This document shows positions 1 to 64,000 of a stretch of 64,000 nucleotides of DNA, one piece after another (within the stretch, counting starts at the first letter, position 1; each line of letters begins with the position of its first letter). The notes under the pieces are model-generated. The model saw nothing but the letters and a program-made list of their open reading frames with translations. It had not been told where the DNA came from and did no database searches. Source of the stretch: Chloroflexota bacterium (lineage in GTDB: Bacteria > Chloroflexota > Anaerolineae > 4572-78 > J111); the NCBI GenBank assembly GCA_016860845.1, contig BOKF01000036.1:24700-88699 (forward strand), in the 5' to 3' direction. Made by a program: the position numbers and the translations under genes.

Positions 1-196
1 TTTCGGCAATGAGATCCGCCGCCACTTTAGCCTGAGGGCCAATCACAATATTGCCCAGCGTTTCGATGACGCCCTCTTCACAGACTCCATCAATACGGAT
101 GCTGCCATCACAGATTAATCTGCCCCTAAAATTGGTATTGGGGCCGATCACCGTTTCTATTTTGTCAACTGGGGCGCTTTTGCTTCTACCTAGCAC
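1..196 (-). CDS. bactofilin family protein (partial, N-terminal part)
   Basis: Translating the minus strand from a GTG at 196 gives 65 codons running off the left edge. The start is fixed by an AGGAGG sequence about 6 bases upstream. The product begins VLGRSKSAPVDKIETVIG and continues with alternating hydrophobic/glycine residues (GSIRIDGVCEEGVIET, NIVIGPQAKVAADLIAE), the short-period beta-helix pattern of bactofilins (DUF583). Bactofilins polymerise without nucleotide into cytoskeletal filaments and often scaffold cell-wall enzymes. It lies 122 bases downstream of lspA on the same strand. The C-terminal part is outside the window. Confidence 0.75.
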   Translation of the reverse strand, partial: MLGRSKSAPVDKIETVIGPNTNFRGRLICDGSIRIDGVCEEGVIETLGNIVIGPQAKVAADLIAE

Positions 197-212
197 GCCG
201 TCCTCCTAACCA

Positions 213-285
213 AAGGATGAAGGATGAAGGATGTAAGGATGAAGCTTTCACCCTTCATCCTTTCGCCTTCCGCCTTCCAAAGTCC
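213..285. repeat. heptad tandem repeat with partial inverted arm
   Basis: The word AAGGATG is repeated three times in tandem (213-233) and followed by TAAGGATGAAG. The complementary word CTTCATCCTT appears at about 255, so the region can fold back on itself. It lies between bactofilin and lspA and has no coding character. It is one member of the short tandem repeat family seen at many junctions in this window. Confidence 0.6.
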
Positions 286-318
286 ACAATATACTTCAAC
301 TGGGGGTAATTGTCAACG

Positions 319-840
319 TTATTGCAGGTCGTTAGGGGGGGAGGACTCTTCGACCGGCTCAGCTTCTTTTAAACGATGGCGCTCGCCCTGGTTGATGAAG
401 AGCAGCCAGACCATGCCAACAATGATGAAACTATCGGCCAGGTTGAACGTCGGCCAGCGGGTGGCGCCGACACCGGCATCCAAAAAATCGGTCACGCGGC
501 CATCTATCAGCCGGTCAACAAAGTTGGCAATCGCGCCGCCCAGGAGCAAACCAATCGGCCAGCCGGCCGGGGCTGGAAACTGGCCCGATTGCAGCGCCCG
601 CCAAAACCAAATCGTCAGGCCCAGAATGACAAAGCCGGTGACAATCAACGGGCCTGACCCACCATTGGCAAACATGCCAAAGGCGACCCCCGTATTGTAG
701 CCCAGGGTAAAACGAAAAAAATCGCCGGCAAGCGGCACGGGTTGATATAGCTCCAGCGTTTGCTCAGCCCAAACTTTGCTTAACCCATCCAGGGCCATGG
801 CAACTCCCAGCCCCAGCACAACGCGTGTTAATGCTTTCAT
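319..840 (-). CDS. lspA: lipoprotein signal peptidase (signal peptidase II)
   Basis: The 173-residue product is an inner-membrane aspartyl protease that removes signal peptides from diacylated prolipoproteins. Family signatures are visible: D18 with K22 in the first helix, NTGVAFG at 49-55, GGAIANFVDR at 101-110, then D118 in VTDF and D136 in FNLADS. D118 and D136 correspond to the catalytic aspartate pair. Four hydrophobic segments are present and length is normal. The C-terminal tail after residue 152 is charged and probably disordered. Two predicted lipoproteins in the window (19230 and 23613) are potential substrates. The Shine-Dalgarno sequence is weak; this ATG is the first that gives a complete first membrane segment. 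Confidence 0.93.
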   Translation of the reverse strand: MKALTRVVLGLGVAMALDGLSKVWAEQTLELYQPVPLAGDFFRFTLGYNTGVAFGMFANGGSGPLIVTGFVILGLTIWFWRALQSGQFPAPAGWPIGLLLGGAIANFVDRLIDGRVTDFLDAGVGATRWPTFNLADSFIIVGMVWLLFINQGERHRLKEAEPVEESSPPNDLQ

Positions 841-907
841 AATGACGATAGACTATCCTGAAAAGGAACACCTGTCAAATAGATTATCTTCCAACCTTCC
901 CCTGCCT

Positions 908-2182
908 TCACTCCCAAATGTACCAGGCCGGCACATCAGACAGCAGCCAGGACAGCCCCTCGGCCGGGCGTTCCAGCAAAAGGTTAATGAGCGCCCTGGC
1001 TTTCTCCGGGGCGTGAGCCGGAGCCAGGCTGCCGAACTCAACCCCAATCAAACGGTAATGCCCACGCCGGGCATGCAGCATCTCATCATAAGTTTCGACA
1101 ATGCCTTTTAAAATATTGACAATAATGTGAGCAATGGAGGAGGGGCTGGTAATGCCCCGCAAGCGGCATTCCTGCACTACCAACCGGAAAAAGCGAAGGC
1201 TGTAATCCAGCTTGGCGACCAGGGCAAAATCCTCGCAGAAAACATCAATCCGGTTGGTAAACGTCGTTTTCAAAATATCGCTGATCAACTCTTTGTCGTC
1301 AATCGTGGGCCATTGGCCGCTGTCATCCCGGCTGACGGTCAGCAGCAAGCGCCGAATTCGCTCGACTGTGCTTTCATACTGCCGGGCTTCCTGGACAACG
1401 TATGGCAGTAAACGTCCCCGGTCGCCCCAGGCATTCTCCAGCGCCTTGATAAAGCGGCTCCAATCACGCATCACCGTCCCGGCCACGCAGCTCGTGAGCG
1501 GAAACGAGGCGCTCATGTCGGCCAGGCTGACTAGCATCAACGCCGTCAGCCGCTGCTCCTGGATTTTCACTTCCTCTTGCATCAGGTTAGTGATGGAGGC
1601 TAACAAGGGTAAGGAGGCCTCGCCGCTGCTAAGTACACCAAATTTATCGTGGTCACGGATGATGGTCAGCAGCGTGCGGAACTCGGTGCGGGTCAGCAGC
1701 AGTTGCAGCTTATCCCGCTCTTCGGGATACATAGACGAGACCAAATACCAGCCAATGGTGGGATGCCGGTCGGTATTAACATATTTACCAATATCGTGGT
1801 AAAGCGCAGCGGCCCGTAAAAAAGTTTTGGTAGCCTCATGTTCACTGGGTGGAAAAAGCGCCGTAGTGGGCGCACCTTTACCAACACCATGCCAGATTTG
1901 GTGGTAACTCATTTCAAAAGAGTCTAACTCAGTGGAGCAGTATGGGCTGGCTCGATCAGCCAAAATATCGGTGGGCTGGTCTGACAGCAGCAAGGCCATA
2001 TTTTTCATCACCGCATGCAAATGAGGCGCTCCTTTGGGATCGCCAGGGTGGGCGGGCGTCTGCGACGGATAAAACAGGGCGGCCAACTGCTCGCCATAAG
2101 GCAAGGTTGGCAACGTTGCCGAATCTGGCATCACATTGCCGGCAAAAATTCCTTCAAAATTATCCTTTGATTTCCGCTTCAT
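908..2182 (-). CDS. HD-domain protein, putative metal-dependent phosphohydrolase
   Basis: A 424-residue soluble protein. The motif AALYHDIGKY (HD at 129-130) is the metal-binding HD dyad typical of the HD superfamily, with candidate additional ligands H140 in DRHPTIG and the IIRDHDKF motif further on. No GYP motif is present, so it is not a canonical HD-GYP cyclic-di-GMP phosphodiesterase. The C-terminal half is mainly helical and not recognised. It sits 67 bases upstream of lspA on the same strand and may be co-transcribed. The substrate cannot be predicted; nucleotide or tRNA phosphohydrolase activities are possible for the superfamily. Confidence 0.72.
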   Translation of the reverse strand: MKRKSKDNFEGIFAGNVMPDSATLPTLPYGEQLAALFYPSQTPAHPGDPKGAPHLHAVMKNMALLLSDQPTDILADRASPYCSTELDSFEMSYHQIWHGVGKGAPTTALFPPSEHEATKTFLRAAALYHDIGKYVNTDRHPTIGWYLVSSMYPEERDKLQLLLTRTEFRTLLTIIRDHDKFGVLSSGEASLPLLASITNLMQEEVKIQEQRLTALMLVSLADMSASFPLTSCVAGTVMRDWSRFIKALENAWGDRGRLLPYVVQEARQYESTVERIRRLLLTVSRDDSGQWPTIDDKELISDILKTTFTNRIDVFCEDFALVAKLDYSLRFFRLVVQECRLRGITSPSSIAHIIVNILKGIVETYDEMLHARRGHYRLIGVEFGSLAPAHAPEKARALINLLLERPAEGLSWLLSDVPAWYIWE

Positions 2183-2291
2183 GGCTCAGTCTGTACCCCG
2201 CAGCCTAAGAGAATGTTCTAGCATAATAATAGTCGCATAGGTACAGAAATGCAACGCACTGCCTGCTAATCTTCACGCTTTTTACTCAATT

Positions 2292-2325
2292 TCTCCATAG
2301 AATCTCCATAATTGCTTGCTATACT
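2292..2325 (+). promoter_or_regulatory. candidate activator-dependent promoter with 11-bp direct repeat
   Basis: TCTCCATA occurs at 2292-2299 and again at 2303-2310, exactly 11 bp apart. A good -10 hexamer, TATACT, lies at 2320-2325, and there is no -35 hexamer at the usual distance. Tandem direct repeats one helical turn apart that replace the -35 box are the usual layout for OmpR/PhoB-type regulators, and such a regulator is encoded at 3628. A 6-bp inverted repeat (TTGGTT/AACCAA, 2347-2362) follows in the leader. Confidence 0.5.
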
Positions 2326-2376
2326 GTAATCAAAATAAAAAATGAGTTGGTTGTAAAACCAAAAGAATGGAGATAA

Positions 2377-3384
2377 ATGATGAAGATTCAAAAATGGTTA
2401 TTGATTGCCGGTGTTGTGACTTTGTTAGGGGTGGCCGCCCTGGCTGCTTTTAGTTATGCGGCTCCTTATGCCCTGGCTCAAGGTCCAATGGGCGGCTGGT
2501 GGAATGAACGCGGCGATGGCAGCGGCCCGATGTTTGGTCGCGGCTTCGGCCCTGGTGGCGGGATGATGGGCCGGGGCATGATGTTTAATGATGATTTTGG
2601 TGGCGGCTTTGGTATGGGGCCAGGCGGCGGAATGATGGGTCGAGGCGGCCCTTGGGGCGGCCCTGAGAATTCCCTGATTGCCGTCGCTGCTGAAAAATTA
2701 GGTTTAACGACCCAAGAACTGCTGACCGAACTGCAAGCCGGCAAGACCATTGCCGAGGTAGCGGCGGAAAAGAATGTGGCGGTAGACGACATCGTTGAGG
2801 CGGTGGTTGCCTCTCGAACTGAACGGCTGAACCAACTGGTCACCGATGGGCAGTTGACCCAAGAACAGGCCGACGCTATGCTCACCTTGATGAAAGCCAA
2901 TATAACCGAGCGGATCAACGCCGAATGGCCGGCGGGAGGTTTTGGCCGGGGCATGATGGGTGGTGACCGCTGGGGTGGCGGTATGATGGGTGGTATGATG
3001 GGCGGTGGTCGCTGGGGCGGCGGCATGATGGGTGGTATAATGGGCGGTGGTCGCTGGGGCGGCCCCGGCAACTCCCCGATGTTCACAGTGGCAGAAGAAT
3101 TAGGTTTGACTCCTGTCGAATTGATGACTGAGCTGCGAGCCGGCAAAAGTGTGGCCGACATAGCCGCAGAGAAAAACGTGGCAGTAGACACCATCGTAGA
3201 TGCGGTTTTGGCCCCTCGCACCGATCGTCTGAACGACCTGGTCGCCAAAGGCCAACTGACCCAGGAGGAAGTTGATAGCCGGCTGGCCAACCTACGGGTG
3301 GATGTAATTGACTGGCTGAACCAGAGCTGGGGCAATCAAGATACCGCTCCCGCTGCTGAGCCGGGTGAGTCAGGAAGCTTCTAA
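2377..3384 (+). CDS. secreted Met/Gly-rich protein with two-copy helical repeat
   Basis: A 335-residue exported protein. Residues 1 to about 35 form a signal peptide ending near AYALAQ. Next comes a Gly/Met/Arg-rich stretch with repeats such as GGGMMGRGMM, then an 85-residue module (NSLIAVAAEKLGLTTQELL onward), a second Met-rich stretch (MMGGMMGGGRWGGGMMGG), and a second copy of the module. Each module contains the pattern ELxAGKxxAxxAAEKNVAVDxIVxAV. Met-rich motifs are common in periplasmic copper/silver-binding proteins, so metal binding is an inference. The following two-component system carries a similar MMMGHGQGMMRRGM segment in its sensor. GGAG at 2369 fits the second ATG (2380) better than 2377. 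A terminator follows directly. Confidence 0.75.
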   Translation: MMKIQKWLLIAGVVTLLGVAALAAFSYAAPYALAQGPMGGWWNERGDGSGPMFGRGFGPGGGMMGRGMMFNDDFGGGFGMGPGGGMMGRGGPWGGPENSLIAVAAEKLGLTTQELLTELQAGKTIAEVAAEKNVAVDDIVEAVVASRTERLNQLVTDGQLTQEQADAMLTLMKANITERINAEWPAGGFGRGMMGGDRWGGGMMGGMMGGGRWGGGMMGGIMGGGRWGGPGNSPMFTVAEELGLTPVELMTELRAGKSVADIAAEKNVAVDTIVDAVLAPRTDRLNDLVAKGQLTQEEVDSRLANLRVDVIDWLNQSWGNQDTAPAAEPGESGSF

Positions 3385-3421
3385 CTCGATCAAGAACGAC
3401 AACCGATAGTTACACCCTTAT

Positions 3422-3457
3422 CCCTGGTTGGCTGAATAGGCCAACCAGGGCTTCTTT
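3422..3457 (+). terminator. rho-independent-like terminator
   Basis: A perfect 11-bp stem CCCTGGTTGGC (3422-3432) / GCCAACCAGGG (3440-3450) with a 7-base loop, followed by CTTCTTT. It ends the Met-rich gene transcript. Downstream at 3556 and 3592 the 11-mer CATAGCCCGGA occurs twice, 36 bp apart, ahead of the response regulator. Confidence 0.75.
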
Positions 3458-3627
3458 ATCCGTTGATTGACCTGCTAGCGATGATTGTAAAATTCTACTT
3501 GCCGGCGCCATTCGCTGCCATCCTCAGCATTCCATCAAGCACTGAATTATTTCCCCATAGCCCGGATGAGTAGTAAAGTAAGGCAAGTTCTCATAGCCCG
3601 GACAATCTATGCTTTAAGGCGGTAGTT

Positions 3628-4317
3628 ATGCCTCGTATCTTGGTTGTTGACGACGACAAACAAATTGTTCGCCTGGTCCAATCGTACCTGGAACGGGCCA
3701 GCTATCAGGTATTGACCGCTTACGACGGCGAGACAGCCCTGCATACCGTCCGGCGGGAGCGGCCTGACCTGGTCGTACTGGATTTGATGCTGCCCAACCG
3801 CGACGGCTGGGAAGTGACCCGGACTATCCGCAGCGATCCAGGTTTGGCCAGCCTGCCGATTATCATGCTGACCGCTCGGGTTGAGGATACGGATAAAATT
3901 GTCGGCCTGGAATTGGGCGCCGACGATTACATCGCCAAACCCTTCAACCCGCATGAAGTGGTGGCCCGGGTGCGGGCCGTGCTGCGGCGGGTGACGGGCG
4001 CGCCGGCGGCTTCGCGAATTATCCAGGTGGGCGGGCTGAGGATGGATGCGGACCGCCATGAAGTAACGCTCGACGGCAGTCCCCTGGAACTCACCCCAAC
4101 CGAGTTTGACCTGCTGAAAGTTTTGATGGAGCAGCGCGGCCACGCCTTTACCCGCATGGAACTGGTTGAGAAGGGGCTGGGCTACAGTTTCGAGGGTCTG
4201 GACCGGACCATTGACAGCCATATCAAAAATCTGCGGCGCAAGATTGAACCCAACCCAAGCCAGCCAACTTACATTGAAACTGTTTATGGGGTGGGCTACC
4301 GGCTCAAGGCAGAGTGA
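3628..4317 (+). CDS. OmpR/PhoB-family response regulator
   Basis: The 229-residue product has an N-terminal receiver (1-120) and a C-terminal winged-helix DNA-binding domain (about 130-229). Receiver residues are intact: acidic pocket DDD at 8-10, phospho-acceptor D52, T82 and K104. The winged helix ends in the typical YIETVYGVGYRLKAE. It is followed 16 bases later by its probable cognate histidine kinase. Candidate targets include the Met-rich gene upstream, whose promoter shows an 11-bp direct repeat. The start ATG is preceded by GGCGG. Confidence 0.93.
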   Translation: MPRILVVDDDKQIVRLVQSYLERASYQVLTAYDGETALHTVRRERPDLVVLDLMLPNRDGWEVTRTIRSDPGLASLPIIMLTARVEDTDKIVGLELGADDYIAKPFNPHEVVARVRAVLRRVTGAPAASRIIQVGGLRMDADRHEVTLDGSPLELTPTEFDLLKVLMEQRGHAFTRMELVEKGLGYSFEGLDRTIDSHIKNLRRKIEPNPSQPTYIETVYGVGYRLKAE

Positions 4318-4333
4318 AAAGCAGGCATAGGTT

Positions 4334-5779
4334 ATGAACAAACTTTGGGTACGCCTGGCCCTGGCTTTTGGCGCGGTCACAATCATCGGCATTCTGGTGG
4401 CCGGGCTGCTGGCCAATCGCCAGGTGAATGTTCAATTTCGCCGTTTTGTCGCCCGTGATCAGATTGTTAATTCACCCCTGGTTACATCCCTGGCCGGCTA
4501 CTATGCTCAAAACGGCAGTTGGGCCGGCGTTGAAACTCTTTTCGACGACATGGGCCAGCCGGAGGGTATGATGATGGGCCATGGCCAAGGCATGATGCGG
4601 CGAGGCATGCCTCAGCTCCTCCTGGCCGACGCTTCGACACAGGTTGTCTTTGCTCAGGGAGGTCCCCGCCGAGGCACGCCCTTGACCCCGGCCGAGCTGG
4701 CCGAAGCCGTGCCAATTGATTTGGAAGGGCAAACGGTTGGCTACGTCCTGATCAGCGTCCCCGGTCAAGCTGACCTCTCCGGGCCGGCCCAGGCATTTTT
4801 GCGGCAGTTCAATCTGTCGCTGTGGCAGGCGGGCCTGGTTGCCGGCGGCCTGGGCATCTTGCTCGGGCTGGTAATTGCTCGCGGCCTGTCCGCGCCGTTG
4901 GGCCGGTTGGCGTTTGCCACCCGGCGCATCTCCCAGGGCGACCTGAGCCAGCGAGTCCCGGTCAGCGGCAGCGCCGAAGTGGCCGGACTGGCCCGCGCCT
5001 TCAACGAGATGGCCGCCGGCCTGCAGCAGGCCGAAATGCTCCGCCGCAACATGGTGGCCGATATTGCCCACGAACTGCGCACCCCCTTGACCGTCATGCA
5101 GGGCAATCTCCAAGCCATCCTGGACGACGTGTACCCCCTGGAAAAAGCCGAGATTGCCGCTGTTTATGATGAAACCTTGATTTTAAGCCGCCTGATCGGC
5201 GATCTGCGCGAGTTGGCCCAGGCCGAGGCCGGCCAGTTAAGCCTGAACCTTCAGCCGGTCGAATTGGCCCCCTTGATCGAGCGGGCAGCGGGTCTGTTTG
5301 AAGAACTTGCCCGCAACAAAAAAATCAAGCTGGCTGTGACTCTACCTGCCAACCTGTCGCCTGTCTGGGCCGACCCCGACCGGGTGCGGCAAGTGCTGCA
5401 CAATCTGCTGGCCAATGCGCTTCGCCACACGCCAGAGATGGGGGAAATTGGGATTGTCGTTGAGGAAATGCAAGGAACTAATTCTTCCGCTCCCCTGCTC
5501 CCCCGCTCCCCTGCTCCCCCACCCTTCATCCGCGTCTCCGTTACGGACACCGGCCCCGGCATTCCCGCCGAAGATTTGGCCCACGTCTTCAATCGCTTCT
5601 GGCGGGCCGACCGAGCGCGTTCGCGCGAACAGGGCGGGTCGGGCCTGGGGCTGGCGATTGCCCGGCAGTTGGTTGAAGCCCAGGGCGGCCAGATCGGGGT
5701 GGAGAGTGAGGGGGTGCCGGGTCGCGGCAGCCGCTTCTGGTTTACCCTGCCGGTGGTTGCCCCCGTTTCCCACACGTAA
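4334..5779 (+). CDS. membrane sensor histidine kinase with Met-rich sensor loop
   Basis: The 481-residue kinase has a membrane helix at about 7-27, an extracytoplasmic loop (28-161), a second helix (162-184), HAMP (about 185-237), HisKA with H246 in DIAHELRTPLTVMQGN, and an HATPase domain with N box (NLLANALRHTP), DTGPGIP and GSGLGLAIA motifs. The loop contains GMMMGHGQGMMRRGM (78-92), a Met/His cluster like those used by copper or silver sensors, and matches the composition of the secreted protein at 2377. The ATPase domain carries an in-frame low-complexity insertion (SSAPLLPRSPAPPP) encoded by an 8-bp tandem repeat at 5489-5520. Pairing with the 3628 regulator is strongly suggested by spacing. 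Confidence 0.92.
   Translation: MNKLWVRLALAFGAVTIIGILVAGLLANRQVNVQFRRFVARDQIVNSPLVTSLAGYYAQNGSWAGVETLFDDMGQPEGMMMGHGQGMMRRGMPQLLLADASTQVVFAQGGPRRGTPLTPAELAEAVPIDLEGQTVGYVLISVPGQADLSGPAQAFLRQFNLSLWQAGLVAGGLGILLGLVIARGLSAPLGRLAFATRRISQGDLSQRVPVSGSAEVAGLARAFNEMAAGLQQAEMLRRNMVADIAHELRTPLTVMQGNLQAILDDVYPLEKAEIAAVYDETLILSRLIGDLRELAQAEAGQLSLNLQPVELAPLIERAAGLFEELARNKKIKLAVTLPANLSPVWADPDRVRQVLHNLLANALRHTPEMGEIGIVVEEMQGTNSSAPLLPRSPAPPPFIRVSVTDTGPGIPAEDLAHVFNRFWRADRARSREQGGSGLGLAIARQLVEAQGGQIGVESEGVPGRGSRFWFTLPVVAPVSHT
5489..5520. repeat. four 8-bp tandem units inside the histidine kinase gene
   Basis: GCTCCCCT and GCTCCCCC alternate four times, exactly 32 bp. The stretch encodes a Pro/Ser/Ala-rich insertion between the N box and the DTGPGIP motif. 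The 14-mer CCGCTCCCCTGCTC (5487-5500) recurs in inverted orientation at 6525-6538 inside the next gene. Confidence 0.8.
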
Positions 5780-5828
5780 ACAATTCTCAACTTTCTCCAA
5801 AACTGTAGCAAATCGTTGTTATTTGTTG

Positions 5829-5834
5829 TATAAT
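5829..5834 (+). promoter_or_regulatory. candidate -10 element
   Basis: A perfect TATAAT lies 52 bases before the ATG at 5886. No convincing -35 hexamer is seen at 16-18 bp. It would serve the FGE-like gene. Confidence 0.35.
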
Positions 5835-5885
5835 TAGTCATTCCCATTTCATCATAATTAAATTATTGGGACAGAGTATGCTACG

Positions 5886-6947
5886 ATGGCAACGCTCAAA
5901 GATTTACTACTGAGAACCCATGAAAATCTCCTCATCCTGCAAGAGAGAGAGGCCAAGCACGGCGGCAATGCGCCGCTGGAGCTGCTCAACCAAATCAGGG
6001 ATCATCAGACGGCCATTGATCTCATCGAGCAGGCTCTCTCAACTGAGCTGACCGAAAAAGGCTTGAAGGAACTCAAGGAAGCCTTGCGTCCCCTCCTTGT
6101 CGCCGGCAATGTCGAGCAGCTTGACCTGGAACAGGTCAAACTGGAAACGCCGCGCCTGCCTTTTGAGCCGGAAACTATCCTCATCCCGGCCGGTCCTTTT
6201 TTGCTGGGCAGCCTGCCCGGCGACAACATCCCCGTTGAAGAAACGCCCCAACATGAAGTTGTCCTGCCGGGCTACCAGATTGGGCAATATCCCGTTACCA
6301 ATGCCCAATACGCCGAATTTATTAAGCGCGAGAAACAGCAAGAGCCGCCTAAAAAAACAGGCTGGTTTCTGCGCGAACCGCCGGCAGATAAGCTTGATCA
6401 TCCTGTCGTAGGGGTGAGCTGGACCGATGCGCAGGCGTACTGCCGCTGGCTGAGCGATCAAACGGGCCGCACCTATCGCCTGCCTACGGAGGCCGAGTGG
6501 GAGAAGGCGGCTTCTTGGGTAGAGGAGCAGGGGAGCGGAGGACTGCCGGGCGCGGAGCGCTCGGCGGGGGAGAGGAAAAGGCAGTATCCATGGGGTGATG
6601 AATGGGAGGATGGTCACTGCAACTTCGGCAGCGATGATACCACCGCAGTTACCGCCTACCCTGAAGGAGTCAGTCCCTACGGCTGCTACGATATGCTGGG
6701 CAATGTTCAGGAATGGACCAGCACCCTCTGGGGCAGCGACCCCAAAGAGAACGCTTTTCCCTACCCCTACCGGGCCAGCGACGGGCGGGAGGAGGCCAAT
6801 CCCACCCACCTCCACCGGGTCTATCGGGTTTATCGCGGCGGCTCGTTTCGAGATGAACCAGGCAAGTTAAGGTGCAGCGTGCGGGGCAACTCCGACCCCG
6901 AGAGCAAAATCAGATGGCGCGGCTTTCGCGTCGTCCTGGAACTTTAA
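5886..6947 (+). CDS. formylglycine-generating-enzyme-like (SUMF1) protein with N-terminal helical domain
   Basis: 353 residues. Residues 1-90 are helical and resemble the small effector-associated domains found on Chloroflexota and cyanobacterial conflict proteins (LLILQEREAKHGGNAPLELL, then HQTAIDLIEQAL). Residues about 98-353 form an FGE-sulfatase domain: IPAGPFLLGS, EETPQHEVVLPGYQIGQYPVT, YRLPTEAEWEKAA, YPWGDEW, GNVQEW, and the closing YRGGSFRD...RGFRVVLEL. One cysteine (LRCSVRG) sits in the terminal segment, but the classical paired active-site cysteines of bona fide FGE are not evident, so enzymatic activity is doubtful. A Gly/Arg-rich insertion between EKAA and YPWGDEW coincides with a repeat word shared with the upstream kinase gene. 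Confidence 0.82.
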   Translation: MATLKDLLLRTHENLLILQEREAKHGGNAPLELLNQIRDHQTAIDLIEQALSTELTEKGLKELKEALRPLLVAGNVEQLDLEQVKLETPRLPFEPETILIPAGPFLLGSLPGDNIPVEETPQHEVVLPGYQIGQYPVTNAQYAEFIKREKQQEPPKKTGWFLREPPADKLDHPVVGVSWTDAQAYCRWLSDQTGRTYRLPTEAEWEKAASWVEEQGSGGLPGAERSAGERKRQYPWGDEWEDGHCNFGSDDTTAVTAYPEGVSPYGCYDMLGNVQEWTSTLWGSDPKENAFPYPYRASDGREEANPTHLHRVYRVYRGGSFRDEPGKLRCSVRGNSDPESKIRWRGFRVVLEL

Positions 6948-6984
6948 ATGGGTTGAATGACGTCGCCGATTTGGGCGAAGGTGG

Positions 6985-7011
6985 TTGACACATTGAACCC
7001 ACTCATAGTAA
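6985..7011 (+). promoter_or_regulatory. weak candidate promoter
   Basis: A perfect TTGACA at 6985-6990 is followed 15 bp later by TAGTAA, a poor -10. It lies just after the FGE-like gene and upstream of the hydrolase/amidase gene at 7059. Confidence 0.3.
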
Positions 7012-7058
7012 ACTGGACTTATCTTCAATTTTAAAAAACAAAAGAGGGATGACCAGCG

Positions 7059-8840
7059 ATGTACAGTCTCAACATTGACCCCAACAACCCTGCCGGCAAC
7101 CCCAACCCGGCAGAGTTGCGCGACCTCGGCGTGGAAATGGTCCGCTATACCTTTTACGACCGGAGTGGTGGGGAACAGGTTGATCCGGCCAGAGTGGACT
7201 TTTACCGCCAAAAGGCGAAAAGCTATCAAGATGCCGGCGTTGGCTCCCTGATCATCCTGACCTACGACACCTACCCCGGCAAGCCCCCGTTTGCCGACAA
7301 TTGGGATGGCTATATTGCCCGCTTCGCCCAACGCGCCGGCCAGATTGCCCAGGCGTTGGCTCCTTATCACCCGGCCTATCAGATTTGGAACGAACCGGAT
7401 CACGACCGCAAAAATATCGGCACAAGTTATGATCCCTGCCTGCGGGAAGAGGTCTTTGGCCAAATGTTGCGCCGCACCCGCGATGCGATCAAAGCGGCTG
7501 ACCCCAAGGCGGTGATTGTTACCGGTGGCCTGTGTTCCGGCAATCCCACCTGGCTGACAACGGTCATCAAATCGGTCGGGGGCAAGCTGCCCGCCGACGT
7601 CGTCGCCTTTCACCCCTACGGCCAGCGCCCCGAACCCGACTGGCCTAATCCCAACTGGGCTTTTGGCTATGTCGGCCGGCTGATCAATGACTACTATAAG
7701 GTCGGCGGCAAAAAAACCATCTGGATTACCGAGATGGGGGTCAAAGAGGAAGACATCGGTCACGACCGCGAGCAGGCCGCCGAATTTTTGCGCCGCTACT
7801 TCCGCCGCATCATCAGCCAGTACAGCGACAAAGTCGAAGAACTGTTTTGGTTCTGCTACGGCGACGGCATGGTCTCGCCTTTCGGCCTGGTCGAAGCCAA
7901 CGGCAATCGCAAGCCGGCCTATAACGCCTTTCGTCAGGCCGTGGCAGCCCGCTCCCAGTGGACCCCAGCGCCGGCCCTTGCCGCTGCTGCTCCCCCGCCG
8001 CCCCCTCCTGTTCAACCCGTCGCTCCGCCACCACCGCCTGTTCAGCCGGTTGCCCCACCCCCTCCGCCGCCGGTGGTGGCTCCCCCTCCGCCACCATCCC
8101 CAAGCCAGCCGGCGACGCCTGCTCCAGCGCCGGCAGCCCAGGGACAAGATTTCGCCCAACTCTTGACCCAAATCCAGCAGCTCCAGACTCAACTGGCGCA
8201 ATTGCAGGGGCAGGTGCAGCAGTTGTCAGGCCAACAGACCGAGTTGCAGGCGCAGGTCCAGCAGTTATCTACCCAGGCGGCTGCTTTGCCGTCAGTGCCC
8301 GCACCAAGCGCTCCTCCGGTTCCCCCACCTGTGACCAAGCCCGCGCCACTCATCCAAGACATCACAACTCAGTTGAAACGCGACCCCAGCAAGCAGTTTC
8401 CAACCCGTTCGCTGGATCAGATTCAAATGCTGGTTATTCACCACACCGCCGTCGCTCCTACCGTTGGCGCCGATCGCATTGCCGCTCACCGGGTGGATAA
8501 GCAGGGCTGGCCCGGCATTGGCTACCATTACTTCATCACCGCCGATGGCCAGCTTCAGCAGACCAACGAACTGACGACGGTTGCCAGCCATGCCGGTGAA
8601 TATAATCCGATTGCTATCGGCATTTGTTTTGCCGGGGATTTCACCCAGACTTCCCCTACGCCGGCCCAAATTGAGGCCGGGGCGCAGCTCATTACCTGGC
8701 TGTTACGGGAGCGTAATCTCTCGCTTTCCGCTGTTTTCGGCTATAAGGAGCTGGTCAATACCCAAAGTCCCGGCGCGCAGTGGGACTCCGGGGCGCGCTG
8801 GGGCGATCAGTTGCGCGATAGAATCCAGACCCAGATGTAA
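7059..8840 (+). CDS. glycoside hydrolase (clan GH-A-like) fused to PGRP/amidase_2 domain
   Basis: 593 residues in three parts. Residues 1-300 look like a TIM-barrel hydrolase of clan GH-A, with acid/base candidate E112 in IWNEPDH and nucleophile candidate E225 in IWITEMG. Residues 301-430 are a Pro-rich linker followed by a Gln-rich coiled coil (LQGQVQQLSGQQTELQAQ). Residues 445-593 form an N-acetylmuramoyl-L-alanine amidase/PGRP domain: VIHHTA (H461/H462), GIGYHYFI, ASHAGEYN (H511). The usual third zinc ligand position reads NTQSPG with Ser570 rather than Cys or Asp. No signal peptide or membrane segment is visible, so export is unexplained. Peptidoglycan or envelope polysaccharide is the likely substrate (inference). 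Confidence 0.82.
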   Translation: MYSLNIDPNNPAGNPNPAELRDLGVEMVRYTFYDRSGGEQVDPARVDFYRQKAKSYQDAGVGSLIILTYDTYPGKPPFADNWDGYIARFAQRAGQIAQALAPYHPAYQIWNEPDHDRKNIGTSYDPCLREEVFGQMLRRTRDAIKAADPKAVIVTGGLCSGNPTWLTTVIKSVGGKLPADVVAFHPYGQRPEPDWPNPNWAFGYVGRLINDYYKVGGKKTIWITEMGVKEEDIGHDREQAAEFLRRYFRRIISQYSDKVEELFWFCYGDGMVSPFGLVEANGNRKPAYNAFRQAVAARSQWTPAPALAAAAPPPPPPVQPVAPPPPPVQPVAPPPPPPVVAPPPPPSPSQPATPAPAPAAQGQDFAQLLTQIQQLQTQLAQLQGQVQQLSGQQTELQAQVQQLSTQAAALPSVPAPSAPPVPPPVTKPAPLIQDITTQLKRDPSKQFPTRSLDQIQMLVIHHTAVAPTVGADRIAAHRVDKQGWPGIGYHYFITADGQLQQTNELTTVASHAGEYNPIAIGICFAGDFTQTSPTPAQIEAGAQLITWLLRERNLSLSAVFGYKELVNTQSPGAQWDSGARWGDQLRDRIQTQM

Positions 8841-8889
8841 CCTCCGCTTTTTTGTAGCCAAACTACGAATATTTGGTGCTGCGACAACC

Positions 8890-8895
8890 TATAAT
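8890..8895 (+). promoter_or_regulatory. candidate -10 element for the nfeD-like/flotillin unit
   Basis: A perfect TATAAT lies 43 bases before the GTG start at 8938; the -35 is not clear. AAAGGAAG at about 8922-8929 acts as ribosome-binding site. Confidence 0.35.
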
Positions 8896-8937
8896 CATCT
8901 ATAGAATCGGTAAAAAGTTGGTAAAGGAAGTACCGCC

Positions 8938-9702
8938 GTGCAAGAATTGACCGATCTGTGGACTTTTGTGACCGCCTGGTATAACCTGCCCTTCAGCCTG
9001 GCCCTGCTGGCCTTCCTCGGCTTATCCACTTTGCAGTTCGTCGGCCTGGACCAAGACCATGATGCGGACGTGGACGCCGACGCCGGTCTCGACTTGGACC
9101 ACGATCTGGATTTAGACCATGATCTTGACCTGGATCATGACTTGGATGTAGACCACGACCTGGAACTGGACCACGATGCTGACCTGGATCATGATCTGGG
9201 TCACGACGTTGAGCACTCTCTGGAGGGCGGGCCAGCCTGGCTGGGAGTGCTGGAATTTCTGGGGCTAGGTCATGCCCCGGTGAGCATGATTTTGCTGGTC
9301 CTGCTGGGCAGTTTTGGCCTTTTGGGCTGGATTGCCAACTGGCTCCTGCTGGGGACGATTCCGGCCTACCCCGGTTGGGTTTTGGTCGGAGTTGTGCTTG
9401 GATCGTTGCTCATTTCAGCCTGGTTTACCTCGCGCGCGGCCCGTTTGATTGGCCGGGCCATTCCCGCCTTTGCCAGCACGGCCACTTCCGCCTCGCAGCT
9501 TGTGGCCCGGCGTGGCTGGGTAGTTAGCAGCCAGGTGGATCACACCTACGGCCAGGTCAAAGTGCGTGACCCTGGCGGCACACAAATCACCGTTTTTGCC
9601 AGAGTTGATCCGGGTAAACCGCCCATCCCCCGTGACACAGAAGTTTACCTGGTTGATTACGACGTAGCTAAAAGAGTTTATACCGTTGTTCCATCGGATT
9701 GA
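8938..9702 (+). CDS. NfeD/YqiJ-like membrane protein with Asp/His-rich repeat
   Basis: 254 residues starting with GTG. A membrane helix at about 15-36 is followed by an acidic, His-rich repeat (38-93) built on the unit LDHD (DLDHDLDLDHDLDLDHDL), then two membrane helices (about 113-138 and 145-165) and a C-terminal OB-like domain (about 175-254; WVVSSQVDHTYGQVKVRDPG). NfeD-type proteins with a C-terminal OB domain are typically encoded next to flotillins and help organise membrane microdomains; here the flotillin follows 53 bases later. The regular His/Asp spacing suggests divalent metal binding, which is not a standard property of the family. In family members I know the loop is short, so the repeat appears to be a local elaboration. 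Confidence 0.8.
   Translation: MQELTDLWTFVTAWYNLPFSLALLAFLGLSTLQFVGLDQDHDADVDADAGLDLDHDLDLDHDLDLDHDLDVDHDLELDHDADLDHDLGHDVEHSLEGGPAWLGVLEFLGLGHAPVSMILLVLLGSFGLLGWIANWLLLGTIPAYPGWVLVGVVLGSLLISAWFTSRAARLIGRAIPAFASTATSASQLVARRGWVVSSQVDHTYGQVKVRDPGGTQITVFARVDPGKPPIPRDTEVYLVDYDVAKRVYTVVPSD
9049..9216 (+). repeat. coding repeat for (D-L-D-H) units
   Basis: About 56 codons dominated by GAC/GAT, CAC/CAT and CTG, in an 18-nt (six-codon) period encoding DLDHDL. The units differ at synonymous positions, so this is an older or selected repeat rather than a fresh slippage product. Confidence 0.75.
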
Positions 9703-9755
9703 AATGTAATTCATGTTTCACGCATCATCTGTGACCCTGTAAGGAGGTAAATAGA

Positions 9756-11870
9756 ATGGGTACTTTTTTGCTTATCGCCGCTGGAATTGCTTTTGCCTTT
9801 ATCGTCATACTGGTCTTTTTCGCCCTGATTGCCAAATCTTATGTTAAAGCGCCGGCTAACCGAGCCTTTGTGCGGACCGGCCGGGGGGCGCAGCCCAAGG
9901 TGGTGATGAACGGGGGTGCTTTCGTGTTTGGCCTGGTCCACGAAATTACCTGGGTTGATCTGGGCACGATGGCTATTGAGATCGAGCGCACCGAGCAGAA
10001 TGCCCTGCTCACCCGCGACCCACAGTACGCTGACATTCGGGCAATATTTTATATCAAAGTCAACCCGACCATTGAAGGCATTGTTGACGCCGCCCGTACC
10101 ATCGGCGGCAAAGCGGTGGATGCGATGGCGGTCAAGCAGTTGGTAGACGCCAAGTTGGATGGCGCGCTGCGTGATGTGGCCGCCACCTTTACCCTGATGA
10201 GCCTGCACCAGGAACGGGACAATTTTATCCAAAAAGTGCAGGAGCGGGTTAAAGAAGATTTGGAACAGAACGGCCTGGTGCTGGAAAGCGTCAGCATTCT
10301 CACCTTGAAGGCTGCCCGGCAAGGCTCCTTTGGTACCGACGACGTGTTTGGGGCGCAGGTGGCGCGGGCCAACGCCGACGTGATTCAGACGGCTCAACGC
10401 GAGCGCAACGACATCGAACGCAAGACCGAGATTGAGGTTAAGCAGCGCGATACCAGCACCTCTAAAGAAAAACTAACTCTGGAGCAAGACCTGGCTTTTG
10501 CCGCCGCCACCCAACAGCGCGAGGTGCAGGCGCGCCAGGCTGCCGAAAAATCCACTGCCGAGACGTTTATCTACGAGCAAGAATTGGCGGCGGAACAGGC
10601 TCGCATTGCCAAAGAGCGGGCCATCAAACTGTCCGAGATTGAAATGGAGCAGACTCTCCTGGTCCAGAGCGAGCGCAAGAACCAGGAATACCAGGCGGCG
10701 GAGATTGCCCGCAACCAGGCCATTGAAGTGGCCGAACAGACCAAGCAAATCTCGGTGCTCAAAGAGCAGCAAAAACGTGAAGCGGCCGAAAAAGAACGGT
10801 TGATGGTGGCCGCCCAGCGCGAGCAGGCTGCCCAGGATGTCAAAACCGTCGAGGAGACGGCCCAGGCCAAGCGGCTGGCCCAAATCCAGGTTATCGAAGC
10901 GGAACGCGACGCTCAGAAGGCCATGATTGATCGCAAGAACGCCGTCGAAATCGAGGCGCTCAAGCGAATTCGTGAAGCCGAAGCGCAGGCAGCCGCGCTC
11001 AAAGAAATAGCCCAAGCCGAGTTCGAGGCGGCCCAGAAGCAAGCCGAAACCAAGCGCACTCAGGCCCAGGCTGAAAGTGACGCCGAGAAGATGCGAGCTG
11101 ACGCCGAACGGGCCCGCACCAGCGCCGCCGGTCTGGCCGAAGCGGAAGTGCTGCGGGCCAAAGCCGAAGCGGCCCAGTTGCAGGGTATGGCCGAGGCCGA
11201 GGTCATCCGGGCCAAAGCCGACGCTATGCGGGCCGAGGCCGAAGTTATCCGGGCCAAGGGGCTGGCCGAGGCTGAGGCCGTCAAAGCCAAGGGGCTGGCC
11301 GAGGCCGAGGGTCAAAAGGCCAAGGCCGAGGCGCTGGCCGCGTTTGATAACGTCAGCCAGCAGTTGGAGATGCAGCGCCTGCAGATTGACGCCCAGATTC
11401 AAATCGGCGTGGCCCGCGCCCAGGCCATCGGCGCGGCCATTGCCAACATGCAGATCAAGATGTTCGGCACGCCCGAAGCCGCCGACAGCATTCTGCGCCT
11501 GATGTCCTTTGCCGAAGGGATGAATGACGTGGTGAATGCGGTCCCACCGCAAGTACGCGAACTGGGCACGCAGTTGCTCAGTAAGGTGGTTGGGAACGGG
11601 CACGGCAACGGCCAGTTGCCCTCTACTTCACCGCTGACTTTAGAGCAGGTGGCGGTCCTGATGCCGCAGCTCATGGCCCTGGTTGACCGGACCCTGGATG
11701 TCAATTTGATCAAAAAGCAGACGGTCAGCCAGGTCCTCGACCAACTCGAAGCCCAGGCAAGTGAGGCCGACCAGCCGCTCGTAGCCCAGGCTCGCACTGC
11801 CCTGGCCGTTCTCCCGATTCTGGCCGAGATGAATTTTGAGGATGTATATTTGCGCTACGTGGGGAAGTAA
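9756..11870 (+). CDS. flotillin family protein (YqiK/FloT-like)
   Basis: 704 residues, start fixed by AAGGAGG at about 9740. An N-terminal membrane segment (2-28) precedes an SPFH/band-7 domain (about 29-200; YVKAPANRAFVRTG, PQYADIRAIFYIKVNPT). A long Ala/Glu/Lys-rich coiled coil (about 200-540) includes repeated KGLAEAEAVKAKGLAEAEG-type units. The C-terminal flotillin tail contains FDNVSQQLEMQRLQIDAQIQ and continues into a short helical domain. Flotillins form inner-membrane scaffolds that organise signalling and wall-synthesis complexes. Coupling to the preceding NfeD-like gene is the standard arrangement. Long antisense reading frames over this gene are shadows caused by GC-rich Ala/Glu codons. 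Confidence 0.95.
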   Translation: MGTFLLIAAGIAFAFIVILVFFALIAKSYVKAPANRAFVRTGRGAQPKVVMNGGAFVFGLVHEITWVDLGTMAIEIERTEQNALLTRDPQYADIRAIFYIKVNPTIEGIVDAARTIGGKAVDAMAVKQLVDAKLDGALRDVAATFTLMSLHQERDNFIQKVQERVKEDLEQNGLVLESVSILTLKAARQGSFGTDDVFGAQVARANADVIQTAQRERNDIERKTEIEVKQRDTSTSKEKLTLEQDLAFAAATQQREVQARQAAEKSTAETFIYEQELAAEQARIAKERAIKLSEIEMEQTLLVQSERKNQEYQAAEIARNQAIEVAEQTKQISVLKEQQKREAAEKERLMVAAQREQAAQDVKTVEETAQAKRLAQIQVIEAERDAQKAMIDRKNAVEIEALKRIREAEAQAAALKEIAQAEFEAAQKQAETKRTQAQAESDAEKMRADAERARTSAAGLAEAEVLRAKAEAAQLQGMAEAEVIRAKADAMRAEAEVIRAKGLAEAEAVKAKGLAEAEGQKAKAEALAAFDNVSQQLEMQRLQIDAQIQIGVARAQAIGAAIANMQIKMFGTPEAADSILRLMSFAEGMNDVVNAVPPQVRELGTQLLSKVVGNGHGNGQLPSTSPLTLEQVAVLMPQLMALVDRTLDVNLIKKQTVSQVLDQLEAQASEADQPLVAQARTALAVLPILAEMNFEDVYLRYVGK

Positions 11871-11878
11871 AGTCTAAA

Positions 11879-11938
11879 ACGTGATGCGTGATGCGTAATG
11901 AATTTCAGTAAGCCAATTTCACGCATCACGCATCATCA
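11879..11938. repeat. heptad inverted repeat (GTGATGC family)
   Basis: Left arm ACGTGATGCGTGATGCGTAA, right arm CACGCATCACGCATCATCA, a hyphenated palindrome made of tandem 7-bp words. The same words recur at 40249 and 63919 and, diverged, at 38479. It sits between flotillin and the channel gene. Confidence 0.75.
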
Positions 11939-11967
11939 AGTAGAATTTTTGCGACAGGTTAACAACT

Positions 11968-12381
11968 GTGGCTCAAAATAGTGATCTGCTCTACGTCTTC
12001 ACCGGCGTTTCCAGCGCCCAGGTTGTCAGCGCCTTAAACACCGCACTGAACAAACGGGGTGATGTCGAAGCCCAGGTGGCCGAATGGCTGACGCACCGCC
12101 CTTTGGAGTCGTTGGGCGGCTTTCTGTTCAGCGCGTCGGCGGCCTTTTACCTGGCCGAGCGCGGTATCAACCCCAAGATTCAGACCTTTGTGGATGCGCT
12201 GTACTACGTCAGCACGTGTTTATCGGTGGGGTACGCCGATATTTTTGCCCAAACCCAAACGGGCAAACTCATCGCCACCCTGGCGATGACCATCGGTCCG
12301 GCATTGACCGGCAATGCCCTCGACCCGCCGGGCCGAACCGGCCTCAGCCCATGGTCAGGCATTATTGTTAGAACGGCTTGA
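11968..12381 (+). CDS. two-helix ion channel (Ion_trans_2-like), C-terminus frameshifted
   Basis: The 137-residue product starts at GTG 11968. One hydrophobic helix (GGFLFSASAAFYLAERG) is followed by a pore-loop-like sequence FVDALYYVSTCLSVGYADIF and a second helix (GKLIATLAMTIGPALTG). SVGYAD stands where potassium channels have TVGYGD, so selectivity is uncertain. After ALTGNALD the frame becomes Pro/Gly/Arg-rich and stops at 12381. The +1-shifted frame continues with helical, plausible sequence (LLLERLEAILEELRQQ) to a stop at 12460, which indicates a frameshift near 12310-12350, real or sequencing error. Confidence 0.65.
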   Translation: MAQNSDLLYVFTGVSSAQVVSALNTALNKRGDVEAQVAEWLTHRPLESLGGFLFSASAAFYLAERGINPKIQTFVDALYYVSTCLSVGYADIFAQTQTGKLIATLAMTIGPALTGNALDPPGRTGLSPWSGIIVRTA

Positions 12382-12460
12382 GGCTATTTTGGAGGAGTTA
12401 CGCCAGCAGCGGGGGTCGGCTAAAGCACAAACGCCAGACCAATCATCACCGCAAACATGA
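12314..12460 (+). pseudogene. out-of-frame C-terminal continuation of the ion channel gene
   Basis: In the frame shifted relative to 11968 the sequence encodes ALLLERLEAILEELRQQRGS then a Gln/Ser-rich end and TGA at 12458-12460. The amphipathic helix is what one expects for the cytoplasmic tail of a two-helix channel. It overlaps the 3' end of the convergent gene at 12420 by 41 bp. Confidence 0.45.
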
Positions 12461-12713
12461 TGGCGGAAATGGTCAGGATGGTGGTCAGTTCGCGATATTC
12501 GTGCCGGTATTCTTCGGCAAAATTGACCGCAGCCGCCTTGCGATTGTTCAGCGGGGCAGCCGGAGCAGTTCTGGACGATGCCGGAGTGTAAACTTCTGTC
12601 ATCGCCGGGACGGCTGTGTCAACGGCTGGGGTTTCAGCCGGGGCAGTTTTGGGGGTCATTGGTTTTTGCTTTTCAGCTTCGAAACGTCGCTCGCGGCGGG
12701 TTCTTTTAGCCAT
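12420..12713 (-). CDS. small membrane-anchored hypothetical protein
   Basis: 97 residues. It has a basic N-terminus (MAKRTRRERRFEAEKQ), an Ala/Pro/Thr-rich linker, then FAEEYRHEYRELTTILTISA leading into one C-terminal membrane helix ending MIGLAFVL. AAGGTT precedes the ATG. A tail-anchored topology is inferred. I recognise no named family. It is convergent with the channel gene and lies 89 bases downstream of the sortase gene on the same strand. Confidence 0.6.
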   Translation of the reverse strand: MAKRTRRERRFEAEKQKPMTPKTAPAETPAVDTAVPAMTEVYTPASSRTAPAAPLNNRKAAAVNFAEEYRHEYRELTTILTISAIMFAVMIGLAFVL

Positions 12714-12802
12714 AGTTAACCTTCTTTATCACCAACCGGGGCAGGTCTGTGACCTGCCCCGGCGCATTTATGAAACAAAGCTAAATTATAGCACCTGGTA
12801 GC

Positions 12803-13822
12803 TTATTCGGCTAATTCGCCGATGACGACAATGCGGTGGGTATCAACCAGATAGGGGTAGCAGGTTTGCAGGGTGGCGACCGGCTCGGTGGTCGGCAGCA
12901 TCACCTCGACGTCGGTCGGGTTAATAATCCGCTTTTCTTTGACCACGTAACGGAACTTTTGCTCGCCGGCATAGATGAAATATTCGTCGCCGATCTCCAT
13001 CTTTTCCAGGTAACGAAAGATTTCGCCGAAGATATCGTTATGAGCGGCCAGATACAGATTACCCCGCTCGCCAGGGTTGGCGCTGCCGGGGAGATGGCCG
13101 ACGCCCTTCTTCAAATCCTCCCAGGCAACGCCGTTGATGATCGGCGCGTCTACGTTGATTTTAGGAATGACAATGCGGGTCGGACTTTTCGCCGTCGGCT
13201 TAACCTCAATCGGCACGGCTGACCCACCTGCGGCGGAGGTTTGGACCCACTGCTGCAAGTGCAGAGGGACATCGGGGGCAGCCCCGCCGGGCGAGGTAGG
13301 TGGGGTATGGCCGCCGGGCAAGCGGCTCAAGGTAATCGGTGGGGGCGCGACGGTGGGCGTCGGCAGTTCCTGTTGAAGCGCGCTCTGCTGCGCCAGCGAA
13401 ACCTCGGCATTTAACTCTTTGAGGTTGAAATAGGAAGCGACCAGCACACCCACCAGGCCCAACAGGGCAACCACCTCCAGGCTCAAGAGCAGACTATCCC
13501 TGACTTTTTTTGTCCGGCTGCGCTCCTTTGCCGGTATGGCGCTGGCTTTGCGCTGGCCGAACAGCCCGCGCAGCGGCTGGATGGTCGCCGTTTGAAAGCC
13601 GGGGGCAGCAAGCGGCGGGTTTTTTGACCAGGAAGTGGGCGGCTGAGGTGGTGTAACTGGCTTGGCGAGCGGTGTATCCTGGCCTATCAAAGCTTCATTC
13701 ACCGAGCGGCCTTCACTGGAGAGGCGTTGAAACCGTTCCAGGCGGGATTGCCGCCGTTTCAACAGCAGCGCCTTCTCTAATTCTTCAACACTCAAATCTT
13801 CCAGCTTGCGTTTGCCAAACAT
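12803..13822 (-). CDS. sortase with long cytoplasmic and linker regions
   Basis: 339 residues. A cytoplasmic segment (1-108) precedes a single membrane helix (about 110-130), a Pro-rich linker, and a sortase domain (about 213-339). Catalytic residues are visible: H261 in LAAHNDIFG, C321 in TLQTCYPY and R330 in VDTHRIVV. The TLxTCYP context resembles class D/E sortases. Sortases cleave LPXTG-type signals and transfer surface proteins to the envelope; likely substrates lie 41-48 kb away at 54161, 55483 and 58849, although a closer sortase exists at 43804. The roughly 90-residue segment between start and membrane helix is unusually long. Confidence 0.9.
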   Translation of the reverse strand: MFGKRKLEDLSVEELEKALLLKRRQSRLERFQRLSSEGRSVNEALIGQDTPLAKPVTPPQPPTSWSKNPPLAAPGFQTATIQPLRGLFGQRKASAIPAKERSRTKKVRDSLLLSLEVVALLGLVGVLVASYFNLKELNAEVSLAQQSALQQELPTPTVAPPPITLSRLPGGHTPPTSPGGAAPDVPLHLQQWVQTSAAGGSAVPIEVKPTAKSPTRIVIPKINVDAPIINGVAWEDLKKGVGHLPGSANPGERGNLYLAAHNDIFGEIFRYLEKMEIGDEYFIYAGEQKFRYVVKEKRIINPTDVEVMLPTTEPVATLQTCYPYLVDTHRIVVIGELAE

Positions 13823-13857
13823 CGTTACCCTGGTGGGCAGTAAACAAACAAATTTCT

Positions 13858-13896
13858 GATTACTGGCTACTGGTTACTGACCATTGACTACTGATA
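13858..13896. repeat. heptad tandem repeat (GNTTACT family)
   Basis: Tandem 7-bp words GATTACT, GGCTACT, GGTTACT, GACCATT, GACTACT in the gap between murJ and the sortase gene. No coding signal is seen in 13823-13974. Confidence 0.65.
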
Positions 13897-13974
13897 TTAT
13901 GTCACGTTGTTATTGTAAAATGGGGAGTCTTTTTTGTCAAACAAGACTTGGCGGGAAAAAACTGCGGGGTATGC

Positions 13975-15585
13975 TTATTTTGACCAAAACCGCCTCAACA
14001 ACGCCGACAGCAAAGCCAACTCCTGCACCCGCAGCAGATACAAAGCCAGCAGGTAAACTCCAACCCCCAGGGCGCTCAACAGACCAACCAGGGTGGCTTC
14101 CGCGATCAAGCTATCAGCCGAGAGCCAGCCTTGCAAAAGAGGGAGAGCCAGCCAGAGCACGGCGGCCATAACCAGGGCAGCCGCCACTGCTTTGAGTGCA
14201 GTCGGGCCAAGGCCGTGACCGCGCAGCGGGGACAGCCGGCTGACCAGCCAGAGCATGACCAGGGCGTGTCCGGTCAGTTGGACGCTGTTGGCCAGCACCA
14301 GGTCAGTCATTTGCATGGGCCGGACCAGGCTGGGCAGAAGGGCGGCAACCAGATAAAAACCGACCCCCAACAGCCCGACCAAGGCCGGGGTGAGGGTGTT
14401 TTGGCGGGCGTAAAAGGCAAAAATCAGAGGCTGGTCAATGGCGGCAAAGGTCAGGCCGAAAAGATAGAAGCGCAGGGCCAGGGCGGTCTGCCGGGTGTCG
14501 AAGGCCGTAAAATCGCCGTGCTGGAAGAGCAAAGCCACAACCGGCTCGGCCAGGATGAACAGAGCGACCGCCGCCGGAATGGTCAGCACCAGGACCAGCC
14601 GCAGGCCGGTGGCCAGGGTATTCATAAATTCGGTCAATGTATCGGCGCTGGCGGAGGCCAGACGGGAGAGAGTCGGCAGGATGGCCAGCGAAATGGCCGC
14701 TGAAATCAGGCCCAGAGGAAATTGAATGATGGTGGTCGCGTACTGCATCCAGGCAATGCTCTGCTCACCCGTGCGTGAGGCCAAGTTTCGATCCAGGGCA
14801 ATGGCGACCTGGCTGATGACCAGGCCCAAAATGACCGGTAGGTAGAGTTTGCCCAGCCGGCGTAGGGCGGGGTGGTGGAGGTCGAACACAAGGCGGAGCC
14901 TGGCGTCACGCAGCCCTGGCAGTTGTAAGGCCACTTGCAGCAGCGCCCCCAGGAGTAAACCGACGGCCAGCGCCTCGATGCCCCAATCCAAAACCAGCGC
15001 CCCCAGCAGGGCGACTGTGACAATGGTGGCGTTAAAAACAGCGGCGGTGAAGGCCGGCAAAGCAAAACGCTTGAGAGCGTAGAGCAAACCGGTGATAATG
15101 CCGGAGAGGCTGAGAAAGAGCACCGCCGGGGTGGTCAGGCGCATCAAACAGGTGGTTGCTGCCAGCAATTCCTGGTCAAAGCCGCCCGCCATGAGGAACG
15201 CAACTTGAGGCGCGGCCAGTTCGATCAGGAGGACAATCAGACCTAAAACCACGACGGCCAGACTCAAGACCAGACTGGCCAGATGCCACAGCCCGGCCCG
15301 GTCGCGTTCCGCCTGTTCTGAAAAAAGAGGGACGAGCGCGCTGCTGACCATCCCGCCGACCAGCAGATCGTAGAGCATGGTCGGGATGATCTGCGCTACT
15401 CGAAAGGCAGAGACCAAGCCCGTCGCGCCAAACAGGTTGGCAATAACCGTTTCTCGGGCCAACCCCAAAATCCGGCTGACCACATTGCCCGCGGCAATCA
15501 CCGCCGCCGCGCGAGCCATGCCGGCAGTTTCAGCGGAGGTAGGGGCAAGCGGAGGAGGAGAGGCCAGGGGTGTTTGAGCAGCCAT
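13975..15585 (-). CDS. murJ: lipid II flippase MurJ
   Basis: 536 residues of mostly hydrophobic sequence with about 14 predicted membrane helices. The N-terminal region (GNVVSRILGLARETVIANLFGA) and PTMLYDLLVGGMVSSALVPLF match the MviN/MurJ family, which flips the lipid-linked peptidoglycan precursor across the membrane. An Ala/Pro-rich N-terminal extension of about 20 residues precedes the first helix. The start ATG overlaps the stop of the HspR-like gene by one base (TGATG), so translation is probably coupled. It stands in the unit dnaJ - hspR-like - murJ. Confidence 0.93.
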   Translation of the reverse strand: MAAQTPLASPPPLAPTSAETAGMARAAAVIAAGNVVSRILGLARETVIANLFGATGLVSAFRVAQIIPTMLYDLLVGGMVSSALVPLFSEQAERDRAGLWHLASLVLSLAVVVLGLIVLLIELAAPQVAFLMAGGFDQELLAATTCLMRLTTPAVLFLSLSGIITGLLYALKRFALPAFTAAVFNATIVTVALLGALVLDWGIEALAVGLLLGALLQVALQLPGLRDARLRLVFDLHHPALRRLGKLYLPVILGLVISQVAIALDRNLASRTGEQSIAWMQYATTIIQFPLGLISAAISLAILPTLSRLASASADTLTEFMNTLATGLRLVLVLTIPAAVALFILAEPVVALLFQHGDFTAFDTRQTALALRFYLFGLTFAAIDQPLIFAFYARQNTLTPALVGLLGVGFYLVAALLPSLVRPMQMTDLVLANSVQLTGHALVMLWLVSRLSPLRGHGLGPTALKAVAAALVMAAVLWLALPLLQGWLSADSLIAEATLVGLLSALGVGVYLLALYLLRVQELALLSALLRRFWSK

Positions 15586-15929
15586 CAGCCGTCAATCAGG
15601 CGCTTGCGTAAGCGGGCGATTTCGGCTTCCAACTCAGCCTGCCGGGTCTCCACTTCAAGCTGCAACTGCTCCAGCCGCTCGCGCATATCCAGAATAATCT
15701 GTACCCCGGCCAGATTTACACCTAACTCATCGGTTAAGCGGCTGATCTGGCGCAAACGGTCAATATCGGCTGGAGAGTAGAGCCGGATGTTGCCTTCACT
15801 CCGTTCCGGGACTACCAGGCCGATATTTTCGTAGTGACGCAGGGTTTGGGGATGCACGCCAATCATTTTGGCTGCGACACTGATGACATACATCGGTTGG
15901 TTGGGCGCCACATCTTGCGGGTCGGGCAT
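15585..15929 (-). CDS. MerR-type regulator, HspR-like
   Basis: 114 residues. The N-terminal winged helix (YVISVAAKMIGVHPQTLRHY, GNIRLYSPADIDRLRQISRL) is typical of HspR, the repressor of chaperone genes, followed by TDELGVNLAGVQIILDM and a C-terminal coiled coil (72-114). HspR usually recognises HAIR elements (CTTGAGT-N7-ACTCAAG); I found no clear HAIR motif upstream of dnaJ here. It lies 8 bases after dnaJ and overlaps murJ by one base. Autoregulation of the dnaJ unit is expected from the family. Confidence 0.87.
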   Translation of the reverse strand: MPDPQDVAPNQPMYVISVAAKMIGVHPQTLRHYENIGLVVPERSEGNIRLYSPADIDRLRQISRLTDELGVNLAGVQIILDMRERLEQLQLEVETRQAELEAEIARLRKRLIDG

Positions 15930-15937
15930 ATGTTACT

Positions 15938-16861
15938 TTACAGGCCGCGCATATCGGCTAACTCTTCAAAGAGGGCAATTTCTTCCGGGGTTAAATTTTG
16001 CGGCAACTGGATCACCACTTTAGCATACAGGTCACCGCGCTCATCCGACTGCTTCAATTGGGGCATGCCCTGGCCCTTGAGCCGGAACGTGCGTCCCGAT
16101 TGTGTTTCGGACGGAATCCGCAGCTTGATTTTGCCCTTAAAAGTCGGCACAGTCGCTTCGCCGCCCAAGATGGCCGTGTAAAGGTCAACCGGCAGTTCGG
16201 TATAGAGGTCATCGCCAACCCGTTCAAAGGTAGGATGCGCAGCCACCTGAATTTCAAGGTAAAGGTCACCTTTAGGGCCGCCGCTCGCACCCTCAGCCCC
16301 CTCGCCGCGCACGCGCACTTTGGTGCCCGTTTTAGCCCCTTTGGGTATTTTAACCTCAATCCGGCGATCCCCTATGCGCAAAACACGTGAGACCCCGTTA
16401 AAAGCTTCTTCGAGGGAAATCTCAACTTTTTGGGTGTAATCCTGTCCCTGGCGCGGCGCGCTGCGGGCCTGGCCCATGCTTCCAAAAATAGCCTCGAAGA
16501 AATCGGAGAAGCCGCCAGCACGGCCGGCGCCAGTCCCGCTTAAAATATCGTTCAAGTCAACGTACCCGCCGCCTCGATTCGCGCTCGAAACCCATTCACT
16601 CCAATCAAAGCCGCCACCACCCCCGGTCCGTTGATAGGCTTGCCAACTGGAGCCGAGACGGTCATATTTGGCGCGCTTATCAGGATCGGTTAGCACTTCG
16701 TTGGCTTCGTTGATTTCTTTGAAGCGCTCCTCGGCCACTTTATCGTTGGGGTTAACGTCGGGATGATATTTACGGGCTAATTTACGGTAGGCCTTTTTGA
16801 TATCGTCGGTGCTGGCGCTTTTATCAACACCCAAAACTTTGTAATAATCCTTGTAATCCAT
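15938..16861 (-). CDS. DnaJ-family co-chaperone without zinc finger (CbpA type)
   Basis: 307 residues. An N-terminal J domain (1-70) with HPD at 33-35 in [11 protein letters not shown] stimulates DnaK ATPase. A Gly-rich linker follows, then the two-barrel DnaJ C-terminal substrate-binding domain (about 130-300; [35 protein letters not shown]). The Cys-rich zinc finger of full DnaJ is absent, placing it with CbpA-like proteins. It is the first gene of the unit with the HspR-like regulator and murJ. AAGGAACG precedes the ATG. Confidence 0.92.
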
Positions 16862-17172
16862 TGAATAGTTCGTTCCTTGTCCTTTGAAAAATAGTTATGA
16901 CGATCCTGACCCCAAAGGCGGATCAGTCACCACAAACCCTGAGTCTTTTCCTATCAAGTTTATTGAAGCAAGCCCTGGCAATCCATTCAAGACCACGAAT
17001 TATATCAAATACCTTCATTTGGGCAAACAAGGCCAGAAAGTTTATCCAGGAAAAAAGGTCGCTGAGCCAACAAAAAAGCCTCACCTTATTCCAGGTGAGG
17101 CTTTTTTATCAATGCTGTTTAAGGTCTACTTATGAGTTGAGCAACCTCAAACAACGTTTTAAACCTTATTTT
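16862..17172. other. 311-base intergenic region upstream of dnaJ
   Basis: It contains the dnaJ promoter region on the minus strand (no confident -35/-10 found) and the strong hairpin at 17072-17107. A plus-strand open frame at 16884-17135 has unconvincing composition and crosses that terminator, so I do not call it. Confidence 0.5.
17072..17107 (-). terminator. bidirectional-looking terminator after the LysM gene
   Basis: Stem GCCTCACCT (17078-17086) / AGGTGAGGC (17093-17101) flanked by six A on the left and six T on the right, so it can work in both directions. On the minus strand it follows the LysM gene by 66 bases. Confidence 0.8.
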
Positions 17173-17712
17173 TTAGTAGCAGTTGTAGTTGTAACCGCAG
17201 GTATAGCTGTAGCGTTGGTAATCATGGTAATAGCCATCGTAGTAATAGCCGGTATAATCATAACCGTAGCCTTGCCGATAGCAGTTATTGCCGCAACCCT
17301 GTTTTCCGTACCCCTGCTGGTAGCAGTCGTTCCCACAACCGCCATGCCATTTGACGGGCTGACGGTAGCAATTATTGTAGCACCCACTGGGTTGGGGTCG
17401 AGGCTTAGGGCGAGGGTGCCACCCCCCGCAGTTCTCGCAGTAACTACCCGCTGGAATGTACAGAACTTGTCCAGCATAGATGTGATCTGGGTTCGGTAAA
17501 CCATTGGCGCGGGCAATTTCGTAAGGGTCTACCCCAAATCTCCGGCAAATGGCATACAAGGTGTCGCCATATTGAACCTTATAGTAGAAACCATTACCCC
17601 AACCACCGCCGCCATAACCCGATTGCGCTTTGCTCTCCGGGACTACAGCTAGCTGCAATAACACTAAAGCAAGAACAACCGCCAGCGCCTTAAAAATGAG
17701 ACTTCTGGTCAT
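17173..17712 (-). CDS. secreted LysM protein with Cys/Tyr/Gly-rich repeat tail
   Basis: 179 residues from the ATG at 17712, chosen because AGGAGG lies 4 bases upstream and a clean signal peptide follows (LIFKALAVVLALVLLQLA, ending SKAQ). A single LysM domain (43-88; YYKVQYGDTLYAICRRFG, AGQVLYIPAG) should bind peptidoglycan or chitin-like glycans. The rest is a Pro/Arg stretch and a tail of repeated C-G-N-x-C-Y-x-Q-G-Y-G units ending in Tyr-rich YYYDGYYHDYQRY and NCY. Tyr/Cys-rich tails of this kind occur in cross-linked matrix or coat proteins; that role is an inference. A longer upstream frame to 17877 is rejected. Confidence 0.82.
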   Translation of the reverse strand: MTRSLIFKALAVVLALVLLQLAVVPESKAQSGYGGGGWGNGFYYKVQYGDTLYAICRRFGVDPYEIARANGLPNPDHIYAGQVLYIPAGSYCENCGGWHPRPKPRPQPSGCYNNCYRQPVKWHGGCGNDCYQQGYGKQGCGNNCYRQGYGYDYTGYYYDGYYHDYQRYSYTCGYNYNCY

Positions 17713-17856
17713 TTTTCCTCCTATGGAAATAAAATTTTTGCTTCCGCGTTCCTTATCGAAAATTTGAATTATGTTCCAGTTCAAATACTCTTTGCCCACT
17801 GCATGAACAAAAAGACTGGTGAAGATTATTGATTCTCTAGCTGCACCTCCCCTTCT

Positions 17857-17890
17857 ATGGTCTTCGGTCATCCCCATGCCCGAAGGCCAT
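17857..17890 (-). promoter_or_regulatory. leader hairpin in the LysM gene 5' UTR
   Basis: ATGG-T-CTTCGG (17857-17867) pairs with CCGAAG-G-CCAT (17880-17890) around a 12-base loop, 10 pairs with one internal mismatch. It lies between the promoter at 17907-17934 and the start at 17712, in a leader of about 190 nt. LysM and wall-hydrolase genes often carry structured leaders such as c-di-AMP riboswitches, but I cannot match the conserved ydaO core here. Confidence 0.5.
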
Positions 17891-17906
17891 CGTGTTCTGG
17901 GTTGCC

Positions 17907-17934
17907 ATAGTAGTCTCTCACCTTACTATGTCAA
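17907..17934 (-). promoter_or_regulatory. promoter of the LysM gene
   Basis: On the minus strand TTGACA (17929-17934) is followed after 16 bp by TACTAT (17907-17912), 4 of 6 to consensus. Predicted transcript start near 17900. Confidence 0.55.
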
Positions 17935-18090
17935 CTTTTTATGGTAAGCTTTTATGTTAAAATCATTATAATGACTCTTCAATTTTCTGACAAGACTTAA
18001 TAGACATAATAATTTAAATTATCTCGTCATAAAGTGAGCAACTGCAAAAGTTCGGTACTATTTGCCTATTTTATCAGGAATTTTTGGCCA

Positions 18091-18121
18091 AAAAAGAAAC
18101 CCGGCGCGAACGCCGGGTTTC
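18091..18121 (-). terminator. strong terminator downstream of the DUF2877 gene
   Basis: Perfect 11-bp stem GAAACCCGGCG (18096-18106) / CGCCGGGTTTC (18111-18121), CGAA loop on the plus strand, and a run of T on the minus strand formed by AAAAA at 18091-18095. Orientation fits the minus-strand gene ending at 18249. Confidence 0.85.
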
Positions 18122-18248
18122 CAAAAAGGAGGAGAAGATGAACATGCTTATAGCTTGAGTTAAAGACTACTTAAACACCTAAAATATATCATAGGATTTA
18201 TTTACCTACCTAACGTTAACTCTACGGAATGCATACGCTCGCTTCAGA

Positions 18249-19082
18249 TCAAATGAGTCGTTTCGCCCGAATTGTTGTCGTGAAGCCAGCCAGCGCATCC
18301 CGCCCCGACGATGCCCCAAATTGAGCGACCTCTTCGACCGCCCGGCGAAATGTCTCGACTTCTCCGGCACAGAGGGCTTGAGCCAGCGCATGCCAGGGTT
18401 CGATGAATTCACCTTGAGCCGCAGCCCTCAAAAAAGCGGCGCTCAGCGCGGTTGTCTGAGGCGCAGCTATATTCGCCAATTTAGGCAGCAAGGCGTGGTG
18501 TCCGGTCAGCCACAGCGCAGCCATGACGCCCACCAAAAAATCGTCGCCGGCCGGGGTTAGACCGCTCCCTAATCCAGCCAATTGACTGGCTGCTGCCACC
18601 ACCTCTTTATCCGTTTCACTGCTCTCAGCTTGAGTGATGGCTCGATTTAACCGAGTCGCCGCCTCAGAAAGCCGCCGGCTGGCAGCGAAGCCGGCCTCTG
18701 CGACATTGGGCCAATCCACGTAAGGTTGGATGATACTGGCAATAATTGGGTTCAGGGAGAGAGGCTGGGTGGGACAAACCAATCGAGGTTGCCAGATTTG
18801 GGCAGCCTTTAAATCAATGTGCCAGGAACCGACGCTCAAATTATCGGGGTCGGCTGTAGCACTTGCGCGGGTTGAGAACGACTCAAAACAACCCGGCCGA
18901 CCGGAAATACAAATTGAAAAAGGTCCATTGCCGACCTCCGGCAGGGTCAAAGCGATGACCCTACCGTCCGTATCCACTAAATTACAGGCCCGTTCAAACC
19001 GGCCCAATACTCGACCGGCAAAGGGCCGGAGCTTTAGTTCTTCCAGTAAGGAGCGGGAAATAGACAAGGCAGTGACGATCAT
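18249..19082 (-). CDS. DUF2877 (AllH-like) protein
   Basis: 277 residues. The motif LAGLGSGLTPAGDDFLVGVM is the signature of DUF2877, a family that includes AllH, a subunit of oxamate carbamoyltransferase in anaerobic allantoin/purine catabolism. The usual partners (AllF, AllG, carbamate kinase) are not nearby, so the role here is open. The hydrophobic N-terminal part (MIVTALSISRSLLEELK) is not a signal peptide. The gene is followed by a strong terminator and looks monocistronic. Confidence 0.75.
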   Translation of the reverse strand: MIVTALSISRSLLEELKLRPFAGRVLGRFERACNLVDTDGRVIALTLPEVGNGPFSICISGRPGCFESFSTRASATADPDNLSVGSWHIDLKAAQIWQPRLVCPTQPLSLNPIIASIIQPYVDWPNVAEAGFAASRRLSEAATRLNRAITQAESSETDKEVVAAASQLAGLGSGLTPAGDDFLVGVMAALWLTGHHALLPKLANIAAPQTTALSAAFLRAAAQGEFIEPWHALAQALCAGEVETFRRAVEEVAQFGASSGRDALAGFTTTIRAKRLI

Positions 19083-19116
19083 AACGACGATAACAAAATA
19101 AGACGTGTGGGGAATG

Positions 19117-19185
19117 GGACACGGATTCGACAGATCTTTCGGATAAAAATGATTAAGATCCGTTTGATCCGTTTAATCCGCGTCC
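19117..19185. repeat. imperfect inverted repeat of GGATC-type words
   Basis: GGACACGGATTCGACAGATC on the left faces GATCCGTTTGATCCG, TTTAATCCGCGTCC on the right; the words CACGGAT/ATCCG(C)G and direct repeats ATCCGTTTG give a fold-back structure. It occupies the gap between DUF3048 and DUF2877 genes. Confidence 0.55.
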
Positions 19186-19229
19186 TATAGTGGAGTTTCA
19201 ATGACTCAAAACCTTACTACGAAAGTTAT

Positions 19230-20582
19230 CTACTGGATAGCCGTGGGCGTAGCAGCAGGCCGGGCGCCGATGGGGGTGGGGGTGAGGGTGGCCGTCGCCT
19301 CTGGTTCGTCCGCCGCTTCTGCCTCCGGCTGGCTGCTGCCGCTCGCTTTACCGCTGGCATCGCTCAAACGAGCGTGGGCTACGCCGTCAATCTCGATTTC
19401 AAAATCCAGCGGCACCACTTCAACCCAGGTATTGCCTGGTTTGAGCGGCATCGGCCGGCCGTCGTTGAAAATAAAGTTGGGCGTTTCGCGGCCGTTAGTT
19501 TCCCAGTTACCTTTCAGAATTTTGCCATCACGCAGCAGCCAGGCCGTCCCCAGCCCATTAATATTAATCCGGATAGAGGTTGCGCCGTTGCTATCTTCGA
19601 CAATGTCAGTATCCTGGTGCTCGGCAAAATATATAATGACATTAGTGGCCGAAAGCTGCTTGCCGTCGAAATCCTCCATTGGCTCACCTGTTTTCCAACG
19701 AAGGTAGTTACCACTGGCCGGGTCGTACTGCCACCTGACCTCGCTGGTTTGCTGCGGGTAGGGAATGATAGCCTCTTTGGCGTCGCCGACCGCTTCCCGG
19801 GGCAGGTCGTTAAACTCCGGCTTGGGGTTAAAGACAAAGCCGCGCAGTTTCACATCGGCTTCCAGGTCCTCATTTTGCATGTACTCGCGAGCGGTTACGG
19901 CATCAAAGGCCAGGCGGGTCTGCCAGCCTTCATTTTCGCGGTAAAAATAGGGCTGCGGGCTAAAAAATTCGTCCAGATTAACCAGGTCAGATTGCGACAG
20001 CTCCCAGCGCACCTCATCCGAGCCGCCGGAGTTGGCCAAGGCGCCCTGGTACTGGGGCACCAGTTGCAGGTTAATCAGCCGGGCCGAGCGAATCGGGGCA
20101 ATCATCTCCGGGTCCTGGCTCAAGAAGATGCCCGTAAAGCGGGTTACCCACCACTCGACAATTTCCTCATAGACAATGTCGGCTTTTTCCAGGGCGACCT
20201 GCTGGATCCCCGGATCATTGCCGATGCGGACCATAATCGGCCGGCGCTTGAGCAGAGCCGGGTCGGTTGCTTTGAGGCCGGTCAGCGGGTTAATATCGGG
20301 CGGGCGATTGGCGGGTGAAGTCTGGTCGGCGCTGACGGTGGTTGTCGGTACTGCCGTGCTGACACCCATCGCTGCCGTGGGGGAGGGAGCTTTGGTCGCC
20401 GGGGTGGTCGGGGTTAAGGTGGCAGTGGGCGCCTCGGTGGAAAAAACGACCACCTCCAATTCCGGGGTAGGGGTGGACACAACAACCGGCGGTTCGCTCG
20501 AACAGGCGGTCAAGGCCAACAGGATCAAACTCAGCGATAGCAGCAGCATAGACCAGATAGCGCGTATTGATAAACGGCGCAT
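19230..20582 (-). CDS. DUF3048 (YerB-like) lipoprotein
   Basis: 450 residues from ATG 20582, chosen because AGGAGG lies 5 bases upstream; a longer frame starts at 20603. The signal peptide ends in a lipobox (LLALTAC, Cys27), then a Pro/Thr-rich linker, then the DUF3048 domain: NPLTGLKATDPALLKRRPIM, EKADIVYEEIVEWWVTRFTG, IAPIRSARLINLQLVPQYQG, ALANSGGSDEV, and in the second half NVIIYFAEHQDTDIVED. The family is of unknown function; YerB is an extracytoplasmic lipoprotein in Bacillus. The C-terminal tail is Glu/Ala/Thr-rich. LspA at 319 could process it. Confidence 0.87.
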   Translation of the reverse strand: MRRLSIRAIWSMLLLSLSLILLALTACSSEPPVVVSTPTPELEVVVFSTEAPTATLTPTTPATKAPSPTAAMGVSTAVPTTTVSADQTSPANRPPDINPLTGLKATDPALLKRRPIMVRIGNDPGIQQVALEKADIVYEEIVEWWVTRFTGIFLSQDPEMIAPIRSARLINLQLVPQYQGALANSGGSDEVRWELSQSDLVNLDEFFSPQPYFYRENEGWQTRLAFDAVTAREYMQNEDLEADVKLRGFVFNPKPEFNDLPREAVGDAKEAIIPYPQQTSEVRWQYDPASGNYLRWKTGEPMEDFDGKQLSATNVIIYFAEHQDTDIVEDSNGATSIRININGLGTAWLLRDGKILKGNWETNGRETPNFIFNDGRPMPLKPGNTWVEVVPLDFEIEIDGVAHARLSDASGKASGSSQPEAEAADEPEATATLTPTPIGARPAATPTAIQ

Positions 20583-20627
20583 GACTCCTCCTTGGGTTGG
20601 CAAACTATTGGGCGGGTAACGGCGATT

Positions 20628-20636
20628 ATTATAACA
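20628..20636 (-). promoter_or_regulatory. extended -10 promoter of the DUF3048 gene
   Basis: On the minus strand TGTTATAAT is a perfect extended -10 (TGnTATAAT), with TTGCTG about 18 bp upstream as a weak -35. Confidence 0.5.
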
Positions 20637-20680
20637 CCATCCTAACCTGTCAGCAACCAGTTTCCTGTTTCGCTATGGCT

Positions 20681-20708
20681 TGACAACGGCTGACTTTGCT
20701 CTATGATT
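20681..20708 (+). promoter_or_regulatory. promoter of the methyltetrahydrofolate methyltransferase-like gene
   Basis: TTGACA (20681-20686), 16-bp spacer, TATGAT (20703-20708). It precedes AAAGGAGC and the ATG at 20731, and diverges from the promoter at 20628. Confidence 0.7.
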
Positions 20709-20730
20709 AGCGGCGAAAAAGGAGCAGATC

Positions 20731-21654
20731 ATGGTAGATACTATCTTCAGTTCAAGAACCAAAGAAGTTGTCATCGGCGCAGGCCGCCCGTTTGTGATCA
20801 TTGGCGAGCGGATCAACCCAACCGGGCGCAAATTGTTGGCCGCCGAGATGGCCGCCGGCAACTACGAGCGGGTCCGCAGTGACGCTATTGCCCAGGTTGA
20901 GGCCGGGGCGCATATGCTCGACGTGAACGCCGGAATTCCCCTGGCCGATGAGCCGGCAATTTTGGCCGAGGCCATTCAACTGGTCCAGTCCGTGGTGGAC
21001 ACGCCCATTTCCATTGACTCTTCCATTATCGAGGCCCTGGAGCGGGGGCTGTCCGTCGTACAGGGCAAACCGCTGCTCAACTCCATCACCGGCGAGGATG
21101 AACGGCTGGAACGGCTGCTGCCGCTGGTCAAAAAATACGGCTGCGCTTTTATCGGCATCAGCAACGACGAAACCGGCATCAGCGAGGACCCCGACATGCG
21201 CTTCGCCGTCGCCAAAAAGATTGTCGAGCGGGCCATGGATTATGGTATCCCCAAGGCCGACGTGCTGATTGACCCGCTGGTGATGCCCATCGGGGCGATG
21301 GCCAGCGCCGGGCGTTCCGTCTTCCGCATTCTCAATCGCTGCCGGGATGAGTTGGGGGTGAACACCTGCTGCGGCGCATCGAATGTCTCGTTTGGCTTGC
21401 CCAACCGGCCGGCTCTCAATGGCACATTCCTGGCTATGGCCATTTCTAACGGGCTGACCAGCGCCATCACCAACCCCATCGAGCATGAAATCAAGCGGGG
21501 CATCCAGGCCGCCGACGTTTTTATGGGCCATGACCAGAACTGCCTGACCTGGATCCAGGCCAACCGCCAACCCGCCGCGCCCGGCGACGCCACTGCTGCC
21601 AATCCCGCCGATCAACGCCGCGAACGCCGTGAACGCCGGCCGAGAAGGGAGTAA
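20731..21654 (+). CDS. methyltetrahydrofolate:corrinoid methyltransferase-like protein
   Basis: 307 residues. The pterin-binding TIM barrel shows FVIIGERINPTGRK, AGAHMLDVNAGIPLADE, PISIDSSIIEALERGL, LNSITGEDERLE, IDPLVMPIGA and CCGASNVSFGLPNR, the set found in AcsE/MeTr-type methyltransferases and corrinoid-dependent demethylase systems. It should bind methyl-H4folate and exchange methyl groups with a corrinoid protein. No corrinoid protein, CODH/ACS or activator gene is adjacent, so the partner is unknown. The last 20 residues are highly charged (RRERRERRPRRE), an unusual tail. A consensus promoter and AGGAG support the start. Confidence 0.87.
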   Translation: MVDTIFSSRTKEVVIGAGRPFVIIGERINPTGRKLLAAEMAAGNYERVRSDAIAQVEAGAHMLDVNAGIPLADEPAILAEAIQLVQSVVDTPISIDSSIIEALERGLSVVQGKPLLNSITGEDERLERLLPLVKKYGCAFIGISNDETGISEDPDMRFAVAKKIVERAMDYGIPKADVLIDPLVMPIGAMASAGRSVFRILNRCRDELGVNTCCGASNVSFGLPNRPALNGTFLAMAISNGLTSAITNPIEHEIKRGIQAADVFMGHDQNCLTWIQANRQPAAPGDATAANPADQRRERRERRPRRE

Positions 21655-21686
21655 AGATATGAAGGGAGGGAACTAAGAAACTCATA

Positions 21687-21742
21687 GGAACTGAAGGGAA
21701 CTCAAAAGAGTTACTTTAGTTCCTTCAGTTCCCTTATTTTTC
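21687..21742 (+). terminator. inverted repeat with T tract after the methyltransferase gene
   Basis: GGAACTGAAGGGAACT (21687-21702) pairs with AGTTCC-TTCAGTTCC (21718-21732) with one bulged base, followed by CTTATTTTTC. The region 21661-21742 consists of GGAACT/GAAGGGA words, so it is both a member of the short repeat family and a plausible terminator. Confidence 0.6.
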
Positions 21743-21743
21743 T

Positions 21744-22238
21744 ATGGAAAAATCACAAAACCCAACCCAGTCCGAAAGTGAAGGCGTTTTGTCCGACATC
21801 GCTTACGCTGCCGGCATCATTTTGGCGATTTCTTACCCCGTGCTGGCCATTTCAACCGGGGCACGGGCGATTTTTCAGCTTTTTTTCAAGGCGGATGTTA
21901 TCTATTATTTGCCTCCGGCTCTGAGCGCCGTCGCCGCCGGGTGCTACCTGGGGGCAACCATTGGTTTTGCTGTGCGCCGTAAGTGGGCCTGGTGGGTTTC
22001 GGTGGGGCTGCTGGGCTTCGAAACTTTCCTGACCTTCGTCGTCGGCACGCTCAGCTTCATCTACCCCGACCTCATCGGCCGCACCGTCTGGCGGCACTTC
22101 GGCGCAGATTACGGCTACTTTCCCCTGTTCCAGCCGATTTTGGGATTGATCTGGCTGTTCAGCCCGCCGGTGCTGCGGGCGTATGGAATTGCACGGGGAA
22201 AGCGGGAGGAGAAATCGGTCACGAATTTCACGAATTGA
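21744..22238 (+). CDS. four-helix membrane protein, unknown function
   Basis: 164 residues with four hydrophobic segments: about 20-42, 53-78, 83-107 and 126-148. No family recognised. The ATG directly follows the T tract of the upstream terminator and no Shine-Dalgarno is visible, so the transcript may be leaderless or the true start may be internal. The last residues ([10 protein letters not shown]) are encoded by the repeat words CACGAATTT at about 22218, suggesting that the original stop was displaced by repeat insertion. Confidence 0.6.
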
Positions 22239-22308
22239 CTCGAATGAGCTAAACTCCTTTGTAAAAATTCGTGTTAATCATGTCTATGGCAGAAACTCGA
22301 GATAACTA

Positions 22309-22884
22309 ATGCCAAAATCAAAGCATACCCGTAAAAACAAACGTAGAGCCAGGGTCGGGCCGCCGCCAAAAAGGCGTAGCCTGGCAGGCGTCCAACTCCG
22401 TACTTTTGAAATCAGGGATGAGATTGACGAAACCTACCTGCCGGGCGTTCCTGATGAACTCGGCAACGCAACTATTATGATGCGCGAGGGTCGCATCGAG
22501 GAAGTTAAAGCTGCCTTCGAAAGCATCATCGAGCGTGAACCCCGCGCCAGAGAAGCCTATCTAAACCTGGCCGTGGCTCATGCGCTCCTGGGCGATGAAA
22601 CCACCGCCGAAGCCCTGATCCGCCAGACGCTGGAGAAATTCCCGAACTACATCATGCCCCGGCTCAACCTGGCCAAACTGCACCTGCGCCGGGGCCAGAT
22701 TGAAGAAGCCAAAGAGATGTTATTACCCCTGGATCAGGTGCGTAAATTCACCTCGGTTGAATTTCAAAACTATGCTCTCACCTGGAGTAACGTCCTCAAG
22801 GCCGAGGGGGACCCCGCCGCCGCGCAGTCGTGGGCGAATATGCTTTATGACATCATGGCGAAAAACCCTGAGATGTTCAGGTGA
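22309..22884 (+). CDS. TPR-repeat protein
   Basis: 191 residues. A very basic N-terminus (MPKSKHTRKNKRRARVGPPP, then KRRS) is followed by tetratricopeptide-like helices from residue 60: EEVKAAFESIIEREPRAREA, YLNLAVAHALLGDETTAEAL, NYIMPRLNLAKLHLRRGQIE and one degenerate repeat. The basic tail could contact nucleic acid or ribosomes, which is speculative. It is a soluble scaffold-type protein; the partner is unknown. Weak ribosome-binding site. Confidence 0.7.
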   Translation: MPKSKHTRKNKRRARVGPPPKRRSLAGVQLRTFEIRDEIDETYLPGVPDELGNATIMMREGRIEEVKAAFESIIEREPRAREAYLNLAVAHALLGDETTAEALIRQTLEKFPNYIMPRLNLAKLHLRRGQIEEAKEMLLPLDQVRKFTSVEFQNYALTWSNVLKAEGDPAAAQSWANMLYDIMAKNPEMFR

Positions 22885-22957
22885 GACGTTTGACTCCCCG
22901 ATGGAAGCAGGTAAACTTCCACACAGAGGATCAGCAGAATGATGGCGAGGTAAATCT

Positions 22958-23575
22958 ATGGTCACAACCTTTAGCCGGGTGGAAGTAGCAGAGCGGCTCA
23001 CCTCAGCCGACTTTTTTCGCTACGCCCCCGAAGATAAAAAAGCTGAACTTATAGATGGAGTAATGATCGTGCCCCCACCTCCTTTAGATGCCCATGAGCG
23101 ATTACAAATTTTTTTATTGCGCCTTTTAGGTGATTTTGTTGAATTGTTTGATCGGGGTGAAGTACGAGGTTCTCGGACCGCTGTGATATTGGCCGACGAT
23201 CAAACCTATGAGCCGGATATTCTGTTTATCACTCGTGAGCGACTCAGCATCATCGAGGAACGGGGAGTTTTTGGCGCACCCGATTTGGTCGTTGAAATTC
23301 TGTCCGCCTCTACCGCTATGTATGACCGGGGACCAAAGTTTCGCATTTACGATCAGGCGAGTGTGCGGGAATTGTGGCTGATTGATCCTTATGGCCCGGC
23401 AGGAACAGAGTTTTACCAACGTCAGGGCAATCGTCTTCAGCCGATTATGCCTGATGAAAACAACTTGATTCATTCCCTCGCCCTGCCCGGTTTCAAGCTA
23501 AACACCCTCTGGCTCTGGCCCGCCGAGAAGTTTATCCCCATTCGCAATGCTTTGAAAGAGATGGAGCTCTCGTAA
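22958..23575 (+). CDS. Uma2 family endonuclease-like protein
   Basis: 205 residues with the Uma2 (DUF820) layout: a start in RLTSADFFRYAPEDKKAELI, then DGVMIVPPPPLDAHERLQIF, EPDILFITRERLSII, GAPDLVVEILSASTAMYDRG and KFRIYDQASVRELWLIDP. The ...EPD..., (D/E)xxVE and K/Y residues form the PD-(D/E)XK-type nuclease core. The family is expanded in cyanobacteria and Chloroflexota and its function is poorly known. A second, broken family member lies at 26503. GAGG precedes the ATG. Confidence 0.87.
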   Translation: MVTTFSRVEVAERLTSADFFRYAPEDKKAELIDGVMIVPPPPLDAHERLQIFLLRLLGDFVELFDRGEVRGSRTAVILADDQTYEPDILFITRERLSIIEERGVFGAPDLVVEILSASTAMYDRGPKFRIYDQASVRELWLIDPYGPAGTEFYQRQGNRLQPIMPDENNLIHSLALPGFKLNTLWLWPAEKFIPIRNALKEMELS

Positions 23576-23597
23576 CGTTCAAACGTTGAACGTTAGT
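23573..23597. repeat. short tandem repeat ACGTTCA/ACGTTGA/ACGTTAG
   Basis: Three near-identical words of 7-8 bp overlap the stop codon of the Uma2 gene and fill the convergent junction with the next gene. Confidence 0.6.
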
Positions 23598-23612
23598 CTT
23601 CGTCAGCCGTTT

Positions 23613-24947
23613 TCACGGCCCCCAGGTAATCCGCTCGTTGGTCCAATCCCGGTCATCCTTGCCCCAGGGACTGGGATTAGTGTTGATTTTGGATAGATTG
23701 ACCACCTCTTGAGGCGTCCCGCCTGAAAGGGGCACCACCCAAATCCCCCAGTGCCCATCCCGATCCGAGACAAAGGCAACCCAGGCTCCGTCGGGGGAGA
23801 CGGTTGGCAGGCCGTCTTGCGTCTCCGGGCTGTTCGAGAGATTGAGCAGGCCGGTTCCATCCAGGTTGATCGCGTGAGCTTCCCAGTTCTGGGCCAAGCT
23901 GGCCGCGGTGAAAAAGAGCCAGTTGCCCTGGGTGTCGCTGGGACGGGCGTCACTGCCGGCAATGAGGCGCTGCGGTTCGGCATCGCCGGCCGGTTCACGG
24001 GGCGTGGCTCCGGCACTGACCAGGTAAATCCCCTCCTGCCCCTGCTGGTTGTTGAGGTAGGCAATGCGATAATCCGCCGTCCAGACCGGGTAATCGCCGG
24101 GGACGAGCTTGCTTTTGCCGCCCGTATCCCGGCAGCTCTCGCTGTTCTCTTCCAGCGGCCGGAGCACCGAGCAGGGAATAAAGAGGTAGGTCAGGTACTG
24201 CTGGGTCAGGGGATCGGTCAGCATTTGGGGATTAACAAACACGTAGCGGTCGCCTTCGGGACTCCAGAAGGGCAGCCGGTCTTCCGGGGCGTCGCTGACC
24301 AGGCCCAGCCAGGTATTATTGGTATCAAGCCGGCCTAAATTTTCGCCGTTGGGACTGTTTTCGTTGTTGACCAGCAGTTGGCCAGTCTGGGAGAAGTTAG
24401 GCTGGCGGGCGCGGGGCAGCACTCGGAACGGTTCCCCTTTTGGCAATTCGACCATCCAGATGTCGTACTGCCCCAGGCCATCGTCAATTGGGAAGGCGAT
24501 TCGACCGGAAAGCGGCGGCGGCGTAGGGGGCAGCGGCGGCGCGGTGGGCGGCGCTGGCGCCAGTGTGGCGACCGGCAAAGGGGTGGCGCTCGGCTGCGTC
24601 ACCTGGTCGCTGGCAATGCGGGCCTCACTTTGGGGAGAGGGTGTGGTGATAGGTGAGTTCTGGCTCTGGGCCGGCGATGGGGATGGGGATGGGGATGGGG
24701 ATGGGGATGGGGATGGGGATGGGGTGACCGTTTCAGTTGGAGTTGAGGTCGCGAGGTAGGCCGGGGTTACCGATACCAGCATTGCTATCACAGCAGTGGG
24801 TGTTACGGTGTTAAATCGAGCGACCTGGATAGCAGGAGTAGGGCTGGGGGTTGAACTCTCTGAAACTAAATTACCTAAGCGGCAGGCCATTGAGACAATG
24901 GCTAAGGCTAAATAAACATTAAAAATTATAAGGTTTTTTCGACTCAA
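23613..24947 (-). CDS. lipoprotein with TolB-like beta-propeller repeats
   Basis: 444 residues starting with TTG, preceded by TAGGAA. The signal peptide ends in a lipobox (VSMAC, Cys22). A low-complexity Ser/Pro/Thr linker (about 75-135), including a (PS)n run, precedes PD40/TolB-type propeller blades: GRIAFPIDDGLGQYDIWMVE, LPFWSPEGDRYVFVNP, DGLPTVSPDGAWVAFVSDRD, GHWGIWVVPLSGG. Such proteins are extracytoplasmic scaffolds or solute-binding propellers. The (PS)n run is encoded by a hexanucleotide repeat and is probably length-variable. A TATAAT on the minus strand at 24975-24980 is the likely -10. Confidence 0.82.
   Translation of the reverse strand: MSRKNLIIFNVYLALAIVSMACRLGNLVSESSTPSPTPAIQVARFNTVTPTAVIAMLVSVTPAYLATSTPTETVTPSPSPSPSPSPSPSPSPAQSQNSPITTPSPQSEARIASDQVTQPSATPLPVATLAPAPPTAPPLPPTPPPLSGRIAFPIDDGLGQYDIWMVELPKGEPFRVLPRARQPNFSQTGQLLVNNENSPNGENLGRLDTNNTWLGLVSDAPEDRLPFWSPEGDRYVFVNPQMLTDPLTQQYLTYLFIPCSVLRPLEENSESCRDTGGKSKLVPGDYPVWTADYRIAYLNNQQGQEGIYLVSAGATPREPAGDAEPQRLIAGSDARPSDTQGNWLFFTAASLAQNWEAHAINLDGTGLLNLSNSPETQDGLPTVSPDGAWVAFVSDRDGHWGIWVVPLSGGTPQEVVNLSKINTNPSPWGKDDRDWTNERITWGP
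24676..24724. repeat. hexanucleotide (GGGGAT)n microsatellite in coding sequence
   Basis: About eight perfect copies of GGGGAT/ATGGGG, encoding (Pro-Ser)n on the minus strand. Because the unit is 6 bp, length change keeps the frame. Confidence 0.85.
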
Positions 24948-24974
24948 ATTCCTAACCCAGGCAAGGGGTAGAAT

Positions 24975-24980
24975 ATTATA
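24975..24980 (-). promoter_or_regulatory. candidate -10 of the propeller lipoprotein gene
   Basis: A perfect TATAAT on the minus strand 28 bases before the TTG start; no good -35. Confidence 0.4.
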
Positions 24981-25007
24981 CGCTCTAAATTAGATCTCCT
25001 TCACTTA

Positions 25008-26420
25008 TCACCACGCCAATACTTTACCCGGATTCAAGATTCCATTCGGATCAAGCGTCGCCTTGAGCTGGCGCATCAGGTTCAATGCAACCGGGCCGTG
25101 CTCGGCCAGCATGTACTTTTGCTTGCCCAGGCCCACACCGTGCTCGCCGGTGCAGGTGCCGCCCAGGGCCAGGGCGCGTTCGACCAGATGATCGTTGACT
25201 TGAGCAGCGTGAGCACGAGCTTTGTCGTCGCCGGGTGGGAAGAAGATGGCGGTGTGCAGGTTGCCATCGCCGGCATGGCCGATGATCGTACCCTGGCAGT
25301 TCAGCCGGGCCATGATCTGATTGGCGGCGGCGACCAGGGCCGGAAATTGGGAAATCGGCACGGCCACATCGGTCAAGAAGTAAGCATGGCCGGAATAGTA
25401 ACGCTGGGAGGTTTCAAAAAAACGGTGGCGGGCCTGCCACAACCGATTACGCGCCTCGCGGCCGATGCCCGCTTGGAAACTCCGGCCATCGTGCTCCCGG
25501 CAAATTGCCTCAACCAGGGCCAATTCTTCGGCTAACGAGGCTTCACTCGCGCCGCTGAACTCCATGAACAGGGTTGGCGCTACGGTCAGGTCAAAATCGG
25601 CTTCGCTGTTGAGGACGGTCAGGGCCTGGGCATCGAGCAGTTCCAGGGCTGCCGGCTCCAGCCCCGAACCAATAAGAGCGAAGACCACCTCGGCGGCGAT
25701 CTCGACGGTAGGGAAGGCGGTGATAACCGCGCTGAAATGCTCCGGCAGGGGCGCCAGCTTCAAAGTCGCCTCGGTCACAATCCCCAGCGTCCCCTCCGAG
25801 CCGACAAACAGGTGGGTCAAATCGTAGCCCGCCGACTGCTTGACCGACCTGGCCCCGGTTCGCAGCATCTCGCCATTAGCCAAAACGACCTCCAGCGCAA
25901 GCACGTTATCGCGGGTGGCGCCGTACTTAACCGTGCGAATCCCAGCGGCGTTGTTGGCGACCATCCCGCCGATGCTGGCATTGGCTCCCGGATCAGGGGC
26001 AAAAAAGAGGCCATGCCGGGCCAGGGTTTTGTTCATATCTTTGTACAGCATACCCGGCTGGACGGTCACTTGAAAATCGGCAGCGTGGATAGCCAGGATA
26101 TGATTCATCTGCTGAAAATCGAGAACAATCCCGCCTTGAACTGGAACAGGGTTACCTTCAAGGCTGGTACCTGCTCCCCATGCCGTTACCGGCAAGCGGG
26201 CCTGGTTGGCATAAGCCAAGATGGCGCTGACTTCGGCGGTGGTCTGCGGCCAGAGTACGAGGTCGGGCAGGTGTTCGGCGTGGGAGGATTGATCGCGGGC
26301 GTGCTGAAGGCGGTCGGCCTGAGTTATGGAAACCCGCTCCGGGCCGACGATGGCTTGCAGAGCGCGAAAAGTTGTCTCCAAGTCAATCCCAGTGATTGAG
26401 GTTAATTCAGTTAAGAGCAT
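25008..26420 (-). CDS. FAD-binding oxidoreductase, GlcD/D-lactate dehydrogenase type
   Basis: 470 residues from ATG 26420 (GGGGAAG upstream); a frame extending to 26456 lacks support. FAD-binding PCMH fold: PDLVLWPQTTAEVSAILAYA, WGAGTSLEGNPVPVQGGIVL, DPGANASIGGMVANNAAGIR, LFVGSEGTLGIVTEATLKLA. The C-terminal FAD-oxidase domain includes GHAGDGNLHTAIFFP and GTCTGEHGVGLGKQKYM, as in GlcD and D-lactate dehydrogenase (cytochrome). No iron-sulfur domain is fused and no GlcE/GlcF genes are adjacent. It probably oxidises D-lactate or a similar 2-hydroxy acid and passes electrons to the quinone pool. Confidence 0.9.
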   Translation of the reverse strand: MLLTELTSITGIDLETTFRALQAIVGPERVSITQADRLQHARDQSSHAEHLPDLVLWPQTTAEVSAILAYANQARLPVTAWGAGTSLEGNPVPVQGGIVLDFQQMNHILAIHAADFQVTVQPGMLYKDMNKTLARHGLFFAPDPGANASIGGMVANNAAGIRTVKYGATRDNVLALEVVLANGEMLRTGARSVKQSAGYDLTHLFVGSEGTLGIVTEATLKLAPLPEHFSAVITAFPTVEIAAEVVFALIGSGLEPAALELLDAQALTVLNSEADFDLTVAPTLFMEFSGASEASLAEELALVEAICREHDGRSFQAGIGREARNRLWQARHRFFETSQRYYSGHAYFLTDVAVPISQFPALVAAANQIMARLNCQGTIIGHAGDGNLHTAIFFPPGDDKARAHAAQVNDHLVERALALGGTCTGEHGVGLGKQKYMLAEHGPVALNLMRQLKATLDPNGILNPGKVLAW

Positions 26421-26502
26421 AGGCTTCCCCTTTAAGGGAGATGGGCAGGCCCACATTTATCAACCTTCCCATCTTCCAACTCTCCCTTCCTCCGCCAAAT
26501 CC

Positions 26503-27192
26503 TCAGCCGTTGGCTTTCCCTGACCTTAACCGCTCCAGCTCAGCGCGTAACTGGGCCGCTTCAGCTTCGGCAGCACGGCGGGCCTCGGCTTCGGTTCGAC
26601 GGGCCGCTTGCGCTTCAAAAGGGGTTAGCAATTTTTGACCCGTTTGGCTATTCCGCAGCCGCAGCAAATCACCTTCTGGAATGAGGTCTAGCCCGAGTAC
26701 CTGGCTCTGAATGACTGCATCCAACACTCGCCCATACTCAGCCGTCCCCTCCTTTGTTTCCAGGTGATAAGCCCACAGGTGCGGTTCCAGGTAGTCGCCA
26801 TAGGGATCATAAATGTAATACTCACTCACCCCCAGCATAGCATACAAAGCCCGCTTGGTACCCAGGTCATCCAGGCGAGTTGAGCGCGAGGTTAGTTCAA
26901 AGACCACCTGGGGTACCTGGCCTTCCTCCCACAATTTATAGATGCGCCGGTTGCCTTTGGGTACGCCTCACACGACAAATACATCGGGCGCAACTACGGC
27001 CGTAGGATTACCTTCCTCATAATACAAAAATAGATTAGCGGCTACGTAAAGCTGCGGATCGTCACGGAAATAATCAAGCAGAGCCTCGCGCAAGTAGGTC
27101 AGTAAGCTGATGTGAAGATCGGTTTCTCCTATAGGACTCCCATCCGACTCTGGATAAATTATCGCTGTTTTGACTTGAGTTATAACGTCCAT
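26503..27192 (-). pseudogene. Uma2 family gene interrupted by an in-frame TGA
   Basis: From ATG 27192 the frame reads a normal Uma2 N-terminus (PIGETDLHISLLTYLREALL, NPTAVVAPDVFVV) and stops at TGA 26968-26970. The same frame continues without further stops: GVPKGNRRIYKLWEEGQVPQ, VVFELTSRSTRLDDLGTKRA, and an Ala/Glu-rich coiled C-terminus to 26503. One base change (for example CGA to TGA) explains the break. The downstream half could be translated from TTG 26934 but would lack part of the nuclease core. Sequencing error is an alternative. Confidence 0.75.
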
Positions 27193-27252
27193 TGCATGCT
27201 GCTCCTCCCCTGTTAACTTTGAGGTTGGGAATGTGTAAGGGGAATTTTAGAT

Positions 27253-27281
27253 GGTCAACAGCCAACGGTCAATAGTCAATT
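27253..27281. repeat. heptad tandem repeat GTCAACA family
   Basis: Words GTCAACA, GCCAACG, GTCAATA, GTCAATT in a 7-bp register between the broken Uma2 gene and the murF-alr gene; the last word touches the murF-alr stop. Confidence 0.65.
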
Positions 27282-29820
27282 ACGAAACTCGGGGGATACG
27301 GGCCAACAACTCGCTGACAACTTCATAATTAATCGTGCCCAGGTGTTCGGCGACCTCCTCGGCAGTGATGACCTCATTACCCTGGCGGCCAATCAAAACG
27401 ACTTCATCTCCCTGGCGGACGTTCGGGATGTGGGTAACGTTGATAGCGCATTGATCCATGCTGACCCGGCCCACCAGCGGGGCGCGCTGCCCTTTGACCA
27501 GCACCTCGCCCCAGGTCCGTGGCGCCCGGCGGAAGCCGTCGGCGTAACCAACCGGAATAATCGCGATAGTTTCAGTGTCCTGGGTGTAGTAGGTCGCGCC
27601 ATAGCCGACCGGACTGTTCGGCGGCAGCGTTTTAACCTGGCCAACAGTGGTTTTGAAGGCCAGCGCCGGGCGGAACTCTGGCGGCAGAGACATTACAGCC
27701 GAAGGTGGCAGCCCATAAATACCGATACCGGGCCTGACCATATCAAAACGGGCATCCGGCAAGTTGATCATCCCGGCCGTATTGGCTGCGTGGATCAGCG
27801 GCGGGCGCAGGCCGGCCTCGTCCAGTTCAGCCAGCAGAACCTGAAAGCGGCGCAGTTGTTCGCGGGCGTAGGTCAGGTCAACCTCGTCGGCGGTGCCAAA
27901 ATGGGTGTACATGCCTTCCACTTCCAGGCCGGGCCGGTTAATCGCCTGCAAAAAGGGCAGGACATCTTTGGGCAACAAGCCCAGCCGGCCCATACCGCTG
28001 TCAACTTTTACATGTACACGGGCGATCTGGTTCAGGTCGGCGGCGGCGCGGCTGAAGGCGCGGGCAATTTCCTCGGTAAAGATGGTGGCGCTGACGTTGT
28101 TGGCAATGGCATCGTGGGCCTGCCAGGCGGGCAGGTAACTCATCACCAAAATTGGGGCTTCGATTCCAGCCCGGCGCAGATTCAGAGCCTCCCCCAGCGT
28201 CGCCACGCCAACCCAACTGGCCCCGTTATTCAAGACCGTCCGGGCCACTTTGATCATGCCGTGGCCGTAGGCGTCGGCCTTGAGGACGGCCATGATTTTG
28301 GCCGGCGCCGCAATTTGAGCCAGCAGGCGGACATTATTGGCCACGGCTTCCAGGTTGATTTCGACCCAGGTAGGCCGGGCCGGCTGGCGGGCACGGACCT
28401 GCTCCCAGCCCGGACCCTGCCGGACCAGGTGGCGGCGATCTCGTTCCGGGTGGGCCAGGAGCTTTTGCACCACCCGTTCCAGGCGCACCCCGGCCCCGCC
28501 TTTGACCAGGATGACCGTGTCGGGCGAGAGCAAATCCTGCACGGCGGCGGCGGCGTCGTCGCTGGTAAAGGTGACATGCACGGCATGCTTGCCCAACCCG
28601 GCAGCCAGGGCCGCGGCAGCAATTTGCTGGCCCATATCACCCTGGGTCACCAGGCGCTGGACACGCGTGGCCGCATACCGGCCAATTTGTTGGTGCGCTT
28701 CGCTTTCGATGTCGCCCAGATCGGGCATGTCACCCAGAATCGCCACCTTGTGCGCGCCAGGCAATTCGACCAGAGTATCCAGCGCGGCGGTGACCGCTTC
28801 CGGGCTGGAGTTAAAGCTGTCATCCAGAATGAGCGCGCCGTGTTTGCCGGGGAGCGGATTCAGGCGGCCCGACACACGAGGCAGCTTGGCCAGCGCCTCC
28901 AAAGCTGTTTCCGGCGGCACATCCAGCACCAACCCAACTGCCGCCGCGGCCAGGGCGGCATATATGTGGTGCCGCCCCATCAGGGGAATATGCCCCGGAT
29001 AGCTGCGCCCTTCGTACAGTAAGGTGAAGGTCAGCCCATCGGGACGCACCTTCAGGTCAGCGGCCCGCACGTCAGCTCCGCTGGACAGGCCAAAGGTGAG
29101 AATGCGCGCTTTGGTCCGCGGAACCATCCCGGCGACGCGGGGGTCATCGGCATTGAGGATCGCCGAGCCGGTAAAGGGCAGCGCCTCGATTAAGCGGCCC
29201 TTTTCATTGGCAATGTTGGCCAGCGTGCCCAGGTAGGCTAAATGGGTTTGGTTGATGGCGGTGATCACGCCCAGGTGAGGCTGCGTAATCCGCACCAGTT
29301 CGGCAATTTCGCCAAAACTATCGCAGGCCATTTCCAACACCGCAACTTCGTGGGCTGGGGTTAGCTCACCCAAAGCGATGGGTAAACCATAGCGCCCATT
29401 ATAGCTGCCAAAATTTTTAAAGACGCGATAACGCTTCTGTAAGACAGTGGCAATGGCCTCTTTGGTCGTTGTTTTGCCGCTGGAGCCGGTGACGCCAATA
29501 ACTTTGGGCTGGTATTTTTGGAGAACAGAGGTGGCGTAATCGGTCAGAGCCTGCTGCAAGTCGGGGACGAGAATCGTGGTCACAGGGGGCAGTGAGCCAG
29601 GTAAGGTGGGCGGATATTCACACAACACGCCAGCAGCGCCGCGCTGCACCGCATCGCCGATAAAATCGTGGCCGTCGCCGGTAGCGGTTTTAACGGCCAA
29701 AAAGAGCTGGCCCGGCTCCAGTCGGCGCGAGTCAAAGGCGAAGCTGCTAAACTCAGTCGCCTGAGCCGGGCCGGGCAGCGTTCCGCCGGTAGCCGACAGC
29801 AAATCGTCAAGGTAAATCAC
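27280..29820 (-). CDS. bifunctional MurF ligase / alanine racemase fusion
   Basis: 846 residues, GTG start preceded by GGAGGAG. Residues 1 to about 460 are MurF (UDP-MurNAc-tripeptide:D-Ala-D-Ala ligase): P-loop GVTGSSGKTTTKEA (109-122), VLEMACDSFGEIAEL, NADDPRV, ILDDSFNSSPEAVTAAL. Residues about 480-846 are a fold-type III alanine racemase: PTWVEINLEAVANNV, PLP lysine K514 in AVLKADAYGHG, PVGYGATYYTQDTETIAIIP with the catalytic Tyr, and GRVSMDQCAINVTH. The first half incorporates D-Ala-D-Ala and the second makes D-Ala, so the fusion links supply to use. It lies 21 bases after a CheY-like gene and may share a transcript with two histidine kinases. Confidence 0.95.
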   Translation of the reverse strand: MIYLDDLLSATGGTLPGPAQATEFSSFAFDSRRLEPGQLFLAVKTATGDGHDFIGDAVQRGAAGVLCEYPPTLPGSLPPVTTILVPDLQQALTDYATSVLQKYQPKVIGVTGSSGKTTTKEAIATVLQKRYRVFKNFGSYNGRYGLPIALGELTPAHEVAVLEMACDSFGEIAELVRITQPHLGVITAINQTHLAYLGTLANIANEKGRLIEALPFTGSAILNADDPRVAGMVPRTKARILTFGLSSGADVRAADLKVRPDGLTFTLLYEGRSYPGHIPLMGRHHIYAALAAAAVGLVLDVPPETALEALAKLPRVSGRLNPLPGKHGALILDDSFNSSPEAVTAALDTLVELPGAHKVAILGDMPDLGDIESEAHQQIGRYAATRVQRLVTQGDMGQQIAAAALAAGLGKHAVHVTFTSDDAAAAVQDLLSPDTVILVKGGAGVRLERVVQKLLAHPERDRRHLVRQGPGWEQVRARQPARPTWVEINLEAVANNVRLLAQIAAPAKIMAVLKADAYGHGMIKVARTVLNNGASWVGVATLGEALNLRRAGIEAPILVMSYLPAWQAHDAIANNVSATIFTEEIARAFSRAAADLNQIARVHVKVDSGMGRLGLLPKDVLPFLQAINRPGLEVEGMYTHFGTADEVDLTYAREQLRRFQVLLAELDEAGLRPPLIHAANTAGMINLPDARFDMVRPGIGIYGLPPSAVMSLPPEFRPALAFKTTVGQVKTLPPNSPVGYGATYYTQDTETIAIIPVGYADGFRRAPRTWGEVLVKGQRAPLVGRVSMDQCAINVTHIPNVRQGDEVVLIGRQGNEVITAEEVAEHLGTINYEVVSELLARIPRVS

Positions 29821-29841
29821 AGTCCATTCTCCTCCGTCAGC

Positions 29842-30225
29842 CTATCGTTCTATTTTCAAAACCTCGACCGCTTTTTCGACAATCTCATCAGGGTCAAACG
29901 GCTTGGTCATATAGATGTCGGCCCCGGCTTCTGCACCTTTTTGTTTGTCATACTCCTGCCCTTTGGCCGTCAACATGACAATATAAATGCCATCCAGTTT
30001 AAGTTCACGCTTGACGGCGTGGCAGACCTCAAAACCATTCATCTTCGGCATCATCACATCCAGAAAAACCAGGCCGGGTTTGTCGGTTTTAATAATCTCC
30101 AGGGCCTCTTCGCCATCTTCGGCAATCAGGATTTCCACCCCTTCATCTTCAAGTTCCTCCAGGGTTTGCTCCATCAAGATACGAATGTGGGCTTCGTCGT
30201 CCACGATGAGGATTTTCTGTTCCAT
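29842..30225 (-). CDS. single-domain response regulator (CheY-like)
   Basis: 127 residues. Intact receiver: DDE at 9-11, phospho-acceptor D56 in GLVFLDVMMP, T87-equivalent in VMLTAKG, and the KPFDPDEIVEKAVEVL motif. No output domain, so it acts by protein contact or as a phosphorelay intermediate. It follows the two histidine kinase genes and precedes murF-alr with 21 bases between. TAGGAG supports the start. Confidence 0.9.
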   Translation of the reverse strand: MEQKILIVDDEAHIRILMEQTLEELEDEGVEILIAEDGEEALEIIKTDKPGLVFLDVMMPKMNGFEVCHAVKRELKLDGIYIVMLTAKGQEYDKQKGAEAGADIYMTKPFDPDEIVEKAVEVLKIER

Positions 30226-30244
30226 GGTTGGCTCCTAAGAAAAT

Positions 30245-30268
30245 AGTAGACGGTAGACAGTAGACAGG
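30245..30268. repeat. heptad tandem repeat AGTAGAC
   Basis: AGTAGAC, GGTAGAC, AGTAGAC in direct tandem, in the 123-base gap between the hybrid kinase and the CheY-like gene. Confidence 0.65.
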
Positions 30269-30348
30269 GAAATCAGGCGACTCTGCAACCTTTTCACCCA
30301 TGCCGGCTACAGGCATTCTTGGTGACGTGTTACAGTTCGTGAATACGC

Positions 30349-32865
30349 TTACTCAAAGAGCATAAAAAAGGTGTTCTCCAGCCCTCTTTCAGCCCGCAGC
30401 GTTTGCACCAGATTGTTTTGTTTCGAGAGTAACGAATTGACAATGACGATATTGGGTTTGTCGGTGATGGCTTTTTCAATGCTCTCCTCACTGCTATAAG
30501 CCGGAACCACATGGTAGCCCTGAGCTTTGAGAGCGCCGGTCAGCGCCTCAACCGTGACCGGGTCTTCGTCCACTACGAGCACGCGCTTGCGGGCCGGGCC
30601 TTGCTCTAACAGTTGCCCCACTTCTCGCAGCAGCACTTTGGTATCAAGGGGCTTGGTAAAGTAGCGATCTACCCCCAGGCGGTAGCCCCGGTCCTTATCC
30701 TCGGTGACAGAGACAATAATAATGGGGATGCCCATTGTCTCAGGCGAGGCGCGGAGCATTGCCGCCACCTCAAAGCCGCTCAAACCCGGCATCATCACGT
30801 CCAGCGTAATCAGATCGGGCCGCTGGCTCTTGACCTGCTCCAGGGCCTCCCGGCCATCGGCCGCTTCCTGCACCCGGTATTTTTCAGCCTCCAGTTCCTG
30901 CCGCAGCAAGCGGCGGATATTCTGGTCATCGTCCACCACCAAAATGGTCTTTTGAGTCGTCGAAGGTTCAGGGGTAGCCGCGGCGACATGCATCTTCAAC
31001 GGTTCTAAAATGGCCTTCAGGTCAATCACCTGTACCCTGGCTTCGTCTTCGATTTTAGCTTCAGTACCAGCCGGAGTGGAAATGGGCAAAGTGAAGGAGA
31101 AATTGCTCCCCTGATCCAACTCACTTTCTACCCAGAGACGCCCGCCATGATGCTCGACGATTTGTTTGGAGATAGACAAGCCCAACCCCGTTCCCTTTGG
31201 CTTGTCGGTCAGGGTGTCGCCAACCTGCACAAACTGCTCAAAGACTTTCTTATGATCGTCCGGGGCAATACCGATGCCCGTGTCAATCACACTGACCAAA
31301 ATTCTGTCCTCCATCCGCCGCGCCCGGCATGTAACCGATCCCTGGTTGGTGAATTTGGCCGCATTAGAGATGAGATTGATGACCACCTGGATCAACCGAT
31401 CCTGGTCGCCGGTGATTGTCGGCAAACCGGCCTCCACATCTACGACCATCTCCACCGCTTTGGCCGCAAACAGAGCAGAGGTGGCCATGACCGAACGCTC
31501 GATGATTTCCTGGACAGAGAGGGGCTGCATGTGCCATTCGATCTTGCCCGACTCGATCTTGGCCAGGTCAAGCACATCATTGATCAGCGCGGTCAGCCGG
31601 TCTCCTTCGGAAACAATAATGTCCACATTGGCGCTAACCTGCTCGATGGCGCGCTGCACCTTGCGGTCATCCTGGCTCACCGCGGGCATAATGACATCCA
31701 TCCGTTTTTTGATAATCTTGGCAAAACCGAGCACAGAGGTTAAGGGGGTGCGTAATTCGTGGCTGACGCTGGCCAGGAAGGCGCTCTTGGCCCGGTCGGC
31801 AGCCTCGGCCACCGCCCTGGCTTCCTGCGCCGCTTTGTAGAGACGGGCATTATCCAGGGCAATGGCGGCGAGTTGGGCAAAGCGGTTCAAAAGTTCAACT
31901 TCGACCTCCCCAAAGCCGCGCTCCGGCCCGGTGTCATAGGCAATGCCGAGCACGCCGACCACCTGCGTCCCTGATTTAAGCGGCACCCCCAGAGTTGCCC
32001 GAATATTCGTTTCATCAAAAGTGATCACCCGGCCCGACCAGGTCTCATAATCATTAATCACCAGGGGCTGGCCGCTTTGCCAGATTCGGCCAGATAAACC
32101 TTCACCCAATTTGAGGCGGAGAGGGGGGGTCTGGCTAAAGACGCCAATACCGACCTTTAATTCCAACACGTTTTCTTCCGGCTCAACCAGGTAAATAAAA
32201 CCATGCTCAGCCCCCAACAGTTCTGCCGCCCGGCTGACCACATTCTCAAGCAAATCATTTAAATCAAGACGGCTAATCAAATCCAGGGCGGTATCATGCA
32301 ACGCCGCCAGGTATTTGTTTTGCCGGCTGAGAGCCTCCTGAGCCAGCTTTAGCTCCGTGATATCTCGGCTGATGCCGACCAGGCCAATAATGCGTCCCTG
32401 GTCGTCGGATAAAGGGATAGTCGAAGTAGAAGCCCAGCCCACCTTATTGGCTGATGGGTCAAATACCTGTTCTTCCTGGTTAAGCAATGGCTGGCCAGAG
32501 CGAATGACCTTCTGTTCATCGGCTTGATACTGGGCGGCCAGTTCCGCCGGAAAAAAGTCGAAATCAGTTTTACCGACATACTCCGCCGGGCCGGTTACAC
32601 CCAGGCCATGTGCTGTCGCCACATTTCCCAAAATAAAACGATGATCGGTATCCTTGATATACAAGTACTCCGGCAGGTGGTCTATTAGTGCCCGCAAAAG
32701 CTCGCGCTCTTTGGCCAGGGTAGCATAAGCAGGTTTGAGTTGGGCAATTTCCTGCCGGAGTTGTTCATTGGCCTTCACCAAGTCGGCCCCTGACGTTACC
32801 CCCAAATCGGCAGAGGATCGGTCCGACTCACCCGGTTCATGGTTGAGTTGCTGGTGTGTGGTCAT
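30349..32865 (-). CDS. cytoplasmic hybrid histidine kinase (PAS-GAF-HisKA-HATPase-REC-REC*)
   Basis: 838 residues from ATG 32865 (GGGAGAAG upstream); a longer frame overlaps the preceding gene. Order: short coiled coil, PAS (about 55-175; LPEYLYIKDTDHRFILGN), GAF (about 190-345), HisKA with H369 in ASVSHELRTPLTSVLGF, HATPase (IDTGIGIAPDDHKKVFEQFV, GTGLGLSISKQIVEHHGG), receiver 1 with DDD and LITLDVMMPG, and a truncated receiver 2 (VLVVDEDPVTVEALTGALKA) in which the acceptor position reads VIVNSLLS, an Asn in place of Asp. No membrane segments, so it senses a cytoplasmic cue. The second receiver is presumably an inactive regulatory domain. Confidence 0.9.
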   Translation of the reverse strand: MTTHQQLNHEPGESDRSSADLGVTSGADLVKANEQLRQEIAQLKPAYATLAKERELLRALIDHLPEYLYIKDTDHRFILGNVATAHGLGVTGPAEYVGKTDFDFFPAELAAQYQADEQKVIRSGQPLLNQEEQVFDPSANKVGWASTSTIPLSDDQGRIIGLVGISRDITELKLAQEALSRQNKYLAALHDTALDLISRLDLNDLLENVVSRAAELLGAEHGFIYLVEPEENVLELKVGIGVFSQTPPLRLKLGEGLSGRIWQSGQPLVINDYETWSGRVITFDETNIRATLGVPLKSGTQVVGVLGIAYDTGPERGFGEVEVELLNRFAQLAAIALDNARLYKAAQEARAVAEAADRAKSAFLASVSHELRTPLTSVLGFAKIIKKRMDVIMPAVSQDDRKVQRAIEQVSANVDIIVSEGDRLTALINDVLDLAKIESGKIEWHMQPLSVQEIIERSVMATSALFAAKAVEMVVDVEAGLPTITGDQDRLIQVVINLISNAAKFTNQGSVTCRARRMEDRILVSVIDTGIGIAPDDHKKVFEQFVQVGDTLTDKPKGTGLGLSISKQIVEHHGGRLWVESELDQGSNFSFTLPISTPAGTEAKIEDEARVQVIDLKAILEPLKMHVAAATPEPSTTQKTILVVDDDQNIRRLLRQELEAEKYRVQEAADGREALEQVKSQRPDLITLDVMMPGLSGFEVAAMLRASPETMGIPIIIVSVTEDKDRGYRLGVDRYFTKPLDTKVLLREVGQLLEQGPARKRVLVVDEDPVTVEALTGALKAQGYHVVPAYSSEESIEKAITDKPNIVIVNSLLSKQNNLVQTLRAERGLENTFFMLFE

Positions 32866-32890
32866 AGCTGTTCTTCTCCCTAATGAGTAA

Positions 32891-34567
32891 TTATCCACCC
32901 GGCAAAGAAAAATAAAACAGGCTGCCTTGCCCCACCTGGCTCTCGACACCCACCTGCCCCCCCAACTTTTCTACAATCCGCTGCACGATAGACAGGCCCA
33001 GGCCATGCCCTTTGGCCCTAACCTGGTTGAATTTGGCAAACGGAGTGAACAAATGACTCTGCTCGGCTGGGGTAAGGCCCGCACCATTGTCACGCACCCA
33101 AAAACGGACCATCCCATCCGCTTGCGGTGTTGCCCCCACTTCTAAACGTAGCGGTTGGCCCCCATACTTGATGGCGTTGCTGAGATAATTCGCCCAGATC
33201 TCTTCGACCCACGGTGCATAACCCAGAGCCACCGGCCAGGAGTCGGGCAGGATCAGCTCGGCTCCATATTCCTTGAGCATATAATCCAGCCGCCGCTGCA
33301 CTTCGCCGATGATCTGGCCCATTTCCAGGGGGACGCTCTGTGCCTCTTCTTTACGCACGCTCGCCAGCAAGAGTAACTCATCTATAATATTGCTCATCTT
33401 GCGCCCGGCGCGAGTTATCGTTTGCAGAATATCCGTTAGCTGCTCGGGGGATAGGTCGGACCAATCCTCTTGAAGCACAGAGGTATAACCCAGGAGGTTG
33501 GCCAGCGGCCCCTGCAGGTCATGGGCCACCGTGTGACTAAAGGCGTCCAGTTCCTTATTCCGCACTTCCAATTCCTGGGCATGCTCGCGCAGCGCCGCCT
33601 CGGCTTGCTGCCGTTTGGTAATTTCCTGGGTCAATTCTTTGACTCGCTGGGCCAATTTTTCGTCGGTACGGGCAAACAGTTGAGCATTTTCCAAAGCCAG
33701 GGCCGATTGCATGGCCAAAGCCGTCAGCAGCTTCTCATCACTGGAAGTAAACTCCGGCTGCCCGACCAGCCGTCCCAACAGTATTCCCCCCAACACTCGT
33801 TTGGGTGTCTTCAACGGCGCCCACAAGGCTGAACCGTAAATTGGTTTTCGCTCCGATTCAGTTACATCAGACAAATCGGTGAGAATGACCGGCCGGCCAT
33901 TCTCCAAAAGTCCATCAATCTGAGGTTGCATCACCTCAAGCAGCGTCGCCACCTCTTCGGGCGGGCCAAAACTGGCTCTACTCTCCCAATCACCCTTGCC
34001 TGAAGCGGCCGGACGGCGCAGCACAAAAACCCCAACCTCGACCCCGACATCGGCTTGAATGACCCGCTGGCTCTCCTGCAAGACCAGCGGGGGGATCACT
34101 TCGGGGTTCAGCGCCGTCCCAATGGTCTCACCGACCCGGTAGAGCAGGGTCAGTTCGCGGTAACGGTGGAGGGTATCGTCGGCAATCTCTCGTTTTTCCA
34201 GGGCCTGGTTTAGAAGCAACTGGAGGCTGGCCTGGAGGGCTTGCTCGGCGGCCTCCGTCGTTGTCCCTGCCTGACTATACACGACCAGGGCGCCGACCGG
34301 TCGAGGGCCGGCATATAATGGGCAGTGACGCGCTGCGGCAGGGAGATTATCGGGGCGGGAGATCTCGGCCTGTATCCGGGTCAGAACAGCCGGAGGCCAG
34401 CGACCGGCCTGGACAAAAAGGGCGCCATCCAGCTCGAATAGAGCCAGGCCGCACTCTGGCAGGAGGGTTTCAAAGACCGCCAGAAGCGGCGCAGCTTGCC
34501 GTTTCAACAAGCGACGAAGCGACAAAGGTTCTGGATAGGTCATAGTCTCAGGAGTCGAGAGAGACAT
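32891..34567 (-). CDS. cytoplasmic sensor histidine kinase with GAF domain
   Basis: 558 residues from ATG 34567; the next in-frame ATG (34543) is possible, and the ribosome-binding site is weak for both. An N-terminal region of about 110 residues is not recognised, then GAF (about 130-290; LTLLYRVGETIGTALNPEVI), a coiled coil, HisKA (DAFSHTVAHDLQGPLANLLG, as in phytochrome-like kinases) and HATPase (VRDNGAGLTPAEQSHLFTPF, GHGLGLSIVQRIVEKLGG). No membrane segment. The hybrid kinase starts 25 bases downstream, so the two probably form a signalling unit with the CheY-like protein. Confidence 0.88.
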   Translation of the reverse strand: MSLSTPETMTYPEPLSLRRLLKRQAAPLLAVFETLLPECGLALFELDGALFVQAGRWPPAVLTRIQAEISRPDNLPAAARHCPLYAGPRPVGALVVYSQAGTTTEAAEQALQASLQLLLNQALEKREIADDTLHRYRELTLLYRVGETIGTALNPEVIPPLVLQESQRVIQADVGVEVGVFVLRRPAASGKGDWESRASFGPPEEVATLLEVMQPQIDGLLENGRPVILTDLSDVTESERKPIYGSALWAPLKTPKRVLGGILLGRLVGQPEFTSSDEKLLTALAMQSALALENAQLFARTDEKLAQRVKELTQEITKRQQAEAALREHAQELEVRNKELDAFSHTVAHDLQGPLANLLGYTSVLQEDWSDLSPEQLTDILQTITRAGRKMSNIIDELLLLASVRKEEAQSVPLEMGQIIGEVQRRLDYMLKEYGAELILPDSWPVALGYAPWVEEIWANYLSNAIKYGGQPLRLEVGATPQADGMVRFWVRDNGAGLTPAEQSHLFTPFAKFNQVRAKGHGLGLSIVQRIVEKLGGQVGVESQVGQGSLFYFSLPGG

Positions 34568-34724
34568 TGATTTTCCGTCATCATTATAGTGAATAATTAT
34601 ACTACAATAAAATTGAGGCACAATGAAACGAGAACGACCGAGAGGACCGGCAAATTCTCAACACCAAAATTTGGCAAGTAGCAGGATGCTTGTACCATGC
34701 GCCTAAACTTTCCGGAGCATAACG

Positions 34725-35456
34725 ATGAACGATTCTTTAAGTCTAGCCCCCATTGCTTTTGTCAAATGCCAATTTAAAGTCAATACCCCGGCTGAAGAGA
34801 TGCGGCTCCACCCGGCCCACATTATTCTCAATACGGAATTTGAGCCGGGGTTGTTGGGCCTGGAAGCCGGTATGGATATTTTGATCCTGTTCTGTTTCCA
34901 CCGCATTCGGGCGGAAGAGATAAAGTTGCAGCTCCACCCGCGCCACAACCCTGAAAACCCGGTGCGCGGAGTTTTTGCCACCCGCAGCCAGTTTCGGCCC
35001 AACCGGATTGGGGCCACCGTGGCCCGCATCGAGCATGTTGACAGCAATGTACTGACTGTCAGCGGGCTGGATGCGCAGGATGGCGCGCCGGTGTTAGACA
35101 TCAAGCCGTATGAACCTTATTTTGATGCCGATACCCAGAGCCAACAGCTTGAGGTCCGCCAGGTCTCCAGCCTGGTCGAGGCGCGCACCGCCATTGATCT
35201 GATTGACGCCGAGGTGATCCGCTTGCTGGGCAATCGCGCCGGGTATGTGCGCCAGGTGGTCAATTTTAAGAATACGCCTGAAGATGTGCGCGCTCCGGCT
35301 CGCTACGCCGAGGTTATGCGCCGCCGCCGCGAGCTGGCCGAGGCCAACAGCCTGAATCCCGATGTCATTGAAGGAATGTATAAGCTGCTGGTAGACAATT
35401 TTATTGAGGAAGAAATAGAGTTGCTGCGGGCAAGAGAGAGGAAGCAGGAAAACTGA
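34725..35456 (+). CDS. TrmO-like tRNA methyltransferase domain fused to chorismate mutase domain
   Basis: 243 residues. Residues about 6-135 match TrmO/TsaA (UPF0066): ENPVRGVFATRSQFRPNRIG, then ATVARIEHVD and SGLDAQDGAPVLDIKPYEPY. TrmO uses S-adenosylmethionine to methylate t6A37 in tRNA. Residues about 148-234 match the AroQ/PchB-type chorismate mutase fold: EARTAIDLIDAEVIRLLGNR, YVRQVVNFK, APARYAEVMRRRRELAEAN, NPDVIEGMYKLLVDNFIEEE, with R154, R171, K182 and R193 at the expected substrate-contact positions. I know of no established link between these two activities. GGAG lies before the ATG. The frame is continuous, so this is not an assembly artefact visible in the sequence. Confidence 0.85.
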   Translation: MNDSLSLAPIAFVKCQFKVNTPAEEMRLHPAHIILNTEFEPGLLGLEAGMDILILFCFHRIRAEEIKLQLHPRHNPENPVRGVFATRSQFRPNRIGATVARIEHVDSNVLTVSGLDAQDGAPVLDIKPYEPYFDADTQSQQLEVRQVSSLVEARTAIDLIDAEVIRLLGNRAGYVRQVVNFKNTPEDVRAPARYAEVMRRRRELAEANSLNPDVIEGMYKLLVDNFIEEEIELLRARERKQEN

Positions 35457-35576
35457 GGAGGCTCAAGTTCCCTTGAGTTCCTTGTCTTACAAATTGACTA
35501 GCCAGATAAATTGAGGTAAAATCCCTGCTGTTGTTCGCCAGAGTCACCTGGGCGATGCTGGCGAAGGTTAAAACAA

Positions 35577-35660
<84 letters not shown>

Positions 35661-35674
35661 CTGTTTCAGCTTAA

Positions 35675-35747
35675 GCCGCATTCGTCTAGTGGCCCAGGAC
35701 GCCGCCCTCTCAAGGCGGTAACACGGGTTCGAATCCCGTATGCGGCA
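35675..35747 (+). tRNA. tRNA-Glu (anticodon CTC)
   Basis: 73 nt. Acceptor GCCGCAT/ATGCGGC, anticodon stem-loop CCGCC-CTCTCAA-GGCGG (anticodon CTC), GGTTCGAATCC T arm. CCA not encoded. Confidence 0.94.
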
Positions 35748-35754
35748 TGGAGCA

Positions 35755-35812
35755 TAACCTGTAAAACGTAATCTATTAGGAATTGCGTTTTACGCCTTGC
35801 AGTACGTTTTAT
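35755..35812. repeat. inverted-repeat words between tRNA-Glu and tRNA-His
   Basis: GTAAAACGTAATC and ATTGCGTTTTACG face each other, and CGTTTTA recurs at 35805. This is a short fold-back spacer of the same style as other intergenic repeats here. Confidence 0.45.
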
Positions 35813-35885
35813 GGTGGCTGTAGCTCAATGGTGGAGCACCTGGTTGTGGCCCAGGAGGCTAAGGGTTCGAGCCCCTTCAGCCACC
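35813..35885 (+). tRNA. tRNA-His (anticodon GTG)
   Basis: Acceptor GTGGCTG/CAGCCAC with an encoded extra G at -1 (35813) opposite C73 (35885), the tRNA-His identity pair. Anticodon stem-loop CCTGG-TTGTGGC-CCAGG (anticodon GTG). CCA not encoded. Confidence 0.94.
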
Positions 35886-35892
35886 CACAGTA

Positions 35893-35921
35893 AAGTGTGA
35901 CAGTAAGCGTCACACTTTTTT
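35893..35921 (+). terminator. terminator of the tRNA cluster
   Basis: Stem AAGTGTGAC (35893-35901) / GTCACACTT (35909-35917) followed by four T and TGTTTTCC. Confidence 0.85.
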
Positions 35922-35933
35922 GTTTTCCTTTAT

Positions 35934-36034
35934 GTTACACAGAGTTTCACAGAGGCTACACTGAGAAACACAAAGATAAATTTGTTAATTCTCTGTGAGC
36001 CTCTGTGCTTCTTGGTGTTCTCTGTGTTCCTCCA
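35934..36034. repeat. hyphenated inverted repeat of ACACAGAG words
   Basis: Left words ACACAGAG, CACAGAGG, ACACTGAG; right words CTCTGTGAG, CCTCTGTG, CTCTGTGTT. The two arms are complementary around an AT-rich centre. It lies between the tRNA terminator and the 3' end of the permease gene. Confidence 0.65.
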
Positions 36035-36037
36035 CTT

Positions 36038-38437
36038 TCAAGCGTAAGCCAGGCTCTCGCGGACACTGATGGTGGTGGCGTTGCGGGCCGGCATAACTGA
36101 GGCCAGGATGGAAATGACGACGACCATCGCCAGCCAGATACCCATCGCCGTCACATGGTACTGGTAATCGAGGGCAATATCAAACATCGCCTGGCCCATC
36201 AACACAGCCAACGGCTGCCCCAGTAGAAACGACAGAGGCACAGCCACCAGCCAACTGATCACCCCTTGCAGCACTCCTTCCAAAATCAGCATAGCCATAA
36301 TTACCGGCGTTTTGGCCCCGATGGCCCGCATCACCCCGATTTCTTTAGTCCGTTCAGCCACGCTGATGGAAAGCGCCCCCATCAAACCAATCCCGCCGAC
36401 CATAGCCATAATCACTGCCAGAGCCAATAGCATGGGAATGTACTGGGCAAAGAAGTTATCAAAAAAGCTGCGGTCTTCATGGATTGTCTGGCTGTCTTCC
36501 ACGTCCCAGTTGCGCCCGTCAAACATATCCTTCAACTGCTTGGTGATAGCCTCCACCGAAGCGGCATCTTGCGGAACAGTCCGCACCAGGAGCTGGCTGC
36601 CAATGTTGTGCTTGGGCGTAGCCCGGAAAATCGCCTCTTGGGGAGCATAGATGTTGTCGGGCATCGGCACCACGGCGACCGTGCGGTAAAGTCCAACCAC
36701 CTGCCAGGACCGGTCGCCCAGCTCGCCCAGGTTCAATGTCACCTTATCACCCACGTGAATATTGTTCTCTTCGGCGGTTTCGGCGTTGATGACAATCGCC
36801 CGGTCGTCGCCTGCTTGCAGCCAGCGCCCGGCGACAATCATGGGCCGGTACATATCGCTGCCCTCCGGGATGCCGACCAGCCTGGCTCCGACCCCGGCCT
36901 CTTTGGTGCGCTGCCCTGTCTTCAGCAGGGAGGCTGACTGGCTGAAACGCAGCTCGGCTTTAGCTACCCCCGGCAGCGACTCGGCCAGCCTGACTACCCG
37001 GTTGATGCGCTGGTCGTTTTCAAAAAAGATCGCCGACTGGTAAGTTCGCCGGTCCAATTCGTTATTTACGGTCAGGGTAATCGAGTTGGACAGGGTCATG
37101 ACCATCAAAAAGAGCGTGCCGGCGGTGATGAGCACCAATTGGGTCAGCCCCAGCCGGCCCTTGCGGCGGAACAGGTTGCTCAGCGCCATCGCATTGGGAG
37201 CGGACAAAAAGCGCCGGCCCAGCCGTTCGATCAGCCGGTCAAAAGGATTCGACCCAAAAGTGCCGCCCAGGCCGTAGCTGGCAATCGCCTCGCGCACGGT
37301 GATGAGCGCCCCCCGGAAGACCGGGATCAGGGCGGCCACCAGCGGCACACCGACGGCTGCCGCAGCCTGCACGGCCAGGGCCGAAGGAGAGAACTGGAAC
37401 GTGTTGTGGTCAATGTTAAATATACCCAGGAAGTAGCGGGAGGAGTTAAAAGCCACCCACGCTCCCAACGGCAGCGATACCAGCAGGGCCAGCAGCCCGT
37501 AAACCAGCACACCGGCCAGATAGACCCGGACGATCACCGCGGTACTGCCGCCAAGCGCCTTCATGATGCCAATCTGGTTAGTTTGCTCGGTGATGAGGGC
37601 CGAGAGAGTGTTATAGACTAGGATAACGCTCATAAACAGCGACACCAAGGCCAGTAACTGCAAAATCAGATTAAGGCCGTCGAAGAAGTGCTTGGCCCAA
37701 TGCTCGTCGGGTTTGCTGTAATAGGTTACGCCGACGCCAACACCCTCCTTGCCCAGCCGCTCCTTGATCTCCGAAGCAATGGCGCGGGCCAAATCTTCAC
37801 TGTACGGCTCGACGCGGACCAGCAGTTCGTTGAATTCGCCGTCGGGGACGCCAAAACGCTCCAGGCCCTGGGCGTCCACAAAGAAGCGGGGGTCATCGCC
37901 GAAGTCCGGGGAGGTCATAAAGTGGTGGCGAATTTTGCCGGTTACGGGCAAAGCGCGATCAGACCCTTCTAATTCAAACATAACCGTGTCGCCAAACTTA
38001 AGACCCAGGGAGTCAAAAGCGCGCATGTCAACGCCGATATCATTGCGATGGGGCCACTCACCGGCCTGGAGCTGGAGCAGGTTAAATTTCTGTTTCTCGT
38101 AATCGGCCCGCATCGTCAACGCCCCCGGCTGCCATTCCTGATCGGGACTGAGGCGGTAGCGAATGGGCATTTCGTTGAGCACTTCCACACCGACCACCCC
38201 TTCAATATTTTTCAACCGGTCGGCGGTATCCTGCGTGATCCGGTCTTGCAGGTACATGGTGATGTTGGCCGGGCTGATCGTCCCGTGGACCCGATTCAGG
38301 TTGGGGACTAACTGGTCAATCATGCCAAAAATCGCCCCCAGGGCAAATACCCCGGCGGCGATACTCAGGACAGCTAACAGCGTCCGGACCTTGTGCCCCC
38401 ACAGGTCGGACCAGATTTTTCTCCAGATAACACTCAT
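36038..38437 (-). CDS. ABC transporter permease, FtsX/MacB type (double FtsX domain)
   Basis: 799 residues from ATG 38437 (the frame opens at 38449). An N-terminal helix (VRTLLAVLSIAAGVFALGAI) is followed by a MacB-like extracytoplasmic domain, a first FtsX helix group (LALVSLFMSVILVYNTLSAL), a second helix plus large extracytoplasmic domain (about 430-650), and a final FtsX group (MLLALAVIMAMVGGIGLMGA, SVAERTKEIGVMRAIGAK). Permeases of this type act by mechanotransmission in lipoprotein release, peptide export or wall-hydrolase control rather than classical import. The ATPase partner starts at 39284, upstream on the same strand, with a 94-base gap. The substrate is unknown. Confidence 0.9.
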   Translation of the reverse strand: MSVIWRKIWSDLWGHKVRTLLAVLSIAAGVFALGAIFGMIDQLVPNLNRVHGTISPANITMYLQDRITQDTADRLKNIEGVVGVEVLNEMPIRYRLSPDQEWQPGALTMRADYEKQKFNLLQLQAGEWPHRNDIGVDMRAFDSLGLKFGDTVMFELEGSDRALPVTGKIRHHFMTSPDFGDDPRFFVDAQGLERFGVPDGEFNELLVRVEPYSEDLARAIASEIKERLGKEGVGVGVTYYSKPDEHWAKHFFDGLNLILQLLALVSLFMSVILVYNTLSALITEQTNQIGIMKALGGSTAVIVRVYLAGVLVYGLLALLVSLPLGAWVAFNSSRYFLGIFNIDHNTFQFSPSALAVQAAAAVGVPLVAALIPVFRGALITVREAIASYGLGGTFGSNPFDRLIERLGRRFLSAPNAMALSNLFRRKGRLGLTQLVLITAGTLFLMVMTLSNSITLTVNNELDRRTYQSAIFFENDQRINRVVRLAESLPGVAKAELRFSQSASLLKTGQRTKEAGVGARLVGIPEGSDMYRPMIVAGRWLQAGDDRAIVINAETAEENNIHVGDKVTLNLGELGDRSWQVVGLYRTVAVVPMPDNIYAPQEAIFRATPKHNIGSQLLVRTVPQDAASVEAITKQLKDMFDGRNWDVEDSQTIHEDRSFFDNFFAQYIPMLLALAVIMAMVGGIGLMGALSISVAERTKEIGVMRAIGAKTPVIMAMLILEGVLQGVISWLVAVPLSFLLGQPLAVLMGQAMFDIALDYQYHVTAMGIWLAMVVVISILASVMPARNATTISVRESLAYA

Positions 38438-38478
38438 TGTTGCCCCCACTTTTTGAAGAGAAATTTGAGAACCTAAGG

Positions 38479-38530
38479 ACGTGGTGCGTGGTCCGTATTA
38501 TACTAACGGAATACGCAACACGCACCACGT
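38479..38530. repeat. heptad inverted repeat (GTGGTGC family)
   Basis: ACGTGGTGCGTGGTCCGTAT faces ATACGCAACACGCACCACGT, nearly perfect over 20 bases. It lies between the ATPase and permease genes and could act as an intercistronic hairpin. Confidence 0.7.
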
Positions 38531-38531
38531 T

Positions 38532-39284
38532 TCATGCCACGCTGACCAGCTCCGGCAGTTCGACCCGCTGCGGCAGGATCATTAAGTAATCGTCGCGGGT
38601 AATACGCCCGTTGGTGATTTCGATGCGGCGCGGGACACGCTGGGCCAATTCCTTGTCATGCGTGACCATAATCATGGTCTTGCCCTGCTCGACCAGTTGG
38701 CTGAACAGATCAAAGACTTCCCCGGCGGTGCGGGCATCGAGGTTGCCGGTTGGCTCATCGCCGACCAACAGAGCCGGGTCGTTAGCCAGGGCGCGGGCGA
38801 TAGCGGCGCGCTGCTGCTGCCCGCCGGAAACCATGCTGGGCAGTTTCTCGGCCTGCTCGGCCAGCCCGACCAGTTCCAGCAGGTGCATGGCCCGTTCCCG
38901 CCGTTCTTTGGGCGTGTACTTCTTGGCAAAATCCATCGGTAGGATGACGTTCTGCACCAGGCTCAACGCCGGCAGCATCTGGAAAAACTGGAAGATGATG
39001 CCAACATTTTGACCGCGCCAGCCGGCCAGTTCATTCTCGCTCATGCGGTGGACCGCCCGGCCGGTGACCTTGATTTCGCCGGAACTGGGCCGGTCAATGC
39101 CGGTGATCATATTCAGCAGGGTGGATTTGCCGTTACCCGACGGTCCGACGATGGAAACAAATTCGCCCCGGTTTACTTCAAAAGAAATTCCCTTGAGGAT
39201 AGTGACTTCACCAGTCCCCACTTTGAAGTTCTTGACCACGTCGTTGACCTGGATGATAGGTGACTGATCGTTAATTTGACTCAT
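38532..39284 (-). CDS. ABC transporter ATP-binding protein, LolD/MacB type
   Basis: 250 residues. Walker A GPSGNGKSTLLNMI, Q-loop region, signature SGGQQQRAAIARALANDP, Walker B LLVGDEPTGNLD, and the H-loop MVTHDKELA. The order and the short LDARTAGEVFDLFSQL segment match the LolD/MacB/FtsE class that pairs with FtsX-type permeases. It is transcribed ahead of the permease. GGAG precedes the ATG. The last 25 residues are not part of the conserved core. Confidence 0.93.
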   Translation of the reverse strand: MSQINDQSPIIQVNDVVKNFKVGTGEVTILKGISFEVNRGEFVSIVGPSGNGKSTLLNMITGIDRPSSGEIKVTGRAVHRMSENELAGWRGQNVGIIFQFFQMLPALSLVQNVILPMDFAKKYTPKERRERAMHLLELVGLAEQAEKLPSMVSGGQQQRAAIARALANDPALLVGDEPTGNLDARTAGEVFDLFSQLVEQGKTMIMVTHDKELAQRVPRRIEITNGRITRDDYLMILPQRVELPELVSVA

Positions 39285-39733
39285 GACGTTCTCCTGTGGC
39301 CCGGCGTTTACCTGGCGCGTAAGAATAATAAGGCTGAGAATACCTTACCATTTTTTACCTCATGACACATCCATCCAAAGATGAATTTGTCTGCAATAAA
39401 AAGATGAATTCGCAAGCCAGGTCGGTTACAACAAATTGCGTAGAAAAAAGTGTATTAAACCAGAGGGCTGGTAGCAGACATTCCAACAAACTCTAAATAT
39501 CGGTTTGGGCACAAGGGGGCTAAAATAAAGGCTTAGCTTGGGGTGGGGATAATTATCCAAAGAAAGAGGACGATCCTGGTGGAGCAGGATCAACACCTGC
39601 CCCACCGTATCGGAATTAATACCTCACATTACGCAGTTTCTCGGGAGGAGTCCCGAATTTATTCGGGCTTTCCCAGACTAAAGTCTGGACTCCTGCGTAA
39701 GGTGAGTTAATACTAAGGTTGAGCGGTTGGAGG
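39285..39733. other. 449-base intergenic region
   Basis: Between the ABC ATPase start and the DsrE2-like stop, so it holds the ABC promoter region (minus strand, no confident hexamers) and, near its left-hand gene boundary with the sulfur unit, the structured element at 39616-39713. No coding signal seen. Confidence 0.5.
39616..39713. repeat. compound inverted repeat with competing hairpins (REP/BIME-like)
   Basis: Outer arms TTAATACCTCACATTACGCAG (39616-39636) and the complementary sequence at 39693-39713 pair imperfectly (TTACGCAG/CTGCGTAA perfect). Inside, AGGAGTCC (39646-39653) pairs with GGACTCCT (39687-39694), CCCGAA (39652-39657) with TTCGGG (39662-39667), and CCAGACT (39673-39679) with AGTCTGG (39682-39688). 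An alternative TCGGGA/TCCCGA hairpin (39641-39656) excludes two of these. It sits just after the sulfur unit. Confidence 0.65.
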
Positions 39734-40207
39734 TTAAATAAAGATAATCTGGCCGCCTTCGCTGATCTCCATAAATTCCATCGCCCCGATGACTTCGTCA
39801 ACGCCGTCATAGAGGTCATCTTTCTTCAATTTCATCATATCCATGGCCATTTTGCAGCCGTAGAGGTGGCCGCCGGCATCGTGGATCGTCTCCAAAAATT
39901 CGTCCACGGGCGGGAAGTCGAGCTTTTCGATTTCTTTTTTCATCATGGTTGTGGCCATGTCGGTCATTCCCGGCAAAATGCCCAAGACATTGGGCATGCC
40001 CATACTGGGGTTGCCCAGTGGGGTTGCCTTGAGGTGCGTCATCTTCTTTTTGTTGACAATATCCAGGCCCCAGAAGGTAAAGAACATGTTGACGTCAATG
40101 CCTTCCATCAGGGCAGCATTGGCTAAAACCAGCCCCGGATAGGCCATATCCAGCGTACCCTTAGAACAGATAATTGATAATTTGCGTCCGCCATTTTGCT
40201 CAGACAT
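39734..40207 (-). CDS. DsrE2-like sulfur-carrier family protein
   Basis: 157 residues. KLSIICSKGTLDMAYPGLVL then ANAALMEGIDVNMFFTFWGL are the hallmarks of the DsrE/DsrE2 (DsrE-like) family. C14 is the expected active cysteine; C118 in LYGCKMAM is a second candidate. Unlike DsrE2 proteins with membrane segments, no clear transmembrane helix is seen. Family members carry persulfide sulfur to TusE/DsrC-type acceptors; the DsrC-like gene lies 87 bases upstream. Last gene of the SQR unit. Confidence 0.85.
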   Translation of the reverse strand: MSEQNGGRKLSIICSKGTLDMAYPGLVLANAALMEGIDVNMFFTFWGLDIVNKKKMTHLKATPLGNPSMGMPNVLGILPGMTDMATTMMKKEIEKLDFPPVDEFLETIHDAGGHLYGCKMAMDMMKLKKDDLYDGVDEVIGAMEFMEISEGGQIIFI

Positions 40208-40248
40208 GAGTTAGTCTCCTTGAATTAGAAATTTTTACAATAGCTAAA

Positions 40249-40292
40249 ACGTGATGCGTCTTGCGTGAACGGAAGACACATCACGTAACATG
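40249..40292. repeat. heptad inverted repeat (GTGATGC family)
   Basis: ACGTGATGCGTCTTGCGT faces ACACATCACGTAACATG. Intercistronic between the DsrE2-like and DsrC-like genes. Confidence 0.6.
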
Positions 40293-40294
40293 CC

Positions 40295-40612
40295 TCAGAT
40301 GCACCCGTGCGGCTTGCCTAAGCCAGAGATGCGGGCGACTTTCTTGGCTGGGCCTTTGGGGAAAAGTGTGTACAGGTCTTTGGTGGAAACGCCGCCTTCT
40401 TTGGTGATCCGCCGCAGGGTCGGGGCTTCACCTTGCTTCTGATAGTCGGTCCGGCAGAAGTCAATCACCCGCCAATGGTCCAGGTTGAGGGAGTCAATGC
40501 CCTCTTCCTGAGCCAGCGCCTGGGCGATTTCTTTGGTCCAGTCATTGGGGTTGACCATAAAACCCTCTTGATCAAATTCAACGGTTTTGCCAGCAATTTC
40601 TCGAGTAGACAT
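40295..40612 (-). CDS. TusE/DsrC family sulfur-relay protein
   Basis: 105 residues. The DsrC fold is marked by GFMVNPNDWTKEIAQALAQE, EGIDSLNLDHWRVIDFCR and the C-terminal GKPHGCI with penultimate C104 (CysA). The second conserved cysteine of true DsrC (ten residues before CysA) is replaced by R94, so it is TusE-like: it can carry persulfide but not form the DsrC trisulfide disulfide. C53 is extra. It probably receives sulfur from the DsrE2-like neighbour in sulfide oxidation or thiolation chemistry. Confidence 0.9.
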   Translation of the reverse strand: MSTREIAGKTVEFDQEGFMVNPNDWTKEIAQALAQEEGIDSLNLDHWRVIDFCRTDYQKQGEAPTLRRITKEGGVSTKDLYTLFPKGPAKKVARISGLGKPHGCI

Positions 40613-40732
40613 GCTTTATTTCTCCTTGGTTTTTGTTTCTTGAATAAATTTTTTTCTGGGTTATTGGGCCGGGATTTGAGGATTAGGGAATTTTTCTTTA
40701 ATCTTTTGTTTTCCCCTCAGCCCGGCTAAATT

Positions 40733-41410
40733 TCAATTATCTGCAACTGACTTAAGCACCTGCAATGTCTTAGCCAGCCCTTTCTTGACCGCTGGGTCGT
40801 TCAACTGGCGGACGATACCCAGCAGTGACGTATTCACCGGCTCGTCATCTTTGACCACCTGGGCCGTGTGGCGCAGCATGGTCATAATCTGCGGTTGGGT
40901 CATCTCCTTGACGGTTTGCAGGATGAGGACGATATTTTCACCCAACTGGCGGACATCTTCCTCGCTGAACGAGGTCACAATTCGGTCCGCCATATCCAGC
41001 CCACCTTGCAGGAAAACAAAATAACCTTTTTGCTCCATTTCATTCAGCCGGTTCATTGTCGTCAAAAAGGCGTCCCGTGACAACGGGCTGAGGTCCTGCC
41101 ATAACTCGGTCAAGCTCTCCAACTGGTCGAGCATGAGTTCGAGATTGCGGGTGTTGCGCAGCAGACGTTTGAACAGGCGCAGAATATCCTCCATTTGCAC
41201 ATTCTGCTCTACTTCCTCCAACTGCGTCACCGCCATGCGAAAGAGGTCGTTGCCAATCGGGATCAGGTCGTCTTTGAGCTCGTCCCACTCCTGCTGGCGT
41301 CGCTTCTGGCGCAGGGTTTCTTCGGTCAAAAATTCGACCTGGACGGCCAGTTTATCCAGCTTTTGGTTCAGTTCCAGCAGGGTTTGCTCCGCCGTTAACA
41401 CTTGCTCCAT
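40733..41410 (-). CDS. DUF1641 protein of the SQR unit
   Basis: 225 residues, predominantly helical and soluble. The C-terminal part (GYFVFLQGGLDMADRIVTSF, SEEDVRQLGENIVLILQTVK) matches DUF1641, a family of unknown function usually encoded next to sulfide:quinone oxidoreductase or formate dehydrogenase genes. The N-terminal coiled coil (LLELNQKLDKLAVQVEFLTE) suggests an assembly or membrane-peripheral partner role. Ten bases separate it from SQR. Confidence 0.85.
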   Translation of the reverse strand: MEQVLTAEQTLLELNQKLDKLAVQVEFLTEETLRQKRRQQEWDELKDDLIPIGNDLFRMAVTQLEEVEQNVQMEDILRLFKRLLRNTRNLELMLDQLESLTELWQDLSPLSRDAFLTTMNRLNEMEQKGYFVFLQGGLDMADRIVTSFSEEDVRQLGENIVLILQTVKEMTQPQIMTMLRHTAQVVKDDEPVNTSLLGIVRQLNDPAVKKGLAKTLQVLKSVADN

Positions 41411-41420
41411 CAGATACCTC

Positions 41421-42653
41421 CTAATTCCACTTGCCGGCCATAGACATGGGGGCGGGAATAGGCATTTCTTTGCCCTTGAGCAAAACGTTCCAGTAGATCC
41501 AGCGGAACATCATTTTGCCCCAGTGGTTCATCTCCGTCTCTTGTAGTAAGGAGAAGGGGCCGATACCCGGCAGCGGAAATTTACCCGGCAGCGGTTCGAC
41601 GTCGTAGTTGAAGTCAATCAAAATGCCCTTACCAAAACCGGATTCGATGTAACAGTTGGCATGGCCGTCGAATTTGTGGGTCATTTCCAACCCCTCGATG
41701 TGGCGCAGGAAATTCTCGGTAAAGACTTCCACCGCAAAGTGGGCCACCGAGCCGGCCTTGGAGGTGGGCAGATTGGCCGCATCGCCCAGGGCAAAGATAT
41801 TGTCGTACTCGGTTGAGAGGAAATTGAATTTGTCCACCGGCACGTGATTGAGTTCATCGCCCAGGCCGGAGCGCTCGATAACCTCCGCGCCCATATTGAC
41901 GGGAATTGTTACCAGCAGGTCGTAGGGAATTTCTTCTTCTTCATAAGAGACCAAAACTTTCTTATCCGGGTCCACATGCTCGACCATAAACTCAGGCGTC
42001 ACCTTTATATTCTTTTCTTCCAGAATATTGGCTAATAGTTTGGTCGCTTTCGGCTTGGTGAACGCACCGGGCAGGGGCGTGACCAGGGTCAAATCTACCT
42101 TATCGCGGATGCCCAGTTTGTGGAAATGCCAGTCGGCCAGGAAGAGAAATTCCAGGGGCGCTACCGGGCATTTAAAGGGCAGTTCCATAATATTGACCAC
42201 CATGCGGCCGCCCTCCCAGGTACGTAGATGCTTGGCCAGGGCCACCGCGCCCTCAAAAGTATAGAAATCGTGGATGGATTTGCGCCACTCGCCATCGTGT
42301 AAGCCTGCGGTTTGGTCGGGCCGGGGCTGGGTACCGGTGGCAATAACCAGATAGTCGTAGTTCAGGGTAAGATTATCTTTGACCAGGCGCACCCGGTTGT
42401 GCTCCGGCTCAATCAGCTCGATTGCAGAGGTAATCATCTTCACGCCGGGCGGGATGAAATCGCGTTTGGGCTTGATGACATCATTCTGCCCGTAGATCCC
42501 AAAGGGGATGAACAAAAAGCCGGGCTGATAATAATGGGTTTCGTTTTGGTCAACGATGGTGATTTGCCACTCGTCGCGATCCAAAACGTGACTTAATTTG
42601 TTGACAACCATCGTCCCGGCCGTTCCCGCGCCGAGGACAACTAACTTTTTCAT
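41421..42653 (-). CDS. sulfide:quinone oxidoreductase family flavoprotein
   Basis: 410 residues. The N-terminal Rossmann motif VVLGAGTAGTMVVNKL binds FAD, followed by QPGFLFIPFG, DYLVIATGTQPRP and FALGDAANLPTSKAG. C162 in FKCPVAP and C334 in NCYIESGFG are the candidate redox cysteine pair that oxidises sulfide to sulfane sulfur; a third cysteine of type I SQR is absent. The C-terminal amphipathic region (WGKMMFRWIYWNVLLKGKEM) fits monotopic membrane attachment at the quinone site. First gene of the unit SQR-DUF1641-DsrC-DsrE2. AGGAG precedes the ATG. Confidence 0.9.
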   Translation of the reverse strand: MKKLVVLGAGTAGTMVVNKLSHVLDRDEWQITIVDQNETHYYQPGFLFIPFGIYGQNDVIKPKRDFIPPGVKMITSAIELIEPEHNRVRLVKDNLTLNYDYLVIATGTQPRPDQTAGLHDGEWRKSIHDFYTFEGAVALAKHLRTWEGGRMVVNIMELPFKCPVAPLEFLFLADWHFHKLGIRDKVDLTLVTPLPGAFTKPKATKLLANILEEKNIKVTPEFMVEHVDPDKKVLVSYEEEEIPYDLLVTIPVNMGAEVIERSGLGDELNHVPVDKFNFLSTEYDNIFALGDAANLPTSKAGSVAHFAVEVFTENFLRHIEGLEMTHKFDGHANCYIESGFGKGILIDFNYDVEPLPGKFPLPGIGPFSLLQETEMNHWGKMMFRWIYWNVLLKGKEMPIPAPMSMAGKWN

Positions 42654-42748
42654 AAGACACTCCTTTGTAGGGTTACTTTTTAGGCTAATCCACAGATTGG
42701 CACAATAATTTTTTCTGAAGCGATCCGTGTTATTTGTGGAACTTTTTT

Positions 42749-43507
42749 TTAACGAGTTAAACTCGCGATAGTTTCTAATTTAGCCATAAAGGTATGCCGC
42801 TCATTGATGATATGGGCGACAATATTGGCGATACGCTGCAAAAATGAGAGAACCTTGCCTCGCTCTGCCTCATCCAGATAAAAAACTTCGGTCAGATGGG
42901 GAGTCAATTCCTCCGGGCTAACGCCAAACTCAACGGCGATGGTCCGCAGCACCTCCGGGGCAGGGGGCCAGTTATCAGGGGCAATACCGCCGACAATCAC
43001 CATCCCCTTTAATTCTGTACCTACCCGGATCATGGCCCGAGCGCACAACAACCCTAAATGGCTGGGACCGAATTTGGGTTCGAGATCAATGGCCTGGCCA
43101 AGCTCACGCCAACCGGCAATACAGTTTTGTAGCGCATTTGGGTTTTGACTAATAACCTTAAATAATCCACACGGATGGCTCACCTCGGTGACGGGCTGAC
43201 CGTCTATATCGGTGATGACTAACATCACTCCCAGGGCATCGGCGAAGGTGTTCTGGATGAGTTGGACGCACGCCTGCGGCAAGAGGTCGGCCAGGTCGCT
43301 CTTGGCTGTGCCATTTTTTGATTGAGCGACGGGCAGCGTGGTCAACGTTTGGGTTTTGAGCCAACTATCCACTAGATCGGCCGGAAAACGCCACTGCTTG
43401 CCTACTTTGACCGCCGGCAAGCGCCCTACTTCAGCCATCCGATAGATGGTAGAACGATCCACCTGGAGCAGCTCTTGCATCTCTTTTGCGGTCAACATAT
43501 CAGTCAT
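42749..43507 (-). CDS. helix-turn-helix regulator with PocR sensory domain
   Basis: 252 residues. The N-terminal excisionase/MerR-like helix-turn-helix (4-55; LTAKEMQELLQVDRSTIYRM) is followed by a PocR domain (about 72-210; ALGVMLVITDIDGQPVTEVS, HPCGLFKVI). C113, C129, H150 and C155 form a likely metal or redox-sensing cluster; PocR domains sense small hydrocarbon-type ligands in known cases. It is upstream of SQR on the same strand with 95 bases between and probably controls that unit and itself. The region upstream (43552-43642) is rich in symmetric repeats. Confidence 0.83.
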   Translation of the reverse strand: MTDMLTAKEMQELLQVDRSTIYRMAEVGRLPAVKVGKQWRFPADLVDSWLKTQTLTTLPVAQSKNGTAKSDLADLLPQACVQLIQNTFADALGVMLVITDIDGQPVTEVSHPCGLFKVISQNPNALQNCIAGWRELGQAIDLEPKFGPSHLGLLCARAMIRVGTELKGMVIVGGIAPDNWPPAPEVLRTIAVEFGVSPEELTPHLTEVFYLDEAERGKVLSFLQRIANIVAHIINERHTFMAKLETIASLTR

Positions 43508-43551
43508 TGCTCACAGCCTCTTGTGAATTATTTTACAACTTGATTTGATTG

Positions 43552-43642
43552 TAATGCATCTAATGCATAAAAAATAGTGACAAACGTCACTAATTAAATG
43601 TGATAAACGTCACAATATGCAATGTATGCATTATATGCGTTT
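43552..43642. promoter_or_regulatory. symmetric operator array with twin CRP/FNR-like palindromes
   Basis: Left: TAATGCATC and TAATGCATA in tandem (43552-43569). Centre: TAGTGACAAACGTCACTA (43575-43592) and TGTGATAAACGTCACA (43599-43614), both GTGA-N6-TCAC, 23 bp apart; the second is a full TGTGA-N6-TCACA site. Right: TATGCAATG, TATGCATTA, TATGCGTTT (43616-43642). TATGCATTA is the exact complement of TAATGCATA, so the flanks mirror each other. It lies 45-135 bases upstream of the regulator start; TATAAT on the minus strand at 43629-43634 is a possible -10. Confidence 0.65.
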
Positions 43643-43669
43643 CAGGATGCAGATACTGGGGATTTTGAA

Positions 43670-43699
43670 GAAACAAAAGAGCCACTTTGGCAGTGGCTC
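43670..43699 (-). terminator. terminator downstream of the second sortase gene
   Basis: GAGCCACT (43679-43686) / AGTGGCTC (43692-43699) with TTGGC loop; on the minus strand it is followed by TTTTGTTTCTTC. It lies 105 bases after the sortase stop and shields the regulator promoter. Confidence 0.7.
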
Positions 43700-43803
43700 C
43701 TCAGAATTTAAAACTGACGCAGTTGGAAATTGAACTTGTTGGAAGGCTGAACGTTTTTTAACTTTTCAGTCTTCTAACAGCTGCTTATTACTGCCTGAGT
43801 TTG

Positions 43804-44577
43804 CTAATTAACCAGGTGACCCTTAACGATAAGCCGTTCGAGATAGCGGCCTTCTTCACTGCTCCAGTTGTTGCAGGTGATGAGTGTAACCTGTCCGGTA
43901 TTGGTGGGGTAAGTAACGTCAATGGCTGTCCGGTCAACGGTCTGAAAGTTATCTATCATATAGTTAAAGGCCTGGTCGCCATAATAAACCGTCACCATAT
44001 CTCCAGTCGTCAACTTTCCCAGGCCCGCAAATGGCCCATAGACGCCTGCGGCCAAAGTCACGTGTCCGGCCAAAACAATATTGCTGTTAGAACCGGGCGG
44101 GGCAGTACCCTCTAAATGGCCGACTGCCTGACCGAGATGGTCAACTTGCCATGTCTCATTTTGAATGGGCGCCAGCACTACCGAAGCATCCACGCCAAGC
44201 TTGGGAATGACTACCCGGGTGGCGACACCTTCAAGCGTGATCGAATTGACCGAGCCGGTGGGTAAGGCAAACCCCAATGCCTGTTCGACAACACTTTCCG
44301 TTGTTGCCGGCGGAATTGGAGCGGCTTCCGGTACAGCTTCCGTTGCCGGGGCTTGAGGTGCAGTGGGGGCAAAGTCCCCCGCAGCAGACTCCCCAGGCGT
44401 GACCTGGGCTACAGACGTCGCCAGAGGGGCCAACGGAATAATCTTAATAATTCGCGATTTCTCCTCCGGCCGGAGCAAAAACCAACAGGCCATACTGGTC
44501 AGCACTACAGCAACGGCACAGCCAAGCAGGAGAAGAGGGCTGGCAATCCCTACCACAGCCATTAGTTTGCGTTTCAT
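43804..44577 (-). CDS. sortase (class E/F-like)
   Basis: 257 residues from ATG 44577 (an ATG at 44583 is also in frame; GGGGTG lies upstream). One N-terminal membrane helix (about 5-35), a Pro/Ala-rich linker (50-95), then the sortase barrel. Catalytic residues: H172 in LAGHVTLAAGVYGPF, C235 in TLITCNNWSSEEGRYLE and R248. The Cys is followed by NNW and not by the CYP or CTP seen in other classes. It is the sortase nearest to the surface-protein genes at 54161, 55483 and 58849 and is the likely transpeptidase for their LPETG/FPETG signals. Confidence 0.9.
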   Translation of the reverse strand: MKRKLMAVVGIASPLLLLGCAVAVVLTSMACWFLLRPEEKSRIIKIIPLAPLATSVAQVTPGESAAGDFAPTAPQAPATEAVPEAAPIPPATTESVVEQALGFALPTGSVNSITLEGVATRVVIPKLGVDASVVLAPIQNETWQVDHLGQAVGHLEGTAPPGSNSNIVLAGHVTLAAGVYGPFAGLGKLTTGDMVTVYYGDQAFNYMIDNFQTVDRTAIDVTYPTNTGQVTLITCNNWSSEEGRYLERLIVKGHLVN

Positions 44578-44627
44578 GCACACCCCAGGTTGCTCAAGTT
44601 AGTCATTTCCAGCAACTATACCAGCTC

Positions 44628-44636
44628 ATTATACCA
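44628..44636 (-). promoter_or_regulatory. extended -10 promoter of the second sortase gene
   Basis: TGGTATAAT on the minus strand (perfect extended -10), 51 bases before the start; the -35 region is not conserved. Confidence 0.5.
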
Positions 44637-44721
44637 TGCAAACCGCTACATACCGAAAATTTTTGTAGTTTTCTGGAGAGAAAGGTATCTGATATTCACC
44701 TGTAAATGGCGGTCAGACATG

Positions 44722-47682
44722 TCACTGGCGGGTGATTAAGGGTAGATAGAGATGATCTGTGTAATTGATAGGAGTTACCGTCAGGTGTAACTTGAGAGCG
44801 GGGTCGCCAAAAAGGGTCATTGTATCGAGTAAATCCAGATGAAACCCGGTCGCATACAGCGCCGACTTACCGGCTAAAACAGCAGCACCCAATTTTGTTT
44901 CCCCTTGTGCCATGACAGCTTGAAGATAACCTGCTCGGAGGGATGTATGCCCGGTAGGGAGGCCCAAGCCGGTGCTGCTCCACACGGCGATGGCACCCCC
45001 CCCGGCCTGACGCAGCAGGCTTTCATCAAGCGTTGGGTATTGCGGGTGATGAAAAAAGCCGGTAAAGCAGGTCATTTCTAAGATTACCGGCAGGCGGTCC
45101 CAATTGTTCAACGAGCTAATATCATTCAGGTGGAACAGGGAGTCAAAGTCCCACTGATGCCAAGAACTATGACCGTGAAATGTAATCAAGCCTGCTCCAT
45201 TATTAAAATAGGCCAACAGATTACTTCGAAAAGTACTTACATTGGTATATACATAAGGTTGGCCTGTAGGAGCGTCATCATAATATAAACGGTTACCCCG
45301 AAACGGGCTTTGAACCAGATTATACCCCTCGTCTGCTTCGGTACGAAAAATGCCGTAGGTTTTTGTGTGATTGTTTGTGTGATCGGCAGCCACAAAAAGC
45401 AGGTTGGCATTCCAATCACCTGGAGCAGGATTTGTTTCATATCGGATAACTTTGTTCACAATCGTGGTCACCTCAGCCGGGGTGTTGGCTGAGAAGCGGC
45501 CAATTAACATGTCGGGCAGGTTATCACTGCCCGCCAACATGACCAACCGGTTATCGGCGGCGGTTTCACCCCAGTAGGGATCAACTTGGGCCAGATAGGG
45601 CGGCATGAGAGTTGGAGGGTTGAATCCACTGTGATTCTTGAAATCATAACTACCGTCGCCTACCAGCAGGACATACAAGGGAGCCGGGTCTGGCCAGGCG
45701 GCGTAGGCATGCTGCAAGAAAGTTTTTATCGCCTCCGCATCCATACGACCCTGGCCATAAGTGTCGTAAATGGCCTCCACATCCACCGTGGTCACCCGTA
45801 AACCCTGCCCGGCGCGATAGGCGGCCAGGGGGGCAACAGCCCCGGCCAGAGTGGGGGGAGTGATGATGATATAGTCGGCCCCGCCGGATGGATCACCGGC
45901 TACTTTAGCCGGGCTGATCGAGAGGACAGTTTTAAACTGCGAAGCAGGTACAACCAGATAAGTGGCCGGACTGGCGCTGGCATCGCCAAGCGTCAAGGTT
46001 GACCCGGCCAGACTAAAGCCGGTTACCTGCTGTGGTACAAGAGGGTTAGTCACATCGTACACTGTCAGGGCGCCGCTCCAGCCGGTGAGGGTATAGCTTT
46101 TGCGGCCAGCTTCTCCCTGAAATCGTAACTGGCCGGTGGCGGCCTGGTTGGTTGGGTAGGTAATCGCCATTGCTTCGAGCCACGTCCCCTCAACAGACGT
46201 GCCGCTTCCTGGCAGGGACAAGTTGATCTGATTAGAGCCGTTGAGCAGTACACTGCTGGCGATGGCAAAGGTGGCGGTAATCGCCTGTTTGCCGTTCCAG
46301 CTTATGTCACCCGCTGTCGCCCCGTTCACCGTGGCTTTCACTTTATGATCCGGGTTTTGAGCTGGATCTGTGTAGCCTTGCAGCCACAAGGTCAACGTCG
46401 CATTGGGTCCAGAAGCAAGAGGCTTGGTAACCTGAATCGTATAAGTCCGGCTGGGTTGGCTGGGGAGAAACAGTTTATCCCAGTACCAGTAATCGCCCTT
46501 GTGCCCCGGATATAGCGGATCATAATAGCCGTTGGCTTCAGCCGTGACGACGCGCCAGGCTGTCCCCGTGGGTAAGCCCGCCGGGCTACCCGAATGGCTG
46601 CTCATGCGCAGCCCATTAGCTCCCCCGTAACTCAGAAAATAGATATCGTAGTCAACGTAGCGGCTGAAGGCTGGTTCGGCGTAAAACAACAGCCGGTCTC
46701 CCGGATGGAAGACGCCATCCGCCTCGCCTTCGACGAGGATGGCTACTTCCTGGCGCGGGTAACCGTGACTTAATTTCAGGGTACGTGGGTCCAATGTAGT
46801 GACCGGCAGCCCGGCATTTTGCAGATCACTGTAAGTCAGGGCGTAAAGACCAGTCTCAGCCACTTTTACCTTGAAAGCTGGGCCGGTTGAAGCGGCGCTC
46901 ACACTCTGTTGGCTGAGGCTCCCTCTGGCCAAGTCGCCCGTCCATTGAGCCGCCTCTGGATTAAGCAAGATAGGTTGCAGCGCCTGCGCCAATGGGTCGG
47001 TTACAGCTTGCCCGCTCAAAGCCGAGGCAGATTGGGCCGGCTGGGTAAAAGTGATTTCCAGGCGAATGAAGCGAATGACTTCCATCTTGCCGCCGGCCGG
47101 GTTGACCCGCAAAGGATAGATGGTCAGAGCGGCTATGCGCCGGTCGCGCAGTTGCTGGGGCGGGCCGAGTTGAGCGACATCGGCTGGGTAGAAAGTATCC
47201 GCAGCATAGACGGCGGGATCAGGTTGCCGCACCGTTAGTTCTGATTGGAGGGAGAGAGGATCAATTTCAGTGGGCGAAAGCTGGACAGGTTGCGGCGATG
47301 GGGCCGGCAAGGGTACAGCCGGCAGTGAAACCATTTCTCGCTTGACTTCCACCACGCGCAGTCGAGCCTCGCCGCTGGGGGGCAAGCCGATCAAGCCGCT
47401 GTGCAACGGCAGTTCAGGATAGCCAGGTTGCGCCGAAAGCGAGGTGGATGGCATCCGTAGTTGGCTGTACTCACTCCCGTCCAAGCGAATATCAGTCAAG
47501 GAAAAAGCCGGAGGAGTCCAGGTGAGCGTTATGCCGGTTTCATTTGACTCGATGAAGGGTTCCAGGGGGTTTTGGGCGCTGACCGAAGGGGTTGTAACCA
47601 AAAAGAGGCCGAGCAAAGTAAGAAGACTCAGCCGATCCAACTTTTTTAACAGAGCCGATTTCTTTTTGGCCATCGTTACCAT
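44722..47682 (-). CDS. secreted C25 (gingipain-type) peptidase with YLPL tail
   Basis: 986 residues, start ATG 47682 with AGGAGG 4 bases upstream. Signal peptide at 1-36 (RLSLLTLLGLFLVTTPSVSA). A propeptide-like N-terminal region resembles gingipain propeptides; the C25 catalytic domain (about 610-960) contains DYIIITPPTLAGAVAPLAAY, LYVLLVGDGSYDFKNHSGF, H838 in ITFHGHSSWHQW and C872 in LEMTCFTGFFHH. Caspase-fold peptidases of this family process surface proteins. The protein ends in DHLYLPLITRQ, a tail like that of the adjacent giant protein. It may mature or turn over products of this locus. Confidence 0.9.
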   Translation of the reverse strand: MVTMAKKKSALLKKLDRLSLLTLLGLFLVTTPSVSAQNPLEPFIESNETGITLTWTPPAFSLTDIRLDGSEYSQLRMPSTSLSAQPGYPELPLHSGLIGLPPSGEARLRVVEVKREMVSLPAVPLPAPSPQPVQLSPTEIDPLSLQSELTVRQPDPAVYAADTFYPADVAQLGPPQQLRDRRIAALTIYPLRVNPAGGKMEVIRFIRLEITFTQPAQSASALSGQAVTDPLAQALQPILLNPEAAQWTGDLARGSLSQQSVSAASTGPAFKVKVAETGLYALTYSDLQNAGLPVTTLDPRTLKLSHGYPRQEVAILVEGEADGVFHPGDRLLFYAEPAFSRYVDYDIYFLSYGGANGLRMSSHSGSPAGLPTGTAWRVVTAEANGYYDPLYPGHKGDYWYWDKLFLPSQPSRTYTIQVTKPLASGPNATLTLWLQGYTDPAQNPDHKVKATVNGATAGDISWNGKQAITATFAIASSVLLNGSNQINLSLPGSGTSVEGTWLEAMAITYPTNQAATGQLRFQGEAGRKSYTLTGWSGALTVYDVTNPLVPQQVTGFSLAGSTLTLGDASASPATYLVVPASQFKTVLSISPAKVAGDPSGGADYIIITPPTLAGAVAPLAAYRAGQGLRVTTVDVEAIYDTYGQGRMDAEAIKTFLQHAYAAWPDPAPLYVLLVGDGSYDFKNHSGFNPPTLMPPYLAQVDPYWGETAADNRLVMLAGSDNLPDMLIGRFSANTPAEVTTIVNKVIRYETNPAPGDWNANLLFVAADHTNNHTKTYGIFRTEADEGYNLVQSPFRGNRLYYDDAPTGQPYVYTNVSTFRSNLLAYFNNGAGLITFHGHSSWHQWDFDSLFHLNDISSLNNWDRLPVILEMTCFTGFFHHPQYPTLDESLLRQAGGGAIAVWSSTGLGLPTGHTSLRAGYLQAVMAQGETKLGAAVLAGKSALYATGFHLDLLDTMTLFGDPALKLHLTVTPINYTDHLYLPLITRQ

Positions 47683-47688
47683 AAACCT

Positions 47689-47712
47689 CCTGGAGGGCGT
47701 TAACCCTCCAGG
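47689..47712 (-). promoter_or_regulatory. intercistronic hairpin overlapping the C25 ribosome-binding site
   Basis: CCTGGAGGG (47689-47697) and CCCTCCAGG (47704-47712) form a perfect 9-bp stem with a 6-base loop. On the mRNA the hairpin runs directly into AGGAGGTTTATG, so two bases of the Shine-Dalgarno lie in the stem. No T tract follows, so translational control or processing fits better than termination. Confidence 0.6.
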
Positions 47713-47720
47713 AAACTCTA

Positions 47721-50700
47721 TTACTTGAAGATACGAGGCAGGTAGATCTTCGTTCCGCCGCCTCCGGCAGTGACACTGATCGAGGTGGTTTCAGAATGGG
47801 ACGTTTCAACTCCATTGAAGTCCACATCTACCAGCCAATAGGTATAAGTCTGATTAACCTCTACGGTCGCATCAATGAACTCATAAACAGTACCGCTGAC
47901 CGTGCCCTGCCCCTGCCCCGGCACAAAGCCGATTTCGACGGCATCGGCGAAGTTGCCGGTAGAACTGCGCAGCAAGCGAAAGCCGTAATTGTCGTATTCA
48001 ACCGCCGTCGCCCAAAGAAGTTCTACGCTGTTGCCGGTCTGCTGGCTGGTGAAGTAGAGCAGGTCAACCGCCGTCGGCACATTGGTCAAGACCTCGGTAT
48101 CCTCATCCTCATTGGCGACGTTGTTAAAGACATCATCGGCATGGGTGACTCGAGCCGTATTGGTCATTGAGAACTCGCTGTCCGTCGTGGTCAGGCGGAA
48201 GACGGTAACCAGAGCTGCTGACTGGCCGGGCGCCAGGTCGCCAAAGAAGGTCGTCAGGTCATTCCAGGTGAGCCGGCGATTGACGTTGTCCACCGTGTCA
48301 GCCCGCGGCATACCGCCCACATACTGGACTGGGCCGGTGAAGGAGTCAAACAGGGGTATTTGATCCAGGACACTGGGGCCGGTATTGGTGATGCGAATGG
48401 TGAAGGTAATTAAGTCACCGACGACGCCGGGAGCGTTCAGTTCCTTATCCACCTGGATGCTGGGATCTTCCACATGAGTCGAAACCCTGTCAGTCACCGG
48501 CGGAGTGGTACCGGCCGGATGGTCTCCGGTTGTCACCACCAGGTTACCGTAAGTACCGGTAATTGTAGGCACCGAAACCAGCAACGTGATCTGAGTTCTG
48601 GCCTGGGGGGCCAGACCCGCACCGCTCGTAATGTCATTCCAGACCAATTGTTGACCATTAACTATACTAGGCGGAGGAGTAGCTGTCCCCGGAATAAAGG
48701 TCAGGCCCGCATCCAGGGTGTCGGTCACTCGCACCGGGTTGAGGGTCACATCGCCGACGTTGGTGATAGTGATCGTGTAGGTAACAATCTGGTGCGGCGC
48801 TACCCGAGCGATGTTGATTGATTTGTCAACGGCAAGCCCCAGGTTGATGACGCCAACCGTATCGGTATCACTGGCAACCGGGACCGGGTCGTTATTTTGG
48901 TCAATGGCCGAGACACGTCCTTCATTGATGGTTTCCTGGCCGGGCAGAGTCTGGGTAGAAGCCGCTGCTGTAAAGTTTACAGTTATCGTCAGGCTATTAC
49001 CGGCGGCAATGGGGCCGATGTTCGTCCAAACAATGGAACCATCGTTGTCATTGTTATCTGAAGCCGGGCTGGCGTTATTATAGGTCAGGTAACTGGTATC
49101 ATAGGTATCAATCAAGGTCACAGTGGTTAGCGTGGTGTTGCCAATATTCGCGATCACGATCTGGAACTGGATTGGATCGCCTACCTGGACCGGATCAGCC
49201 GTTACCAGCGTCTTGGTCAGACTCACCCCGGAGAGCGTTACATTTACGATAGCATCGTCGTTGTCGGTCACATCCGGGCCGACCGGTGGCGTGCCCGTCA
49301 CCGTCGCCACGTTGGTGAAGTCGGCCAGCACATTGCTCTCAGTACAGGTGTAGCTGGTCGTCTCATTCGGCCCTAAGGTGCCCAGGGTCGCCACACAGTC
49401 GGCCACCAGTGGGTCGCTGACCGTGACATTGGTCAGGGTGATGTCACCCGTGTTGGTCACGCGAATGGTGAAGGTGACGGTATCGCCGCTGACCACCATC
49501 TGGCTGTCCGGCGTCTTGGCAATCTCGATGGCCGGGGTGAAAACTGTCGTCGGCTCGGTGTCGGAGTTGTTGTTCGGATTGCCGTCCGGCGTGGTCGTGG
49601 TCACCACTGCGCTGTTGGTGATCAGTCCACTGGCCGCTGCGTCCACCGTGACTGTGAAGACAATGCCCCCGGAGGTTCCTGCCGCCAGCGTGGGGGTGAA
49701 CCAGGTCAACGATTGCCCGGTCTGTGTCGGCCCGCTCAAGGTCGGGCTGATGCTGACCACCCCGCCAAAGGTCACACTGGCCGGCAGGGTGTCGGTCAGC
49801 AACACATTCTGTGCCGCCGCCGGGCCATTGTTAGTGTAAACTAGGGTGTAGGTCAGGATACCTCCCGCAGCCACCGGGTCAGGATCATCAACCTTGACAA
49901 TGGTCACGTCGGCCGGTTGGTATAGGCCGGCATCCACATTAGTAATGACCTGGCCTGCACTGACCGGGAAGGTAGCGGTTCGGCCTGTAGCCGGGTTGGC
50001 ATCGCTGTCCAGATTGTCATTGCCGCCCTGATCCACTGCACTAAAGGTGTAGGTCGCCGGGCCGGTGAACTGGACAGAGTACGTCCCCGAGACGACATTG
50101 GTGAAGGTGTACAGCCCACTGGCATCCGTCGTCACCGTCTGCACCGGGGTGGCCCCCAGATAGAGGGTTACGGTGATACCGCTGATACCCGTTTCGCCCG
50201 CGTCCTGAATACCGTTGCCGTTGGCGTCGTTCCAGACAAAGTCGCCAATGGTGGCTAGCGGCTCAACCTGGGTTGGCTCGTCATCGGTGTTGTTATTGGG
50301 GTTACTGTCCAACGTGGTCGTGGTGATTGACACGCTATTCGTAATAGTTTGGGTCACGTTAGAGCTAACCGTCACCGTAAAGACGAGGTTGCCGGAAGCG
50401 CCCGCCGCCAGGGTCGGGGTGAACCAAGTTAAGAAGCGGCCGGTTTGTGTCGGCCCTGACATAGCCGGGTTTTCGCTGACCAAGCCACCGAAGGTGACGC
50501 TCAACGGTAAGGTGTCGGTAATATAGACATTTTGAGCCACCGCCGATCCGTTATTGCTGTAAACCAGGGTGTAGGTCAGTACTTGGCCAGCCGTAACCGG
50601 ATCAGGACTGTCGCTCTTGGCGATGGCCAGGTCGGCCACCCCAATCGTGTCAGTGACGATAGCCTGCAACGGGTCAAGCTGCTGGTCGCTGGTCACCGAG

Positions 50701-53700
50701 GCAATATTCTCGATCTCAGTCAGGCCGGCCGGGAGTGGATTCGTTACTGTGACCCGGTAGGTGACGGTCATCACGCTGTTAGCAGGCAGATCAAAGTCAT
50801 CTGCGGCGACCAACAGGGTGGAGGGCACACCGTTCATCAAGTCTGAATTCACGCCACCCGGAATGTTATCTTTGGTAAGATTGGTAACAGCAGGAAATAT
50901 ATAACATTGAATGAGAACATCATCGAAAAATACCTGATCAGATCCTCCCATATTGGCAGAACTCAGCAATTGGATACGTGTCTGATTACTCAACCAACGA
51001 GAAATATCTGCACTATAGGGCTGGTTCGTTCCATCATTGGTCGGCCCCGCGAAATCAGTCAGTATATCCGTCAATGTTCCTGATGAACCAATACTTAAAC
51101 GAACATAATCATTTGCATCATCTAAGCCAACCCGTCGGTAGACCAAGCTTAAAGTTGCGGCATTACAGGAAGAAAGGTCAACATCTCGCCGAACACCTTC
51201 ACCCCCATTATCATTGTCCTGAATTTGGAGTTGGTTACCTACTACTTGGACATCACCCGCGCCAGCACCATCCGCTTCCCCCACTTCAATCCAGTTTCCT
51301 ACCCAAGTAGGGTCAGTAGCGCCATTACTATCTTGATTGCCAGTAAAGACACCGTTGGTATTGAAAGCGTCTCCTACTGTGCCCAATAAAACAGTTGGGG
51401 TGAAACCCACGACAGATGTACTTTGCGGCACATAAGTTGTGCCTATGGGCAAGGCATCTGCCACAATAATATTGGTTTGGGGAGAAGTGCCGGGGTTAGT
51501 GATAACGATGGTGTAGGTAATCGTATCGCCGGGATTGACCGGGGCGCCGCCGGCGCTGGAGGTTTTTTGAAGCAGCAAGTTGACCACCGTGACATCTTCG
51601 TCAGACTCAGGGTCTTGGCCTGAGGGGGTATGGTTGTCCTGGCCCGCAGTTCCGACATCGTCAACAAGACCGGTTTGGGTTGTGCTGGCTCTGGCCGTAT
51701 TATCGTAAGTATCTGCCGTCACGGTAAGCGGTATGTTTACTCTGAGGGTAATGGTCAGGATGGCAAGCGGAGCGATGTCCCACCTGCCCCAGGACAACGT
51801 GGTGGCCCCCACGGCCGGGGTGGTCGTCGCCGTACGGGTCACCAACCCGCTGCTTGAGACGGTGCTGGCGGCATAGGTGAAGCCGCCCGGCAGGGTATCG
51901 CTGATGACCAAGTTGGTCAGAGGGGCCAGGTTGTCAATGTTGTTTAGAACGATGGTATAAGTAGCGGATTGGCCGGCCCTCACCACAGGGGTGCTGGTAT
52001 CTTTATCAATGGTCAAGGGACCGATAAACACCGTGTCACAGTCAGAGGGGTTGAAGGTATTACCGGCGATGACTCCCGAAGCCTCGGCGCAGTTTTGGTT
52101 GTATCCCGCCGGTACCCCCGCCATTGTCTGCATCTGAAAGATCACCCTGACCATATCGTTGGGATTTAAATTTGGCTGCGAACTGAGGTTCCAGGTCAGG
52201 TTCTGGCCGGCGATGGCAGGATTGTTAGCCAGTACGCCGGTGGGCAGGCTGATGGTGGTACTATTTGTTACATAAGCCCAGGATGAGGGGAGGGTATCGG
52301 TAATGATGAGATTGCTCATCGTAAACGGATCGCCTGAGTCTAGCTGGTAAACAGGAACAGCCAGGGTAACGGTAGCCACCTGCCCGGCGCCCGGGGGGAG
52401 CGTGGAAGGCTCGATGGTTTTGGTCATACCGACGACTGCATCCATCCATTCAATTGGCAAGGGCAGGGTGGTGTAACCCATGTCCAGGTAAGGGGTGCCG
52501 ATCGCAGCGGTATCGGCATCCTCCCCCCACATCAGGGCGAGAGGGCCGGTGGCCCAGATGTGCATGCCGGTGTTATCGTTATCAGGGTCAAAGATTTTCT
52601 GGACCTGGAGGCGATTGAGGGTATAGGTAGCATCAACCGTGCCGTTGGTCGGGCTGTAGTCTACGTAAACAATCGTTCCATCCTCAACCGGAGTTACAAA
52701 CACCGGCGAACCGTTCTCGGTCGGGGGGCTATTACTGCTGCCCGGAGCCCACCCCAGAAAATATTCATCGTCGAGAATATAGGCCGGGACCAGGTCAAAA
52801 CCCCAGTCGTAATCAAGATCTTCGGTATCAGCGGTACCAATGGCCCAGAATTTTTCAGTTGAGATGAGGTATACCCCGGAGTCATTCGGCACCAGGCGAT
52901 TTGCCGCCGCCGGGTCCGAATAGGCGATCGTGTTGTAGGCGGGAACGTTGAAACTACCACTACCGCTCAGGTCCTGGTATTGAACGGTAATAGGGGTGGG
53001 ATTAGGGTTATAGATGTAGAGGTCAGTATCATAGCCAGCGTTACTAAACCCTTCGACCGGGCTGTAATACTCATTATCCCACAGCGGCGAAGGCAGGGCG
53101 CTGTAACTATTAATCCAGGATGAAGCACCGGTGAATGGCCCATCACCCGTAATAAATTGAACCTGTACCGGCAGGGTACTGGAGATAACCGTCCCGGCAT
53201 CAATGTGATAAAGCTGGGCCACCTCACCTTCGTTCAAAGTAACGTTGACCTCAATGCCGGCCGTGCCGGGGTCGTCAATGGTAACGGTATTGGTATTGTA
53301 AGCCGACTGAACAATAACATAGGTCTTGGCAAAATCAGCGTAATTGGTGGGGGCGCCGGCTAAATCTTCACCGACCGGAATGGTATAGTTAACTCGGTAG
53401 GGTTTGGTGGGTAAGATTTCCCAGGCCTGGGCAAAGACGGTTCCGATCGATTCGGGCCAATAGGCTGCGGTTACGACCACCGGCCCGCCGGCGGTATAAA
53501 TGCGGTCCCGGCCGTCATAACACTTGTTAGCTATTGGGCTACTCCCGGCCCCACAGTTGGTTAGTAAGGCCGAGTTAATGCCGGTGGTTGCGCGGGGGAT
53601 GGGGATGTTTCTACCCTCAAATCTTTGGACATTCCCTTCGTTAATGGTGTATTGTTCACTGCTGGCCTGCACCGGATTAAGTGGGTTAGCCTCGTAACCA

Positions 53701-54074
53701 TCTTCCCAATGATCATAATAGAGGGTGGTGGCATCGGCGGAGGCGGTCACCGCAATGATAGTCCGCAGCCCCTGAGCTTCTAGCAGGTCAGGATTATTGT
53801 CAATGTCTTGGAAAATATCCCATAATTGTTGGGCTGGCCCGGGAATGTAATACTCGCTGTAGCCGGTATAGGATGATCCGGCTTGCACCAGCGCAGGAGA
53901 AGGGAGCAAGAAAAAGAGCGCTGCCAGAACAATTCCCGATGCAATAAGGTATAACGCCGGAGAGAAGCGCAGGGTAAGCCTGGTTGTCGCCAACCTGCCC
54001 AGAAAGCGGCCCAGATGGAAAAAGCCAACAATTCCTGCACTGAGAATAAGGAGAGAGAAGAATAGTTCTGTCAT
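47721..54074 (-). CDS. giant surface protein with DUF11 repeats, SdrD_B domain and YLP tail
   Basis: 2117 residues from ATG 54074 (GGAG 6 bases upstream; the frame opens at 54086). Two N-terminal hydrophobic helices (about 2-20, 38-62) are followed by a conserved N-terminal region (about 65-540) with LYYDHWEDGYEANP and AQAWEILPTKPYRVNYTIPV, shared with the products at 55483 and 58849. Then come about nine DUF11-type beta-sandwich repeats (each with TYTIVxTN and DTLPxG motifs), a MAM/lectin-like insertion (about 890-1063), an SdrD_B/Cna_B-type domain (about 1273-1386; GDFVWNDANGNGIQDAGETG), further DUF11 repeats, and a C-terminal beta-sandwich (about 2000-2110) ending KIYLPRIFK. No LPXTG signal. 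Likely a cell-surface adhesin or sheath component. Confidence 0.88.
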   Translation of the reverse strand: MTELFFSLLILSAGIVGFFHLGRFLGRLATTRLTLRFSPALYLIASGIVLAALFFLLPSPALVQAGSSYTGYSEYYIPGPAQQLWDIFQDIDNNPDLLEAQGLRTIIAVTASADATTLYYDHWEDGYEANPLNPVQASSEQYTINEGNVQRFEGRNIPIPRATTGINSALLTNCGAGSSPIANKCYDGRDRIYTAGGPVVVTAAYWPESIGTVFAQAWEILPTKPYRVNYTIPVGEDLAGAPTNYADFAKTYVIVQSAYNTNTVTIDDPGTAGIEVNVTLNEGEVAQLYHIDAGTVISSTLPVQVQFITGDGPFTGASSWINSYSALPSPLWDNEYYSPVEGFSNAGYDTDLYIYNPNPTPITVQYQDLSGSGSFNVPAYNTIAYSDPAAANRLVPNDSGVYLISTEKFWAIGTADTEDLDYDWGFDLVPAYILDDEYFLGWAPGSSNSPPTENGSPVFVTPVEDGTIVYVDYSPTNGTVDATYTLNRLQVQKIFDPDNDNTGMHIWATGPLALMWGEDADTAAIGTPYLDMGYTTLPLPIEWMDAVVGMTKTIEPSTLPPGAGQVATVTLAVPVYQLDSGDPFTMSNLIITDTLPSSWAYVTNSTTISLPTGVLANNPAIAGQNLTWNLSSQPNLNPNDMVRVIFQMQTMAGVPAGYNQNCAEASGVIAGNTFNPSDCDTVFIGPLTIDKDTSTPVVRAGQSATYTIVLNNIDNLAPLTNLVISDTLPGGFTYAASTVSSSGLVTRTATTTPAVGATTLSWGRWDIAPLAILTITLRVNIPLTVTADTYDNTARASTTQTGLVDDVGTAGQDNHTPSGQDPESDEDVTVVNLLLQKTSSAGGAPVNPGDTITYTIVITNPGTSPQTNIIVADALPIGTTYVPQSTSVVGFTPTVLLGTVGDAFNTNGVFTGNQDSNGATDPTWVGNWIEVGEADGAGAGDVQVVGNQLQIQDNDNGGEGVRRDVDLSSCNAATLSLVYRRVGLDDANDYVRLSIGSSGTLTDILTDFAGPTNDGTNQPYSADISRWLSNQTRIQLLSSANMGGSDQVFFDDVLIQCYIFPAVTNLTKDNIPGGVNSDLMNGVPSTLLVAADDFDLPANSVMTVTYRVTVTNPLPAGLTEIENIASVTSDQQLDPLQAIVTDTIGVADLAIAKSDSPDPVTAGQVLTYTLVYSNNGSAVAQNVYITDTLPLSVTFGGLVSENPAMSGPTQTGRFLTWFTPTLAAGASGNLVFTVTVSSNVTQTITNSVSITTTTLDSNPNNNTDDEPTQVEPLATIGDFVWNDANGNGIQDAGETGISGITVTLYLGATPVQTVTTDASGLYTFTNVVSGTYSVQFTGPATYTFSAVDQGGNDNLDSDANPATGRTATFPVSAGQVITNVDAGLYQPADVTIVKVDDPDPVAAGGILTYTLVYTNNGPAAAQNVLLTDTLPASVTFGGVVSISPTLSGPTQTGQSLTWFTPTLAAGTSGGIVFTVTVDAAASGLITNSAVVTTTTPDGNPNNNSDTEPTTVFTPAIEIAKTPDSQMVVSGDTVTFTIRVTNTGDITLTNVTVSDPLVADCVATLGTLGPNETTSYTCTESNVLADFTNVATVTGTPPVGPDVTDNDDAIVNVTLSGVSLTKTLVTADPVQVGDPIQFQIVIANIGNTTLTTVTLIDTYDTSYLTYNNASPASDNNDNDGSIVWTNIGPIAAGNSLTITVNFTAAASTQTLPGQETINEGRVSAIDQNNDPVPVASDTDTVGVINLGLAVDKSINIARVAPHQIVTYTITITNVGDVTLNPVRVTDTLDAGLTFIPGTATPPPSIVNGQQLVWNDITSGAGLAPQARTQITLLVSVPTITGTYGNLVVTTGDHPAGTTPPVTDRVSTHVEDPSIQVDKELNAPGVVGDLITFTIRITNTGPSVLDQIPLFDSFTGPVQYVGGMPRADTVDNVNRRLTWNDLTTFFGDLAPGQSAALVTVFRLTTTDSEFSMTNTARVTHADDVFNNVANEDEDTEVLTNVPTAVDLLYFTSQQTGNSVELLWATAVEYDNYGFRLLRSSTGNFADAVEIGFVPGQGQGTVSGTVYEFIDATVEVNQTYTYWLVDVDFNGVETSHSETTSISVTAGGGGTKIYLPRIFK

Positions 54075-54160
54075 GTGCGGCTCCAAACGGTGTGTGAAAC
54101 GAAAGATTTGATAAAGTAGAACCCAAAACGATAGCTAGTCTGACAGTTGCTCTGTCCTAA

Positions 54161-54991
54161 TTACAGACGATGTTTTTTAGTTGAGTAGTGAAAGGCAGCC
54201 CATAGGGTTAAGCCAATAACAGCGATGTCTAAAAGGCCGATGAGCAAGAAAGTTGATAAATTCATTTCTTTCTCTAACTGCCCGCCCGTTTCAGGGAAGT
54301 AAGGTGGAGTTTCAACCGCAGGCGGCGGCTCTTTGACACAAGCCAGGGGACATTTGACCCACTGGGTTTCGGGCGCATTTGCTTCTACCACCCCCATCGA
54401 AACCGGGCCGTCGGCCAATTGGGCCTGAAGATCGGCCAGATTGAGACCGCTCACATCCACAACCTGAGCCGTCATAAAGCGAGGACTGCCGGTTAACCAC
54501 ACCTGCCAGCGGCCCGGATAAGGGAGGCTGAAACGGGTGGGTTTCGTGTCGGACAGTTCACCGGCGACGATAAAGTTGGAGCCATCGTGGACCAACTGCA
54601 CCGGCAGCAGCAGTTCGGGCGCGGCAGAGGGTTGAACCAGCGGCGTAAAAAGAGGGGTGGGGATGTCGGACGCGCCGGCCGAGGCCAGCAGTTGAAAGCG
54701 GGGCTGCTGATCGGCCTGGGCGAAGCCGGCGCTGCACTGCAAGTCACAACGATCAATTTGAACGATCACGTAATCGGTCGGCTTATCATCATCCGTAGGT
54801 GTATCGTCGTCGTCGTGATTACTGCCGCCCCCACCACCCCCACCACCATTATCAGGTGGAACCGGGGTGGGGGTAAAGCCGGCCAGAGGTTTGGCCTGAA
54901 CGTCAGCGGGCGAGTTAAGGTGAATGCTCAAGATTGTCAGGATAAAAGGCAGAGCTAAGAGTAAGGGTAGAGATGATTTTAACTTAAACAT
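54161..54991 (-). CDS. sortase-anchored surface protein (FPETG signal)
   Basis: 276 residues. Signal peptide (SSLPLLLALPFILTILSI), a Gly-rich and Asp-rich linker (GGGGGGGGSNHDDDD), an unrecognised central domain (about 70-215) with two cysteine pairs (CDLQC; KCPLAC), and a C-terminal sorting signal: FPETG at 232-236, a membrane helix (LSTFLLIGLLDIAVIGLTLW) and a basic tail KKHRL. It precedes the giant protein gene by 86 bases and has a promoter-like region upstream (55208-55229). It could be an anchoring or accessory partner of the giant protein, which itself lacks a sorting signal. Confidence 0.82.
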   Translation of the reverse strand: MFKLKSSLPLLLALPFILTILSIHLNSPADVQAKPLAGFTPTPVPPDNGGGGGGGGSNHDDDDTPTDDDKPTDYVIVQIDRCDLQCSAGFAQADQQPRFQLLASAGASDIPTPLFTPLVQPSAAPELLLPVQLVHDGSNFIVAGELSDTKPTRFSLPYPGRWQVWLTGSPRFMTAQVVDVSGLNLADLQAQLADGPVSMGVVEANAPETQWVKCPLACVKEPPPAVETPPYFPETGGQLEKEMNLSTFLLIGLLDIAVIGLTLWAAFHYSTKKHRL

Positions 54992-55207
54992 GATGTCCGG
55001 CTCCTGCTAAAAACTGGACTTGTATTGATAGGTGTCTTGGCCTGATAACAACCCAAGATTTTTACAAAAAATAAGCTTGTTTATGAACGACAGGGGCACA
55101 TAATTAGCTTATCACATAAAATCAGCCCTACTGTTAGGGTTGCATTAGGGTTTGATTATTATTGTGTCGGTTAAAGGGCCGTGTGCCGGTCGGCACGGCG
55201 GCTGGTC

Positions 55208-55229
55208 AGTATAAAGTGAAAACATTCAC
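55208..55229 (-). promoter_or_regulatory. candidate promoter with CRP/FNR-like palindrome upstream of the FPETG gene
   Basis: GTGAAAACATTCAC (55216-55229; GTGA-N6-TCAC) abuts a minus-strand -10 TATACT (55208-55213), so a bound regulator would cover the -35 region. The half-sites equal those in the array at 43575-43614. It would give a leader of about 205 nt. Confidence 0.45.
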
Positions 55230-55354
55230 ATCACTTAAACCAGTATAGACTAAAATATGAGGGGGATTAAGGGGTGAAGGTCCCATTTTTGTGGGACCAA
55301 TAGTACCTTTTAGGTTGTCCCAAAAGTATCTGCGCCACAAATCGAAGGTACCAC

Positions 55355-55399
55355 CAAAAAATGAGAAGGCTGGAAATTTATCTATCTTCCAGCCTTCTC
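55355..55399 (-). terminator. terminator of the 55483 gene
   Basis: GAGAAGGCTGGAA (55363-55375) / TTCCAGCCTTCTC (55387-55399), a perfect 13-bp stem; on the minus strand followed by ATTTTTTGG. Confidence 0.85.
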
Positions 55400-55482
55400 A
55401 CCCTCTGACACAAAGTCGTTCCCACGCAAAGCGTGGCCCCTGGCGTGGAAACGAGTTTGCCGTGTAAATTATTTACTTTCTA

Positions 55483-58335
55483 TTACTTACGCCGTCTGCG
55501 CCGGAAGAGCCAGGCGCTTCCCAGGCCACCCACTATTGCTAATGCCAGTAAGGCTATACCTGCTTCCCTAGACCCAACCTGGGCTTCTCTAAGACCTGTT
55601 TCCGGCAAGAAAGTAACCGGTGGCAGAACGGTAGCGGAAGGCACGGGGACAACGGCAACAGTTATTGGGGTAGGGGTAGGAGTTTTTTCTTTGTCGCCAT
55701 TGCCTTGACAATCGTCACACGAGGACGATGGTCGGGTGGATGTAGGCGTGGAAGTAGGCGTAGGGGTAGGCGTAGGGACAGCAAAATTTAAATTAACGTT
55801 ACTACTGCAAGTTAATGGGACGGGGCTATTCTGGCGTAAGGCATCCCTGACCGTGACTGCGAGGGAGGTATTGTTAGCCGTGGGCGGCAGTGAACTAACG
55901 ATAAAGCTGATAGTCAGGTTAACGAACTCTGTCGGCTGCAGGTCACCGAAGGTATTGGTAAGATCATCCCAGGTAATCACCCCGGTGGTGGTGATAGTAG
56001 GAGCCGGAACAGCATTGAGGAAAGTTAAATAGCTAGCATTGAAATTCTGTTGCACAGGCAAGGTGGTGACCGTAGTACTGCCTGTATTGGTGATGGTCAG
56101 GCTGAAGGTAACTACCTGCCCAATGCTGACAGGTCCGCTGGTCGGAGCAATGAGGGTTTCAGTAATCTGCAGCACGGGGGTAATGTTACCGGTTGGGACA
56201 AAAATAGTCACTGCATCACCTTGTAAAGGCAAAGACGGTGAACTAGCGCTGGCCCGGTTGATAATAACCGCACTGGCATTGTTAACCGCAGCATCATAGG
56301 TGAGAACACCATCACTAAAACCGACAAGAGGACCAGTGTTAAGGCCGGTCCCGTCGAGCGGATAGGGCGAAATTCCGCTGTTATCTGCCACCGGGAAGCC
56401 ATTTTGGGTAGTTGTATTGGGTATATAAGCTAAAGCAGCGGGCAGCGTATCTGAAATCGTAACGGCATTAAGGAGCGTAGCCGAGTCATTGATATATTGT
56501 AACTGGAAGCGCACGTCATCGCCCACGCTGATGCCGCCGGTGCAGTCAACATCGGTGAGGAGGGTAAAGGTTTTTTGCAGGGCTAGCGAGCGCAAGGGCA
56601 CAATGCTGGTACCGGCGTCAATTGAAGGACTCGCTCGAAAAGCGTTCTGATCTTGCCCCCAAGCAGAGGCAAAGGATGTGCCATCTGGAGTAAATATGAA
56701 TGCCCCGGTCATGTCGCAGTCGGTCGGGTCGGTGATAGATAATTCCTGAAGAGGTAAAAGTGGATAGCCGATCCCCGGCCCTGGATAGGGATCGGCAACG
56801 CCGTCGCCATCGATATCTACAGTGTCTGCGATGCCGTCATTATTAACGTCCACAAAAAGCGTCGTGGCGCTGAGAGAGGTCACGTATATCCGCGACTCAC
56901 GTCCATTATTGTCAAATGGATCAAAATCGGGCGGTTGAGGACAGCCGGGAGAGTTTACATTGCCCAGCCCCAGGCCAATCAACGTTTGGCTGGTTAGGTT
57001 AGCGGTGGGTAATAAAGCGTAGCCCCAATCTTGGACTTGGTTGATATCCAAGGCGGTGATACCGTAGAAATTAGCAGGGGCAGTAAAATGAACCCCGGTT
57101 GCCCCAAGCAGAGGGGCTGGACTCAACGGAAATCGGCTGGTTTGCCCAGCGGGAATAGTGATTACCGTCGTGCCGGTGATGGTTGTCACCGAAACTGGCA
57201 AATCATTTGCATTCGGATTATAGAGCCAGATATCACCGTCGGAAGCGCGGGGGGCCAAATAATCATTGGTCCATTGCTCAAAGGGAACCATAGTAAAACC
57301 GCGTGCTTCATATCTGCTATCGGGGTCGGAGGCAAAAAGATGCACCTGCACCGGCTGATTATTAATGGCTCGCACCCGTGCGCCGGCCAGAACGCCACTC
57401 GGCACGCTTATTTGTTCACCCTGGTCAAGGGTGGGGGTAAACTCAGGTGTACCATCATTGTTCAAATCTATTTCTACCTGCGTATTATTCTCCACGGCTT
57501 GAACATTCAACCCAACCACCTCAAACCCGCCCGGATCACCAGGTCCAGCCCTATTTACGTTTTGGCCAATGGGGATAATGTAATCCACGCCCCATCTATT
57601 AGTAGGGTACAACTCCCAGGCATCAGTATACAAAATGCCCGGAGCATTATTAGGAGGCGTAGGGTCCGCCGTCCAAAAAGTAGTGCTGACGGCAATGGCG
57701 CCACCTACTGAGGTTAACATATCCCCGCCGTCAAAAAAAATCGTCGGGGGAGTCCCCCGTCCCGCTTGCGTTGAAGGGACGGTATTAATGAGGGTTATAA
57801 CCGTGCCTGCCGTAAGAATGTCGTTGGCCGGTATACCCTGCGGCTGGACGCCGGGGGCCAAGCCGGTATCGTTATTGCTTGGATCACCATCTCCCCAGAC
57901 CAGGGTAGTCGTCTGAGTTGGCAACGTGAGATCACCCTCAAGCGCATCCTCCCACTGATCATAATAAATGACGGTCCCATCCCGATTGACCGCAATCGAA
58001 ATAGTTGTGACAATATCCTGGCCAGAGTTTACGGTACCTGCGGATGACCCGGCGTCGAACTGGGCAGCCATAGATTCGGCGGCAAAGGGGATGAAGAAGG
58101 TAAAAGCATCAATCCGTCCGCCGGCTGCACTGCTCTGGGCGACCTGAATGTGCTTGAAGGTTATATTATCGGCATTTGTGGCACTACCATCCGTCGTGAT
58201 AAATGGTAAAAATACTTGATTTCCGAGCTTTGGGTCGGGATCGTCGGCCTTGCTCTGCACAACCAGCCATAAGCCGCTCAAAAACCCTACCATAATCCCA
58301 ACAGCTACCCAGTAGAAATACCTTTTTAATATCAT
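55483..58335 (-). CDS. sortase-anchored surface protein with YYDxWED region and DUF11 repeats (LPETG)
   Basis: 950 residues. A signal peptide (about 1-30) is followed by VFLPFITT (42-48), then a conserved region (about 60-570) with TVIYYDQWEDALEGDLTLP, DAWELYPTNRWGVDYIIPIG, NDYLAPRASDGDIWLYNPNA, DWGYALLPTANL and SAWGQDQNAFRASPSIDAGT. Two or more DUF11-like repeats follow (DDVRFQLQYINDSATLLNAV; PVSIGQVVTFSLTITNTGST), then a Pro/Thr linker and a sorting signal: LPETG at 910-914, a membrane helix and RRRRRK. It is about half identical in layout to the 58849 product. AGGAGG lies 14 bases before the ATG, a long spacing. Own terminator downstream. Confidence 0.88.
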   Translation of the reverse strand: MILKRYFYWVAVGIMVGFLSGLWLVVQSKADDPDPKLGNQVFLPFITTDGSATNADNITFKHIQVAQSSAAGGRIDAFTFFIPFAAESMAAQFDAGSSAGTVNSGQDIVTTISIAVNRDGTVIYYDQWEDALEGDLTLPTQTTTLVWGDGDPSNNDTGLAPGVQPQGIPANDILTAGTVITLINTVPSTQAGRGTPPTIFFDGGDMLTSVGGAIAVSTTFWTADPTPPNNAPGILYTDAWELYPTNRWGVDYIIPIGQNVNRAGPGDPGGFEVVGLNVQAVENNTQVEIDLNNDGTPEFTPTLDQGEQISVPSGVLAGARVRAINNQPVQVHLFASDPDSRYEARGFTMVPFEQWTNDYLAPRASDGDIWLYNPNANDLPVSVTTITGTTVITIPAGQTSRFPLSPAPLLGATGVHFTAPANFYGITALDINQVQDWGYALLPTANLTSQTLIGLGLGNVNSPGCPQPPDFDPFDNNGRESRIYVTSLSATTLFVDVNNDGIADTVDIDGDGVADPYPGPGIGYPLLPLQELSITDPTDCDMTGAFIFTPDGTSFASAWGQDQNAFRASPSIDAGTSIVPLRSLALQKTFTLLTDVDCTGGISVGDDVRFQLQYINDSATLLNAVTISDTLPAALAYIPNTTTQNGFPVADNSGISPYPLDGTGLNTGPLVGFSDGVLTYDAAVNNASAVIINRASASSPSLPLQGDAVTIFVPTGNITPVLQITETLIAPTSGPVSIGQVVTFSLTITNTGSTTVTTLPVQQNFNASYLTFLNAVPAPTITTTGVITWDDLTNTFGDLQPTEFVNLTISFIVSSLPPTANNTSLAVTVRDALRQNSPVPLTCSSNVNLNFAVPTPTPTPTSTPTSTRPSSSCDDCQGNGDKEKTPTPTPITVAVVPVPSATVLPPVTFLPETGLREAQVGSREAGIALLALAIVGGLGSAWLFRRRRRK

Positions 58336-58848
58336 TATTCTGTTACCCGCCTCCTTAAGATATGATGATCAAGTCCAAGCCCATTTCGTCTGTCCAAGGC
58401 TTCTTCCATCAAGGCAGACAAAAGTCAACCCATTATACCCAATGGTTCTCGTTCCTCCGTCTAATCCCAGACAGTTAACCATTCATTAGGCAGTCAGGCG
58501 CTATAGCATTTATACGTATTTAGCTGGCAAAGGTGCGTTTGGCTGGAGTGGGAACGCCTGAGAATGTTGAACACTCTCCCGGCAAACTGTATTGGCTAAG
58601 AAAACGTAGCCAATTTTAATTCTGTTAATACGGACTGTCAAAAAACCACAAGATTTCGTGAAGTTTTTAACACTGTTAACCTTGTTAGATTCACTGATCA
58701 GTACATAACTCTCCAAATTCTTCCGGTACTTCAGCAAGCCAAAAATATTGAGTGGTCTATAGGGTGAATCAATAACATCGCTTAACTTAAGATCAGGTCA
58801 CATTGACAGGGTTGCCAATCGGGCCTCAAATTGACTTGGTTTTGAAGT
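58336..58848. other. 513-base intergenic region between two paralogous surface genes
   Basis: AT-rich and without convincing coding signal; a 75-codon minus-strand frame (58510-58737) has no ribosome-binding site or recognisable product. It contains short GTTAAC/AACACTG words near 58670 and presumably the promoter of the 55483 gene. No confident promoter hexamers found. Confidence 0.45.
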
Positions 58849-61629
58849 TTAACGCTGCTTCTTGCCCAAGTAACTTCCTACTGCTACGATAACTCCCAAG
58901 ATTAACAACACTCTCCCGCTTATAGAAGTCCATTTGTCAGAAAAAGCTTCTCGTGCACCTGTTTCTGGCAAAAAGGTTACCGGAAAAACAGTAGCAGTGA
59001 CCTGAGGCACATAGGCGATAGGTGTAGCCGGGGGGGGAATTGGGGTGGAGGTAGGGGGCGGATTATCAGGTGTTTTGGTTGGGGTAGGCATAGGGGTACG
59101 GGAAGGTGTAGGCGTGACCGTAGGGAATTCCTCGGGCTGAGTACTTACCAGGGCCTTGGCGCTGCAAATTGGCAAAATTGTTCCGTCACTAAGTTCACCC
59201 CCTGAACCAATCGCCTCGCTACTAATATCGGTGACGGAGGGTGGCAGATCATCCCTGACTCTAAACCTGATCGTCAGGCTAAGTGCAGCCCCAGGCTCTA
59301 TATCTCCCAACATATCAGTTAAATCATTCCAGTCGAGCTGTCCCGGGCTGATATTATCAACTCCAGGAGTGGCCTCCCGAAAGATTAAGTGCACGGGATT
59401 AAAGGTGTAGCGCAAGGGAAAACGGGTAATGGGGACGCTGCTGGTATTGGTGATAGTCAGGTTGAAAGTAACCGGCTCCCCATTGGAAGCAATGCCATCC
59501 GCTGGATCGGTCAGAGTTTGGGTAATTCGATAGAGCGGCGGTTGAGCCTGTCTGGCGGTGAAGATGGCGACCGAATCTTCAAGGGTCAGTTCATCGGAGC
59601 GCACATCGGCTTTATTAACAATATCTATGCCATCTTGACGGATCGTTACCTGGAATGTAAAGACCCCCGTTCCCAAGGCGCCAATGAGGCCCAAATTGTA
59701 GCCCCCTTCATCCAAGGCAAAAGGAGTACCGCTGATATTATCTGGAAAAGGGCCGCCATTTAACAGGGTGGTATGGGGGAGATAAGAAACGGACGGGGGC
59801 AGGTCATCAACGATAACCACGTTATTAATGGGCCTGACCGTTTGATTGAAATATTGCAATTTAAACAGAATAGTATCGCCGATATTGACCGTGCCGTTAC
59901 AGTCAACATCATCACTCACCCGAAAGGTTTTCTGAAGGAGCAACGAAGGCAGTGGCACAATTCCGGTACCGGCGTCAATAGAAGGGAGAGCGGGTGAGGC
60001 GTCTTGCCGTTGTCCCCACACAGTTGCAAAGGGCGTGTTATCGGCAGTAAAAAGAAATGCGCCGGTCAAGTTGTGGTCAACATCGGTGATGGATTGTTCC
60101 TCTAAAGCACTCACCGCAAAAGCTCTGTCTTCGGTTGGGTCGAAGCCATCATTATCGTAATCCACAAAGATCGTGGTGTCCCTGGCTGCGGTCACGTATA
60201 CCGGCGACTCATCCCCGTCAGGCGGGACATTCACATTGCCCAGCCCCAGCCCGACCAGAGACTGCGTATCCAGGCGGTTGAATGGCAGCACAGCATACCC
60301 CCAGTCCTGCGTGTCCTGTTCATCAAACGCCGCCAGAACGTAAAAAGAGTGATCCTGAGCTGTAGCAGTGAAGCGTATTCCGGTCGCCGAGCTGAGACCT
60401 GCCGGTGGATATTTGATCGTGGTATTGCCGGTGATGACTATTGTGGTGGGAGCAGCAATAGATGTTTCAACCCTGACCGCTAGATTATCCGGATTAGGGT
60501 TGTAAAGCCAAAAATCTCCATCTGAGCTGCGCGGACTGAGATAATCGTTTGTCAATTGATCCACCGGCACCATCGTAAAGCCGCGCATCTCATAACGGCT
60601 TTGAGGATTAGCGGCGACAACGTGAACTTGGACCGGGGCCGAGGATTTGACTGTTGCCCCAACCAAGACGCTTTCCGGGCCAATCCCTACCTCAGTGCCT
60701 AACTTGGCCCACTGCTCACCCTCGTTGAGTATCTTTGTCTCCTCAAAGATACCATCGGCATTAAGATCAAGCTGAACTTCTGTATTATCTTCAGCCGCCT
60801 GGACATTAAGGCCGACCACTTCGAAGCCCGGCCGTTGATTAGGCCCAGTGCCGGCCAAATTCTCGCCAATGGGAATCTGATACAATGTCCCCCAGCGATT
60901 GGTCGGATACAATTCCCAGGCATCAGTAAATAAGGGGCCAGGGCCAGGCGGGGCCGTCCAAAAGGTTATGCTCACGGCAACCGCCCCGCCTTCCGAGGTT
61001 AAAACATCACCCCCATCGGCACAGAACACTCTAGTAACGCCGCAACTAAACGTGGGGTCACGCGGCAATTCTACAGTATTACGGAGCGTGATAACATCAT
61101 CATTAGGAAGCGCAGCACTGGCCAGGAGGTCTCTGGTAAAGCCGGGCGGGATACCATTAGCCGGATTATCGTCACCCCAAATCTCGGTACTGGACTGGGT
61201 GGGTTGGGTAAGATTGGCTTCCAGGCCGTCTTCCCAATGATCGTAGAAAATAAGGCTGCCTTCTCGATCAACGGCGATGGAAATAACCATAACAATTGGG
61301 TTATTGAGCAAAGAGGGCGGGCGCGGGGGTGGACTGGTATCTGAGAGGCCTACCTCAAACTGATCGTCAAGGAGATCGGCCGCAAAGGGAATAAAGAAGG
61401 TAAAATTATCAATTCTTCCCCCGGTTGAATTAACCAGGGCAATCGGAATAGAATTAGCCGTTATGTTGTTGACATTTCTGGCATTATCATTCGTTGTAAC
61501 AAGGGGCAAATATATTTGGTGGTCCGGTTTAGAGTCAGGATCGTCGGCATTGGTTTGACCAAATAGCCAAAAGCTGCATATCCCTCCCAAGATAGCAGCC
61601 CCCAAGGCCAGACGAATATATTTTTCCAT
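58849..61629 (-). CDS. sortase-anchored surface protein, paralogue of the 55483 product (LPETG)
   Basis: 926 residues from ATG 61629 (GAGG upstream; the frame opens at 61641). A signal peptide (about 1-27) is followed by IYLPLVTT (39-46), the conserved region with LIFYDHWEDGLEANLTQP, TDAWELYPTNRWGTLYQIPI, NDYLSPRSSDGDFWLYNPNP, DWGYAVLPFNRL and TVWGQRQDASPALPSIDAGT, then DUF11-like repeats (GDTILFKLQYFNQTVRPINN; GEPVTFNLTITNTSSVPITR), a Pro/Thr linker and the sorting signal LPETG at 887-891, membrane helix and GKKQR. Local duplication with the 55483 gene is evident, with substantial divergence. Likely substrate of the 43804 sortase. Confidence 0.88.
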   Translation of the reverse strand: MEKYIRLALGAAILGGICSFWLFGQTNADDPDSKPDHQIYLPLVTTNDNARNVNNITANSIPIALVNSTGGRIDNFTFFIPFAADLLDDQFEVGLSDTSPPPRPPSLLNNPIVMVISIAVDREGSLIFYDHWEDGLEANLTQPTQSSTEIWGDDNPANGIPPGFTRDLLASAALPNDDVITLRNTVELPRDPTFSCGVTRVFCADGGDVLTSEGGAVAVSITFWTAPPGPGPLFTDAWELYPTNRWGTLYQIPIGENLAGTGPNQRPGFEVVGLNVQAAEDNTEVQLDLNADGIFEETKILNEGEQWAKLGTEVGIGPESVLVGATVKSSAPVQVHVVAANPQSRYEMRGFTMVPVDQLTNDYLSPRSSDGDFWLYNPNPDNLAVRVETSIAAPTTIVITGNTTIKYPPAGLSSATGIRFTATAQDHSFYVLAAFDEQDTQDWGYAVLPFNRLDTQSLVGLGLGNVNVPPDGDESPVYVTAARDTTIFVDYDNDGFDPTEDRAFAVSALEEQSITDVDHNLTGAFLFTADNTPFATVWGQRQDASPALPSIDAGTGIVPLPSLLLQKTFRVSDDVDCNGTVNIGDTILFKLQYFNQTVRPINNVVIVDDLPPSVSYLPHTTLLNGGPFPDNISGTPFALDEGGYNLGLIGALGTGVFTFQVTIRQDGIDIVNKADVRSDELTLEDSVAIFTARQAQPPLYRITQTLTDPADGIASNGEPVTFNLTITNTSSVPITRFPLRYTFNPVHLIFREATPGVDNISPGQLDWNDLTDMLGDIEPGAALSLTIRFRVRDDLPPSVTDISSEAIGSGGELSDGTILPICSAKALVSTQPEEFPTVTPTPSRTPMPTPTKTPDNPPPTSTPIPPPATPIAYVPQVTATVFPVTFLPETGAREAFSDKWTSISGRVLLILGVIVAVGSYLGKKQR

Positions 61630-61830
61630 GATACGCCTCATTCATTTCGGCCGTTGCACCCACAGCCTTACTGTTGAGGGCTTAAAAAACACACCTCGTT
61701 AAATTAAGCCTGCTGAACAACCTGTTTTTCTGTAAAGATTACGTAAATATCCCCCTCTATAGTATAAAGATTTTTCTTAAACGATAGTATGGTCATTTGG
61801 TACCAACATGCCGCCCCGTCAGATTTGTGG

Positions 61831-61836
61831 TAAAAT
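61831..61836 (+). promoter_or_regulatory. candidate -10 close to the uvrC start
   Basis: TAAAAT ends only 9 bases before the uvrC ATG, and no Shine-Dalgarno is present, so the uvrC transcript may be leaderless. Confidence 0.35.
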
Positions 61837-61845
61837 ATCCCCGCT

Positions 61846-63714
61846 ATGATCTCAGACGCAATCGAACAAATCCTAAAAAATCTACCGGGCAAGCCAGGTG
61901 TTTACCTGCATAAAAATGTGCAGGGTAAAGTCATTTATGTGGGCAAGGCGGTCAACTTAAAAAACCGGGTCCGTTCCTATTTCCATAAAGCGGCCAGTTT
62001 CAACAGCCCTAAAACGCGGCGGCTGGTGGAAGAGATTGCCGATATTGAATTTATCGTAGCCGAAAGCGAATTGGAAGCGCTGTTGCTGGAAAACACGCTC
62101 ATAAAAAAACACCAGCCGCGCTATAATGTCCGGCTCAAGGACGACAAGCGCTATCCTTATATCAAAGTTCACTGGCAAGACCCCTTTCCGCGAGTTACCA
62201 CCACGCGCCGCCTGCTGAATGATGGCGCGCGCTATTTTGGGCCGTACACGGCCGCCTGGGCCGCTTATCAAACTCTCGATCTGGTGCGGAAAATCTTTCC
62301 GTATTTGACCTGCACTCGAGATATTGACGGCAAAGACGAGCGGGCCTGTCTCTACTATCATATTGGCCGCTGCGCCGCGCCCTGCATTGGCGCAGTCAAT
62401 CAGGCCGAATATCGCCAGATCATTGATAATTTGTGTGACTTTTTGGGCGGCAACACGGAGCCGGTTGTGCTGGAGCTGCGCCGCCAGATGGAAGCAGCCT
62501 CAGAGGCGCTGGATTTTGAGCGGGCGGCTCAACTGCGGGACCAAATCCGAGCGATTGACCAGATTGTGGAAAAACAGAAGGTTGTAAACGCCGATACCCT
62601 TGATGAGGATGTTATCGCCTTTGCCCGGGCCAATGGCGATGCCTGTGTGCAAATATTCTTTATCCGGGGAGGCAAATTAGTAGGACGAGATTACTTTATC
62701 TTGGAAGGTGCTGCCGACGAGGCCAATGCCGAACTTATGACCTCGTTCCTGAAACAATTTTATGATCAGGCGACCACCATTCCCCCGGAAATTTTGCTAC
62801 CGGAAGAAGTGGATGAATTAATGATAATCCGCGACTGGCTAAAAAGCAAGCGCGGCGCCGAAGTTACCCTTAAAATTCCCCATCAAGGCCAGCAGAAAGA
62901 ACTCTTAGAAATGGTGGCCCAAAATGCCGCCGAAACCCTGGCCCACCTGCGCGCTCGCTGGGCCGCCGACGAGAGCAAGCAAACCGAGGGGTTGGCCGAG
63001 CTGCAGCAGGCCCTCGATCTGCCGGAGCCGCCCCTGCGCATCGAGTGCTACGACATCAGCACCTTGCAGGGGACCAACACCGTCGGCTCGATGGTGGTCT
63101 TTAACAAGGGTGTGCCGCGCAAAAGCGATTATCGCCGCTTTAAGATTCAAAACGTCAAGGGCCAGGACGATTTTGCCAGCATGCAGGAGATGCTGCGCCG
63201 CCGCTTCAAACGCATGGCCGACGACGGCTATCGCACCCGGAAGCTCGAAGGCGGCGAATTGACCGAAGATGAAAACTCCTGGGGTCTCATCCCCGATTTA
63301 ATCATTATTGACGGCGGCAAGGGTCAACTTAATGCTGCCCTGGAAGTGCTGAACGAGTTTGAACTGCGCGATGCCGTAGCCATCATCGGACTGGCCAAAC
63401 GCGAGGAGGAAATCTTTTTGCCGGGTATTTCCGACCCGGTCATTTTGCCGCGTAATTCTCAGGCGCTTTTCTTAATCCAGCGTGTTCGAGATGAGGCCCA
63501 CCGCTTTGGCCTGACCTATCACCGCCAGTTGCGCGGTAAGAGCGCCGTTCACTCTGGCCTCGACGAGATTGACGGCATCGGCCCCAAACGCCGCAAAGCA
63601 TTGCTCAAAAAGTTTGGCTCGCTCGAAGCCATTCGCCAGGCCAGCGTGGAGGAGCTGCTAACCGTGCCGGGAATGACTCGCTCCGTGGCCGAGAAATTGA
63701 AAGAGGATCTATAA
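61846..63714 (+). CDS. uvrC: excinuclease ABC subunit C
   Basis: 622 residues, normal length. The N-terminal GIY-YIG nuclease (GKPGVYLHKNVQGKVIYVGK) makes the 3' incision, followed by a Cys-rich segment (CLYYHIGRCAAPCIG), the UVR motif (ALDFERAAQLRDQIRAIDQI) that contacts UvrB, the RNase H-like nuclease domain (RIECYDISTLQGTNTVGSMV, LIIIDGGKGQLNAALEV) for the 5' incision, and C-terminal helix-hairpin-helix (SGLDEIDGIGPKRRKALLKK, VPGMTRSVAEKL). It performs dual incision in nucleotide excision repair. It diverges from the surface-protein locus and no Shine-Dalgarno is seen. Confidence 0.97.
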   Translation: MISDAIEQILKNLPGKPGVYLHKNVQGKVIYVGKAVNLKNRVRSYFHKAASFNSPKTRRLVEEIADIEFIVAESELEALLLENTLIKKHQPRYNVRLKDDKRYPYIKVHWQDPFPRVTTTRRLLNDGARYFGPYTAAWAAYQTLDLVRKIFPYLTCTRDIDGKDERACLYYHIGRCAAPCIGAVNQAEYRQIIDNLCDFLGGNTEPVVLELRRQMEAASEALDFERAAQLRDQIRAIDQIVEKQKVVNADTLDEDVIAFARANGDACVQIFFIRGGKLVGRDYFILEGAADEANAELMTSFLKQFYDQATTIPPEILLPEEVDELMIIRDWLKSKRGAEVTLKIPHQGQQKELLEMVAQNAAETLAHLRARWAADESKQTEGLAELQQALDLPEPPLRIECYDISTLQGTNTVGSMVVFNKGVPRKSDYRRFKIQNVKGQDDFASMQEMLRRRFKRMADDGYRTRKLEGGELTEDENSWGLIPDLIIIDGGKGQLNAALEVLNEFELRDAVAIIGLAKREEEIFLPGISDPVILPRNSQALFLIQRVRDEAHRFGLTYHRQLRGKSAVHSGLDEIDGIGPKRRKALLKKFGSLEAIRQASVEELLTVPGMTRSVAEKLKEDL

Positions 63715-63725
63715 AATTTTTAGGC

Positions 63726-63752
63726 GTAGGGGCGAAGGCCTTGCGCCCCTAC
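63726..63752. repeat. palindromic element after uvrC
   Basis: GTAGGGGCG (63726-63734) / CGCCCCTAC (63744-63752) with AAGGCCTTG between, a nearly perfect 27-base palindrome. It lies 12 bases after the uvrC stop and lacks a T tract, so it looks like a dispersed palindrome that may also slow transcription. Confidence 0.6.
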
Positions 63753-63831
63753 TGAAGATACCTGAAATCTAGGACAGGTCCACCTACAGCAGGCCATTGC
63801 CAAGCATCGGCGAGTGTGGTAAGATAGAAGC

Positions 63832-63866
63832 AAGGTAACAGGTAACAGGGTAGTAGGTAGAGGTAG
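63832..63866. repeat. heptad tandem repeat GGTAACA
   Basis: GGTAACA twice in tandem (63834-63847) followed by GGGTAGTAGGTAGAGGTAGC, degenerate words of the same type. Confidence 0.6.
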
Positions 63867-63918
63867 CACAAGAATAAGGCAGTTCCAAGATTTAAATCAT
63901 CCAATTGTTCTCACCGGC

Positions 63919-63990
63919 TTGATGCGTGATACGTGATGCGTAAGAAATCTTGCCTGGATACCATCACGCATCACGCATTACGTATCACGG
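63919..63990. repeat. long heptad inverted repeat (GATGCGT family)
   Basis: Left arm of GATGCGT, GATACGT, GATGCGT (about 63921-63941); right arm of CATCACG, CATCACG, CATTACG, TATCACG (about 63962-63989). Both arms are in 7-bp register and complementary. The 63715-64000 stretch contains no gene that I can see. Confidence 0.75.
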
Positions 63991-64000
63991 ACTTTGGATA

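Follow-up and report, generated by a model that had tools for sequence, protein, structure and literature searches.

The window, a stretch of 64,000 nucleotides of Chloroflexota DNA, contains a locus which probably makes and installs long adhesin or fibre proteins at the cell surface, anchored by a sortase and matured by a C25 peptidase, with a short C-terminal tail as a second signal for retention or sorting. The host would be an Anaerolineales bacterium. In the proposed scheme a beta-rich YYDxWED (YYD) domain would form the outer end of each YYD protein, where it probably serves in glycan or protein binding, and would be carried by a stalk of Ig-like DUF11/SdrD_B modules (tip-on-stalk design). 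The sortase, whose gene closes the locus, would attach the LPETG and FPETG proteins to the wall. The C25 peptidase would act extracellularly on proteins of the locus, by removal of pro-segments or by trimming, while the giant protein and the peptidase itself, both devoid of LPETG, may be held at the surface via a C-terminal YLP tail. We base this explanation on the LPxTG ends of the homologues, on synteny, on fusions of the YYD domain with C25 or sortase domains, on C25-sortase neighbours, and on the DUF11 arrays which, in a relative from the Chloroflexota, are described to assemble into filaments (PMC13319060). Little is known about how the Chloroflexota envelope works. The locus provides a concrete parts list for apparently wall-anchored surface fibres in this phylum.

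All features described here are encoded on the minus strand. The LPETG surface proteins 58849 (58849..61641, 930 aa) and 55483 (55483..58335, 950 aa) are paralogues. In 58849 the signal peptide is directly followed by an IYLPLV string (61498..61515), the YYDxWED domain of extended IgGFc_binding type (approximately residues 68-565, 59947..61440), two DUF11 repeats, a Pro/Thr linker and an LPETG-helix-basic tail (58852..58971). Protein 55483 has a VFLPFI string directly after its signal peptide (58198..58215), the YYDxWED domain (approximately residues 80-581, 56593..58098) and an LPETG sorting signal (55486..55608). Helices and signal peptides were called by eye for all proteins of the locus. 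A small protein of 276 aa (54161..54991) ends in an FPETG-helix-basic tail (54164..54298); it gave no Pfam or NCBIfam match at E values up to 1 and has an orthologue in genome G001 which is 87% identical. The giant (47721..54086) comprises 2121 aa counted from a TTG start, with Met as residue 5, and consists of two N-terminal hydrophobic stretches, the YYDxWED domain (approximately residues 65-544, 52455..53894), DUF11 repeats, one SdrD_B module, an Fn3-like module (47757..48083) and the C-terminal tail IYLPRIFK (47721..47747). The Fn3-like module is of the WATAVEYDNYGF type and also precedes C25 in some fused relatives. Only 38 bp separate the giant gene from that of the C25 (gingipain-type) cysteine peptidase with its C25 propeptide (44722..47682, 986 aa), which ends in LYLPLITRQ (44725..44751). 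The locus is completed by the sortase (PF04203; 43804..44583, 259 aa). Both enzymes named in an earlier note on this DNA are present.

The three YYD proteins share an N-terminal region of about 480 residues, as the earlier note had proposed, with BLASTP E values far beyond chance: 4e-161 for 55483 and 58849 (50% identity), 8e-46 for the giant and 58849 (27%) and 2e-29 for the giant and 55483 (25%). All of the motifs named before could be located. The first occurs as YYDHWED, YYDQWED or FYDHWED, the second as AWELYPT or AWEILPT, NDYLxPRxxDGDxWLYNP is present in two of the three proteins, and DWGY or DWGF and WGQD, WGQR or WGED follow later. The claim that the region is always followed by DUF11 is true for 32 of the 35 rows scanned, two rows of the scan being window pieces cut near the start of DUF11. 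The term unnamed suits the region only in part: Pfam has a shorter relative, IgGFc_binding (PF17517; named after human FCGBP), from which the region is divergent, and several homologues carry this name at NCBI. The described domain matches the region in part, over about 200 residues and thus less than half of it, and PF17517 is itself not covered in full: positions 4-199 of 297 align to residues 216-416 of a 548-aa piece of 58849, where the cut-off is barely reached (26.9 versus 25.6 bits). This match leaves out the YYDxWED block as well as the DWGY and WGQD parts. At E values up to 1 PF17517 matches 16 of the 35 homologue rows, and it gave no match with the three full-length proteins (58849, 55483 and the giant). 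IgG binding stands here for the family name only. The AF2 model of residues 28-575 of 58849 reached a pLDDT of 86.9, and no solved structure matches the YYD domain by sequence.

As described earlier, both 55483 and 58849 possess LPETG, a hydrophobic helix and a basic end, the giant lacks a sorting signal and the adjacent small protein carries FPETG, here seen together with a helix and basic residues. The Pfam anchor model scored only 10.1 bits on 55483 (cut-off 20) and did not match 58849. The sortase was recognized by the PF04203 profile (84.4 bits, cut-off 26.6) and contains the catalytic His (AGH), Cys (LITC) and a following Arg (RLIVKG); the models for sortase classes C, D, E and F gave 48.5-50.9 bits and none of their cut-offs (140-166) was reached. 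Homologues were found by the N-terminal region alone, and 113 of the 120 listed, two of the window's own proteins included, end in LPxTG, 110 of them in LPETG. Of 47 genome loci whose 3' end is complete, only 4 show such a tail, two from the same clade (L001, L002) and two from Actinomycetota (L035, L039). The YYD proteins of L012, L017, L033, L036, L060, L072 and L076 end without LPxTG in a repeat region, which we take to be YVTN-propeller-like. The association with sortases is strong in near homologues, but the LPxTG link is not general, such ends being rare further away.

Synteny and fusions also support the earlier idea of a dedicated sortase-linked surface locus. G001 contains in order uvrC, YYD-LPETG proteins (of the 930- and 2213-aa type), the FPETG protein, the giant, C25, the sortase and an ABC gene. 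In G002 the order is partially kept, with uvrC, two YYD-LPETG proteins, an LPETG giant and a sortase; no C25 match was found in this genome, which indicates that C25 is dispensable for the anchored proteins. YYD and C25 are encoded in one frame in eight loci (L052, L053, L062, L063, L065, L067, L120, L121), all of which retain the catalytic His and Cys, and YYD and sortase in one (L119). The order YYD, DUF11/SdrD_B, Fn3-like, C25 in L053 and L067 corresponds to the window giant plus C25. Fusions found across several phyla in this way tie a widespread uncharacterised domain to both C25 peptidases and sortases. Within the 151 Chloroflexota genomes the YYD domain was detected at E≤1e-10 in four, G001 (the centre) among them, and in all four it is fused to or co-located with C25 or sortase. 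Of the 23 C25-bearing genomes, at least 7 have a sortase next to C25, as seen with the profile for G001 and L122-L125 and from coordinates for G048 and G057. Against the explanation, no sortase was detected by profile in 14 of the 18 fetched C25 neighbourhoods, the profile being built from few seeds and several stretches being cut by contig ends. Also against it, the YYD domain and C25 are on different contigs or some 100 kb apart in seven of ten genomes (G003-G007, G009, G010). Since sortases are present in 105 of the 151 genomes, mere co-occurrence is weakly informative.

The C25 profile matches the peptidase with 304.9 bits (cut-off 23), and the catalytic dyad His838 and Cys872 is invariant in 49 rows. 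This peptidase and the giant, both without LPETG, end in hYLPhh(x)R/K, and the short tail shared by these two proteins may be an undescribed sorting tag. Chloroflexota proteins often end in such a tail. Under a loose rule it ends 78 of 120 C25 homologues, with 1 expected by shuffling, and 53 of 120 when a strict rule demands Y/F-L-P, then two hydrophobic residues and no more than 4 others. A strict DNA pattern of the tail gave 75 matches in 31 of the 151 Chloroflexota genomes, compared to 11 matches in 10 genomes for a scrambled-order control and 34 matches in 26 genomes for a reversed control. None of the 75 is, by coordinates, the end of a listed C25 frame. We read 33 matches in context, 24 of the 75 and 9 from a separate search: 29 lie in frames of at least 100 aa, three in short frames (54, 68 and 73 aa), and the frame of one further match is cut in L107 and long in L108. 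Two matches came from four non-Chloroflexota genomes; their frames measure 15 aa and 1 aa. The idea that the tail is special to Chloroflexota had to be abandoned, as 80 of 149 Planctomycetota genomes match the DNA pattern too. Likewise, the tail is not a sortase site (LPLIT, LPFIT), because most tails lack Thr. A literature search, with most subscription papers outside its reach, found no paper naming such a tag.

For many Chloroflexota we tentatively propose a helix-free C-terminal sorting or docking tag, so far undescribed and separate from LPXTG, on unrelated exported proteins. It comprises about eight residues at the very end with the consensus hYLP(L/V/I)(I/V)xR. The YLP string would always stand at a free end, thus at the mature N-terminus where LPETG occupies the C-terminus, and would let proteins dock to a shared receptor at the surface or to one another; we put all of this together at a little short of an even chance. 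Such a tag would help to predict the surface-retained proteins of Chloroflexota cells. It is rather unlikely that the tail carries no signal and is just the last strand of the structure or a remnant of shared ancestry. Its shortness and hydrophobicity would suit this, as would the presence of the strict pattern in only 31 of the 151 Chloroflexota genomes and the fact that the Planctomycetota pattern is mainly the end of one family (16 of 20 fetched matches lie in frames of at least 100 aa, all 16 from this family, the other four in frames of 10-41 aa). However, the tail caps unrelated proteins in several Chloroflexota, the 29 long frames forming 20 BLAST clusters (by their C-terminal parts, many frames extending past the fetched stretch). 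In 4 of the 53 strictly tailed C25 homologues (P0134, P0137, P0156, P0208) another stretch replaces the C25 end before the tail, and the C25 tail is modelled as unfolded (pLDDT ~49) although P981 is retained in 47 of 48 rows. An improbable alternative is that C25 is a PorU-like transpeptidase which itself processes and attaches YLP-tailed proteins, so that sorting would follow two routes, this one and the sortase. PorU, proposed as a sortase-like C25 enzyme (PMC4560394), is the best NCBIfam match (285.5 bits), and tail and C25 co-occur in the 151 genomes (17 with both, 14 with the tail only, 6 with C25 only, 114 with neither; Fisher 1.2e-9, uncorrected for kinship or genome size). The score, however, is below the equivalog cut-off of 420, and the Arg which in PorU is conserved at +32 from the catalytic Cys (PMC4560394) has no conserved counterpart near this position in the 49 rows, where between +0 and +62 only R891 (+19) exceeds 30% (33 of 49). 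Moreover the peptidase itself bears the tail, and G002, G029 and G164 contain tails and no C25 match.

The locus as a whole could also encode a sheath or S-layer-like coat, in which the YYD proteins polymerise, the giant is the scaffold and the YLP string is the joint between subunits. Two or three YYD paralogues per locus fit to such a coat, as does the string at a free end in every class, which is the N-terminus for LPETG proteins (27 of 120 homologues) and the C-terminus for the giant and C25. Nevertheless we consider it quite unlikely, as the string is absent from the first 100 residues of 93 of the 120 YYD homologues (some sequences being cut), the Pfam matches include no S-layer family, and near-universal LPETG anchoring hardly suggests a self-standing lattice. 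Very unlikely is a pilus polymerised by the sortase, which would link LPETG and FPETG proteins with one another in the manner of class C pili. The fimbrial model TIGR04226 matches the DUF11 region of the giant (80.8 bits, cut-off 30), the locus has three sorting signals and the base subunit might be the small protein with FPETG, but the sortase reaches 50.9 bits where class C demands 160.

The locus can be compared with known systems. Gram-positive LPXTG/sortase proteins (MSCRAMM-like, SdrD_B) likewise combine an N-terminal ligand-type region, a repeat stalk, an LPETG-helix-basic tail and a sortase in the locus; different are the N-terminal domain, the mainly DUF11 stalk, the C25 peptidase in the locus and the phylum, Chloroflexota. 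With PorU and gingipains of the T9SS the peptidase shares the C25 domain, propeptide and His/Cys dyad; besides its sub-threshold PorU score and lack of the Arg, it differs in adjoining a true PF04203 sortase and in its tail of about 8 residues in place of a CTD domain. Of the grappling-hook proteins GhpA/GhlA, GhlA is described as a giant DUF11 bead-on-string protein of a Chloroflexota with 49 DUF11 (PMC13319060); the window giant, with 8 DUF11 stretches in 2121 aa, may be of a similar kind. Among the matches listed, DUF11 frames of 6530 aa (G004) and 7081 aa (G006) align to the query in its DUF11 part only, so that such giants and YYD proteins look separate.

The six genes of the locus lie on the minus strand at the positions which the earlier note had assigned to them, flanked by uvrC (61846-63714, on the plus strand) and the gene for a PocR-type regulator (42749-43507). 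In gene order the intergenic gaps measure 513, 491, 74, 38 and 138 bases; given the short ones, the genes for the FPETG protein, the giant protein (47721), the C25 peptidase (44722) and the sortase (43804) could form a single transcript. The proposed homology of the N-terminal regions of the 58849 protein, the 55483 protein and the giant was borne out (E-values 4e-161, 8e-46 and 2e-29). Sortase, C25 peptidase and DUF11 modules are ordinary parts; no description of their conserved combination was found in the literature searched.

We consider it fairly probable that these parts act together as follows. The shared N-terminal region (YYD domain) would most likely be a distal binding tip, the DUF11/SdrD_B modules its stalk, LPETG and sortase the wall anchor and C25 an external processing enzyme, and the proteins with a YLP tail would be retained through another, putative interaction. 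For GhlA of Litorilinea, PMC13319060 documents that a DUF11 array forms a filament. The window has murein genes (MurJ; Mur ligase with alanine racemase), so an acceptor for the sortase should exist.

With residues 50-580 of the 58849 protein as query, 147 proteins were retrieved; the list covers 120 of them, two window proteins included, and their organisms, where given, are Anaerolineae, Anaerolineales or Chloroflexi. Many of those listed carry the Pfam label PF17517 in the database and several are named IgGFc-binding protein by NCBI. PF17517 matches 16 of 35 aligned rows (E up to 1) and reaches 26.9 bits (cut-off 25.6) on a 548-aa piece of the 58849 protein, whereas the Pfam search with the whole 58849, 55483 and giant proteins gave no PF17517 match. 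The region is thus not entirely unnamed, but as the match covers only residues 216-416 of the piece it is known only in part, and by sequence it appears to be a divergent, extended relative of that family. Y98, D99, W101, E102, D103, D174, D177, W412, G413 and others are invariant in a 36-row alignment from many phyla. Structure prediction, suggested as a check for a single fold, gave a well-defined, mostly beta unit (AlphaFold2, pLDDT 86.9, pTM 0.86); by sequence, no solved structure matched the domain at E<=0.001. One sub-part of the model appears similar to the ASRT sandwich, a fold for which PMC2739507 argues sugar binding.

The association with sortases holds near home. Of the 120 homologues in the list, which include two window proteins, 113 show an LPxTG motif within the last 60 residues (110 LPETG, one each LPATG, LPPTG and LPDTG); the seven others are P0005, P0008, P0012, P0063, P0079, P0101 and P0120, several visibly cut. 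The same-clade genome G001 preserves the locus (uvrC 98%, 58849-type protein 90%, FPETG protein 87%, C25 85%, sortase 96%), with a 2213-aa YYD-LPETG protein and a 3717-aa giant that has the C-terminal half of the window giant and no YYD match; an ABC transporter follows the sortase there, and lies four genes further on in the window. G002, of the same clade, retains the sortase (70%), uvrC and two YYD-LPETG proteins together with an LPETG giant of 4830 aa; C25 was not found in it. Farther off the association is weaker: a genome scan for the YYD domain confirmed 196 places, of which 80 (79 loci) were kept, and only four of the 47 loci with complete 3' end show an LPxTG-type tail. Because sortases turn up in 105 of 151 Chloroflexota genomes, co-occurrence carries little weight and the argument rests on synteny and on fusion, the latter seen in a 2477-aa protein with both YYD and sortase (L119, genome G086). 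Open frames of 2490-3620 aa with sortase domains occur in G008, G019, G032, G042, G060, G086, G110 and G134, as if giant surface proteins in these Chloroflexota bring their own sortase; in the two read, L119 and L138, it is C-terminal.

Own profiles place YYD and C25 in the same reading frame in six of the 79 loci, from Gammaproteobacteria, Acidobacteriota, Actinomycetota, Nitrospiraceae, Lentisphaerae and Chloroflexi (L052, L053, L062, L063, L065, L067), and the fusion recurs in genomes G078 (L120) and G158 (L121). The catalytic His and Cys are retained in all eight; Pfam confirms C25 in the six checked with it (L052, L053, L062, L063, L067 and L121). In L053, L067 and L120 a WxTATExxN(V/L)GF module separates the stalk from C25; by phmmer the giant's module matches L121 (E 2.5e-5) and none of L052, L062, L063 and L065. 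Since L053 and L067 have the whole domain order of giant plus C25, the two window genes look, from sequence, like the fused protein in split form. Of 151 Chloroflexota genomes 23 have C25, and in at least seven of these it adjoins a sortase (G048 and G057 judged by coordinates; G098 and G142 outside the count). In 18 C25 neighbourhoods our sortase profile was positive in four (G084, G092, G116, G124) and found none in 14.

The most novel element of the locus is the C-terminal YLP tail, IYLPRIFK in the giant and LYLPLITRQ in the C25 protein (IYLPLIFK and LYLPMIARK in the G001 orthologues), which may merit study of its own. Among 120 listed C25 homologues a loose tail lies at most 15 residues from the end in 78 (1.0 expected from shuffling the last 40 residues) and a strict one (Y/F-L-P and two hydrophobic residues, with no more than four residues after them) in 53, counts inflated by related sequences; in four of the 53 another stretch replaces the C25 end ahead of the tail. 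A YLPhhxR-stop codon pattern gave 75 matches in 31 of 151 Chloroflexota genomes, up to nine per genome, against 11 in ten for a scrambled-order and 34 in 26 for a reversed control; the 29 long tailed frames whose context was inspected group into 20 clusters. Among the C25 alignment rows with a residue at the position, 47 of 48 retain P981, and 41, 37 and 34 of 47 retain L980, Y979 and R985; in the predicted model residues 971-986 (pLDDT about 49) lie outside any strand; conserved and predicted unfolded, the tail looks like a short linear motif. A YLP-type string also stands within the first 100 residues of 27 of the 120 YYD homologues (0.27 expected), and nowhere in their remaining 94,810 residues. 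Tentatively, the tail may be a sorting or docking tag of Chloroflexota exported proteins, separate from LPXTG, with the same string N-terminal in LPETG proteins.

The hYLPhhxR tail is seen on unrelated exported-looking Chloroflexota proteins (window 44725-44751 and 47721-47747; C25 homologues P0121-P0240; stretches L086-L118). A Planctomycetota family ends in YLPI(F/L)(Q/E/H)R (L139-L154); all 16 long frames among 20 matches inspected belong to it. The string lies about 320-360 residues from the YYD protein end in L017, L033, L060, L072 and L076; L017, from Caldilineaceae, encodes adjacent giants (1-9582, 3193 aa; 9833-19714, 3293 aa), both of which carry YLPL internally, 327 residues before the C-terminus.

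Elsewhere in the window, a second sortase (PF04203, 104.8 bits) adjoins the MurJ lipid II flippase (12803-15585), Mur ligase and alanine racemase domains share one 846-aa frame (27280-29820), and a 243-aa frame (34725-35456) combines a TrmO-type tRNA methyltransferase domain with a type II chorismate mutase domain.
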